From NCBI GenBank assembly GCA_011033025.1, contig WFMF01000005.1, positions 1,178,001-1,242,000 on the forward strand: 64,000 nucleotides of DNA. Reading direction: 5' to 3'. The stretch's first letter is position 1; each line of letters opens with the position of its first letter. This document shows positions 1-64,000 of this stretch, piece by piece. Origin of the DNA: Beroe forskalii (taxonomy: Eukaryota; Ctenophora; Nuda; Beroida; Beroidae). Under the pieces are notes generated by a model, which was not told where the DNA came from, ran no database searches, and saw only the letters and a list, made by a program, of their open reading frames with translations. Position numbers and translations under genes: made by a program.

Positions 1-2309
1 TAAAAGGGAAACTTTTCCATTTAAATCTGATTTACCAACGATGCCTGTTGTTCAAACAATGATTCGAATTTATTTCATCATATTGGCATCATATTTATCA
101 TGTTTAGATGCATGGTACACAAGCAAAATACAACCTTGAATCATGTGTTCATATAACAGGAGTCCTTACCTTGAATCGGATAATATGTGATGTTCCATAT
201 TGTAGCGTAGTAAGGGTCCCAGACCCCCCGTTTCTCAAGAACTTCAAGTAGGGACTGCAGTGCTGTTAATCACTGAACAGATTACGTCTGAGTTCAACTT
301 GAATCTGCTGCACTGAAGAAACATGGCATCAGTACTTCAGCCTCCCCTTACCTTCGTGTAAATCATTGAAAAGTTTCGGTAATAGGCTCAAATGAGGTGT
401 GGATCGTGTCCAATGGATCGATTTAAAATCATTGGAAAATTTCACCGATGGATAATGAATATCCATGGCCAATGGCCATCCATCAGACATGTATTTTTGA
501 CATTATGGATTACTTAGACAAGATTCGCAACTTATAGAGACCCTTTTAACAAACTTTCGCATGTTATTGTTAATTCTGCAAACACCTACCATCGTTTTCC
601 TCCTGATAGACTAAGACATCCAGTTGACCACAGCTGCTGTATGCGACCCGTGGTCCAATAGATCTGAATGAGGAATGAGAAGGGGCCGCTTTGAAGTCTT
701 TTGAAATAACGTTGCAATTGAACAATGACCAGTCTTGAATATTTCATACATTTTTACTATCAATCATGAGCTAGTTAGTGATTCTTTAGAGAAGCTCATT
801 GTACTGTCAGGTCTTCACAATGCCTCTTGAAGCACATCAGGTGGAGCGGCTCCAATGTATCCTATGGAGACAATGCATGGGGGTTGATGATGTCTTGAAT
901 CATGGAAGTTGGCAGCGAGGATTTCGTCTCTTCATCTAACCTCCAAAAAGTTGCAGGGCTGAGTTTTTGACTTGCATGGGGCGTCGTACAAAAATCAATG
1001 AGCGATAGCAGGGGATCTTTTACTGTTATTCCAAGGATCCGATTGTACCACCATGTAATCACCATTATCGTAGAGCTCTGACATATCTTCACACATTGGT
1101 CATTTGGTAAGTCTCATAGGCAAAGGAACCAAGCGGTTAACTTACAAGTGAAATTTGAAAAGGACAGAGGAATGACAGGACGCCACATAGGAATATTCTG
1201 CACTGCGCCACAGATGCAAGGAACGATGAGAAGAACAGTTTTCCATTTTCATCAAGGATCTTTTATCTCTGCTTCGATTCATCTTTCCAACATCTCCACT
1301 AAAAGAGTCAAAATCAAATAATTGTAGAAAACGAAATTAAGTGAAATTTCAATCGAGATTTTTCGAACAAATCTACCACCAACTGACTGCCACTTAAATT
1401 CAGAGAAAAATGACATGTAGCAGTAAAAATCTATGATAAAGAATTGATTTCGTTGTCACAAAACAATGCTGTAGAAATTGTAACAGAAAAATAAAGACAT
1501 TACAAATCACATGATACATTGGCATTAACAGAAAATGAAAAAATCCGTCACATCACCCTTCCACATTCAAAATTACGCCAAAAAAGTAATTGCTGATAAT
1601 AGGGATAAATGTTACCGTTAAATTGTGTCCTAGACCTACCAAAATGTTCCCTTCAGTCAATATTTTTGAGTCGGACTGAGTAGTAACTCGAAAACAGCCA
1701 TAGTTAATTTGACGACAGTCCTTTAAACTTTTAAATTTTATTCGTTCTTACATGCAAATTGCAAGGACCCAGGATCGTTCATTCGTTCAGTTGAAATTGC
1801 TTGAATGTAGATATGTTCACTTTCAGGTCGAATTACTAAATTATGAAAGTTGCCCGAGACGGTTGATCATGATCATAATGCGACGATTCATGCAAACCAT
1901 TAAACGCTACGTAACATAAAGTCGAAGGGAATGAGTTTCCCTATCAAGAGTGGCACCAAAAAATATTGCATTCAATGTTCATTCATGAAAAATCACCACG
2001 ATACAAAAAGCAGCAAATGGAAATGCCCGGATTCTGCACAGTGAATTATAAATGAATTTCGTTTTATCCAACGCGAAATTAAATATCACTTTAACGTAGA
2101 AGTTCTTCACAAAAGACAGCGCGCGGCGTAACTAAGCATTTCATATGACTTGAAATCGATTTTGCGCGCGTATATTAATTGGTCTGGGAGCGCAATGCAC
2201 CGGGAACGCGCAAAAGCAATGGAACGCGCGATGAAAAATAGTGAAGTGTATTTTTGATTGAGGATTACTTTAATACGTACGTGCGCGCGCGCGTGTGTGG
2301 CGCGCACGT
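1..2309. other. Leftmost intergenic stretch, no gene recognised
   Basis: AT-rich sequence with scattered stops in all frames. The longest open stretch on the minus strand (862-1092, 76 codons) has no recognisable domain and no convincing splice context. From about 2100 to 2310 the composition changes to CpG-rich runs of alternating G and C, which lead directly into the foldback element. I see no RNA gene here. Confidence 0.5.
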
Positions 2310-2734
2310 CACGGTTCCGCATTTGGCCTATTTTGCAGACTTTAGCCCCTCCAAATCCAGGGGGCCTTTCGGGAATAGCGGGTGACTAGCGAGACTATCG
2401 GGAACTAGCGCACGCAGGCGGAAGACCAGCGCCCGCCACGACAACCGGCGCAGGAGAGTCACCAGCTAGAGGAACGATCGCGCAGCCAGCGCAACCAGCG
2501 GGCAGCCGGCGCAATCGCGACAGCCACATCACCAAGAGAACGCAACTTGCGCAAAACTTGGGAGTACAATCCACCAAAATTCGAACAAATGAATTGGGAA
2601 AATCCACAACAAAAATTTGATTTATCACAAATGATAAAAATCTATGAAAACAAATTAAAGGTGTGAATCGTCACGTTTTGGTACTTTTCTGATGAGTTTT
2701 GAAGCTTGATCTACGTCTAGAAAGAACCCTCTTT

Positions 2735-3490
2735 TTTCCTATTTCCTTCCTCTCTTCCTTCATTCCCTTCCCTTCCGCCCTTCCCTTCCTTCCCTTCCTT
2801 CCCCCTTTCCCTCCCTCCCTCCCTCCCTTCCTCCCGTCCTCCCTTCCCTTCTCTCCCCTTCCCTTCCTCCCGTCCCTTCCCTTCCTCCCGTCCCTTCCCT
2901 TCCTCCCTTGGCCTTCCCTTCCCCTCCCTTCCCTTCCCTTCCTCCCATCCCTTCCCTTCCATTCCTCCCTTCCATTCCTCCCATCCCTTCCCTTCCTCCT
3001 TCCATTCCTCCCTTCCCTTCCTTCCTTCCCGTCCCCCTTCCCTTCTTCCGTTCCCTTCCTCCGTTCCCATCCTCCGTTACCTTTCTCCCTTCCCTTCCCT
3101 TCCCCTCCCTTCCCTTCCTCCCGTCCCTTCCTCGCTTCCCTTCTTCTTCCTCCCTTCCTTCCCTTCCCTTCCTCCCTTCCATTTCTCCCTTCCCTTCCAT
3201 TCCCTTCCTCCCTCCCTTCCCTTCTCTTCCGCCCTTCCCTTCCCTTCCTCTCTCTTCCCTTCCTTCCTCCCTTCCCTTCACTTCCCCTCCCATCCCTTCC
3301 CTTCCCCTCCCTTCCCTTCCTCCTTCCATTCATCCCTTCCCTTCCCTTCCTTCCTTCCCTTCTTCCGTTCCTCCCTTCCCTTCCTCCCTTCCCTTCCCTT
3401 CCTTCCCTTCCTCTGTTCCCTTCCTCCCTTCCCTTCCTCCCGTCCCTTCCCTTCCTCCCTTGGCCTTCCCTTCCTCCCTTGGCCTTCCCT
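2735..3490 (+). repeat. Polypyrimidine minisatellite, CCCTTCC-type
   Basis: About 750 bp in which the plus strand is almost only C and T, built from imperfect repeats of CCCTTCC, CCTCC and CTTCC. Long open frames on both strands encode only Ser/Pro/Leu/Phe or Gly/Arg/Glu/Lys runs and are a product of composition. A homopurine-homopyrimidine tract of this length could form triplex (H-DNA) structure. A shorter purine-strand version lies at 4200-4300, next to the other arm of the foldback. Confidence 0.9.
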
Positions 3491-3889
3491 TCACTACGCT
3501 ATTGATGGAAAACTTCTACGTACAGACGCAAGAGAAACAGAGAGTGCAAACTGTGGCGCAACGAAATAAAATAAAAGGTCGAATGGTGTTTCCCGCGAGT
3601 TCTGCGCGCCACGCAGCGCACGTGCCCCAAGATATAGGACTCTGAATCCAAAGTCACGTGACCTTAAATTCACGTGCGAAATACGCGCGCATTCTATGTA
3701 GCCATTTTGTTTTATTTAGTTGTTGGTAGCGTTTCGCTTTTACTTGCGCTGTGTTGCATAATCAAATCATCCATTTTCATTGTTTGAACTTTGGTCAATA
3801 TTTGAAAATCAATATGTCATCGTTCTTTTCAATTCGATCTCGAGAGATTTCAATCTTGTTGCCAAATTGTCATGCATCAATGTCTCAGA

Positions 3890-4160
3890 AAACTTAGGCC
3901 TGAACTGTATGATTGTACCCGTAAGATTTGCGCTAGAACGCGCTAGCTACGTTTCGATGGTGATGTTGCTATCGCAAGCTGCCGCTAGCTATCCACTAGT
4001 CGCGCTAGCTACGCGCTAGTTGCGCTAGCTACGCGATAGTTGCGCTAGCTAAAATTCCAAGAGTCTTTGCTTGCGCGAGCGCTAGCCATTCCGCTAGCTA
4101 AATTAGTTATGCCACAGCTGCGCTAGCTGATGTATAGTATGCGATAGCTACCCCCTTGGA
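3890..4160 (+). repeat. Array of CTAGCTACGCG-type subrepeats
   Basis: Repeated CGCTAGCTACG, CGCTAGTTG and TAGCTA units, matching the corresponding part of the right foldback arm (about 4540-4640) in the same orientation. It is a diverged third copy of that arm and serves as an outgroup: it carries A where the left arm, read on the minus strand, carries G. Confidence 0.6.
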
Positions 4161-4924
4161 TTTGGAAGAACTAAAATCGGGCAGGAAGCACGGTTCCTTC
4201 CTGAACCGAGGAAGGGAAGGGACGGGAGGAAGGGAGGGAGGGAAAGGGGGAAGGAAGGGAAGGGCAGGTAGGAAGGGAAGGGAAGGGCGGAAGGAAGGAA
4301 TGAAGGAAGAGAGGAAGGAAATAGGAAAAAAGAGGGTTCTTTCTAGACGTAGATCAAGCTTCAAAACTCATCAGAAAAGTACCAAAACGTGACGATTCAC
4401 ACCTTTAATTTGTTTTCATAGATTTTTATCATTTGTGATAAATCAAATTTTTGTTGTGGATTTTCCCAATTCATTTGTTCGAATTTTGGTAGATTGTACT
4501 CCCAAGTTTTGCGCAAGGATGCGCAAGTTGCGTTCTCTTGGTGATGTGGCTATCGCGATTGCGCCAGCTACCCGCTAGTTGCGCTAGCTACGCGATCGTT
4601 CCTCTAGCTAATGACTCTCCTGCGCCAGTTATCGTAGCAAGCGCTGGTCTTCCGCCTGCGTGCGCTAGTTCCCGATAGTCTCGCTAGTCACCCGCTATTC
4701 CCGAAAGGCCCCCTGGATTTGGAAGAACTAAAATCTGCAAAATAGGCCAAATGCGGAACCGTGGAAGGAACCGTACGTGACGTACGACCTTTTTCTGATT
4801 GATATCCATACAGATAATTTGCATTGCGCGTTACGCAAAGTACAATTCATCCTTTTTTTTTGAGAGGGACCTAAGTGTACCAAGTGTACCAAATTATGGG
4901 ATTTGGTACAAGTGTATGTAACCC

Positions 4925-5575
4925 GAAAATTAGTCGTCACATTTTGATGAAACTTTCCAGTTAGCTCAAGCATGACCCAAAGAACATAAAACCGTCAAAA
5001 AATTAGGGGGTCTATATGCTAACTTACGAGCTATATTCAAACACAAGAAAATATAATTTTAGCGATTTTCTCAGTATTTTGGTACAACGATTGCTTGAAA
5101 ACTGGTCGTCACATTTTAATAAAACTTTCCAGTTAGGTCGAGCATGACTAGAAGAACATAAAACTGTCAAAAAATAGAGGGGTCTATATGCTAAATTTCG
5201 AGATATCCCCGAACACAAGGAAATACCATTTTTCTTTTGTTTTGTTATAGCTCGGAAGTTAGCTCATAAACCACCCAATTTTTTGACGTTTTTATGTTAG
5301 TTGGGCCATAGTCGACCTAATTGGAATTTCTCATAAAAATGTGACGACCAGTTTTCGAGTAATCGATGTACCAAAATGCCGTAAAAATCGCTAAAATAAC
5401 ATTTCCATGTGTTGGATTATATCTCGAAAGTTAGCACATAGACCTACCAATTTTTTGACGTTTCTATATTCTTTGGGTCAAGCTTGACTTAACTGAAAAG
5501 TTTCTTTAAAATCTGACTAGTAGTTTTCGCAAAATTGTTGTACCAAAACACCTTAATTTCGGCAGTATTCTTGGT
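4925..5575. repeat. Palindrome made of two direct dimers in opposite orientation
   Basis: A unit of roughly 150-165 bp occurs twice in direct orientation (about 4925-5095 and 5095-5240), then twice inverted (about 5240-5390 and 5390-5565). Shared landmarks include GGTCGTCACATTTT, AAAACTTTCCAGTTAG, a segment reading GTCTATATGCTAA, and TTTTGGTACAACGATT; these recur as reverse complements on the other side of a centre near 5237. No coding potential. Probably part of a mobile element. Confidence 0.7.
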
Positions 5576-5729
5576 ACACTTTCGATTTATGTCCTACTGT
5601 TTTTTTTTTCGCAAATTCGCCGACAAATTCCAAGAATTCTCCAATAGCCTGAATATAACACCATTCGGGCGTTATGATTACCCCATTACCAAGAAATAAG
5701 TTACTTCAGATGATTAAAAACCCCACAAA

Positions 5730-8700
5730 TCACAACTTGACGACCTTTCCTGGCTGTGTAGATTTGATGTGTTTTTGTTTATTACTCTCCTCTTTGAACA
5801 CCTCCTTGGTCGCTTTCTTGACCTGCCTTCTAAGTTTCTGACTTTCCTTGACTGCCTTCTTACGCTGCCGTTTCTCTTCGGCAGTTTCTGATTTAGTCCT
5901 ATAGTTGGATATGATAGCAGTACTCTCGTCCTCATTGTCCGATGACTCGACTCCCTCGTCATCTTCTTCTTTGATTGCATTGTTCTCTTCCACTACAATA
6001 CCCTTCTTATTCAACTTTATCTTCTTGGGAAGTTCAATGAGTTTGGGGTGGTTGTAGATGTTGGAGTATGTCGAAAGGATGGTCTCGCAGTCCCACGGGA
6101 TTCCGGCACTTTGGTCCATGTCTTGAAGCACAACTTCCTGTTTTTCTGGTCTGTCTGCTTGCTGTGAAGCTAGTTCTAGCGTACGACTCTTGTTGAAGGC
6201 TAAGCTTTCCTGAAGTGAGAATAATCCTCATTCATTCGAAGTGGTCATTTAAATTCCATTCGTTCAAAGTCATACGAGCAAATTCATTTATTCAAATTCA
6301 TTCATTCATCAGAGCCATCAGAATCATGATTACATGAAGGTCTCAAGATGGATAATAAGGAAATATTGAGGGTGAAATAAGTCAATAATGACACTACTTT
6401 GATGAGACCGACAGAGATTTGAATATAACTTGAATCAATATTCACAGAAAAATCGCTAGAATGACAATGTATACTTTGTGGCATGCATGTTAAGTTTAAT
6501 CAGCTCAACACAGTACAACACACGGTGAATTGCCACGTCCGCAAGGTATATCAGAATAATATGATGAACATTGGATGTTATATCATCATTGAATGTATTT
6601 CGACACATAGCAGGTCTAAAACATGTAGAGAGTATTGCGATCTAGTAGGTCTCGAACGAAGCTTTTATGACTACCTATTGTTAAGTTTATTGAAAATGCC
6701 TTAATTTTAGTAGCTAGTAAATTTTACACTTAGTCATTTCAATGAAATTTATAGTGCATCACTGTATCGATTTGATCAGCCTTTCGCTGCAGCAATTTGA
6801 TTGTCTTCATGCAGGATGCAGTTATTTATTTCAATTGCTGGTTTCATTTGCCTCCCACCACCTACACACGCAAGGATTCTCCACTACAACCCCACCAACT
6901 AACCACTTGAGGTTAGTTGGAAATCGTTCACACTCGCAGTTCATACTGCAAAACTTTTTGGGTATCGAGGAGACCTGACTTGGTTCGACATTGAGTGTGT
7001 CCCATAACCAAGGACATTTTCTAAACGTTCGGTAAAACTGGACCTATATGGCGAGTTCCTCGATATGCAAAAAAAAGGTCTCGAACCATCAATATTGGTA
7101 TCATAATGCGTATCATAAAGCAAAGAAGAATTGCTCATTTGACAGTCACATTTGAATGTTTGATCAACCAAGAAGCAGATAAGAAGTAGAAGAGAAGAAG
7201 ATAGAAGCAGATAAGAAACCTTAATCTTATTACGTCTAATAATATTGGATTGTCAATAACCAGTTTCGATTACACACTTGACACCACAGTAACTGTACAG
7301 ACTGTACATTGAATTATACATATACACTGTGAATATTGGAATGTACAACGAATGTACACAGATAATACATTGGACTGTTGAATGAGATATGAGTGTACAA
7401 TGTTCAAAGTACCTCATCATCGAGATTGTTCCTCTCGAACTCCTCACATAGCTGTTCCAGCACTAAAGTAGGTTCCTGTTCTCCTAACTCATCTACTGGA
7501 GGTAACTCATCCTCACCTGCTCCAAGGTGGTCGTATTCCTTGTACATCTGAGGAGATACCAGGTTACCAGGCGTTACCAGGAGTTACCAAGGTGGTCGTA
7601 TTCCTTGAACATCTGGGGAGATACCAGGTTACCAGGTTACCAGGGAGTTGCTGGGTTACCGAGGTGGTCGTATTCCTTGTACATCTGAGAAGATACCAGG
7701 TTACCAGGTTACCAGGAGTTACCAAGGTGGTCGTATTCCTTGTACATCTGAGGAGATACCAGGTTACCAGGGGTTACCAGGAGTTACCAAGCCCCAAGGT
7801 GGTCGTTTTCCTTGTACATCTGAGGAGATACCAGGTTACCAGGGGCTACCAGGAGTTACCAAGGTGGTCCTATTCCTTGTACATCTGAGGAGATACCAGG
7901 TTACCAGGGGTTACCAGGGGGTTGCTGGGTTACAAGGGGTTACCAAGAGTACCAAGGTGGTCGTATTCCTTGTACATCTGAGGAGATACCAGTTTACCAG
8001 GGGTTGCCAGGGGTTACCAAGGTGGTCGTATTCCTTGTAAATCTGAAGAGATACCAGGTTACCAGGTTACCAGGGGGTTGCTGGGTTACCAGGAGTAACC
8101 AAGGTGGTCGTATTCCTTGTACATCTGAGGAGATACCAGGTTACCAGGTTACCAGGAGTTACCAAGGTGGTCTTATTCCTTGTACATCTGAGGAGATACC
8201 AGGTTACCAGGGGCTACCAGGTTACCAGGGGGTTGCTGGGTTACCAAGGTGGTCGTATTCCTTGTACATCTGAGGAGGTACCAGGTTACCAGGGGGTTGC
8301 TGGGTTACTAAGGTGGTTGTATTCCTTGTACATCTGAGGAGATACCAAGTTACCAGGAGTTACCAGGTTACCAGGAGTTACCAAGGTGATCGTATTCCTT
8401 GTACATCTGAGGAGATACCAGGTTACCAGGGGTTACCAGGAGTTACCAAGGTGGTCGTATTCCTTGTACATCTGAGGAGATACCAGGTTACCACGGGTTA
8501 CCAGGAGTTACCAAGGTGGTCGTACTCCTTGTACATCTGAGGAGATACCAGGTTACCAGGTTACCAGGGGTTACCAAGATGGTCATAATCCTTGTACATC
8601 TGCAGATGTACAAGGATTATGACCATCAGATATCTGAGGGAGGTACCAGGTTACCGGGGGTTACTAGGATACCAGGGGGTTACTAGGTTACCAGGGGTTA

Positions 8701-11700
8701 CTAGGATACCAGGGGGTTACTAGGTTACCAGGGGGTTACTAGGTTACCAGGGGTTACTAGGTTACCAGGGGGTTACTAGATTACCAGGGGTTTGGTTACT
8801 AGCTTACCAGGGGTTACTAGGTTATTAGGAGTTACTGGGTTACCAGGAGCAATTTCAAGTGACCTGGAGATTATCCGATTATAAGAGTTACCACTGATAG
8901 GGATCGCATCTTGGGACAAACTCCAAAATAAGAGTTCTTATGATAGGCGCTGGAATCTATGCTAAATTTAAAATAGGTAGAATTTGAATCTGTGCCCTGG
9001 ATTTCTGGATGTTGGTACCAGGAGACCAAAGAAAAGGGCATCTGGCTTCTGTTTTTCTGAGAAAATACCAAAGAAAAATGACCTTTGTTTCATTCCTAAG
9101 TAAGAATAACACGAAAGACATAATGAGCTCAAATAACTGAAATATATGAAATTGCATTTCTAAGAAAAACGAATTCAATAAATTTTGATGGTAGCATAAT
9201 ACGTTGAACCTATGCGTTTCTAAGAAAATCAGGGCCCTTATCTATCCGAATTCAGATACCAATTTGAAGTTCAAAATCATTGTCACTTAAACTGTATTCA
9301 TGTTGCCAGTAAACGAAAGCAAAAGGTAAATTTGCGGCTACCAAGGAAGATTTGGATTTAATAAAGTTTACAGACGTCATTGAACCCAACTGCACTAAGA
9401 TTTCCAACTCCAATGAAGTTGGCCCGTAAGTTCTTGGGAGGCCGGGGGGACATTTCCCCCTCAGTTTTTTGGTAGATTGCCGGAGAGTGCACAAAATTAA
9501 ATGGAAAATCTAAATTTTTTAAAAATTTCGCCTGCGGCGGGCATGTCTGCCGCTTTATGGCTTTTCAAAATTTCCATGTCCCCACCAATTTTTCTTTTCG
9601 ACCAACGGCCCTGCTATGAAGTAAGATTAGCCCCGGTACATACCTCCTCAAACCTATCGTCAAGCAGGCTGAGTCCCTCGTTTCGAGGGAGGACGGACGA
9701 GGTGACCGAGTACTCGGTGAAGCGGCACATCTCACTGCCGCCTCCGAACTCGTCGTCAGAGGACCTCCTGCCTCGTCCCCCAGAGAACATGCTGTCCACA
9801 TCATCCTCCTCCTCACTGTCACCTTCCTCACTATCCTCACTGCTACTGGAACCGTCCTCCCTGCCGTACTCAGATAACACGGCCCCTTCCGCCTGGAATG
9901 GGGTTCTGGATATAGTGCTCAGACATTTATGTAATAATGCGCAGTGGAACTCGTGAGTCAGAAACATAGAATTGAGTTGATTTAGTCCATCTTGGTTCTA
10001 ATTGGATACCATGGTTTTTTCTTCCTAAGTTCAACTTTGATATCCATAAATCCCCTCTATAACGAATTGATATTTTCATATAACTCAGTCCAAAGAGCTA
10101 TGCATACTAATAACTTACATAGAGGACAGCTATGCAGTGGAAATCTACATTTAAATGAAATGTGACAATTGATGTGGAGTTGTTGGTGCATCGGCAGTTG
10201 GCGCATTGCCATGTTAACATGTTATCAGGAAACAAACTCGCTAGGTAGGATTGTCTGCTACTGCACTAATTAGTAATTAAAGTTCAGAGTGCATACTGTG
10301 AAATAAAGAAATAACATGTAATTTCCCAATCTTAATTTCTAAGAAATGGCGCAAAGTTAATTCATCAAATTCAGGTTTAAACAATGTCCTCAGACTACCA
10401 ACCAAATTATCAACGATGGAAATTGCATGAGAAAATATAGTTATCCGCAACACAGGGGTTTTGCTGAAATTTAACCGTACATAAGGCGCACTTCGAAAAT
10501 CAATGGCCGACTGACCAACAACCAACAGGCGTAACTATTGCTCAAAATGGGTACTAGGTTGTTCTGGTTCGAAATACCGCCGTAGCTTGTGGTGGAGTAT
10601 GCTTTATTCAAGTGTCTATTGTTATATTATCTGATTATCTGGGTTATCTAGCGCGTTACAACAGCACCGGTCTTGAAGCGCGTTGAAAGAGATGGTTTCA
10701 AAGCAAGTGGCCACATCTCTGAAGCCAGGATTTCTCCGAATCACGTGGTGGCATTGATAATAAGTAAACGCTACATTCCGAGGATTACAACTTCTCCGAA
10801 ATCCTGCACATTGCTATCTAAAAGTTTAGATTAATTAGATATTCCAGGGAACACAAACTGAGAAACTACTCACGAGTCCAATGAAATCATCCTCAAGTTC
10901 CAGTTCTGGATCCTCGAAGTCGAAATCATCGTCCAATGCTGCCATGATGTCCGGGTCGAGAGAGAGGTCCAGACCGCGAGGTGCAGCTAAGTTGAGCATT
11001 CCGATGGGCTCTTCAGTGGCAGATGGTAAAACGCATACAGGCAACTCGACCTTTCCTGCAATGAAAGGAATTTCAAAACACGGTGCAAAGTTTAGTTGAA
11101 TGGAAAATCCTGACTTCATATTGTAGTGGGAGTCTCGAGTGGGGTTGGCAGTCTGCCAAACTTCAGCCCCCTCGCTTCTCCGAACCTGCTCGATTGGGGT
11201 TGGCAGCCTCCCAAACTACAGCCCCCTCGCTACTCCTAACCTACTCGAGTGGGGTTGGCAGCCCCCCAAACTACATCCCCTTGCTAATCATAACATGCAC
11301 GAGTGGGGTTGGCAGCCTGCCAAATTACAGCCCCCTCCCTACTCCTAACCTGCACGAGTGGGGTTGGCACCCTCCCAAACTACAGCACCCCCGCTACTCC
11401 TAACCTGCTCGAGTGGGGTTGGCAGCCTCCCAAACTTCAGACCCCTCGCTACTCATAACCTGCTCGAGTGGGCTTGGCAGCCTGCCAAACTACAGCCCCC
11501 TCGCTACTCATAACCTGCACGAGTGGGGTTGACAGCCTCCCAAACTACAGCTCCCTCGCTACTCCTAACCTGCACGAGTGGGGTTGGCAGCCTCCCAAAC
11601 TACAGCACCCTCGCTACTCATAACCTGCACGAGTGGGGTTGGCAGCCTCCCAAACTACAGCCCCCTCGCTACTCATAACCTGCTCGAGTGGGCTTGGCAG

Positions 11701-14700
11701 CCTGCCAAACTACAGCCCCCCTCGCTACTCATAACCTGCACGAGTGGGGTTGGCAGCCTGCCAAACTACAGCCCCCTCGCTACTGCTAACCTGCTCGAGT
11801 GGGGTTGGCACCCTCCCAAACTACAGCCCCCTCGCTACTCCTAACCTGCACGAGTGGGGTTGGCAGCCTCCCAAACTACAGCCCCCTCCTCGCTCCTGTC
11901 TCTGACATGTTGCATGTAATCGTAATCATCCTCGTAGTAGATACCACATTGTTTCTGTTCCACAAGTCTGGCAGCATCATTTGCCTCTTCCTCTTCACCT
12001 ACTGTAAGAATTCGGATTAGATACAATTGTATATTATGTTCCGGACGGTCCTATATAGCGAACTTCTCGAAAATGAAATACATTATCGCTATTTAACGTT
12101 TTAATAAAAACGACAAACTTATTGTCCATATTGACATTTCCAGGGCTTAACTCTGGGCTGAAAAGAAGCATGAATAGGACGGCGCAACTCCATAGACTCA
12201 TATCGTCGACTGAGTGCAAAAAAAGCTGAGTGCAAAACAATCCTATCTCCAACTTTTGTCTACTGCCTCTCTGGAGGCCCCTCCACCCTTTGGAATCGAT
12301 TCCATACTCAAATATGTCATTTTAGGCCTAAAAATTGAAGTTAAAAAATATCATAAATCCATTGCCAAAATTTGGTGAGTGAAAGACAATCCTATGGTAC
12401 CTTAGGATCCCTGTCCACCATAATCTGCAAAAACAACTTAGTTTATACTGGAGTTAGGATACCAGAAATGATGAATAAGTATCCTATCTCCATTGACATG
12501 AATGAAATAATTGATAACGCTATTGTAATACAGTGTTACAAGTATCCTATCTCCGATAATTCTTTATATGAGTATATTGCTCTCTTGGTACGTATATACC
12601 TTTCTCTTTCAACGAGCTATATGTGCATGTAGTGTGTAACAACACTATTATCTACATGATACCTTGGCAAATTACATTCCAATGCTTGGTTTGTATTTGT
12701 AAATCACTTTGCCTGTAGTCACCCATACAAAGTCCGTGACCTAAAAAATGAATTAACTGATATATAATAGCGGTGCATTATGCATAGCTCTGTTAGCCAC
12801 ATATATAAGCGATCGAGATATGACTGAAAGTAGAGGGGAATTGCTCAATTGGCAGAGCACCTAACCGGCAATCAGGAGGTTGTGGGTTCAAGCCCCGCTC
12901 GCCTTGCACATTTTTCAGATCACCAAGTTTGTTTGTGTTACTATAGGCAGGATGAATTACAAATATCGTATCTCTGATACAGTAATACTTCAAGAGTTCA
13001 AGCTTTGGGTGGGTAAATCCTCACAAGACGGTCTGAAGCTCATCCTCATAAAGTTATAAACTCTCTTATCATATTCAAAACCATTTTCAAAGCATTAATA
13101 ACATCGGCGCATTATAGCAATCCACCATTTACGTCATATTTTAGTCTTTTGTAGTGTGTAGAAATGTTTGGTGATGTCACATGGCTGGCAGATTACACGC
13201 TGGTACAGTTATTTGATGTAAAATGTTCACTGTGGCACTGCATACACAATTGTTCTGTGCCACATGACCACTCGTTGATTGCTATGCAATGATAGGCTTT
13301 TACCACACAGCACAAATTCAAGCAGATACTCAGATATGTGATACAGAAAGGCACCAAAACATCATGAACAGGCTGAATGGAAAGTGAACCCATAGCACAG
13401 GGATCCTCCCCCTTGCTCAAATCCACCATGAACCGTATTTTTATAAAGACTGCCCTACTCTCAAAGAATGGGCTTCTCTTCGACAAGAGGATAGTCAAAG
13501 TGATCATTCTTGTCAGATGAGTCCTGAGTGAAATGCAACATTTAAAATGATTGCAGAAAGAAGAATTGGCTGATAACTTCAAGTGCCCCCCACACTTCAA
13601 TCAGATGATACTCATCCTTCATGCTCATCTCATAATATCTTTTTTAAATAAAGTTTAGTATGAATCTGATTCCTTGTAATGAGTGATTTCAAAACTATCT
13701 AAGTCAGAAGACAGATTCGATCTTGGTGCCTATGTACTCTGTACATCCTCCTCAACATAAGGATGCTGAACTTATCTTCACAGGAGCCTTCCATTCTCTC
13801 GACTTGAATCCCTTCTAAGGCTATAATGAAGTACTTGGAGAGGCCACTTAGATCAGTTTATCGGTTTTTGATTGTTGTCAATAGACCCACAGGAGAACGT
13901 GCTTCCCGTCACAAATCTGGAACTATATTGACAGATTAGACACAGGACTTAAAAGTGACCTGCACAACCATTGTATTGTATTGCATTGTATTGGTCCCTT
14001 TCCCGAGGAAGGGTTTCCTGATGGGAAAACGTTGACACAGGAGCCATTGGTCACCATTAAAGTATTAAAGGAACAAAAGCGAAGGCAAGGATGCCTCTAG
14101 TACCCTCTTGTGCCTGGAGCTTGATGAGAGCAGCATTGAAGTGCAATGAGTTGAGTCAACTACCAACTTCAATGTTGAAATTTTTGAAATTTTTTTAAAT
14201 GCCTTTGTCATTTACTGATTTTTTGGGCACTCAAACTTTGCAATCTATGCCTAACTTACTGTCAGCCGTGTATGTATGCAGTCATCCATGATCCACAGAA
14301 TTAACTGCTTTTAAGTATTTACCATCTTATTTTATTACATGTCACCTTGAAAAGTAATAAAGTGGCATCCTGTATTCATGTAGGGATTTGCTGACGTTGA
14401 CCAATATCAAACACCCACCATGATCAGTGCTATCAAATTACCAGTTGACCAAGGCCAGTTTTTGTAATTAGAGGTACCCACTGTCCAAAGAAAGGGTTAT
14501 AAGAAAAGGGTGGTATTGGTGATGAAAATTCGTCTGAAGTGTAGGAAACGTTTTAACAGATAGAGGGACATAGAGAAAGATTTAAAAAATTAATAAGGGC
14601 CAAGGTAAGAGAATTAGAATTGGAAAAATAAAGGATATAAGCCTAGTGCCTACCTAGACCTTTCAATATTTCGCCTTAAATTTAAAAAGAAATGAATTAA

Positions 14701-17314
14701 TACAAAGCCTAAGCCCTCCAGCTGAGCAGTTTCTTGTCAATAATATCATATAAATTTATCAAAGTGCCATCATGAATAGAAGTTAGAACCATGATAGGAA
14801 CTGTTATGGAAGAACTATTGTATTGGAGATAGGATACATGTGATACTGTATTTTAATAGCGTTTCTCAATTATTTCATTGATGTCAATGGAGATAGGATA
14901 TTTATTTATCATTTCTGGTATCCTAACTCCAGGTAAACAAAAACTATCTATCCTATCTCCTTTTTGGAAAAAACAAATCTCGATTTCTCTTGTGTTGGTG
15001 GCGTTAGCAGAGTAAAACCAATTTGTTCTCAACAGTGTGCACATAATTTTACAGGATCAACAGTTCACTGGCCGTTTGAAACCGAGGGAAATCAAAGAAA
15101 CAGTTTTTGTTGAATATCTCGAAAACTAATGACCCATGGAGATAGGATAGTTGGATATAAGCTTTTTTTGCAATAGGCCGGCGGGGCAGGACTAGAGTGC
15201 GAATATATAACTGTAGGACGAGGAGAAGCCGAGTGCAATAACTGAAAGTTAGCTTCATCGACATCACCAGTCATATCCACTTGCCAAGCTCCCACAAGCT
15301 TATCGTTTTAGCCCATATGAATTCTAAATAATGCGGCATAAAACTATAAAACAATTTATTGCCCACCTAAGAGCACCCTCGAAATGTCTAAATGCCACTT
15401 CCGCGCAAGTTATATCTAAGTACCGTGCAGCTAGAAGTCGATGACTGGCTAATAACAGCACTCCTGTCGACCAGTAATACACACCACACGGCACTCCTGT
15501 TTCGCGCTTCTCAGTTGAAAATGGATTTCAAATGGTCGTGCCGAGCATTATACAAATTAATCGCAACCATTTGGGCCCTTCTAACCTTGGCTTCCTACTG
15601 ATTCAATAGTGATTAGTACACTAATCTATATTAATAATTTCAAAGTGTTCGTGTATGTATGTGTGTATGTGTAATGCGTTTATAAGAAGTGCATTTAATA
15701 TTTTTGATCGGTTTTTTCGGGAAAATCTTCGCCCAATTTATCCATGATAAATTTGAATTGAACTTTCCGTTAATTAGTTATTAGCATAATAAATATCATG
15801 CGTTTACTAATGCTTATATATGCTGTGTGTATATATAGGTGATCTCAAATTACAAAGTATGTAGTACGGTGCATTTCCGCGAATATCTGTAATCCTCGGT
15901 AAGCGGTAGCATGTTAAAGTGATACCTAGGTGATCCAATCACTTTACACATTCCATGATGACGTCATGAAGCAGGTAGCTGTTGGCTGTTGGATACAAAT
16001 AAAAAACGAACCGCAGGTTGATTGTTTCCGCGAATCTTCGCGGGCAAACGCTAGTTAGTAATAATAGCAGTCGGCTTCTCCTCGAGCAATTAATTCAACT
16101 GTGCTACTATGTGCCGTTAGATTCGCGAATATAATAATGTGTTCCGCGTCAAAGTACTTCTAACGCTCCTCCTGGTTATTTTACGTCAGCCGAGGTAAAT
16201 CTTCGCCACCCACTGAAACTTTGCGCTACCAGACATCAAATTTTACGTCATCCATCTGATTTCATAATATAGAATGAAATTCGCTTATTTGAAATTACAA
16301 AAATCTGATCCTAGTCTGATTTTTTCGTCAATGAAATCCATTGCATTTGGTAGTGGTACTGTCGTCTGTCAAGAAGCAGTGCAATTAATCACTTTCACTA
16401 TGGGCGTGAACTCTAAAGAGCTACGGTGCACTGAGGGGTGGCGAGTATGGTAGAATGACAAAGTGAGAAAATGGGGATGCTTTATTGCACACTTTTAGAG
16501 AAATATTAGTTTCTACTTTCTATCTCATTTTTAAGATTTGTATTAAACTCTTAAAAGGAGTTAGTTGAGTTTAGAGCTCTGCGAAATTCACATTTTAAGA
16601 TTTTAATAAAGAGATAAAGGAGAAATCGTTTAGCAATCAATGGTTATCGAATACCGATTACCATATATTATAGAACACTCAGATAAAATTTAGGACAGGA
16701 TAAGATTACACTCGGCGTATTTGCCACCCAAAACTCTGATCGGACAAGGAGCGATAACTGAAAACTCTTAAAGCCTTTAATGACTTGAAGCAGTCAGTAG
16801 ACGGAGTCTCACTCCCAAATTGCAATTGTATGAACAGGAAGTTTAAAGTTTGTAGGTAGATGTATCAGTTTCAGCCCCAGGTCAGTTCATGGTTTTAGAG
16901 TTTTAGGTCCCGCGACCAAGCTGGCAGTACTCAAGGGAACCCGACTTTCACCTCACGACATTTCACCTTACGGCACTTTATCTTCCAGTTCTGACACTCA
17001 CCAAAACCTTAACCTTACCTAACGCCTTATTAACTCTAACCCAGACCCTACCCCTAATCTTTGCCCAAAGGTTAGGGCTTTAAAATATTACGAGATGAAG
17101 TATTACGAGGTGGAGTGTCGTGAAGTTAAGACGTGTCGTGGGGTTAAAAGTCCATTCCCCGGGCTATTGAATGCGTCAAACCTCCAGGCAGCTCCTGCAG
17201 CACCATCTGATTAGCATCCTCGTCTGCGATGAGCGGGTCATGCTGAGACCTGTGTACCAACTTGTAGGTAGTAGAATGCTTCTTGTCAATGAACGGCTTC
17301 TTCTTACGACCCAT
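5730..17314 (-). CDS. LTV1: Protein LTV1 homolog, complete, six exons, 444 aa
   Basis: LTV1 is an assembly factor of the small ribosomal subunit; it escorts pre-40S particles and is released before final maturation. Exons in transcript order: 17182-17314, 11846-12001, 10874-11055, 9644-9892, 7413-7547, 5730-6209 (stop at 5730-5732). All junctions keep phase. The N-terminus MGRKKKPFIDKK with the following LVHRSQHDPL is the family signature. Exon 2 has the YEDDYDYMQH block, exon 3 the acidic DPDIMAALDDDFDFEDPE block, exon 4 RFTEYSVTSSVLPRNE, and exon 6 WDCETILSTYSNIYNHP followed by a Lys/Arg-rich coiled tail. At 444 aa it is close to the usual 450-480. Two of its introns contain long minisatellites that begin at splice sites, and intron 1 (5.2 kb) contains repeats and a tRNA-derived element. 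Exon 2 ends inside the first minisatellite unit, giving the AVVWEA segment before the donor. Identity is very secure; the exon 2 donor is the least certain boundary. Confidence 0.96.
7544..8627 (-). repeat. Minisatellite spanning the LTV1 exon 5 acceptor
   Basis: About 16 imperfect units of 55-90 bp. Read on the minus strand, each contains GGTATCTCCTCAG followed by ATGTACAAGGAATACGACC, which is the exon 5 splice acceptor and the first codons of the exon (M-Y-K-E-Y-D). Only the most exon-proximal unit (7547) continues into the rest of exon 5; the others run into in-frame stops such as TGG TAA. The acceptor is therefore present many times in the intron. The array ends at 8578-8627 in a perfect palindrome made from the same sequence. 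Confidence 0.92.
8578..8627. repeat. Perfect 50-bp palindrome closing the exon 5 array
   Basis: Two 25-bp arms meet at CTGCAG without a spacer, starting GATGGTCATAATCC and ending in its reverse complement. The arms are the exon 5 edge unit in head-to-head orientation. Such a spacerless palindrome can extrude as a cruciform and is a usual trigger of instability. Confidence 0.95.
8635..8850 (+). repeat. Degenerate GGTTACTAGGTTACCAGGG repeat
   Basis: A shorter-period array (about 17-20 bp) of GGTTACCAGGGGTTACTAG units adjoins the exon 5 array. It resembles the spacer part of the larger unit without the exon segment, so it probably grew from the same sequence. Confidence 0.8.
11126..11890 (-). 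repeat. 55-bp minisatellite spanning the LTV1 exon 2 donor
   Basis: About 14 units of 54-57 bp. On the minus strand each contains GGGGGCTGTAGTTTGGGAGG, then GCTGCCAACCCCACTCGTGC and AGGTTAGG, which is the 3' edge of LTV1 exon 2 plus its donor (CAG|GTTAGG or CAG|GTTATG). The exon runs into the first unit and stops at 11846. That donor has the phase needed to join exon 3; reading past it meets an immediate TAG. The remaining units are intronic copies that carry thirteen further potential donors. Confidence 0.92.
12438..12556 (+). repeat. Repeat with TATCCTATCTCC motif, inverted partner at 14824-14935
   Basis: This segment, with GGAGTTAGGATACCAGAAAT and two TATCCTATCTCC boxes, recurs as its reverse complement at about 14824-14935 with modest divergence. 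More single boxes occur near 12244, 14950 and 15140. Both lie in LTV1 intron 1. They may be ends of one larger element or two insertions of one family; I could not define element ends. Confidence 0.65.
12834..12906 (+). repeat. tRNA-derived SINE head or tRNA pseudogene
   Basis: The segment has an A-box-like GCTCAATTGGCAGAGC that forms a D-arm, a seven-base anticodon-type loop, and a B-box GGTTCAAGCCC within a paired T-arm (GTGGG/CCCGC). The acceptor stem pairs badly and position 33 is not T, so a functional tRNA is unlikely. A fragment with the same start, GGGGGAATTGCTCA, lies at about 19898, suggesting a dispersed SINE family. It lies in LTV1 intron 1. Confidence 0.6.
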
Positions 17315-17446
17315 GGCTCCTTGGTGGATTATAAGTAGGTTAAACTGTTAAAGCTACATTTCCGGAATAATCGAACTATTTATGGTATGGTTGTTGTGAT
17401 ACAATAAGCACCGTACAGGAGTTACTGTATGGAATATTGATTTGTG

Positions 17447-18491
17447 CCCAGTGACAGAACACTGCTGATCTGCCACGCTCAGCGTGGCGACATGTCGGCC
17501 TTCTCCAGACGTGATTTTGGCGAAAAATGGACGATGATCATAATCAATATATAATAGCTTTGGAAGCAAAAGGGCGATTCAACATTCATGACATTGGCGA
17601 TTTCACCAAATTTTGTCGTTGCATTGGTCAGAAAATGTCGTTATTATAGCTCCTGCAATGACCTAAGTCGTCATGAGAGTGAAGACGTGATCTCAGATCA
17701 CGTCTGCACTCTCCGATCAGCGTTTTGCCACTCTCAGCATTTTCCTTGTGTTTGAATAATGTGCGTAATTAAGCAAAGAATTGTGAACTAATGACATCAA
17801 AACACCGTTGAAATGTCATAGTCCATCGCAACGAAAAGTTTTGCAGCTATCAGATAATGTCTTCACAATCAGATCGGTGTTTTGCCACTTTCAGAGCGGA
17901 GACGTGATTTGAAAATCACGTCTCCGCGCTGAGCGTGGCAAAATGCTGATCTGAGCGTGCAGACGTGATCTGAAATCACGTCTCCGCTCTGAAAGTGGTA
18001 AAACACTGATCTGAGTGTGAAGCCATAATCTGATAGCTGCAAAACTTTTCGTTGCGATGAACTATGACATTTTGACGGTATTTTGATGTCATTAGTTTAG
18101 TATTCTTTGCTTAATTACGTTCATTATTCAAACACAAGGAAAATTTTTATAAGTGCATTTTAAATTATAATATTTTTCTTTTGAAAGTGCCGTAACTGAG
18201 TGTAAAATGCTTGGCTGATCTTCGGCCAGCAAGGCAGTCACCACGCATACCTCGGCTTTTCATTTTGGGGCGTGTGCTTCTTACCCAGCGCACAGTGATG
18301 TGTAATCACTAATCACCTTAAACAAATAAATGAACGAAACACACTCACTAAGTAGATTCAGGCCATGCTGTGAGACGATACAAAATCGATAAGGTATAGG
18401 TTCGGGAAAAAGTATGCCGGTGATGGAAGACGTGATTTGTTACTCCTGAAATTCGGGATCGGCGAGGTGCTGACTGTGTTCTGTCACTGGG
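17447..18491. mobile_element. hAT-like non-autonomous foldback element, 1,045 bp
   Basis: The ends are perfect 16-bp terminal inverted repeats, CCCAGTGACAGAACAC at 17447-17462 and its reverse complement at 18476-18491. They are flanked by a perfect 8-bp direct repeat GATTTGTG at 17439-17446 and 18492-18499. An 8-bp target duplication and a CAGTG-type end are hallmarks of hAT transposons. The interior is a second, larger inverted repeat (about 17735-17920 against 17935-18150) with GACGTGATTT/AAATCACGTC blocks, and it has no transposase. The left end is only 133 bp upstream of the LTV1 start codon, so it lies in or beside the LTV1 promoter. Confidence 0.88.
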
Positions 18492-18499
18492 GATTTGTG

Positions 18500-21468
18500 A
18501 TTCTAAGCTAACAATTCAGTTCAATCAGCCATTGTGATGGATTTATCATTATCTGGCAAATTATTATATCTGGGTAAGCATATAACATATTTAATTATGA
18601 TAAAATGATTGATTAAGAGAATTTCATTAAAACATTATGTCGTTATTAATAATTTGATGATTTTTTTCAAATTAGAGGGCGTTAAATCGAGATTGAAAGT
18701 TGAAACATTAACCACACTAGAATGATAGGATTCAAACAAAGAATTTGCAACAAAAGTCACAAGAACACATGTAACTGAAGCAATATCATGTAAAATTCAT
18801 GTAATATGTTACATTTCCATCTCCTTTGGTCACCAACTCTCGCGTCTGCCGGTGTATATTGAAAGTACGAAGAGAATTTTAAATTACATAATTACAAATT
18901 CCATGGGTTCTCTGGCCAATTGACAAAAAATTCTCCATATACCTCAGACATTCTAGATCCGACCATTGGGTTAGATTAGCCGGTCCATGACGATACTGAC
19001 CAAATTATAATGTATGTTATATTAGGTACCTATTATATAAACTTTAAAATCAGTACAGAACCTACGAAATGTGATAGGAAAAATCATTATTCAGTAAATC
19101 TAATATCAGGAAAGTATGATATGTGGACCATGGAAATATCCCTCATCCTTAGAAATATCAAGGAAGCAAAATAGCATAAACTTCTATACAAATTAAACAC
19201 AAATATGAGTGCAGTACATGTATCATTCAAGTGTAACATACTCTGGAGCCTTCCACCAAATTCCTCGGTTCCCTACCAAACCTTCTCACATTTCGAGTTG
19301 CGCAACCCCCTCGACTTCGTCTCGGCGGTTGAACAGCTCTCATAGTTAGAACTTAGAAGGTATCACTTTATTCTAATCAGTATATTGTTATGATGCGATG
19401 ATGCAATGAAATATCAAATAGCAATATATTCCCAGGCTGATGACATGCTGATATTAGGGAAAGTAATTTATTAATCCAACGATATGAATCTGAATCCTGA
19501 GTACGAAAACAGTCAAGAGTACTGAAATTAGCTTTCCTGGATGATAAATTCGACATTTAAATCTGATATTATTTCAAAAAAGAGCTATATGAGTAGTACA
19601 ACCAAAGGACAAAGATAAATGAAGATGAATTTTTCAAATTAGGTGACATGTCCTTGATTCTGGAATAAGTATTTAAGATAAAGCTATCAATAATATACCC
19701 TTAATATAAGAATACTAAAACAATTCTATAGTAATATAGCAGTTTTCCACGAGATTTGAATAGATAAAGGTTGCTTTAACATGAAGTGAAATTAAAGCCA
19801 TTTTCGATCCACGGCCCAGAATGGAACTCAAGTTTTCAAAGTTGTACTTGAACAAGTCCCGATAAAAACATTCGTAACGCATCTATAATATAAAGGAAAG
19901 AGGGGGAATTGCTCAGTGGCCCCCAGATTTGAACGTTTATCTGAACCAAATGGAGTTGAAACGCCGCAATTTTTTGCAGGGTGGTAGAAAAGTGGTATTT
20001 GTTGTCGACGATCATTTAACATATCGCATTAAGGCTGTACTTTTTTCGTAATTAGCGTCCAAAGTTGGAAAAAGCGTCGCGAAAAACAAGGTTGAGAATT
20101 GCTCTTAATTCGGCTCTATTCACCAGTTGCGCGCGTTGCTATGCGACGCGCAAGGTGAACGTGCACACGCGCGCCACTTTCACGATGCGATTGCCATTTC
20201 GTTTTTTGCTCTTTTTGAAACGTTTCAACTGTTGAAAATCACAACTTACGTTCTGAACGGAATTTTCGAGTTTGGTAAAAAGTTTGCGGCCGAAGATTTA
20301 TCAACCTTTCCTACTCCAATTGAATATACATTGAAATAAAAAGAAGACCCAACGGGTTTTCTCGTATAATATGTGCAGATCGCTCGATTAAAGACGCGCG
20401 AAATTGTGTGCTTTTGACGAAATTCATATAAAAAGTTGACGCACGAAGAGTAAATCGAGCGATCTGCACGCATGTGGGTGACCATTTTAATTTTACTTTT
20501 ATTAGTATCTTGAGCAGTAAGAATTTAAATCAAGTTCAGTGAGAAAAATTTAGGTAAGATTTAAAAATGTGATTTGTTAAGTTCAATTGTAGGGAACGGC
20601 TTCTGTTATTAAATTTAATTAACCAATGTGATATCGTTAACATTCAATATCACCAATATCACGGAATCTTCAATCTTCTTAGAAATGGGGTCTATACTAC
20701 AGATATTAAAATTTGTTGCCAAGAGTGGATTTTCTCCAATTGTGATTCATGATAATATGACAAGATATAAACCCATATTAAAATTATCAGCATGACAATA
20801 TTAGACCCGATTATCAGTGAAAAGGTATTTGGTGAATGAAAAAAGTGATATCAACGAATAGTAATTCATATTACCCGATTTCATGACAATTAACTGTTTT
20901 CAGCAGACAAGCAGTTCTTAATTGGAAATAGCTGAGCTGATCCCATATTATCTAGCGAATTGAAATAATTTCGGAATAATAACTCTCGATTTCAATTGTA
21001 TATCAATAGATTTTTCAATGACTATTGCGATATTGCGATTTGACATTGTATATATTTTTCTATTTTCTATTTTCTATACTGACTGATCATAACCAACAGC
21101 TTGTAATAACCTTTATTTCTTTTGAAATAATTGGACTCGTCTTTTGAAAGTACATACTTGATGGAGGAGGGGGGGGGGTTGTAGCCCCCAGAAAACCTAG
21201 CCCGAGAATCGGGAAAATAGGGTAGGGCTTGGTTTTTGGGGCTACAACCCCCTTGGTTTTTGGGGGCTACAACCCCCCTTGAATCGTGCTCTCACCTCAT
21301 ATCAGGAATAATATAACATAGTAACATAAAGTATCATGATTTGTCTGGGAACAAACAAAGCTAAACAAATGACGAGCCATGGTCCGAGTGAGATGATTCG
21401 AACTTGGAGGAGGTTTTGGTGAAATCACTCTTTGGAGGAGTGCATGATAGGGTCCTCACGGGGCGGTG
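18500..21468. other. Intergenic region between LTV1 and the HAD-like gene
   Basis: AT-rich, without recognisable coding sequence. It contains the SINE fragment near 19898, a CpG-rich patch at 20125-20180, a hairpin with perfect 17-bp arms (20372-20388 and 20453-20469, GTGCAGATCGCTCGATT and its complement), and near its right end the likely 3' UTR of the HAD-like gene with an AATAAA on the minus strand at 21112-21117. Confidence 0.5.
21170..21278. repeat. Hairpin of GGGGGTTGTAGCCCC-type arms
   Basis: GGGGGTTGTAGCCCCC (from about 21171) faces its reverse complement at about 21226-21254, and a further copy follows to 21277. The arms share AACCTAGCCC/GGGCTTGGTT. It lies within the presumed 3' UTR of the HAD-like gene and would form a strong hairpin in that RNA. 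It could be a short MITE. Confidence 0.7.
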
Positions 21469-24207
21469 TTATTCGTCCTCGTGACACTTGCAGGACAGCA
21501 GCGACGGAGAGGAGGGCACTGGACGGTCTAACGCGCTCAGACAGTCTGGTCCGTGGAATATTAACCCGTAGCTTCCTGAAACACAATTGTTTTTCAAACA
21601 ACTATTATAATTAAACCCAATGGGGGAATTATATTATTCAAAGATTATAGTGACATAGTGTGAGCCATGGGTAGTAGAGTAGTAGGTATTCATTCAGTAG
21701 GGGGTTGTACTCAAAATTTCATGGCGTGCCAGGGGGTGGATTAATCTCTAGCTAAAATATTGGTATTATTTGTACGTATTTTAAATCAACATAATGTCTC
21801 AATAGTCAATTGTCCATGACATTTAGATACATCTGAAAATGTCTGAACTAAGAACTTGGAATTATGATGTTAGGGAACGAATGCTATGTCTAAATACTGT
21901 TTGCAAAAATATGCGGTTTACCGTCATCAACTCACAACACTGTGCTATGATTATGGCATGCTATATTGACCGCCTATTCGCACTGCGTGCACATGATGTA
22001 TTGAGTCTCTATTGAGACGATGAAGAACAACACTGTTACATGTCAGTAGTTGAGCTGTGGTCCACGCTGAAGTCTAAAAGCAATCTCATAGAAGCTGCAA
22101 ACCTCATATATTGTCACGTCCACTTGGTGTAAGTAAGAACACCGTGTATATATCACAAGTAGCTGGTACATAACATTCGTTGTACGATGAACACATAATG
22201 TATCTGAATACGTATGACGCATGCATTATGTCAGAGAGCAAGGTGTTTAGTGACAACTGACAAAACTACAAGGTTTGTTCTGTAATTATTTCAGAACAGT
22301 GAGAGATATTTCATGTTTTAAAGCTATACATCTTGAAAACGAGTAGAGGCAGTTTCTCCGAAATAGTTGACATTTATGAGAAATAAAACAACATATTTTA
22401 TATTCTTCAGAACGCTCCCATATCCGAGACATCACCTGCTCTTCCTGCAAACATCTTACAAAGCTTATTACACCCGTGTAGCGGAGTGCTCTCCATAGCA
22501 AGAAAATAAGAAAAGCTAATATTCTAATACTCATATTGATTATCATATTAGCATATTATTCTACCATGAAAAATCAAAAACGTAGAACTATAGAACAGCG
22601 CTGATATCATATCGTGATAGAATATTAGTGAATACTGGGCGAGGAGCAGCAGAGTCTAAAATATGCACTAATAATCATCAATTAATGTAACATATAAATA
22701 GAGAACACACCGTTCTGCACTGCTGTCCTGACGTTGTCGCCCTGGTCGTCCACGAGGAGTATCTGATCGGGTCTGTACCGCTCCCCGCACTCCTCGTGCA
22801 CCTCGTCCAGCACCGAGTGCAGGTGCGTCTGCTTCCCCTCGTTTATTATAGCTGCGAGGGGAGTGGTAAGTTAGAGTGCAGGTGCGTCTGCTTCCCCTCG
22901 TTTATTATAGCTGCGAGAGGAGTGGTAAGTTAGAGTGCAAGTGTGTCTGCTTCCCCTCGTTTATTATAGCTGCGAGGGGAGTGGTAAGTTAGAGTGCAAG
23001 TGTGTCTGCTTCCCCTCGTTTATTATAGCTGCGAGGGGAGTGGTAAGTTAGAATGCAATCACAGGAGGAAAAATCAAAATTTCATTATTGATGATAAACA
23101 GCAAAAATGTAAGATGATAAATTCAACTTACAGGTTTACAGTATTTGATAATCTGCAAGTTCATCATAATAATTTTACACCCGTTATAAATCAAGAAATT
23201 CGTTACCCTTATTGGCTGTTTCACAACTGAAGTCGCCCCTGACGATGATTTTATCCTTTGGTGCAATTCGTTTCATTAGGTTACTGATAAGTTGGGTTTG
23301 CCGAGAGAAGGTGGTCACGGCGACCTGGAGTCTCGGGGATGCTGCCTGGATAAGCTGTACCATGTCTTGGTGGAGTAAACTGAAATTAAAAGCTTATCAG
23401 GTAATCTTGTGTTGGGTATATTAATTTTATACACTTTTCATTTGGTTGTGCGTCTCTTATCTTAGTAATTATCTGATAGCATCGCAACAGTGCTTTTACT
23501 CTGTGTGTACTGAGCAATACAAGGAATGACGGCGTTGGCCGAGAAGTACAAATTTTCGCATATGAACTCACATGGAATGAGCTTCATGCTTGAGATGATA
23601 AAGGTGTGCGGGACTTAAAGCGTGGAATCAATAAAGTTTGACACTATTATGCGAGCTGGAAATAAGGATGTGATCGCCAAATATCTTGTTCGTGCCCTTG
23701 TGTTAATCGAGAGACAGCACATGTTGATCACCAGTCAGCGTGCAGATACGGCTACGGACAGAGCAGCGATTATCAAGCTCCAGAAGGATCTGATTACTGC
23801 GCAGAAAACTCAGATTGAAGCGATCAGGAGAGGAATCTGTGAGGAAGTCTCGGAAGTTGTGGAGGGTATTGTGAAAGAGAACGTCAAAGAGGGTGTGACG
23901 GAAGGTGTGAAGTCGAGTGATCTTCACACATATATATGCTTAAGATGTTGTTATCCGCTATTCAAATGATAGAAAGATTTCAAATGTCATAAAATCCTTT
24001 AACTGTCATAAATAATTAATGCATCTTACAACCCAGTGCCCATGAGACTTTTACCATGTTTCAGTACCTGTTGAGGTCTTCTTCTGTACCCATATAGACG
24101 CCCCTGGTATGTATTGAACATATCGTGAGATCGAAGTCAAGCGCTAAGAGCTTCAATCCTCCGTCTAGCAAACATTGCACTCGTTTCTGGACAAGGCTCT
24201 GGACCAT
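21469..24207 (-). CDS. HAD-superfamily phosphatase-like protein, complete, four exons, 186 aa
   Basis: Exons in transcript order: 24068-24207 (start), 23207-23379, 22711-22851, 21469-21575 (stop at 21469-21471). All phases agree. Exon 1 encodes LLALDFDLT with the nucleophile pair D24/D26 (HAD motif I). Exon 2 has a VAVTTFS motif (motif II, T about residue 69), then IIVRGD. Exon 3 has a motif III lysine (K111 in NEGKQTH) and ILLVDDQGDNVRTAVQNG (motif IV, D139/D140). HAD enzymes use the first Asp to form a phospho-aspartate and usually hydrolyse phosphate esters; this small family lacks a large cap. The substrate is unknown. An in-frame stop lies just upstream of the chosen ATG. The exon 3 acceptor sits in a four-copy tandem repeat. 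Intron 1 holds an opposite-strand ORF. Fold assignment is confident; the exact biochemical role is not. Confidence 0.87.
22815..23050 (-). repeat. 59-bp tandem repeat (x4) spanning the HAD exon 3 acceptor
   Basis: Four units of 59 bp, nearly identical, begin at about 22815, 22874, 22933 and 22992. On the minus strand each holds TAACTTACCACTCCCCTCGC AG followed by CTATAATAAACGAGGGGAAG, the exon 3 acceptor and first codons. Only the last unit in transcript order (acceptor at 22852-22853) continues into exon 3. The high identity of the copies indicates recent expansion. Confidence 0.93.
23622..23969 (+). pseudogene. 115-codon ORF, possible retroelement ORF1 fragment
   Basis: An open frame on the strand opposite to the HAD-like gene, inside its intron 1. 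The middle (DRAAIIKLQKDLITAQKTQI and on) is strongly helical and heptad-like, then comes a run of regularly spaced Val/Glu repeats. This resembles the N-terminal coiled region of ORF1-type proteins of animal retroelements, by general recollection only. There is no zinc knuckle or RNA-binding domain downstream, and frames close after 23969. It may be a fragment or a chance ORF. Confidence 0.35.
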
Positions 24208-25855
24208 CGGCTATTCGGCTCAACATATCATCATGAATCATAATATATAGTATTTGGACTCGCATTTGAAATACAAAGTTGCTTTTCAGAAGTTACAAAT
24301 TTTCATCAATAACAAATTAGTATAGAAATTTCTGAAGGATATGTTAAACAAATAATTTCAAATTCTAGTAAGTTAAACAAGCATGTAAAACAAAACAAAT
24401 AGATATATAATAACAATCACAAAATATTTTCTCATCAAAATCATCTTTTATTGGAAAGTGCATAGTGTATAATGAATTAATTTTCTAGAATTCCATAGTA
24501 TGTTAGTATGTAACTCATCGCATTCATACTTTCTAATATACTCATACATACTGTATTACTTGATTTCTTTATTACTTTATTGGAATTGATTTCACCAAGG
24601 TTTCCCACTTCGATCAAAATGGTCAGGAATACAGTACTTTCGATATCAACTATATCAAAACGCCAATAAATCACCATAACATCAACAACTAAGTAATAAA
24701 ATTACAAATATTCTATATTGACGACCACGAGCAGTAAAGTAGATATATAATACCTAGGGTCACGTCATCAACGGATCATAAACCACCACAATTATAATAA
24801 TATTAGTTATCTTCTGTCAATTTTAGATATTGTTCAAGCATAGCCACAACCCGACCAGCTAAGGACTTTACTGGAATGTTTGCTCATAGGACGATAGCAA
24901 CAGTACATCGAAAATTTTAGGTGAAAAGGGCAGGTAAAAAGGACTGGGCAAAGATTATTCAATATCCATGGCTACATGAAATTGAAGTATCTATAATCTC
25001 AAAGATAGCCTGTGAGGGAGAGAAAGTTACTGAACAAAAAAATGTGGAACGATAGGACAATGCTCAATTAGTCAATTCTCTCTATTTTTCTATAATCTAT
25101 CCTTCCGACCAACTTGTCGACTTGTTGCTTTTGTCCTTTGGGCAAACATCCGTGTGACAAGGTTATAATAAGCATGCAAATCCTTTTTCTGCCAACAAAT
25201 ACATAATACAAATTACAAAAATTACAACCTGAAAATTTTTAAATTTTATGACTTCATAACATACACATAATAATATCGAGCATTTGGTAAAAAATCAAAT
25301 AATCATTTATATAACAACCTATCATTGATTCATCAAAAATGTTTTATTCTATAATCAAGAAATTCCATATCCCGTAAAATAACATCTGGATTTAATTATC
25401 TTTGATATAATTCACGTCTTAAAATATGGACGTTTTACACTCATAAAATATCGATAGTTTACTTTCAAAATAATGAAGATATAGAATATATTATCAAGTA
25501 CCAACACAGCGCATAAGCGTATAACAATTATCCAATATCCATCAAATATCAATCATTTCAAGATAAAGGTAATACGTCATCTAGAATATATAATTCATAA
25601 CTGAATAGTTGCAAATTATAATTATGTAAATCCTGGTGCAATGTACAGCAAATCACAATTCCACAGCACTATAATATCATCAAACGATACTTGATGTCGA
25701 TTTTTCATACTTTGTTACTGATCAAGCTCTGTTCTAAACAAAAATCACAAAGGTCGCATATACCTAAAGTTACATTTTGCATTCATCTAGTGAAACGCAG
25801 CTTTATAAACACTTTTCTATGTTCATACTAAGGATTCCACAATAACACCATGAAA
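24208..25855. other. Intergenic region between HAD-like and TM2-RING genes
   Basis: Very AT-rich sequence, no coding signal on either strand. Its right end is the presumed 3' UTR of the TM2-RING gene; an AATAAA on the minus strand lies at 25856-25861, about 160 bp after the stop codon. The promoter of the HAD-like gene should lie just right of 24207, but I recognise no element. Confidence 0.5.
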
Positions 25856-25907
25856 TTTATTAAGACTGTACGTGGGTCTATTGAAATTCAAAGCTACGTT
25901 TGACCTC

Positions 25908-26036
25908 CACCCATAGCTCAAATGTCAACTGTCTGACATCCACCCATAACTCAGATGTCGATTGTTTGACTTCCTTCCCATAACTCAGATGTCAACTGTT
26001 TGACCTCCATGGCTCCATCCCTCAGATGTCAACTGT
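25908..26036 (-). repeat. 36-bp tandem repeat spanning the TM2-RING stop codon
   Basis: Four units carry CAGTTGACATCTGAG or close variants on the minus strand. The first one is the end of the coding sequence (Thr-Val-Asp-Ile-stop); the other three follow in the 3' UTR, separated by GGTCAAACAGTTGACATC-like text. The unit thus copies the final codons and the stop codon. Confidence 0.8.
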
Positions 26037-29000
26037 AGCCCAGCCAGTAATGGCAACATTGCACCGGGGGCAGGTTGTGTTGGCTTGCACACACTCCGCA
26101 CACAGGGAGAAGTGGGTGCAGGGCATGATACAGACCCCACTACCACCACACTCCAAACACACAGCTCTAGAAGTTAGTCGGGACAGGTGCACTTTGTTGT
26201 GGGGTGGTGATTTGGGGGTCCTGGCTACAGCCAGGCTCCCATGTGGGGGCAAGAGAGAGGAACTGAAGTCACTGTCGTCCCACTGATAGGAGGCATTGTA
26301 GAGTGAGTGTAGAGCAAATATCAAATTAGTTGAATATTAGCCTTTTAAGTGGCGAATCTTTTCTTTTCTCAGTAAGAGTCTTTATTTAGAATTGATGGAT
26401 GATAAAATATTACTTTTCTTTATACTTCAAAAGTACGATTGTAATAGTATAACTGCTATACAGTATAGTATGTGTAATAATGATATTCATAAGAATTTTG
26501 AAAATACCTGCAATGACTCAGCATCTTCAGCATGTATGATCCCGGCCAGCATAGTCTTTCGATTCAGTGACCTAATATGGACAGGGATCCTTTGGATATC
26601 AATCAACCATCCAATACCAAGGTACCTGAATTTTATGCCAGATTATAGTTCATTAAGGAATTGTTCAATGGTAGGGGCAGGGAGTGTGTTTACAATTGAT
26701 TACATTTGATTATGTTTGATAACAGTTTATGATGCTATTTTAGTTACTTGATTTAAGTGCCTTCAGAAATAGAATCATTAACATTGCATATCATACTATA
26801 TTTATCATGCTATTGGAATTTCAAATTAAATGCAATAAATCTGACAACAGAATGTGAAGTACTCACCCAAGGGAAAGGGCATAGGAGATAGCTCTCATTT
26901 TCTGATTGAGATAGAGCCAATGAGCACCTACAAGACCCAGAGGAAACCAAAGTACAAAAGCATCACTCAAAAGCCACCTTTCTCTGTTATCAAAGTTAAC
27001 TAAGGTTTTTAATCTGATAATATCGACAATCCAACCAAAACCAAAATTACCAAAGGTTAACAAATAAAACAATCCCCATTTTGGACGAGACAAATAGAAA
27101 TGATGAGCTCCAAGGAAGCCAAATGGTATGCAATACATGTATGCATCACTGAGAGTGAATTTGATACATTCATCTGGCTCAAATAACTGAAATATAAATA
27201 ACACATAATTATGATATAGGAAAGCTAACATGCTACTTTGATCTTTCTAGACTCAATTTTATTATGTAACTATAAGCATTAAAATATGTTTGACAATACT
27301 ACAGTACTGCACAAATAACAGCAAGTTTAAATTGTTTTCAAAAATTTATAACTATGTTTTGAAAAATTTGATTCTTATCATTTATCATATGCATTACAAT
27401 TACAATATGATCTTCAAAAATTTCAATGCACATTTAGTACCTGCAGGTTGTGATTTTCTGTAAGAAGATGAATTCTAAATATGTCAATGATCCATCCTAT
27501 ACCTAGACCTCCAAAAGTCAGCAAAAAGTAGAAACCACATGTATATCTTTTTAGAATAAAATGCTGAATGCCAGTAAAACCAAGAAAAATAGTCAGCAGT
27601 TTCATATCATCATGGCGTTTCACATTAAACCTGAAATAAAAAGAACAATAGAGTTTTAACATTGCATTATACAGGAATAACCAAAAATGAGACAATGGTT
27701 TAATGAAACAATGGTTAATATTTTTCAGCAGTTACACCATGATTATATCAAGTAAATATCTTCATCCAGATGATTTGGGGAAATGTTAGTTGAACTTATT
27801 AGTTGAACTTTGTTGATAGATACAACAATCAGTGTGATATAGGTGACATATTATAAGCATAGACATATGTAGCACCTAGTTGACTTTATCTGTCCTGGAA
27901 GTCTGCAAATATTTATTGCTCCATGAATCAAGTCTTTAAATTTGGATTTTGTGAAACAACCAGCCAATTGATATTGTTTACTCAATGAATTATTCATGGA
28001 GAGATTTGTTGAAGTGAACTGATTGATAAATGCATTAAAATCAACATTGAAATCCAACCTACACTCTATGCATCACAATTCTATCAAACATGGGGCCTAT
28101 GGTCAACTGAAAGTATGATTTGACATAATTCCAACCAGTTTTTCAGCATGGTTGGAGGTAGATGGACTGAAAGTTAAATATCTCCGCCGTTTTTTACTTA
28201 ATATATCTCAAAATTTGAGGTTTTACTTATAATACTTTAGTCTATTGTTTTATATAATTCTTAAATTTCAAATCCAACCAATGTGGAGCATACACACCAA
28301 TATAAACTAGCATTCTCCATTTGTCACTTGGAAGCTTTTTTGTCGAACTTGGGGTTATTCTATGAAATGGAATGTGTACATGATACTCCAAACAGTTGAA
28401 ATACCCTGGTTGGACAAGATCGTACAGCCAACCATTGTGGAGCAAAACAATGAAATTGGGCTGATTTCAGAGCCATAAAATACCATATTTTTTCTGAAAT
28501 CAGCTCGTATTTTGTTTGTAAGGAACAATGAGTCTCTAGAATACTATATATGCAAATATATGATCATATATTGACCAACCAGTGTGGAGTAGGTGATTAT
28601 TTGAAACTCATTCATAGTAAAAACTATTATTGGGGCTGCATGGACTCAAAATAAGACACAAATTTATGAGAAACGACATCAGAAGTTTGTAAATATCAAC
28701 CTACAACTATTCCAATGCATGTGGAGGTTGTACCACGTTCATCCAACCATGTGGAGGCAAAAACTTTTACCAGAAATCACGTTTTAACACGGATGATTTT
28801 GGGATACTAAAATTCTGAGAATTAGCAATTTTTGGTTTAATTCGAGTTGAAAACATCATTAAAGATTCCCCAGGTAAGTTTTACTTAACAATTCTATCCA
28901 ACCATGTGGAGCAATGGCTTTTAAATGGGGCTATTTTAGTTATGGCAATTAAATAGTATCCCGTCTTCAATATTCCAACAAATCTTGAGATGGAGGTATC

Positions 29001-32000
29001 AGAACTTAAGAAATATATCTCGTGCGTCCTCGACAGTAACAACCCAACCAGTGTGGAGCAATAAGGTCATCATTGAGGGCATCTGGAGTCCTGGAGCTGT
29101 ACCACTAGGATGATATATAGTATTATGCAATAGATATAACGCAGAAACTGGATTATGATTGTGCATTGTAGTCGTTCAATCATCAAGTTACGTTTTACCA
29201 ACCATGTGGAGCAAGATACGTGTTCATTTTGAAAAAGGGGACGGTTAAAATTATTTATAAAATCGTATACGAATCAAAATTTATTCTACTCCTAGCGATT
29301 AAATATTCATGCCAGGTATAATTAATTCTCTTACCATGACCCCAACCAATGTGGAGCTGTGCAGTTCGAAATATAGGGACGGGAAGTAGGAAGTACAATT
29401 AGTGTGTTTTAATTAAGTTTCACTACAATTATAACACGTTGTACAGGACAGCAACTTTACATGTCACGTTTAGTTTTGTTTGCTCCTTTTGAGTCGTTAC
29501 TTCAGATATGTTTAAACCGTGCCAGATAATTATATTCTTATATTAATAAAGTATATAATATTTGAATTCTTTAGAGTTATAAATTTATAGTTCGATTGAC
29601 TTAAATCACCGTTAATTTGTCCCTTAGTTAGGTAAATGTCAGAAAATGAAACAAAGTTTACCTGTACGAATCCTGGTTGGATCAAATTAACTCAAAACTG
29701 GCTCCACATGGTTGGTCTATCAATTACCTACACAGAGAGTACAAATTAAACATATTTTTCAATACAAGAATATGCAAAATTACTTATTTAATGGTGACAT
29801 ACTTTTGAGTAAAACTTACTTTTAGATTTATTAATATTTGCGTCCTTTTGGAGGTCAGCTCCACACTGGTTGGAGCTCCTTTGGTGTTGAATGTTGCTCC
29901 AAGACGATGCCTATTCATGGGCCCAAATCATAATAGTCTTATATAAATATTGGATAGCAATCCAACCGTAGTGGAGCAGTTTTTCTGATTCAAACAGGTC
30001 TTGCTCCACGTGGTTGGATCAAGTTAACTCGAAACTGGCTCCACATGGTTGGCCTATAAATTAACTATACAGAAAGTATAAAATTAACATAATTTTCAAT
30101 ACAAGAATGTGCAAATTACTTATTTAATGGTGACATACTATTGAGTAAAACTTACTTTTAGATTTACTAATATTTGCATCATTTTGGAGGTCAGCTCCAC
30201 ACTGGTTGGAGCTCTTTTGGTGTTGAATCTTGCTCCAAGAGGATGTTTATTCATGTATCCATATTATTAGAGTCTCATATGGATCCGAGACATCAATCCA
30301 ACCGTAGTGGAGCAGTCTTTCCGATTCAAACAGGCCTTGCTCCACATGGTTGGATTAGTTAGAGATTTAAATTACTCCACATGGTTGGCCTAGGAATACG
30401 TTACTTGAATAGATAACTTGGGGCAAATTTTAATGTTCCTGTGACTTTTACAGCCACTTTTTTTGCACCATATCTGAAAACCACAAAAGTCTAAAATTAT
30501 GGATTTTTGACATGACTTTTTGAAATGCCTGCTCCACAGTGGTTGGTAGGAATTAATAAACGAATATGATTGATTTAAATTGACAAGAGAATGAATTTTG
30601 CTGTGATGAAAACCATTTGTTTCTATCTCAACTCCACACCCTGGTTGGATAGATATATGTCTCAAAATTCCAGTTATTGCCTATTACTCCACATTGGTTG
30701 GATGGTTTTGAATCGTTTTTTCATCGCATCTGAAGGGCATAATGATGCTGTACCAAGTTCACTCAAAAAATAATTTCAAAACCTCACACAAGCTTTGAAA
30801 TATGCCCGCTCCACACAAAAATGCTCCACAATAGAAAACCTTGCATAACTTCTGCTCCACAAACACTATTGAAATGGTTTTTCAACCATCTTACAGCCAA
30901 AACATTTGAGCATAAGGCAATAATCTTCACCAAGTGGCTCGGGAATATGGATTCGATTGACAGCCATTTTCCTAAACCATGGTTTTTGTCAAATCATACT
31001 TTCAGTTGACCCTATCAAACATGATATGAAAGTAAAAATTCTCGAAATACAACTGCAGGGTGACCCCAGTGAATGGCAAAACAGAACCTGGAACACCCTG
31101 CAATATTCTCGGTACTAGAAAAGGAAAAATTCAAAAATATTGGTAGACCAAAAAAGTGCCACACGAGTATAATAATATTATAATATAATACTAACTGCAG
31201 TAGTTACACTCAATGATATTTCCCATAATACAAAAAAATAGTCAATTGAATCCACCCTCTTGTTACATTAAGAGAATTAGTTTTCAGGATATTTTGACAC
31301 TTCTGAAGCATAGATTTACATTATGATGATTAAATAAAGATAATAAAATAAAATATTAATATATCCTCAGATTGAACAGACGTCTTGGTATAGACTTAGT
31401 ATGTTGAAAGAGTTTGAAACTCCATTTTAAGAAAATTGATTTAGCTTACACTATATGAACACAATAAAATATTCTTAAAATAAAGTATACTAGAAATAAA
31501 GACTATCCTAGCTTCAAGTGCTGGTACACTCAAAGGAAGCAATAAGCCTCCAGCCCTGCGACCCCCAGTGGTAAAGTTGCTTGGATGGTTGCCAATCCTG
31601 GTTTTGGGCAAAAAACTTGGTTGCATGGCTGTGATGGGCGAATGAGCCTATATGAATTAATTTAATGCTGCTACAACACACCATATTATGGGCTATGACA
31701 CTTCAGTGTGTGGACTTGTGGATGGCAATTAAATTTTGCGTGGTTCTAACTTTTTGCCAAATAATTATTTAACAAATAATCACGGGACACTGGACAGTGG
31801 TTAAACATTATCACGTCATGATTAAAAGTTTACGTCTGCCCGCCTCTATGTTTTGTAAATGCTTTCCATCCAGTAATCCGCACATTAATTCGATTTTCAT
31901 AATGCCTCTCTCCTCACTTTGAAACACGTATCATGGGTAATGCGTGATCTAGCTTTCATTTTCTTTGATGTTGTACGAGGTGGTTGCCAATAACTCAATT

Positions 32001-33307
32001 TACTTCTCAGGATAGCTATCCTGCTCTAGGATACCTATCCTGAGTGGAAGTAGGAGGTTGTGCAACCTAACGTTAAAGTAACAAATCAATTCCATGCAAC
32101 GTGAAGTGGGACTGTAGTGGCAAGGAAGTTGATTGAGTCACGAATATTGAGTACGCTGTACCAGTGAAGGCCATGATACGGATGATAAATAATTATGAAG
32201 GATATTATGTGATGTGTATATAAGGGGTGAGAGGAAGGCTGCTGGAGAGAGCCACTGCTCCCAGCTCTAGTGCTCAAATGTCAAGTGATGTGTTATGAAT
32301 GAATATAATACGGAGCAGATTAGCTAGATAAATCATAGATAAATAACAATTTTTGGTGGAGATTTTTTTAAGTTTGTTGCTTTGTTGACCAAGAGCTGTT
32401 GCCCAACTAGGATACCAGGATAGGCTACATTTTACCACCGGGCTGCGACCTTGCATTTCACCAGCATTTGAAAGCCTACCCACACTGGGTAGGAGGTCTT
32501 CTATCGGCGTAAGCTAAGTCAAACACATATCAGATTATGTTCCTTGATCACTTCATATTAGAGTGCTCTAACAATATTTAACTCCTTAACAATATATAAC
32601 TCCCTATCAATATAATAATTCCCTAACACCCTGAAATCAGAACCCTATTGTTTGAATGCTCTAATGCTAGAGTTCCCCTATTACCCTGAAATCAGAATCC
32701 CTCAACTAGAACACTCTATCATTATTACTCCCATATTACCCTGAAATCAGAAATCATTTATAATTATAAGCTTTTTGTTCGTGCATATTTTTAGTAATTT
32801 TAGGTGTGTTCAATGAAATGCTAAATAAAATTTTTGTTTTATTCTAAATTTTTGTTTTATTCTACTTACAGTTTAGAAGAACTCCACATAGAGTCAAACA
32901 AAATACTATGATTATGATGAGAAAACAATCAGTTTCATGATGTGAAATCTAGTGATAACTTAAAAATTAAAAACATCTAGTTCTTTTTAAAAACTAAACA
33001 ACACTATTTATTACAATAGAATTTGAGTAAGTAACGATTGATAAATAATATTGAAAGGCTCAAAATTACAGCAAACAAAATAGCTATTCTATGATACCAC
33101 TTACCCATTCTGACTAGTACTATCAATGAATAAGCTTTCAATCCTGATAAGATCATATATCCAACCAAACCCTAGTAATCCAAATGTAAATAGATAGATG
33201 GTACCAAACAAATAACGTTTCAAATAAAAATTATGTGCCCCACACCAACCCAACAGTCCACAAAGGATGAAAACAGTTCTCTCTTCCCTTGAAGCATGCT
33301 GCTGCAT
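26022..33307 (-). CDS. Four-TM2-domain membrane protein with C-terminal RING finger, 363 aa
   Basis: Coding exons in transcript order: 33105-33307, 27441-27630, 26867-27186, 26508-26625, 26022-26282 (stop 26022-26024); phases agree throughout. Residues of about 9-58, 76-123, 144-191 and 203-256 are four TM2 domains. Each has a GxxGxHxFYL-like first helix and a second helix ending in GWIxDIxR, so eight membrane segments are predicted. The C-terminus carries CLEC, then CTHFSLCAEC, then CPRC: a C3HC4 RING of the type found in IAP/MIB-like ubiquitin ligases (Cx2C, CxHx3Cx2C, Cx2C). Membrane-anchored E3 ligase activity is an inference. TM2 proteins are usually single-domain; I know of no named family with this combination. 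An in-frame TAA precedes the ATG, and a 9-codon upstream ORF ends one base before it. A likely 5' UTR acceptor is at 33340-33341. The first coding intron (5.5 kb) holds a large mobile element. Confidence 0.88.
28081..31023. mobile_element. 2.9-kb inverted-repeat-bounded element with a regularly spaced motif
   Basis: A perfect 24-bp inverted repeat, starting GGTCAACTGAAAGTATG, occurs at 28101-28124 and 30988-31011. A 12-bp direct repeat CTATCAAACATG lies outside at 28081-28092 and 31012-31023, eight bases from the left repeat and directly at the right one. Within the left half, CCAACC-A-NTGTGGAGCA occurs in one orientation at 28274, 28428, 28575, 28743, 28898, 29044, 29198 and 29342, about 150 bp apart. 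The right half has about a dozen copies, mostly inverted, and a ~340-bp tandem duplication (about 29700-30040 and 30040-30375). Sequence between the motifs is largely unrelated apart from a weak GGGGCT box about 20 bp downstream. No transposase is seen. It lies in the first coding intron of the TM2-RING gene. Confidence 0.75.
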
Positions 33308-33339
33308 TTCATGATGTCTTTACCCTTTCAATGAACATC

Positions 33340-34225
33340 CTGTAAAATGGTGCATTGTTAGTTTTATTGCACATATTATTATTACTGATATGTGCTCATT
33401 GGCTAAAAGAAATACCTGGCAATTAGAATTGAAAATAATTAATAAATTAATGATTACATTGATGCAACTTTAGTGTTTGACTATGGTGTCCCCCTAAGTG
33501 AATGCTATGAGCAATCAAGTTCAAAAAATTGAAGATAAGCAAGTTAAGTATTACACTGCAGTTGATTGAAACACAAAGAGTCAAGTCAGTCCATACCCCA
33601 AAAATCCACTAGTTTTGACAGGTTACATTATATGAATAATATTAAAGCTTCCTTAGGATCTCCTTGCACAAAGAATTCCTGAAGGAATCAAAAAAGCTAA
33701 CCCACGTGGAAAGCTATAAAAAGGATGCCTAGATGAGGGCCACCATGAAAAGTCAAAACAAATTTAAATTCAGAGTTGCTGGGTAAATAAATAATATCTA
33801 ATTATATCTATTTACCCAGGGATTTTCTGCACAGTGAAAACTGAATCAGTAATACCTCTGGGGATTTCTTTTTCGTAGGATGTTACCCTACCCTCGCGCG
33901 CGCGGCGCAACGTTCCACATTTGGACGTCACTTTGCGCCTTCAACAACAAGTCAGAAGAAAGGGACGGACATCGCCCGTCGAATTTCTTTTCTGATCAAA
34001 ATAATCCAACCTTTTGTATCATGAATGTGATATTTTTGCATTGCACAAAGCTATGTTGCCAAAAATCTTTTGTCTATATACTATGACGGCCCAAAACACA
34101 AAAGGAAAATAAATAAATAAAGATATATCATTGGTAACGAAAATATAACAATTTCCAGGAAAAAATATTAAGTAAAGCATATACATACAAAAAATAAAGA
34201 CACCTTTTAAAAATGAGCAAGCACT
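33340..34225. other. Upstream region of the TM2-RING gene
   Basis: No coding signal. A CpG-rich patch at 33893-33925 (CGCGCGCGCGGCGCAACG) with CCACATTTGGACGTCAC resembles the outer end of the foldback at 2300-2330. It may be a related mobile-element end or part of a promoter; I cannot decide. Confidence 0.35.
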
Positions 34226-34935
34226 TAAGCAGATTGCGCGCGCGTCTTTCAAAAGACTGCGCGTGTGTTTTTAAGTTCGCACGCGTTTCTCAAAAGTGCG
34301 CGCGCATCAGGCATCTTAAGACTCAAAAGTGCTCAGTGCGTGCGTAACTCAAAAATATGCGCACAACTTTTGAAATCAAATGTGCTCGCGCGTCTAGTCT
34401 CTCAAGGGTGCGCGCGCGTCCCACAAGAGTGCGCGCGCGTTTACCACATGTTACGTGTCCCTGTTTGTTCGCGCTTGCGCGCGCTTTTCTAAAGAGGCGC
34501 GCTTGCGCGCGCAAAATAAGGCTCCGTAACATGGAGTAAGCGCGCGTCTCTCAAGAGTGCGCGCGCGTCTCTCAAGAGTGCACGCGCGTCTCTCAAGAGT
34601 GCGTGCGCGTCTCTCAAGAGTGTGTGCGCGTCTCTTAAGAGTGTGTGCGCGTCTCTCAAGAGTGCGTGCGCGTCTCTCAAGAGTGCGTGTGCGTCTCTCA
34701 AAAGTGCGTGCGCGTCTCTCAAGAGTGCGTGCGCGTCTCTCAAAAGTGCGTGCGCGTCTCTCAAGAGTGCGCGCGCGTCTCTCAAGAGTGCGCGCACGTC
34801 TCTCAAGACTGCGCGCGCGTCTCTCAAGAGTGCGCGCGCGTCTATCAAGAGTGCGCGCGCGTCTCTCAAAAGTACACGCGCGTCTCTCAAGAGTGTGCGT
34901 GTATCTCTCAAGAGTGTGCGTGTATCTCTCAGCTC
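34226..34935 (+). repeat. 19-bp CpG-rich minisatellite
   Basis: From about 34535 to 34935 about twenty tandem units of GCGCGCGTCTCTCAAGAGT with few changes; degenerate copies reach back to about 34226. Units hold alternating purine-pyrimidine (Z-DNA-prone) GCGCGCG and a CTCAAGAG palindrome. Open frames in all three forward phases and the reverse encode only short Arg/Ser/Leu or Arg/Asp/Ala repeats and are not genes. Confidence 0.93.
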
Positions 34936-35221
34936 AAGAGAGTACGTAAAAATGTAACTTATTATTGAAATATAATGACGAAACGTCACATAACCTACAC
35001 TGTAATCATTATTGGACAAGTCATGATCAAATTGATTTGCAATATTTACAATTACATTATTCAAACTTCAACTCGAGGATAATATTCAATCAACTAATTA
35101 GATAAAGTAGCACTAAGCCTAACACTAACAGTACAATTGCAATTACAAATAACAAGGATACTATCAAGTTCAAATATGATACAATAGAGTTGAAACTTGA
35201 AATTGGTGATTGGTGAAGTTG

Positions 35222-35306
35222 TTGTCAGACGTTGTCTGACCATTATTTCAGTGAAATAAGCCTTCCGCGCCCACCGAAGGCGAAGGGGTCAGACAACGTC
35301 TGACAA
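35222..35306. repeat. Multi-hairpin with perfect 20-bp arms
   Basis: TTGTCAGACGTTGTCTGACC at 35222-35241 faces its exact complement at 35287-35306. Each arm is itself a palindrome (GTCAGAC GTT GTCTGAC). The loop holds a further palindrome TTATTTCAGTGAAATAA. A diverged relative lies at about 35868-35920. It is probably a short MITE or its core. Confidence 0.75.
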
Positions 35307-36702
35307 TGAAGTTGAAAAAACCGACAATCTCAATATTCGACACATAATAGTCCTACAATGTTTGGTTTGTCATCGATCACAATCGTAAAAACATACATTC
35401 AAATTGTCATTGACAATTTGAGTGCATCATAAATTGTTGCCAAATATTAGAAAATCAGAAAATGGTCTTCACATTTGCTATCAATACATCACAGTATCAA
35501 AATTGACTTCAATTGCATCGGGTTATCTTATTTTAACTTTTAGTTTAAAAGGGTCATCAATATAAATAACGCATAAAATTTGGTTGCCGAAATTTGGTCG
35601 GACCAAACAACTATTAAGGTTATTATTGTGATGATAAAAACCAACCATCGTGACTACTGGATATGAAATATTGAATTAGTGTAAGAAAATATTATAGTGT
35701 ATGACAGATTTTCTCAGTGGTATAAGAAAAAAAAGGGTTAAGACTAAAGAGTAAACATGAGTTTAAATGTACGTCTCAAATGTCAAAAGCAACAGGTCGA
35801 AAAGTATTTAAGTCGGTTGAAAGGACCGGTAGAAAGAACGGAGTATTTTCCTGAAGTTTGGGCTGTCCGACGTTGTGTGGTCCCCTTTGAAAATGTGGGT
35901 CTGACAACATCAGACAAAGTTTGGGCGGTTTTCTCTCTTCTATCTTCCCAGTTCCCCTATCTCTCTTGAAGATTGAAACCATGATATGGAATTGCTACGC
36001 CATGAAAGGTCTTTGTTGAGACCATTTGACCCACTTTTCGACATGTTGCCTTTGACTTATGGGCGCACATACCAGTCAGAATATTCTCATTCCTCGAAGA
36101 GCCAACTCGTAATATTTTAGTTGATATAACTAAACACTTAAACTCTAAAATTAAAAAATTGGGGCTTGATACTTATACTAATAGGTAAATAGCTATATCT
36201 CAACGTTTCAAATACTTTAACAGTCATCATGAACTTGAAGTCAACATCAAACTTTTTAAATACTAACTAAAATACGAAATGGAGAATTTTAAATATCATA
36301 AATTCAAAATCTGTTTAATTAAGCAAAGTTTCATACAAAAATTCAGTAAAATTGGCTGAATTTACAGTTACAAATAAAACCCAAATATCTTCACGCTCAT
36401 AAGCCAGCAATGAGCACCTTTAACTATAGTTTTACTTTTAGTTCTGAAAACATTTTTAGTTTTATAGCGGACCCCACAATCCCACATCATCTCTCATTTG
36501 GTTTCGCAGATTTTGGGAAGGATGATTGATTAAAACATTACTGCCTAAGTGCCAATACCTATTTTGAGTCACAGTAGTCAGACATTATGACCAATTCTTT
36601 TTTAGATTCAAACCTTTCTTCTGGCGATCTCCAAGTTTACACAGCAGGTTATCAAAATACACGCACAACAGACAGAACCAAGTCTCTCAATCTAGGGAAA
36701 GG

Positions 36703-39700
36703 CTAATATTGCTCTAGGAAGTCTAACTTTAGTCCGCTGGGTATACTTATCATGGAAAAGTCCACATCTTTGGACTCGAAGGGGAATGTCAGAGGTTTGA
36801 TCTTGTTGGGATCCATCATTAGTTTCACTCCTGGTTCGATTGGACGCTGGTCTAGGATATACCTGGAGAGGATAGAATTGATAAGGTCACCGGAATCAGT
36901 GTATCGAATTCTGAGGTATCAGGAACAATGAACACTCTTGTATTGATTGATTGCACTCGCAATATGGGATCGTTCACATATTACGTAATCAATTTTTGGC
37001 CGATTTCAACCCCCCTCCCCCTCGTAATCAAGTTTACAGTAGTTTTATTTGTTACAATAACATGTAACGTAATCATTTGGAAATCCCCCTCCCCCTTTGG
37101 TGATTACGTAATATGTGACCGATCCCTATTTACAATATCTCACTCCAAACAACTAACAATTGTCCCTCGATAACTCACTTGATAACTGTCTGAGAGACCC
37201 TCTCTTCATACTCCGACGCAGGGGAGTAGAGAATCAGGAGTTTCTGGAGTTGCAGAGAGTTGAGGGAGTGGCACGTCTCGCAGATCACAGCGGCGTGATC
37301 CAGACTGGACTTGTTCATCTGGAGGAGTTGGGAGGCTTGCCGGATCTCAGCCAGGTTGGAGAGGATTCCACTCTCGTCCAGATCCAGCCCTCGCTCCCTC
37401 ACCCACTGCTCCAACTGGGACAGGTTGTACCTGGACAGAGAGAGTGAGAGGTTACAGTTTTGTTATGTACAAGAAGGTGTACCTGGACAGAGAGAGAGGT
37501 TATGTACAAGAAGGTGTACCTTGACAGAGATATGTTACAGTTTTGTTATGTTCGAGAAGAATTTAGAAAAAACAGCCAACAATTCATTGATCAACTGAAA
37601 CAACTTGTCGGCTGTCCAATGCCCATGATCAATCTCATACCACTAGGAAATACTAGAGATAACATGACTGGTACTATGCTATGTGCCATGATATATCCTA
37701 CCTAATCTGTATTCCCTTGCTCCAGTGACAAAGGTCCCGTCTCAGTATGAGGTTGTTCATGAGGGAGGCGTTGATGAAGTAGAGGACCTGTCCTACAAAC
37801 TGTCTGATCACGTGACTGCTGACACTCACTGACGTCATTAGCTGCAGGTAGAACTGTAACTTGGACACGATGGCAGCTGTGTCGTAGCCTTGGTGGTCCT
37901 GCCGTCGAACTGAAACAAAGGCATCTAGACACACGTTAATAACACGTAAAACATAGAGCAGCGCTTCAAGGATTGTACGCAATCAATATGGCAACATTAA
38001 ATATTGATTGCAAAAACTCGAAATTCCGACCCTTCTTACCTCCAGCGAAGCTGGTGTTCATGCCAGGAATGGAGTCTCTTTCCAGCATGCCCGGAATCAG
38101 CATGGGCTGGATATTTTCCTGAGCTAACTTGACTATGGTATGGAACACGTTGATACATTGGTCAGATACCAGGTTCCTGTAGTCTGACAGGTCGTAATTC
38201 TTCAGCGAGAATTCCTTCATTCCGGGCGTCAAACGGCTGTTGTAGAGCTGAGATTGAGTTGAAGTGTTAAGTAAGAGTAGGGAGTAGAGTGGGGCGAGTA
38301 GAGTGAGGGGATTAAGGTGAAGACTGAAGAGAAAATTGTAGAGCAGCTGTGAAAAATTGAGTGATGGGAATAAAAGGGCCCAAGTGGGGCGGTGTAAAAT
38401 CACAAAAAATAAAACCCACCTCTTCGCCTGAAAACTGAGTGAGATTCTGTAGTAAGGTAAGACAGTTGGCAAGCCAGAATACGGAGATAACAGCATCTTT
38501 ACTCTGCTTCCGAGTCACAGCGGTTATGCCTGTTTAGTGGAGATTTAACCCATTTAGTTGAAGCTCAAACCCTATTTCAAGCATTAATCGTTCATCTCAA
38601 TTTTCGAACACAGGACTCAGAAATTACACAATCAAATATATAAATCTCAAGCCAAATAATTAATCAATATCTGGCAAAATCCCTGGAATTCAGAAACATG
38701 CTCTGGTACCTCTGATAATGATATTATCAATACGGTACCTGTAATGAGCGCAGTGAGAAGTTCCTGTATCCTTCCCTCGTCGTTGCAATGGTCGGCGTAC
38801 CGCACACACATGAACATAACGTGAGCCACCAGACCCGGCTTACACCCCGGACCTGAAGTTGGAGTGCTGCAGTGCAGTCATTGATTGATCGTAGGTTGAT
38901 CGCAGTGATCAACTTACAAGAGTTCAAGTTCAATCAACGGTATGATTGGATTCCAAAATATAAATGAAAAGATTGACTTCCAGGTAAGATAAAAGTAGCG
39001 TTATCGCCCTGTACCGGTAACGAGTTCAGTCCTGAGTTGGGTTATCAGCTTCTTGACGAGTCTAGAGTCGTCCTCCCGTTTACAGGCGAACATGCCCCGG
39101 AACTCCTGCTTTCTCTGCTTCACTCCGGAGCTCTGTCTGATGAGCTTCTTCTCGGGGTGCTTGGGGGTGCCTGAACAGTCAAAAGTGAGGAAATCAGGGC
39201 GAGTTGAGTAGAAGAGTAAAATTTAATGAACTGTAGCATTTGGTAAAAATTTTACAGGTTCGTAGTAGCTAGAGTCAGAAGCAATTTACACACAATGACA
39301 ATGTACTCCTGTACTGAGTACTACTTTAGCTGTACAATTTAATAATGTACAATGCACATGTTCTGCCACCCACCTGCATCCCGTGGAGGCATGGCATTGT
39401 GGAGCTTGGTGATGTCAGCCAGCAGTTTGATGTTCTCCTCAACCTTAGACTCCACCTTGTTCTGCAGGTCAACGTCTTCCTTAGACCGGATGTTGTGCTA
39501 AGGAGAAACACGGTTTGAGGAGACATGGAGGAGTAATGGTAATGTTCTATCTCACCATACCCCACGGTCTGGTAATCGGCACCACGTCACCAGGCACCTT
39601 CACCCATGGCAACACAGCATTGACTCTGATCTTGCAATAAAAAGTATGATTTTGAGATATGACCCTGTCCCCTATAATAGTCTTAGATCTGGAATTGTAC

Positions 39701-42700
39701 GGACCTTGTTGTTAAGTTTGGAAGCATCACTAAACAGGGAAACTCTCAGCTGATCAAGATGCGACTTAATTTTGTCTTGGGCTTGCTGTGGAGGGACAGG
39801 AAGTTAGAAGATTGATTTTAATCACTTATTCAGCAAATTCAATTGAACAATTCAACATTATAGGGATAATACTACAGAAACATCATATTCTGTCACCCAT
39901 CGTCACCTATTTGACACCCAGTGTCAGCCATCTGACACCCAGTGTCACCCATCTGACACCCAGTGTCACCTATATATGACACTGCACCCGGTGTCACCTA
40001 TCTGACATCTGGTCTCACCTTTCTGACACCCAGTGTCACCTATAACTGTCACCCATCCGACACCTACTGTCACCTATCTGACACCCAGTGTCACCTATAT
40101 CTTAACCCATTTTCACCCATCTGACACCCAGTGTCACCTATCTGACACCCGGTGTCACCTACCCGAGGGTTGCGGGTGTTGGCTATTTCCTTCAGCAGGA
40201 TATCCCTCACTGTCGCCAGTCTGAGTTCCATCTGCTCGTACTTCTTCCGCACCTCCGCCTGCTCGTCCACCGCCTCCATCAGCTCGTCCGTCATCCGGTC
40301 CAAGTCCTCTTTCAGCTGCACGTTCTCTACGATAATCTCCTCCAGACGACGCCTCTCGTTGTCCTGGTAACACACGAGGGTTGTAACACGAGGGGATTGG
40401 ACCGAGGGAGGGTAGGAAGAGCAGGAGTTATATGAATAGAAGGAAGAATGGCGTTCATTCCAATACTCACATCAACAGGGTAGATCTTATCTCCTCCGTT
40501 CACAACGATGGCGTTCTGGTTTTGAGCAGACTCCTTTAATTCCGCTATTGTCTGATGAGAGATAAAAGAGGTGTTTTCAGTAGGGGATGCAAATTAAAGC
40601 CAGTTATAGAAAGTGCATGATTCTCAAGAAAATAAGCGGATCGACTAACATGCTCCTTGGATAGAATATCAATAGCATCATGATAGAACTACAATTGCTA
40701 TTGAGAACAAGACGAGGAGCTACACTTAGAGTATAATAAGGAAAGGCATAGCTGAAGAAAGTAAAACGTAGCATTTCTTCTAATTCTAATCATGATTCAA
40801 GAACATAGTTTTATGGAACACCATGCAATCATATGAGTAACTCACACACAAACACACAGTAGTATAATATTTTGTTCTAGGTAAGTAGGTAGATGCTGGC
40901 TGTTCGCGTCCCCCGTTACCTTGTACGCCAGATCGAGTTTCAGCCTCAAGTCCTCACTAATCTCCTCAGTACTGATCAGCATGTCACTGTCGAAGCTGGA
41001 AAACCTCTCTGATTCGCTGTGATCCCTCCCCTGTGAGAAGGTGGAGTCCCTATAGCAACTGTAGCCTCCAGTAGCGTCACTCTGTCTGACTACAGACGCA
41101 GGACTGTTGTTTGCTGCCGTCAGGTAGCTGCCTTGCTCCGGCCCCCGCTCGTCTCCCGGATACAAGGCTACGCGGCTCTGCTCACCACATTCTGGAGATG
41201 GGGATGTGATCTCGGAGGAGGATGTTACCAAGTTCAGGAAGTCTCTGAGTTGGTCCACTTCCGGAACAAGACCCGAGCAGTGAGCTGGGATGTAGAAACT
41301 GGAGAGCAGTTTGGTGGTTTCCGATTGTTGTCGCACTAGTTCCGTGATTTGTTCCTGGTGTTCCTCTACTTCGAGATCTGACAAATCAACTTGAATTCCT
41401 GAGTCTCTGTTTGTAATCTCCAGTTGTGAAGCGGTGGATATCGTTTCCACATTACACTGCACAGCCATATCAGTCACATGACAGTCATCTGATTCCATCC
41501 CGATGGCACTGTCATTGCTACAGCTCTCCAACTCGTTGTCATGGTGACTGAAGGTTTCGATGTGTGGTAACGCGTTGTGCTGCGTAGCAACGTGATGTCT
41601 CACGCGTGAGGCTTGCGTGGCGCTGCTCACAAGTGTTGGTCTGCTATATTGCGTGATGTTATGACGTGTTTCGGGTCCATAACTCTGAGTTGATGAGTCC
41701 TTTGAAGTTGGGCTGATCACCTGAGTGCTCTGGTCTCTGTAGGTTCTCTTAGTATCCTGAAAAAATGGGACTGCACTGGTCCGAGAATTCCATCAATATC
41801 CCACGATCCGGCGACAATCTCCCTCAGTTGCCAACCGGCACTTTTCCAAAGAGTGCGTTTAATAATCAATCATGAACACGCAGTACGAACTACGATTGAA
41901 CGATTATTCAAAAGTCGGAACGAATACAGCAAGGATGAAGATGAGATTCATGAAGACGGCAAAAAGGTGAGATAACAAAGAGCAAAAAATGCAAGAAAGA
42001 ACGCGAGTATGCATGATTGCATGGGCGATTAGACATAGAAGCTTTCCATATCTATAGATTACTAGATTACCAGATTAATATCAAAAACGATGCGATGGAT
42101 CTCTGTGGCGGATTATCCAAGGATTATTAATGTTTAATCGAAGAATAATTAAATATTACTTATTTCCCAGCAAGGCAACAAACAGCAACCACAGCAATTG
42201 ATTTTTTAAAGCTTTGAACTTTCTAACTTAACAAAACACCAAAATAATCAGTATTGCTAAATGATAAACACTTTTTATCTGGGTGTTGGATTGCTGGGTG
42301 AAATTGCCAGTTTTTAATTTTATATTTCAAATCGTTAGAATAAAGCTAACAAGTTTGACAAGTAGAGCCTTAATCCACCACAGATGCAGATGGTGGACCA
42401 CCCTGTTCAAAACTAAAACTAAACAGAACTTTACTCAGCATGTTAAGCAACTCAGCGAACACAGAATGAGAAAATAACGCCACAGAAATCACTGAAACAA
42501 ATAGCACGTGACACGTAGCGCGTTACATGTAACACACTCAGCAGAACACGTGACAGGTATCGCAGGCACCGCGTGATACACCTCACTACCTTGTTAGCTC
42601 CCTCCAGATCCGCTGTCAGTTGGTCTCTGAGCTGCTCCAGGTCTGTGATCTTACTCCGGAGATCACAGGCTGCAGTAGTTGCTGGTGGAGGTTGTAGGAG

Positions 42701-45700
42701 GGCAGCAGGGGAGGTTAGACCGCTGGAGAGTGCCCCGGGTTCCGGCATAACTTCACTTGTCACGCTGCTCAACTCGTCTCGTTCATCAGACGAGTCTTGC
42801 CAATGACCGTGCATCATCTCCTTAGTTACGAGACAACGTTACAACAGCTCCATAGTAACATCATATCCGTAATAACACGACATTCATAAACAGGGGTTGT
42901 TGAAAAACTTAATCTTACAACAACAGACACAGTAGATTGTAATGAATTTGTTATTCATGCAATGCATCATAACACCATGCAAATTTTAGTTTGTATTACA
43001 GTATGATGTTAAATTCGTTAATTAACAACATTGAATTTGAACATCCCACAACGCAGGATTTTTCTGAAATTATCCGTCGACCTGATAGCCGCAATGCAGC
43101 AGTAACAGAATCAAAGCAATCCGAAACATCCACGGCTACTCTGCGCTGGGTGCATAATATGCCCCATTCTTTAGGCAGCAGGTGTTTTCTACATCAATGA
43201 CACCGCTAGCTTTTTGTTTTGCCGTTTCTACAACTCCAAATATTCCACATTCTCAGTTGAATGTTAATGTCACATATATCCTCAACACAATGGTAGGTAC
43301 CTGTAGCTCTTTGACTTGTTTCTGGAGGTTGGAGTTCTCCACTATGATGTTCTGGTGATGCTCCCGTTCAGAGTTAATGTCTCGCGTCATGCTCTGCTGC
43401 AGCTCCGTGTACCTTTCTGTGAATAGCAAAAATATCATTCTGGGTGTAGCTGTGTAGGTACAGGTGTTCAAAGTTTGGATACAACTGGGACAAAGGTTTG
43501 TCTGTTAATAAATAGCAATGAGCTTCATCGCCTACATACCATTGTACAATCTACGAGTAGGTATGAATGATCATGTCATATTTGACAAAAGGCCACAGCA
43601 ATTTCAGGACGTGTTTAATATTTGGACTTCAATTAGGCAACAACTTACCGAGGCTGAGAATCTTGTCTGCCTCAGCAGACTCCCTGGCCTCCTTGACCTC
43701 CTCCTCCAACTCCCTGATACGCTCCTTCAACACGTCTACCTCCTGAAAACGTGAGAGAAGAGAGTAACGATCTAAAGAGATAATATGAGCAATCAAGGAT
43801 TTAATTGATTATCTAAATAAGAAGTACTTTGGTAAAGTGAAAAACAAACTGTCAACTGATCGACATATCCCCAGCAGTTTTTAAGCATACTTTGTCACTG
43901 TCAATCGCCAGGTTTCACACAAAATTTATAAGAGTTACAACTTACATCTTGCTCTTCTCCCATCCTTGTCATCTCATGTTTGAGTTCCATGAAGTCATCC
44001 CTCAGTATCCGCAACTCTTCTGAAGTTTGTTTTGCTTCCTTTTCTACTGTCTCCTTGCATCTGAGGGAGAATCACCCCATCAAACTTTAGCACATATAAA
44101 TGAGGAGTCGGCAAAAGATCAATGTAGTTGTACGGTCCATAGAGTTAAATAATGGTCCTCAAACATACCTCTCTCCCACAAATTTTATGCAAATGTTTTC
44201 GTTATCACTTCAAAAGTTCTAGTTTAAATACTTAATAAATTCGTCTGCATTGGGCACTGCATCACTAGCCTCACCTAGTCTGAATGAGGAGCTGTTTCCT
44301 AACTGCAGCTAGTTCCTCTAGAGCGTACTTAGCTTCCTGCATCAGACTAGTCTTCTCTGATATCATCTCATTGTTCTTCAGCTGATAACGGAATGTTATG
44401 AGAAACACTTATTATTTGTTGGCAGCTTTTAATCTTGACTCATAAGTAATAATGGATAACATGACTATTGGTAATGGGTCAATGGTAGGTATTGGAAACA
44501 ATAAAAGAGTAAAAGCGTGTTATGATGTTTGATGGGCGAACAACGCAGTTTCACCAGATTAATTAAATACAGCAGCCTTCAACTAACAAGCCCTTATCAT
44601 GACGAAAAACTAGAGATATTATTTGTTGATCGGATTTTGGCGAAGAGTCCTGACTCCTGTTTCATAATCAGTCATTATTTTAAAGTCATTTTTTCCTATC
44701 ATGAAGTTCGAAATAAGGTTTTAAAATAATATCGGTTTATTAGCGAAAGACTGGGTACTTTGCAACCTATTACTCAACTAATTCCATTTGAGTAGTTGAG
44801 GTTTGTGCATTGATTATTTGGATAATGGATATTGGTAGCTGGTACATTGTTTTTTGGTGAAATTATGAGCACTTGTGACTTTGAATCCTGAACAAGCAAC
44901 TACTGATCATTAGCGAAGGAAGGACTAAACTACGGCAGCAAACGTTCCTAACTTCAGAACATAGACGCTGTGTCCTTTCTACGATAAACAAGCTTTGAGG
45001 AAGAACCGCGCTGATTCACAGACCAGAAATAGCCAATTTGAGAGAAATCAGCCGGGCGGATTTACCACATTCCTTCCCTCCCTCTAGGGAACTTGGCGCT
45101 TATTTGGTGAAAATTCTCAGGGCTTATCACCTGCGGTGCCCTTAACCTCAAAACATTCTCCCCTTGACAGGAATTCCAGGTAGAATGTGCTCTGGCACCG
45201 CTGAAAATGGGGAATTATTCTACCCCACTATTTTCCGAGCTACTATATTAGTATATTGGAAATTATTCCTGGTTTTTCTTAAATTTCCGACGGCCATCTG
45301 TCATTTGACCTGGAAACTTTTTTCAAGATATTCAAAATGCTGTAAATTTAATAGAGCTAAACTTCTAAACAGTGGAATGGATGGCGAATGGTAACAATTG
45401 GAACTACGGAGCTAAAAATCAAACGCCTCGCAAGAATTGTATATTTCAAACAAGATTGTAAAGCACAACATTTAAAGTTAAATGTATAGCAGGGTAGTCG
45501 GTAGATGAGTATGACAAGGAATCATACGTCTTAAATCTGTGTTTATACTCTGTACTTTTTCATACAGTGCACACGCCTATACCATAGACTGTACTCACAT
45601 GAGTCTACGATTTGCAATGTCATTTGTGCTCGAAAAACCTAGATTTCAATAGACGAAGCATTCACATTTCATGATTGTTACGATGAACAAAGCTGGATCA

Positions 45701-48700
45701 AAGTAGGTTTTATATTGTGATTGGAACTCATCGATAGCAGCCAGAATGCAAGTTGGCCATTTTTGACACTTAAAGGCTTCTGTGCAGTGAAATAGGCATC
45801 CCAGATGGTTGGAAACAGTCTTATATGAAAGAACTCATTGATATCTATCATTTGCAACAAAAATTATCAAAATCCGACCTTGCGTTGAGATTTTATGAGG
45901 TTAAAACCACCTAAAAAGTCGCTTTCGATTTGTGACATGCGACTCGATTTTCCCTCACAAAAGAGCTCATAACTCAAAAACTAAAAGAGATACAGCCTTG
46001 GGACCTATCTCAAAAATTCGAGAAGACCCTCTTACATAAGAAGAGTCTTCACTGGAAAGGTCAAGTCCTTCGTGGCCCGGTTGAGGTTATCGAAGGCGGT
46101 GTACGCGCGCGCGCGCGCGCGTAGACCGGCCTTCTTAACCTCAATATCCAACACAGAAGAGAAACCAATCCTACATCAAACTGTAGTACCCATGGCTGCT
46201 ACAAGTTGACATGGATGTTGTCCCTCAGGGGTTAATCTTAGGCCCGTTTTCCGAAAACCAGGTTTTTGGATGTCACGACTCAAATTTAGCCTCAAGACCA
46301 CAACAGAAGCCAATGAAAACATATTTTTGTTACCAAGATGAAGCTGAAACTGTCTAGGATCACCTCAAACCAAAATTTTGCACAATGGGATGAATTTGTG
46401 GCTCTCAGGTGAGGTTAAGCGATGTCCTCCCGGGAATTTCATCTTAAAATTTGGCCTTGTTTTTGCCTCAAATGAACAACGCAAGGTCAAAAACTCCCAA
46501 CTTTGAACCAAGGAAGTATATTCTGACCTCTTGATTAATACTACATTTCTTTAAGAGGACTGAAGCACCTCCATGAGGTTAAAAATGGCTAAAAACTGTA
46601 AAATCCAGGTTTTCAGATGTCGCGACACAGTTTTAGCCTCAAGACAGCAACAAAAGCCAATGAAAAAAGATTCTTGATGGCAAAATGAAGCTGAAACTGT
46701 CTAGAATCACCTCAAACCCAAATTTTTCACAATTGGATGGATTGGTGGCTCTCAGGAGAGGTTAAGTGACTTCCTCCCGGGAATTTTATCAAAAATTCAG
46801 GCCATTTTTTAGCCTCAAATGGACAACGCAAGGTCAAAAACTCCCAAATTTGACCAAGGAAGTATATTTTGACCTTTTGATTGAGACTGATAACTTTGGG
46901 AGGACTCAAACACTTCTTTGATGTTTGAAGTGGCTAAAAACAGTAAAATCCAGGTTTTTGAGATGTCGCGACAAAATTTAGCCTCAAAACAGCAACAAAA
47001 GCAAGTAAAGACATATTCTTGATACCAAAATGAAGCTGAAACTGTCTAAGATCACCTCAAATCAAAATTTTACTCATTAGGATTTGTTGGCAGATCTCAG
47101 GTGAGGATAAGTGTCTTCCTTCCCATGTTTTTATCAAAAAGTTGGATTTTGTGTTAGCCTCAAATCGACAACGCAAGGTCACAAATTCCTAAATTTTGAC
47201 CTAAAAGGTGGATTTTGACCTCCAGATCAAGGAAAAAATACTTTTGGAGGACTAAAACACTCCTTTGATGCATTAAATGGCCAAAAGCTGTGAAATAAGG
47301 CATTTTTTGCTCAAATCAGCCTCATATTTAACCTCACAGTTGCCACAAATAAGGTAATATCATGTTCAAAAAAGTTTTTTGGTCACCACAGATGTCCAAA
47401 CTAACTTTTTATGTGAAAAGATTGGCATTATAACCTTTTTGAAAAAATGATGTATAAATAAGCCAATGTCACAAATTCCTTACATTCTGGCTGCTATCAA
47501 TGAGGCTTTATTCCAAATTCAAACCCAAAAAGACACACTTAACAGTCTTTTATCTATTTTGAAATTTCCAGCACTACTTAGGTGCTGTTGATATGTAAAA
47601 CCTTCCATTACCTTGAGAGCCTTGAGTTGTTTCTTGGCAAGATGTCGTCTGACACAGCTCTGCACCTGGATTATCTTGTGCACTTCATCCTTATACGCAC
47701 ACCTAGCTAGCCAACCTCGTACGTGTTTCTGCGGAAGGAGTATGGTCGTTATTTTAAGTATCATCGATTTTCAGATTAAAATTTCGAAGGAGGCAGAAAC
47801 AAGGAGGCACTGATTTGGGATAATTGGGAACAAAGAAGGGATTTCTGCATACTACAACTCTACTAAACAACAACAGTAAACCTGAATTATCCTGGCGTTC
47901 ACATCGTATTTGACTCTGAGGAATTCCTCATACGCCACTCTGGCCCTGTATCTGGACTGTATGAGCAGTGCACTGAGTCTGAGTCGGTGGTATTTGATCC
48001 TCTGTGCCCATCCCTTAGCGTGTTTCTGTATCCTGACACTGGCATTGTATTGCCTCAGCTTCCTTGCTCTGCGTCTAGCTATCAGCCCCCTCACCATGCA
48101 CTGCACTTTGAGTGCTGAGAAGGTCAGGCGGCGGTAGTACCTGGCAGCCACCCAACCCCTGACATGGGCCTGCATCATGACACACGCCCGGAACATGCGC
48201 TCTGAACGCATCTTCTCGAAGAAGGCCACCTGACCAGCTCGGAAGAAGATCTTAGTCTTCCCGAACTGGTACTTATCAGTGTCCTGAACCAGGGATGTCA
48301 GGACTGTCTGACAGTTGAGGAGGGTCTCGCCCCGTCTGATACGGGAGGAATGGACTAGGATGGAGTAACGAGCTTCAAACTCAGTGTAGGACCACCTGGA
48401 GGGGTACCCGGCAGCAGAGATACGGACTGTCTCTATTACACCACACGCTCGCAGCTGCTGTACCACACGATTCCGAACAAAACTGAGAGTGAGGAGTCAA
48501 GGAGCTAGGAGAGAGGGTGGTTCGAGGAGTGAGGAGTGGGGAGCTAGGTTAGGTGAGGAGAGTTTTGAAGGTTGGGATTAGTTGGAATCTGTTTCATGTG
48601 GATTCTAAATAACGAATATTTGAGTGGAAATATACTGTACGATCTAAATGGAGATGATTTGATTTTGATACAAAACGCATGTTCGATATCACGCTGACAC

Positions 48701-51700
48701 CCAGAGCACCCACCCGAAGGGCTCCTTATCATCGTTAGGCTTGATACACCGGATGAAGTGCGGGACAGTGGTAGACAGGGCGTCCATCAGCAGGTTTAGC
48801 GATGTTTTGAACTGTCCTCCCACGGTTCGGGCGCTCTTGTTGAGGGTTCCTGTGTTCTGGCGCCGGGGTGGTGCCTTGCCGCCTGCCATCCGCTTAGGAG
48901 AGGATATGTTTCCTGTGTCAGACACTCCAAACGTCTCACTGGCTAGCTCCAACTGAGGGGGCGGTAGTTGAGGCTTTATTGTAAAAGTAGAACTATAATA
49001 GGATCGACAGCAAAGGAGACGATAGTTTGGACGATTATCGTCTAAAACATCTTGCCGCTATTTCATGACAGTAAGCACCAGTACTGCAGAAAAATAGTGA
49101 GTTTATACAGAAAAGCTGTGATGCTGGAACTGTTCAGACGATTTGGAGGAAATATAGGTAACACAAACTGGAAATCTTACACAATAATTCATGCAATATA
49201 CAAACTGTTCACAGCATAAAACAAATTCATTAGATATTTGGATACAAATTATAACTTTTCTCGTTTCAACGAACTACTGCAAAATGATGTTGAGCTCATG
49301 CATTAAATGGTATTAAATGATTTGATAAATGATACGTAAAACACGGTCACTGACAAATTCAGCACTCAAACACTCGACATTGAATTAGAACCTTCTTAGC
49401 TATTCGCCTATCCAGGTCCGTTTTAGCATTTAAAGCATCGGGAACGAATTCAAACTGAAATTGTTAGTAGAATAAAAAGCACTTTAACAATGAAATTTTC
49501 CTCTGATGAAATTACCGATTATAACGTTCCGATTATATCAATTTTCGATAAAAGAACGAGTTACTGCTGCCTGATTATTCAATTTGTCACGCACAAAACA
49601 ATATATTTCCACGTACCGAACTTGACATGAGGAGCTCGATGTGTGACTCGTTGACAGAATCCAGGTTCTTAGCGATGAAGCCATGGCACAGGTAGGAGAC
49701 CTTGTCCGCGTAATGGACTATCACAAACTGATCCGTGCCTGAATGGTTACATCATTTTTATCTACAAACCATTGTACAGAAGTGCTGTAATCTGATCAAT
49801 CCATGTCTCCATAGTTATTTAGAATCATGACAGCATGACAGGGGAGCATGGTATATCTTAGGGAGGAATTCATTCGATGAGAGAATGAATCTGTCAAATT
49901 GGAAGGAAATCAACTGTTGTTCTGTTATATCTAGAAAGAGGTGAAGGTTTACCTGTCCTGGGTTTCTGGAAATGTTGGTTCGAGGAATGCTCCTTGTAGA
50001 GAATCTGTATCCAGTTCTCATCCGTACCACGGTTCATCTGTTCAGCAAATATAGAAATATACGTTATCTGGTGTGCGTAGTACCAGAAAAATGAGTCCCC
50101 AAAGAAAGTATAATATTTGAAGAGGCAATAATGCTAAAGTTCTATGGTTAATAATGTTACACAGTCATATCATCATATCATCGAACATCATAATGTCATC
50201 AGTTGCAATTGCTTGAACCAAATCAAATCTAACCTTGCACTGTTCTACAAACCTTGCACTGTTCATCGAGGAGGTCGATGATCCCCATCTTCCGCTCAAT
50301 CAGGTCGATGCAGGGCTGGTTGTCAGTGAAGTCAATGAAACTCCACTTTATCTCCTCCTTTATGTACTCCGCTTGTTCCAACTTAAACACGTGTTGGTTG
50401 AACTGCTGCTGCAACTTCTCGTTGGCGTAGTTGATGCAGAACTGCTCGAATGAGTTCTGATCGAACATCTCAAATCTGAAATGGTTTGGGTTCAGTGCTG
50501 GTGTTCAACACAGAGGGTCTCAGCAAGTAAGCAAGAACAATATTCTATTATTGAATGTGTACTTAGTAAAAGAATTTTCACATGAATAACTACTTCATTT
50601 GTCTTTTTTGCTCATGATTAGATTTCTAAACTAGACCTTTTGTCACCGTTTCTTACCCGTAGATATCAAGGATACCAATGAAGTTGGTAGTTTCGTTCTT
50701 CCCTCCTGTCAGAGCTGCATTGAGCAGCTTGACAATCCAGTGGAAGAGTGAAGCGTAGATGTGCTTCACAAACGCTTCCATACCCGACATGGCGTCCTTT
50801 ACTTTCAAACTCGTGACGATAGTTTCGTTCCGAGCTTTGATCGTCTGAAACGTCGTGCTTATCAACATTCCAAAAACTTTGAAGATCGGGATCACAATTT
50901 CGAACAAATCAATAAATCAAAATGGAAATTCAGTCACCTGATCGATGAACTCTGAAATGACCGCGGACGGATTAAGAACATACCTTGTGACACAACCATT
51001 TCTGCAGTGCAGGAACTTCAAGACCTAAGAGCTTAGCTGCAATCTTCAGATGTTCATCATTTCCCTGAAATTTTTATCGCTTTGAACATGGAAAGTAACT
51101 CAACTCTCCCGAAACTTCTTCAATCTTCATTATAGTGGTGATATTTGGCGCGAAAATTTACACGCGTTTCACTTCTTGTCGGATGGCGCCGAAAATTCTT
51201 TACCCAACATAGAGCGACTTAATGAAGTCAGAATTGATTCAAAATTGGGTTCAGAAAGTTGAGGTGCAATCTGATGACGTACTATCACATATGAGTGTTC
51301 GGTTTGATTTCAAACTAGAATTAAATCATTAGAAGAAATCAGACCAATCAAAATTCGTTTTAAATTTTTCGCGCGCACGCGGATTACTTGCACTGTTGCG
51401 TTGTTGCAACTCTTCTATGTTGCCGCGCGCTACGCATAATACCCTTTCATGACGTTTCATTACCTAGTGTACCAGATCAGTGTACCCACTGTACCAAATC
51501 ATCTTACAATTATGATCTTACTGGATGAATTTGCATTGTTAAATCTTCCCATGGATTATGAATTCCCGAGACGATAATGAAAACCAGTTAAAGTTGAAGC
51601 TTTTCACGGCAACCAACATTGTGATTTTAGCTTTCCAATCTCCTCCAAAGAAAGAAAGAAGTGCAACAGATGCTTCACGCTTAGTAGGTACCTACATAGA

Positions 51701-54700
51701 TCATGAGGCTTGTTTAGGAATACCATATGAAATATCTGGAACTCTTGAGATAAACACATGGTACTGTCAGCCACAGAGACCGGAGAGTATTTTGTTTGAC
51801 AACATTCATCACATACTATTCTTACTTTCTAAACAATCCCTACTCGAGCCACACCCCTATGAACTGATGACTTAATGACCTCAAAATAAATGTAAAAAGA
51901 CAAAAGCACTCACATCAACCGAGCAACTATCGTTCCTCTCCTCAGTAAACTTGATATTCCCCATGTGCAGTATGGCTGCCAGGACACTGTACAGGAAGGC
52001 CTGTTGGGACTCGGAGATGCCCAAGTTGGTCATAGCCACGCCCATGTCAAGGAACATGGTCCGGTCATCAACGTTATCAATAACAGGAGCTCGTCCCAAC
52101 CGGGTGTACTTGAATTCGTCAGGGTGTTCTGCGGAAAATTGTAGTTGGGGAATGATGGGGTCGCTAACACCTTGAAATTCTTCCTTTTATATTTTACTAG
52201 GCTCCTATAATAGTATAATAGCTTCAGTGCGTCTACTCTTCTAGATTGGATACGCAATATAAGTTTAGGTAATGTGAATTGTACATCTTTAGACTTTACA
52301 CTTTTACACTTTTATGCTTTTATAGTTTTAATAGTAGTATCACTTCTGTCAGCTAAGGTAAGACAACCACAGATAAACACAAAAGGGCCGGAATTAGGTC
52401 ACCAATTAAGCAATGGACTCTACATGGCTCCAATAGGTTTATGCAGTGCACCATCTTATTCTCTTATTGTATAGCTAACAAGAGGTCAATTGAGCAATAA
52501 TTGGTGTACATTGTATAACTAAATAGAGAAATGGGAGGGGATGGGTTGGTTGTAATGAAGCAATGGGTATTTTAGTATTCTGGACAGTTAAATTATGAAT
52601 ACACACGAGAACATAAATACCCAATTTGATGCACCCAAACGGGGAGTAGGAACCTAATTGGGTTATTAGCCCAATTAAGTAAGCACCGTATGGCAATGTA
52701 CACGGTGGGAGGGACTTTGAATAATGCCTACAGTCAATGAGGTACACAATAAGGTACACAAGCGTATTGTAGGTCTAACATTGTAGTTAGGTACATTTGC
52801 CCTGTAGTTGCTCTTAACAATAACACCAGATTAAACAGCTAAATGTAGCCTGTAGGTATTATATTCAACCTCAAAAAACAAGAGTTAGCCCCGTATTCCT
52901 GTGTAACTTCACTTAATTTTCTACAGTGTGTATATGTACCATGTGTACTCATTATTATGTGTAACGTGTATCCTGAGAGAAATGTAGAGAAATGAAGGGA
53001 ACACACATTGTATCCTTAGTATACTACAAGAGGAGGGAAGTTAACACATTGAATCTTACAATCTAACATCTTAGGACTTTACTACGTCACTACTACACTA
53101 GTAGCAAGAATTAGGAAGTTAGAAAATAACATAACATGGTTTCACTGTAGGCTTTCTCCAAGTCTCAAGTTTAGACTCGTTTCTACTTTTTGCAGACTAC
53201 ACACGTCAATCTTTCTGACGCCGTGTTTCACTTTGAATCATCAGCTACTCACACACCTTATTAAAACCAGAATATGATCTGTCACTGAGTCTAAGTATAG
53301 ACTCGTTTTTGCCTTTTTACAGACTACACGTCATGGTCAATTGTCATCCTGTCATCAATCCTTCTGACCTTATGTTTCCCAAATCAAACATATTCTGCTC
53401 TAACAGCTTAATAAACCATTTAACTAGCTTAATAAACTAATAGGCAAGTAGTAACTACTCACTGAGGTGGAGGTGCTTCATGTGAGGCAGGTCTCTGACG
53501 GCACACATCTGGTAGAAAATGTGGTAGTTCCGCTCGTTCTTAGCCTGGGGAAGTGACGGGATAATGAATAAGTTTCTAAAGTTCTAAGTTTAGTTCTTAG
53601 CCTGGGGAAGTTACGGGATCATTACGTTTCTGCGTTTAGTTCTTAGCCTGGGGAAGGGATCAAGTGACGGGATCATGAGATGAGCTTTCAGTCTGGGAAT
53701 ATGGCGTGATCATAGTTTTTACTTTTTTAGCCTGGAAAGTAGTAATAAAGTGACGAATTGAGTACTGAAGTACTGAGTAGTTTGTGAGTTTGTGGAAATG
53801 TGGCATCATTTCCATTTTGCATGAGTACTCTACAGCTTAATCGTATCGATTTGGTAGACGAAATTATGTATATAGAGTAGTGAGCTTCAGTACCTGCCTA
53901 CATTCTGTATAAATTGATGAATTGACATCACCAATGGAAATGTTGGGGTTGAAATGCAGAAGCCAGAAGTAACTTCTGCCGCTCCAAGTGAAGAGCACAA
54001 TGCATTTATTATTACATTCTTTATATGGTCACAGAATGGCAGTTGGTACAGTAAATCTCGGCTTCGTCATTTCATCATCACAACAATTATTACAAAAGAA
54101 TGGTATAATTTAGTATCTTAGTGTGTTGGAACTTATATTTCCATAGAAGCATAGAGCCCGCGAGAGTCCCAGATGCAAAGGCCAATCAATATTATAATCA
54201 TGCCTTAATTTAATTATATAGGATCTGTTAATCAATACCAAATCTCTCCCGTAACACTATAAGTATTTACATATTTCGTTAGTTCATTATGCCCGTACCG
54301 TACAGCAAACAGACACATAACCATGTAAATACATGAATTATAATCTCACTGATAATCATACACAAAGAGAGAGGTAAATTGAGGCATATAATTGAGACTT
54401 TCCTTGTTACTTGCTGCTGATTCCTTGTACATACACACACAGCCGCGCTGACACAATGGTAGCACACTCCTAGTGGCTAACAGTGGCTGACAAAGTTCAC
54501 AGTAAAAGAACATGATAGTGTTAACTATAATATCATCGTTATCTGAGTCCTAATATTTACATGTACCTACCGGATCACACTGACTAGAGGGCCTAGGAAG
54601 CTACAAAGCTACGTGTATGTGATGGGATATCAGCTGTATTATTTACACAGGAGCAACTCTTTGTTTACTGCTAACCCGGCTAGTCGGCTACTCAGCTACA

Positions 54701-57700
54701 AATGAAGAAATAAAGCCCCGTGTACCCGTGTATGCTGGGAACGAAGAACAGCCGGTTCTAAGACTCAGTTCTCCATTCTAAACCATGATAATGACGTCAC
54801 TACACGCAGTCTTCTACTTAAGACGGAGGGTATCAGAGGACGTCATGTCACACGCATAACATTAGCCCTCTCTCGACCCACCTATAATAACACTATCCCA
54901 GTATTTGAGACTTGGGAGAGAAGTGACTATTTTAAGATTTTAGTATTTAAATTTGCAAAATCAACAAAATGAAAGCCATAAAATTCAAATATATGGCTCG
55001 CAGATGATTATCCCTGGCTCACAGAATTCAGGTATAATATTCATCACGATGACATGTAAGAGGATTAAAGCCTTTTTTCGCGATACCCAAACTTCTTCAA
55101 CTACTGACCTGAAAGACCACCCTGCTTTTCTCCAGGAGGTAAGTACAGATGTGGGCCCCCACTATGTTCTGCTCCTTGTCAAACTCTAACTCCACGTACT
55201 TGCCAAACCGCGAGGAGTTGTCGTTACGTATCGTCTTAGCGTTACCAAGTGCCTGAAAAGAGAGGGTCACTACAGTCTCAAATTAACAAAGATCGCGTGC
55301 GAAAAATGGGAGGTATCTTCACCAAATTTACAAAAATCGTAGGTCAAATTACTTCGAAGTATGATAATGACGTCACAAAATATGATAATGACGATACAAG
55401 TATGATAATTAAAATACCTCCATGATAGGGTTGGTGGAGAGAATCCTCCGTTCTATAGCGGTCTCCTGCTCGTTTCCTGCCACAGTAGCAAAGTACCGCA
55501 TAGCGTACTTAGCACTCACCGTCTTACCAGCTCCACTCTCACCCGACACGATGATACTCTGATTCCTACCCAGCCTGCGATGGGTCAACAGTGAATAAGT
55601 GAAGCGTAGTGGAACGTGGGGGGGGGGTCAAAAGTAAGTCTATTGAATTAGAAAACGAGCACATCTTGTCAAGTATTTTATACCTGGCTACCTGGCTACT
55701 TATCTTATAGGAAACTAAAGTTTCCAAAATGATTTCATGTACAATATTGCACTTAGGTAATTGTTAACTTGTGATCGTACTATGAGTCGCTTTGTTATCA
55801 ACAACAGCTGTATGCCTTAATACTTTAATAGTTCGACATGACGCAAGTATCAGGTCCAACATTTAAACCCTTGAGCAGCAGCACGCCCTGTTCACACGGC
55901 ACTTACTACTTTATTATTCCCAAAATGACGTATTGCTGCTTTGTAGCGCCTGTATTTCAATCATACCCACACACCTTCTCACCTTGTAACCGCTCTACTA
56001 TTATCACAGTTTAATCAATGCAGCTGCAGCACAGTAGCCGCGAGAATAAAGCAGTAGATTTGCTGCACAATAATTCTGGGTGTGGTTTAGTACTGACATC
56101 ACTTAACACACACTTAAACTGGTATATGTGTTTCCAAATCAGCTGATTGATGTTGGTTATTATGACATATACGTGGAGTAGTAGTAATAGTAGTCGTAGT
56201 TGTCATGATTATATTTAGAAATAGGGGAGGCGATGAAAAAACCATGAGTAATGATAGATTTTCAAGTGAAGCCGTGAGGGCTGAGCGCAATAGAGCGCTA
56301 TAAAGTTTTAGAGTTATAAACAAGGTGGACCACAGATATAGGTACAGCATGTTTAATTAATCATTAGTCATAAATAAAATTTAATTGAATGGCAGCCATC
56401 TAGCCTTAAAATAAAAACAGATCTTGTCATGAAATCTGCCATTTGGATTTCTTTCAAAGGCTAAAGAGTAGTCATTAAGTAATGACAAAATCAGGATGAA
56501 AATTCTATAAATGAAATATTTCAAGATGGCGATTGGCGCATTAAATTAATTCTAATGGCATGAAATGGCCATCGTCTTGTAACCTGGATTTATTACAGTT
56601 AGTAGCATAAACAAATTATCACAGAGTCATTAGTACTGATCAATTATTGACTGTTACACTAATTAGATGTATGTGTGCGCGGACTAGGCTATAATTAGCT
56701 TCGTCCACAGCAAGGCTTATCATTAACTCCCAAAACGATTATCTGGTGATCTAGAATGACGTCATTATCTTAGTTTAGAATAGCTACTTGATGACGTAGG
56801 AGCATCTATGTTCCAAGTATTGAGCGTTAACATTATTCCTTGCTCAGTGCACCGATTACCGCGGTGACCTGGCAATTTCAGTTGTAACTTTGTGCGTGTG
56901 GAGTTTAGTGCATAGCGAATCAATGGAAGAGAGCATAGTGAAAGAGCGTTTAACTCATGTCAAATGGGAACGCCTACTTTACGTTCAGTATCAAGTTTAA
57001 TGACTCCTGCAAATTAATGGGAGAAGGTATAAAATGAAACTTAGTAACTAAAGTGTGAAATACTTGGTACTTTCATAAGGATGATCTCCAAAAGTCCAAA
57101 GGTCCAATCATCAATTACTATTAATTTCAAGTTTGAATGATCTACTTATCTTCTTATCTTCTTATCTAGTCGCAACTGTGAATTGTGATGAATTGGCGAC
57201 AAGTAGAAATGACCTGGTTGGTACAGTAACTAAAACTGAGAAATTATTTCAATGTAAAATTTTTATCAATTCATGTCATTTTAATTGGTGTCGATATTTT
57301 GTGGAATATCAGAATATTCTTACTTTCTTACACGTAAGATTCACGCAGATATTACTAAATTAGGATGTATTTGTCATGAGTTACATCAGGCCCTCCCTTC
57401 GTAACATAACCGTTACCAGCTCCTTCCACATCTACTCAACCCGTGGTTTAGTTTCTTGCCGTCCAAAAGAGACACGTTAAAACATGTTACAGCCCACGAA
57501 GCCTTTACCAGCTGTGCATGGTCGAACACATCACTAACACACTACTTTAACCTCTGATAATGACGTCACTCCCTCCCACCTACACTTTGTAACTGGGCTC
57601 TTTACTGGAGGCTGTTATCGGTCATTATGACACGGCTACACTCGCGCATCAGACATATTCACATAGCATACCTCCCTCATTACATACGTCATGGTATTTA

Positions 57701-58247
57701 CATGTTCTGTTTAGTGGGGGAAAGTAGCCGGAAATTGTCATTATAACTGTTTCAAACATGTTCCAGAAACTTAGGCAATCGGCTTTTTTCAAGGTTTTTT
57801 TTTCTTTTTTCTTAATTTTTTTAATTTTATTTTGGTGAAGGAAAAGCAAAATATTTCAAATAAGTTTGACATTTTTAGTCAACGAATTTTCACCTTCCCT
57901 TCTTTACTTATAGAGTAATAGAAATAGTATAAGGAATAGAATCGTTGTACTAGTTTCTGATACTCAGACAATGCCCATCAAGTGAAGTGGAATACGAAAT
58001 ACCAGTAGATACAGAAATAGAGAAATGATATTATTATGGATAGGAACAAGTGGTGGCAATAGGAAAAGCGCATGGTTGTGGTTCAAAGTTTCCTCTACTC
58101 ACGTCTTCATCTCACTGTAAGCATCCTCACTGATGGCGTAGATGTGAGGATCCAACTGCCCAATCTGCTGCCCTTTGTACGCCCATATCATCTCATTGCC
58201 GTACAGCGGCACGTCGCAATAGGGATTGATAGCAACCAGCACGATAC
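36703..58247 (-). CDS. MYO5: Unconventional myosin V heavy chain, 5' end missing
   Basis: A processive actin motor that carries vesicles and organelles. The 31 visible exons, 5' to 3': 58103-58247, 55418-55574, 55109-55252, 53463-53544, 51914-52128, 50984-51064, 50657-50844, 50253-50475, 49953-50037, 49617-49738, 48714-48952, 47882-48482, 47612-47728, 44275-44381, 43946-44060, 43649-43742, 43301-43416, 42590-42820, 40920-41756, 40471-40551, 40163-40363, 39705-39785, 39556-39630, 39374-39497, 39015-39170, 38739-38852, 38420-38529, 38040-38247, 37702-37909, 37179-37430, 36703-36862. Every junction has an AG acceptor and GT donor in matching phase, and the sum is an exact 1,889 codons including the stop. 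Visible parts are the motor from just before the P-loop, six IQ motifs, interrupted coiled coil and the globular DIL tail. The first ~100 residues (SH3-like N-terminus) must lie beyond 64 kb or were missed. The total would be about 1,990 aa, longer than the ~1,850 of vertebrate MYO5A, mainly because of a 279-codon exon. Confidence 0.97.
36966..37126. mobile_element. 161-bp MITE, TA-flanked
   Basis: The ends are inverted repeats GGGATCGTTCACATATTACG (36966 on) and CGTAATATGTGACCGATCCC (to 37126), with a C-rich run on each side inside. A TA dinucleotide flanks each side (37127-37128 and 36963-36964, the latter with one extra T). The TA target and end sequence fit the Tc1/mariner-type group. It lies in the last intron of myosin V and has no coding capacity. 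Confidence 0.85.
37421..37535 (-). repeat. Repeat spanning a myosin V exon acceptor (37430)
   Basis: GTACCTGGACAGAGAG, which covers the acceptor CTCTCTGTCCAG|GTAC of exon 37179-37430 on the minus strand, recurs at about 37479 and 37516. TTATGTACAAGAAGGTGTAC and GGTTACAGTTTTGTTATG are repeated between them. Three copies with a period of 37-53 bp lie directly upstream of the exon in transcript order. Confidence 0.8.
39374..44381 (-). other. MYO5: Myosin V medial tail: coiled coil and disordered 279-codon exon
   Basis: Exons 44275-44381 to 43301-43416 are Glu/Lys/Leu-rich heptads that dimerise the heavy chain. Exon 42590-42820 starts with an acidic Ser-rich and Pro-rich part and returns to coiled coil ([16 protein letters not shown]). 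Exon 40920-41756 is 279 codons of mainly Ser/Thr/Asp/Glu/Gln sequence without predicted fold, with several Gln-centred motifs that resemble LC8 dynein light-chain sites. Coiled coil resumes at 40163-40363. Six consecutive exons from 42590-42820 to 39556-39630 are all phase 0 at both ends. Confidence 0.85.
39886..40162 (-). repeat. 21-bp minisatellite starting at a myosin V exon donor
   Basis: About a dozen units of TGACACCCAGTGTCACCTAT fill the intron next to exon 40163-40363. On the minus strand the donor region GTAGGTGACACCGGGTGTCAG is itself the first unit, so the array starts exactly at the exon end. Each unit is nearly palindromic (TGACACCCAGTGTCA). Confidence 0.9.
46086..46147. repeat. 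(CG)n tract inside an inverted repeat
   Basis: A run of 18 alternating C and G bases (about 46106-46123) is flanked by GAGGTTATCGAAGGC and its imperfect complement GGCCTTCTTAACCTC. This forms a cruciform with a Z-DNA-prone stem top in a myosin V intron. Confidence 0.8.
46235..47300 (+). repeat. ~347-bp satellite, about three units, in a myosin V intron
   Basis: Landmarks TCCAGGTTTTTGAGATGTCG, AGCCTCAAGACAGCAACAAA, AAGATGAAGCTGAAACTGTCT and CAACGCAAGGTCAAAAACTCC recur with a period of about 345-350 bp. Units have diverged by perhaps 10-20 percent by eye. No coding capacity. It lies in the 3.2-kb intron between exons 47612-47728 and 44275-44381. Confidence 0.85.
47612..48196 (-). other. MYO5: Myosin V lever arm, six IQ motifs
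   Basis: Exon 47882-48482 (second half) and exon 47612-47728 encode six light-chain-binding repeats, recognisable as [51 protein letters not shown] and [14 protein letters not shown]. Six IQ motifs is the class V number and gives a ~36-nm step. Calmodulin or essential light chains are the expected partners. Confidence 0.93.
48197..58247 (-). other. MYO5: Myosin V motor domain segment
   Basis: P-loop GESGAGKT is at 55520-55543, switch [10 protein letters not shown] at 55199-55225, and switch II DIYGFE spans the exon junction 50657/50475. The surface loop 2 (exon 48714-48952) is Lys/Arg-rich, followed by [14 protein letters not shown]. The converter ends with [20 protein letters not shown]. 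The TEDS-rule position, 16 residues before the DALAK-like EAFVK, is Glu, which fits a motor that needs no head phosphorylation, as in other class V myosins. All nucleotide-binding residues I can check are intact. Confidence 0.94.
53536..53690 (-). repeat. Repeat spanning a myosin V exon acceptor (53544)
   Basis: GTTCTTAGCCTGGGGAAGTG covers the acceptor CCCCAG|GCTAAGAAC of exon 53463-53544. It recurs at about 53593 and 53639, each followed by ACGGGATCAT-like text, with two more degenerate copies to about 53745. The unit copies the acceptor and the first nine exon bases. Confidence 0.82.
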
Positions 58248-58322
58248 CTGATTGGTGGAAAGTTAACAGAACCTGATTGGTGGAAAGTTAGCAGAGCGAA
58301 ACCTTGGTGGAAAGTTAACAGT
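58244..58322 (-). repeat. Repeat at the acceptor of the first visible myosin V exon
   Basis: ACCTGATTGGTGGAAAGTTA follows the exon, and the text recurs at about 58270 and, more degenerate, at 58300, each with TAACAG or TAGCAG between. On the minus strand each full unit carries CCAATCAGGT, the acceptor of exon 58103-58247. Confidence 0.75.
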
Positions 58323-60244
58323 ATTACATAAAAATCATTATATAATCATTAATTAATAAACAAAGATATTCATGATTTTCAGGCCAGTGCCCTATTTCGC
58401 GTTCATTTTCATGGCTCGCACTTGTCAGGATAAAAATATCCCGAATAAGAGAACCACAGAAACATTTCTACCATAGAAAGTTGGAAGCATAGTCAGGAAC
58501 ATAATTCCCCGGATTTCACGTAAAACATCCCAAGTTAGAAGTTTATCATCCCAGTAATTTATCAGATCAAAGCACTCGGAGAATAAAAACCAAGCACATA
58601 ATATTATACTTCTTACCTAATTACCGAGCCGTCCATATTCCTGTAAGTTAGCTTTCTACGGGCCAAACTCAAACAATACACGGGCAAAGTCACGACATTA
58701 TCATGGATAAAAGTTCGACATTTATGCCCTTACACCGCAAGCCTGCTTCGCGAGAGACATTCATGTCTTGCTCAGAGTTCACTGCACAGTGATAAGTTAG
58801 CGAGTCAATTTTGAGTGCATTTCCGTGTTACCAGAACAAAGATAATTACCTCCTAATACTTAAATCACATGAGAAAGTTTATATATACTGTAAAATGTAA
58901 ATACATCATACGCATATTATGTAATAACTAATAATCTTATACGTCTTGCATACATGATTTCTATAAACCATGAATAGCTATTTATATATCCAAAACCCGA
59001 GGAAGGTATCCAGTTTATTCCCTCAGCCCGACCAGGTAAGGGCTTATCTAAACACAGACACCGATGGAAACGTCAGAGGGCTCTATATTTCCCAAACACG
59101 TGTATTCTCTGCACGTAAAGGCAGTGGCAGTGCCTTGGCTGAGTACGGGGGACATAGCATGACCACGTCGAGTGGGTGCATAATTCCAAGTTGGGGACAG
59201 ATCTGAACAGGGGCACAAAACCTAAGTATGTTATTGTCGTACCTATAATAAAATCATGCGACACCTGACAAGTATATTGATTTGAACTCGTCAATTATGT
59301 AGCATGCCGACCGTAGGCTAATGTCAACAAATCAAATGAAAACACCTTTTACACATCTATACACCAACATTTTATTTTAACTTGTGGACTACTCGTATTC
59401 ATATTATTATACATAGACAAGCGCCTATCGGATCCATTTTGGGATACTTCCTGAGGGTGTAAGTATGTATCAGGTTTTGGCCCGGATCTGTAGGGCGCGG
59501 GTCTAAACCAAAAGGAACCGATCAGGCAAGTGTTTATGTATTACACCACCAAAACCGTTGGACGGTTGGTCTAGTAACCCCCCGCTGGTTTGGATGTGAT
59601 CAGCCCATTTTGTCTCTTTTCGGGGTTCCGTTGTCACATCCAAACCCGCGGGGGGTTATTAGACCAACCGTCCAACGGTTTTGGTGGTGATATCTTGACA
59701 GATGTATGTAGTTTGAACCCATGTTACTTGCCCAAAGGCAGTTTGGACCCACGTAACTTGCCCTCACGTAATCCGAACCCTCGTTACTAGCCCACACGCA
59801 AGTCTAACCCACATTAGGCCGTTGTTCCTGGTCCGTTTTTGGTGCCGTTTCTGAAACGCCACCAAAAACGGTACCAAAAACGGCAAGTCATCATTGGTGG
59901 CCAAGAAAAACGGTCCAATGTGATGATGCCAAAGCGTTTCAAAAACGCTACCTACCGTTTCTGAATTGTGTAAACCGTTGATTAAATAATTGTATTATTA
60001 ATGCAATCGCGTACACGCAGGAAGGGAGAGAGAGCTAGTTGATCTGTTCAGAAGTTGGTGAACTCAACTGGGAACTGGAGAAATTGAGAATGGTTTCATA
60101 TTCTCATATTTGCTTTCCATCATACTCAAAATTCAAATATGATGTGTTGACACATATTTTTTACACAACACCGGTACTCAAATTTCTTAATTTGCAAATT
60201 CACTTTCAAATCATCATCGTCTGACGGATTCGCTCGACAAAATT
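58323..60244. other. Intron or upstream sequence of myosin V
   Basis: No further myosin exon could be recognised on the minus strand, although the N-terminal exons should lie this way. The stretch is AT-rich and contains two palindromic blocks (59545-59688 and about 59820-59965). The open frames present have no domain support. Confidence 0.5.
59545..59688. repeat. Hairpin with 55-bp arms
   Basis: The segment from ACCACCAAAACCGTTGGACG (59545-59599) faces its complement at 59634-59688 with only two mismatches, around a 34-bp loop. Near-identity of the arms suggests recent origin or ongoing arm-to-arm correction. It is probably a MITE. A related-looking palindromic block with ACCAAAAACGG and CCGTTTTTGG words follows at about 59820-59965. 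Confidence 0.85.
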
Positions 60245-60254
60245 AAGAGATAAC

Positions 60255-63007
60255 TACTACTAAACGGGGGATGGATCCACGAGAGATCCAAACAGAGTCC
60301 CCAGCACAGGACCTCCCGCAGGAAGGTCCCTGTTGCTAGGGCTACTGTGGATGGGAACGAGTCCCGTACCTCCCCAGGAGGACCAAGATGCCGGGCATCT
60401 TGGTGAGGCCAACATGGTTACGAGAAGGGAATTCCTGCCCAGTGTTGGTGATCCAGGGTACCGTCGGGTCCTAACCCGGGTCAGGACCCGTGGTACCCTT
60501 TAAACTGGATCTTCCTGTCGCAAGACCAGGAGGATCCCAAGGTTAGTTTGCTGCAGGATCGTTGTCGGCTTTTCTAGGTTCCAGTCGCCCAGTTCTATGA
60601 GCGTAGCTAACAATCCTGTTTATCTTGAACTTGTCGAAGATGTCGGTCCCTGAGCAGTAGTAGGTACCGAAGAACTCCGCCCTAATACTGCCCAGGACAG
60701 GGGGCACATTCCGAGGAAATGTGACACCGTCTCTTCTTCACTCAGGCAGAGTGGACAAGTTGTATTCACAGCGGGTTCAGTTTCTTGAGGTGGTAGTTTA
60801 GGGCTGCGTGGCCAGTCAGAAGTTGAGTGGCCACTCTCAGGTCCCTTCTACCCATGCTGCAGCTCCTTAGCAAATCTGTCCCTCCACATAATGCCGAACA
60901 TTCTGGGAGGGTAAGCCTTGAAGGAGCTGGTCCAGACCTCAAACGTCTTCCTCCTAAGAGCCGCGTAACAGACGTTACGCGGAATAGGGAATAAGACACT
61001 GGTGGCGCTGTTGTTTTCATTGGCCGATCCAGCTTTCGCCGTAAGGTCGGCCAACTCGTTTCCCTCAAAACCACTATGGGCCGGTATCCAGCTGAGTGTT
61101 ACGTCATTGGATTGGCCCAGTGCGTTGAGGCAGTTTTTGGCCCTGAGGGGCATCTTGTTCTTGATAATCGTGCTGTTAATCGCATGGATAGCAGATTTAC
61201 TGTCACAGTTTATCAAGATCTTGCTGTCCTTCAGTGCGTGTTCCTGTAAGATTTCGGCTGTCTTTGCAACTGCAAAGACTTCCGCTTGGAACACTGTACT
61301 GTGTTTACCCAGGTGGTAGGGTTCACTGTGATTCAGGTGGGCCAAATGTGGCCCTCCGCGTATCACCACCCCTGCTCCTGATTGGTCGTTAATTCTAGAT
61401 CCATCAGTATAACACACAATGTCATAGTTACCTTCCTCCGGTCCTCCATACTCGTCCCTCGAGGGGAAGCACACGGTGAACCGCTGGTCAATACTAAGTA
61501 TTGGCGTTATTGGATCGTGTTCCGAGGAGGCTACGTCTCTGGGCAGTGCCTTGAGGAGCTTCTCGTTGATGTCTATGTGGCTAGCGATGCGGATCGAGGG
61601 TTTCCCAGGCGGCGGAAGACACCAGTGACCAGGGAGATGTCGTTCGCGAACCCTTGCAGGTCGCATGGAATCTTATCCCTTGTGTACTCTAGAAGGTCGT
61701 TTATCACGAGGTTCCATAGGAATGGGGATAGAATCCCCCCCCCCTGGGGACACCCGCGTAGTATGGCTATGACTTTCTCCTTTCCCTGCAATTCAACTGT
61801 GGTGTGCCGGCAGCGGATCTTGACATGATCCATCTGTTCACACCCTGTGATTTGCAGTTCTTGGATAGGGCATTGCCTATGGAGTCAAACGACACATTGT
61901 CGAACGCTCCTTCTATGTCTAGGAAAGTTCCGAGTGCCATTCCTTTGTTAAGGAGAGTCATCTCGATTTTCCTGACTAGCTTGTGGATATGGCCGTTGTC
62001 GAGTGGCCCCGCTTGAAACCAAATTGTTTCTTGCTGAGCCTCTCGTAAATTTTGAGATCCGCTTCCATAATAACCATATGCCACAGTATCACCCGCTCCA
62101 TCCACTTAAGGATGACGGGTGACAAGGTGATTGTCCTAAAGGACTTGGGATTCTGGTAATCATCCTTCCCAGGTTTTGGCAGAAAGATACCACTGGAGTT
62201 TCTCCATGTTTCAGGAGTGTGCCCCAATTGGTAGCTTGCTCTAGCAATGCTAATGAAAGCGTCGCTAATACTGCCCCAACCCTTCTGAAGCATGATAGGC
62301 CGTATCCCGTCCGGACCTGCCGCCGATAGAGGACTGAACTCCTGCAGTGCCTTTTTTCACTCTATTCTCAGAGAATATTTGATCGAGGCTTCACGGCTGC
62401 TCAGTCTCATTGGCTGTTTCCTGTGGATTGCTATCCACATGGTTCCCAAGGTCGCCAAAGTGCACTTCCGTCATGCGCTCCAAGGTTTCTGTCGGGGTCT
62501 CGGTGAGACTCCCGTCTTTCTTCCTTACCGCGCATAACTTTGTGTCCTTGTTGTCCTTGATGAGGCTAGAGATTCTTTTCGATTCGGATTTTGACTCCAA
62601 TTTCGCGCAGAAATCTCTGTATTTCTCGGAGATCACCCGATCCCGGAGTTTTTCGTATTTTTCCGAGAGTCCTTTTCAACGAGTTGAGGTTAGGGTCTCG
62701 GTTTTTTCTTTTAGATGCCTTCCTGATCCTTCCTCTCATCTCCCTCCTCGCATCCTTCACTTCGGCCGTATCCCACGGGGTGGTTTAACCTTCGCTGACA
62801 CGTATGTCAGCTCGGTAGCCGTGTTGAAGGACGCGATGATGTTTGACGAGCAGATCCGCCGCCACGTCCAGCTTCTCCGATGAATCGATGACGCTGAACG
62901 CATTGGCGTGGTTGGACATCCTCTTGGCCAGGTCAGACTCAAAGACTTCCCAATTGGTTTTCGAGATGTCTCTGAAGTTCTGTCTGTCAAGGAGAGTGCT
63001 TCCTCTC
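60255..63007 (-). mobile_element. 5'-truncated, inactive I/R1-like LINE with RNase H
   Basis: A 10-bp direct repeat AAGAGATAAC flanks it at 60245-60254 and 63008-63017, a typical target-site duplication. On the minus strand the order is: linker with TNWEVFESDLAKRM (about 62950), reverse transcriptase from GIFLPKPGKDDYQNPKSFR (about 62190), FGFKRGHST, motif A FLDIEGAFDNV (about 61899-61925), motif B GCPQGGGILSPFLWN (about 61740), then RNase H with YTDGSR, FQAEVFAV, NCDSKSAIHAI and PAHSGFEGNELAD (about 61410-61040), then a TQLLTGH tail. Reverse transcriptase blocks fall in different frames. The catalytic motif C reads FAND in place of (F/Y)ADD, and most of the region between motif C and RNase H is missing. 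The 3' UTR reaches GTTTAGTAGTA at the left end. It is dead. Confidence 0.9.
60848..61666 (-). pseudogene. Open fragment of LINE pol: RNase H domain
   Basis: The longest intact frame of the LINE (272 codons). RNase H carboxylates (D of YTDGS, E of FQAEV, D of NCDSK) and the HSGxxGNxxAD block are all present, so this domain looks intact although the reverse transcriptase is broken. RNase H is typical of the I group of non-LTR elements and absent from RTE, CR1 and most Jockey lineages. Confidence 0.9.
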
Positions 63008-63141
63008 AAGAGATAACAGTATTTGATTAATAAAAGCTGCAAAAAACAGCAGAGTAATGATATCATTACTTCATTGGTATAGATCGTCACGTCATTCGCA
63101 CAATGGAAACAACAAAAATAATTTGAAAGTTCATACTTCTT

Positions 63142-63606
63142 ATTGGACAAAGGGGTGATATTCCACCCCAAAATCCTAAACGGACAAAATTTTTCAAAAA
63201 TAGGGTTTTGTTCACCGTACCAAACCATATTACCATTGTGAAATGAATCACTCAGATTGAAATTTTATGAAACTTTTTTCGGAATACCTCAGGCTGATTG
63301 GACAAAGGGGTGATATTCACTCCAAATTCCTAAACGGACAAAATTTTCCAAAAAATAAGGTTTTGTTCACTGTACCAAACCATATTACCATTGTGAAATG
63401 AATCACTCAGATTGAAATTTTATGAAACTTTTTTCGGAATACCTCAGGCTGATTGGACAAAGGGGTGATATTCAACCCCAAAATCCTAAACGGACAAAAT
63501 TTTTTCAAAAATAAGGTTTTGTTCACTGTACCAAACCATATTACCATTGTGAAATGAATCACTCAGATTGAAATTTTATGAAACTTTTTCGGAATACCTC
63601 AGGCTG
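63142..63606 (+). repeat. 155-bp satellite, three units
   Basis: Units start at about 63142, 63296 and 63451 with GATTGGACAAAGGGGTGATA and include ACTGTACCAAACCATATTAC and CTCAGATTGAAATTTTATG. They are about 95 percent alike by eye. A fourth start at 63605 breaks off after GATTTGACAAAACCCC. Confidence 0.92.
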
Positions 63607-63639
63607 ATTTGACAAAACCCCGGTCATACGAGCGAATTA

Positions 63640-64000
63640 CTGCGGGAGACTCCCGGGAGTCCTCCGGGAGTACTCCGAGAGTCCTCCGGGAGTACTGCGG
63701 GAGTACTACGAGAGTCCTCCGGGAGTACTGCGGGAGTACTCCGAGAGTCCCCCGGGAGTCCTCCGGGAGTGCCACGGGAGTACCCTGGGAGTACCACGGG
63801 AGTACCCCGGGAGTCCCTCGAGAGTCCTACGAGAGTACCCCGGGAGTTCTACGGGAGTACCCCGGGAGTCCTACGGGAGTATCCCGGAAGTACTGCAGGA
63901 GTACTCCGAGAGAGTCCTCGGGAGTGCGAGTCCTCAGGGAGTACTCCGAGAGTCCCCGGGAGTACCGAGTCTCGGGAGTCCCCGGTACTCCCGTAAGAGG
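63640..64000 (+). repeat. 15-bp GGGAGTACTCC-type minisatellite, runs off the window
   Basis: Tandem GGGAGTCCTCC, GGGAGTACTCC and GAGAGTCC units with a period of about 15 bp or a multiple of it. Most units are near-palindromic (GGGAGTACTCC). The reading frame it keeps open gives only short Pro/Arg/Ser/Gly repeats and is not a gene. Confidence 0.9.

Follow-up and report, generated by a model that had tools for sequence, protein, structure and literature searches.

Minisatellites at exon–intron junctions are already in print as 'mirages', and there is thus a precedent for the structures in which the initial annotation of the present DNA suspected a 'new kind of genome dynamics'. The work of Canestro et al. 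2002 is reportedly cited in connection with those of amphioxus. Amphioxus mirages occur in Adh3, in the globins BflGb6 and BflGb9, in TnC and in PGBD5, and the available text of the reports gives RT-PCR and Adh3 data that suggest undisturbed splicing (PMC3087553; PMC3902484). Internal tandem repeats at exon–intron boundaries are also described in human segmental duplications, with a mean unit of 30 bp and, in the part of that study available, half of them within coding exons (PMC2812944).

The junction arrays of the ctenophore Beroe forskalii, described here from a window of 64,000 nucleotides (the whole stretch of DNA analysed) and from dynein genes, resemble the known mirages. As far as the available amphioxus text goes, both have units with exon bases and a splice signal, both affect 5' and 3' boundaries, and both show decoy AG/GT sites; the variable copy number of the amphioxus arrays may have a counterpart in Beroe, where units differ between similar gene copies. 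New are the host, which extends junction minisatellites from lancelets to a ctenophore, and the finding that such arrays can reach a third of one gene's introns (12 of 32 aligned). Like the human repeats, as the accessible portion of that report presents them, these are boundary minisatellites that vary between near-identical gene copies; in contrast to them, no TRF array lies mostly inside any of 205 Beroe exons (43.8 kb). They also recall tandem duplications of a junction or AGGT segment that make new splice sites, as set out in the available text of PMC4974935, any new intron position in Beroe being hypothetical. The mirage route to intron gain could be put to the test in ctenophores.

In the window, arrays had been said to begin at no fewer than seven exon edges. 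Spliced alignment to the LTV1 homologue P0121 places the LTV1 donor at 11846 and acceptor at 7547, and alignment to ctenophore myosin V (P0001, P0002) places acceptors at 58247, 53544 and 37430 and a donor at 40163, all four exactly where they had been drawn. The seventh edge, attributed to a HAD gene, fared less well: the gene at about 22851 gave no HAD match, and the edge itself is a putative one, placed by our own reading of the letters. The features are as follows.

11136..11888, minus strand: 55-bp array of 13.7 copies across LTV1 donor 11846 (TRF, spliced alignment)
11846..12001, minus strand: LTV1 exon whose final 43 bases recur in the intron (24/50 identical to P0121 over the aligned residues)
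7522..8602, minus strand: array of units of about 65 bp, higher-order 137/145, across LTV1 acceptor 7547 (TRF, alignment, sequence)
7413..7547, minus strand: LTV1 exon next to the acceptor array (21/41 identical to P0121, spliced alignment)
8578..8627, no strand: inverted repeat at the distal end of the LTV1 acceptor array
39886..40161, minus strand: array of units of about 21/42 bp repeating AGGTGACA, from the myosin V donor (exon low edge 40163; TRF, alignment)
58246..58321, minus strand: 25-bp array of 3 copies across myosin V acceptor 58247 (TRF, sequence, alignment)
53536..53740, minus strand: irregular copies of myosin V acceptor 53544 (sequence; edge by alignment)
37423..37550, minus strand: about 3 irregular copies of myosin V acceptor 37430 (sequence; edge by alignment)
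22815..23058, minus strand: 59-bp array of 4.1 copies at the putative acceptor 22851 (TRF, sequence)
25898..26036, minus strand: 33-bp array of 4.1 copies whose start lies within the last part of a RING-type reading frame (TRF, sequence)

Read by eye, exon bases are part of the unit in six of the seven arrays, as had been claimed: 43 at the LTV1 donor (with 12 intron bases) and 26 at the LTV1 acceptor (with about 39); 37, exon-like, at the putative acceptor of about 22851 (with 22 intron bases); and about 9, about 5 and 2 at 53544, 37430 and 58247. The array at 40163 does start exactly at the donor, with 0 exon bases. The LTV1 donor array occupies 710 of the 790 bases of its intron, and the inverted repeat of the acceptor array, a 26-base stretch at 8578 with its exact reverse complement at 8602, is composed of the exon's first bases. 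The irregular copies at 53544 and 37430 gave no TRF call at score 50. An eighth array was correctly said to copy a stop codon: 25898..26036 repeats that of the RING-type frame (26024-26022), whose RING match lies below the Pfam cut-off (E 3.8e-5).

We consider it probable that these are ordinary minisatellites, produced by local tandem duplication whose bias is modest at most, and purged from coding sequence. Duplications would fall nearly anywhere, oftener in G+C-rich DNA; the mean G+C content of intron-internal arrays is 46.6%, against 37.4% for random intron segments. Those lengthening coding sequence would be removed by selection, so that the survivors adjoin exons, and a duplication straddling a junction would be tolerated because the exon end survives intact in the copy at the outer edge, its duplicates falling within the intron. 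The splice site used would be the outermost donor or the last acceptor, and arrays would later expand and contract as any minisatellite does. In agreement with such turnover, one donor array and one acceptor array vary in the number or arrangement of their units between the copies of two dynein genes, copies that are perhaps paralogues and perhaps haplotypes. By homology the outer copy continues the protein. Introns have an array-free median length of 200 bp and array units measure 11–133 bp; many duplications must therefore straddle or abut a junction. Normal splicing from the outer copy is putative and would take place despite repeated splice signals. The expectation that decoy sites are created holds, since 12 of the 14 donor-straddling arrays contain another GT site no more than 1 bit below the real donor, or better. 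Decoy splice sites and new introns can be drawn from junction arrays, which can also mislead gene annotation.

Any claim of excess requires a suitable null, since in short introns random duplications often straddle junctions. Our sample comprised 167 homology-supported introns from the window and from dynein genes picked by domain, not randomly: 126 of 135 older introns (9 failed a stricter filter) and 41 new ones, failing candidate pairs among the new loci being left out of the tally. In the main null the same units were implanted at uniform intron positions and re-called with TRF; in a second, implantation was weighted by the arrays' measured G+C preference. Arrays of period <10 were left out, several counted arrays share an intron, and three loci (C790_inv, C580a_2 and xC712b) are near-copies of others in the sample. 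Among 72 TRF arrays, 21 have minisatellite-size units lying across a boundary with exon bases and splice signal, 14 at donors (one with 0 exon bases) and 7 at acceptors; 24 junction contacts are seen in the sequence. Two donor-side arrays were excluded, the 49-bp array of C580a, whose exon was wrongly split by the aligner, and DNAH1 34277-34635, which falls for the greater part outside the intron; with both the donors number 16, the expectations given here having been calculated for the set of 14 only.

The frequency of junction arrays lies near the null, and 'far more than chance' was too strong: the 21 straddling arrays compare with 14.6 expected under the uniform null (P 0.026) and with 18.8 (P 0.30) or 18.4 (P 0.26) under G+C preference (P 0.08 with near-copies left out). 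Of the 26 merged TRF arrays that the window itself contains, 4 reach an edge of one of the 35 exons found by alignment, against 4.3 expected with free placement; limiting exon overlap to 45, 25 or 0 bases lowers the expectation to 1.2 (P 0.03), 0.8 (P 0.005) and 0.1 (P <0.001). Free placement was rejected as a null because exons hold no arrays and units are long relative to introns.

The alternative that fares best, which we nonetheless hold unlikely, is that exon edges, and 5' splice sites most of all, promote duplication, for instance through replication–transcription conflict or R-loops where introns begin, or through polypyrimidine-tract slippage before acceptors. Donor-straddling arrays (14) exceed both the uniform expectation (7.1, P 0.0075; 6.3 without near-copies, P 0.002) and the G+C-weighted one (8.8, P 0.047; 7.6 without near-copies, P 0.011), and the excess holds over five TRF settings (P 0.005 to 0.04). 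It resides mostly in DNAH1 (10 against 4.8 with G+C, P 0.011); outside this gene there are 4 against 4.0 expected with G+C, or 2.8 without near-copies, and, under the uniform null, 3 against 2.1 when the window is also set aside. Arrays starting between 1 base inside the intron and 12 inside the exon number 9 against 3.2 (P 0.004). Another 7 stop 2–8 bases before an acceptor, where 1.8 are expected (P 0.002; 4 against 1.4 without near-copies), the two inspected being C+T-rich. Within 8 bases of either edge, a limit picked after the bins had been inspected, lie 30 arrays against 18.8 (uniform, P 0.001) or 22.8 (G+C, P 0.027), and this excess persists outside DNAH1 (16 against 10.9, P 0.039; 13 against 7.5 without near-copies, P 0.008). 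These donor-straddling, short-of-acceptor and within-8 excesses speak against the reading as ordinary minisatellites. Overall, edge enrichment is 1.4- to 2-fold over the uniform null and 1.1- to 1.8-fold over the weighted one, P ranging from 0.30 to 0.008 with the definition and subset used. Against a bias towards edges, the stop-codon array adjoins coding sequence without any splice site.

The earlier suggestion of a junction-amplifying process is supported in so far as arrays recur outside the window and lie near edges somewhat oftener than in a matched null. Targeting of junctions is not demonstrated by this: the excess is 1.2- to 2-fold, greatest at donors and absent for acceptor-straddling arrays (7 against 7.5, uniform null, 167 introns), the donor-straddling ones come mostly from one gene, the straddling total is non-significant with G+C preference, and the sense strand of 47 intron-internal arrays has donor scores no higher than reversed sequence. 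It is doubtful that exon edges, and 5' splice sites above all, are birth hotspots of tandem repeats in ctenophores, with intron starts plus 0–12 exon bases seeding arrays at about twice the background or more and transcription or splicing tied to local duplication.

It is very improbable that intron gain through tandem duplication of an exonic AG/GT segment (the Rogers model) left some of the arrays as relics, the array being the intron. The C580a 49-bp dynein array, with ACAG/GTGAGA at nearly every unit border, and the nearly filled LTV1 intron would suit this model, but in both a stretch of other intron sequence separates the array from the second splice site, which it does not include, and a lineage-specific intron would be hypothetical in either case. 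Assembly artefacts are a most remote prospect, for although long arrays are hard to assemble and the dynein duplicates on C790, C712 and C580 may be haplotypes left unmerged, the sequences of the copies diverge, and arrays with units of their own are found at the junctions of many loci.

Ordinary minisatellites remain the favoured reading. Internal arrays were also considered as old junction arrays, an idea that the donor signal and exon likeness of the same 47 arrays do not support, likeness to the own exon reaching the top 5% in 1/47 (upstream) and 3/47 (downstream). An exception is the internal array C790:9610-10084, which is similar to the exon downstream of it.

Across the whole genome, a donor-pair pattern gave 698 matches, against 103 for the reversed pattern. 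As a junction signal this excess was discarded, since 407 matches are obtained with a scrambled motif and the totals are dominated by a few giant arrays. A count by eye on contigs C1-C196 gives, in distinct arrays, at least 12 for the donor and at least 10 for the scrambled motif among the matches listed, which run for the donor to C77 at all gaps and to C196 for gaps 12–26 only, and for the scrambled motif to C196. Single motifs number 4,109 (donor) and 5,947 (scrambled), the ratio of distinct arrays per motif being 1.7, a by-eye figure. Arrays make up 14.8% of the 262 kb examined, window included, a share similar to the 13% of tandem repeats given for the ctenophore Hormiphora in the available text of PMC8527503.

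The genome around the window comprises 216 Mb in 1,134 contigs. Exon edges were defined with a custom spliced protein-to-genome aligner, on the basis of homology and not of RNA. The myosin V exons, in rough concatenation, match best to Bolinopsis microptera at 63% identity and to Mnemiopsis leidyi at 64%, and among the best 120 matches listed these ctenophores reach about 2,100 bits vs 1,142 for the next animal. This marks the genome as a ctenophore's and, at such identities, as that of a species other than these two. Tandem copies, which the initial annotation had described as seeded at exon-intron junctions, are indeed present at myosin V edges 58247, 53544, 40163 and 37430, all aligned to both ctenophore proteins, and at LTV1 donor 11846 and acceptor 7547, placed by alignment to an environmental homologue. 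The copies at 53544 and 37430 are irregular and were missed by the tandem-repeat caller TRF at score 50, but are plain on reading the sequence.

Tandem arrays at exon edges in the window, with their basis
11136-11888: TRF array on the LTV1 donor edge (TRF and spliced alignment)
7522-8602: TRF array on the LTV1 acceptor edge (TRF and spliced alignment)
39886-40161: TRF array on myosin V edge 40163 (TRF and spliced alignment)
58246-58321: TRF array on myosin V edge 58247 (TRF and spliced alignment)
22815-23058: 59-bp array of exon-like and intron bases at a putative edge, in form like the LTV1 donor array (sequence)

The repeated unit includes coding bases, as had been proposed: that of the LTV1 donor consists of 43 exon and 12 intron bases, and its exon part is homologous to the LTV1 homologue P0121 in the alignment (EGAVVWEAANPTRA vs EGVVWEALEPSKP). 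The array at 25898-26036 repeats a stop codon, also as described, which belongs to a RING-type frame. Searches gave no support to the HAD identity assigned to the gene at 22815-23058. The LTV1 junction array carries at its far end an inverted repeat (8578-8627) made up of the opening bases of an LTV1 exon.

Dynein heavy-chain genes were found by family, and about 198 kb were taken and aligned to dynein proteins; DNAH1 on contig C790 aligns to Bolinopsis with 87% identity across 3,540 residues. Together with the window and shorter dynein loci, this gave 167 introns, a sample of few genes picked by domain, in which some loci are mutual near-copies and some arrays share an intron. It holds 72 arrays, with at least one in 52 introns; a junction-straddling array occurs in 19 introns, 12 of them among the 32 of DNAH1. 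In one example, exon end CTTCATG and the donor recur about six times (GACTTCATG followed by GTACGTTGC), and a 49-bp array at dynein locus C580a, in our reading 47 exon bases plus GT, has ACAG/GTGAGA at almost every border. At C580:396920-397240, one dynein copy has an intron with a 15-base direct repeat, ATGYTACATCACCCT, at either end, resembling a scar of intron gain or shift. Similar dynein copies, direct or inverted, on C790, C580:340-410k and C712 would reflect either recent duplication or haplotypes left unmerged. On C534 and C1024, two dynein heavy-chain matches have open frames of 3,010 and 3,715 aa, respectively, and would represent contaminant contigs or retrocopies.

Chance placement was modelled as a tandem duplication with matching unit, at a uniform position touching the intron before array growth; such duplications were implanted in array-free introns and called with identical TRF settings. 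The placement far beyond chance that was originally claimed reduces to a modest excess over this null at donors (14 straddling arrays vs 7.1 expected, P 0.0075), consistent over five TRF settings, but not at acceptors (7 vs 7.5, P 0.65); for either edge, 21 were seen vs 14.6 expected (P 0.026). Donor counts are 13 vs 6.5 without the window, and 3 vs 2.1 without the window and DNAH1. Intron-internal arrays have a G+C of 0.466 vs 0.374 for random intron segments, and a G+C-weighted null gives 8.8 expected at donors (P 0.047), 10.0 at acceptors and 18.8 at either edge (P 0.30). Without near-copies, 21 straddling arrays compare with 12.9 expected (P 0.0045), or 16.2 when G+C-weighted (P 0.08). Arrays ending 2-8 bases before an acceptor number 7 vs 1.8 (P 0.002), three of the seven in near-copies. 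Within 8 bases of either edge, a limit picked after the bins were inspected, there are 30 vs 18.8 (P 0.001; G+C-weighted 22.8, P 0.027), and 13 vs 7.5 without near-copies and DNAH1 (P 0.008). Random duplication in short introns thus accounts for 60 to 90% of junction arrays, and the residual excess is 1.2- to 2-fold, its size dependent on the null, and greatest at donors and in DNAH1.

If junctions seeded arrays generally, internal arrays should hold old splice sites or exon pieces, and neither was found in 47 internal arrays. Their sense donor score (0.32) does not exceed that of reversed sequence (0.74) and lies below antisense (3.06); 1/47 and 3/47 fall in the top 5% for similarity to the exon preceding and the exon following their intron, respectively. 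The 25 junction arrays score higher in sense, as expected by construction. Furthermore, no TRF array lies mostly within any of 205 exons (43.8 kb), and the stop-codon array adjoins coding sequence without a splice site. Together, the internal-array scores, the lack of TRF arrays lying mostly in exons and the stop-codon array suggest that arrays end where exons begin because coding sequence is under selection. Genome-wide, donor-consensus pairs 17-47 bp apart gave 698 matches vs 103 for the reversed pattern, an abundance rejected as a junction signal because a scrambled motif is also common (407); distinct arrays on C1-C196 number at least 12 and at least 10 for donor and scrambled motifs, and single motifs 4,109 and 5,947. 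The full donor consensus CAGGTRAGT is present in many copies in arrays roughly 1 to 8 kb long at C77:417-420k and 453-455k, C110:242-244k, C165:360-361k and C562:106-114k.

In DNAH1, GTAGGTTATC units differ in arrangement and number between the C790:19118 donor and its inverted counterpart at 8733, and by eye the remaining intron is nearly alike, with few differences. At the C580a acceptor, one copy carries an array of two units and the other an array of three, and the introns differ elsewhere too. Arrays may also create decoy splice sites, as had been suggested: judged by sequence score, 12 of the 14 donor-straddling arrays offer another GT that scores at most 1 bit below the real donor, and most extra GT sites would shift the frame. 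Published accounts describe variable repeats at human exon-intron boundaries (PMC2812944) and intron gain through junction-type duplications (PMC4974935). Among the listed papers on ctenophores with minisatellites, or with tandem repeats and introns, titles and abstract openings pointed to none on ctenophore junction arrays.

Other repeats in the window include long-unit arrays at 29674-30392 (336 bp x 2.1) and, within the myosin V gene, 46254-47201 (345 bp x 2.7). Frames on the minus strand at 60848-62356, judged from their translations, resemble the reverse transcriptase and RNase H of a LINE-type element. Polypyrimidine and polypurine arrays lie close together at 2745-3492 and 4208-4320 (748 and 113 bp).
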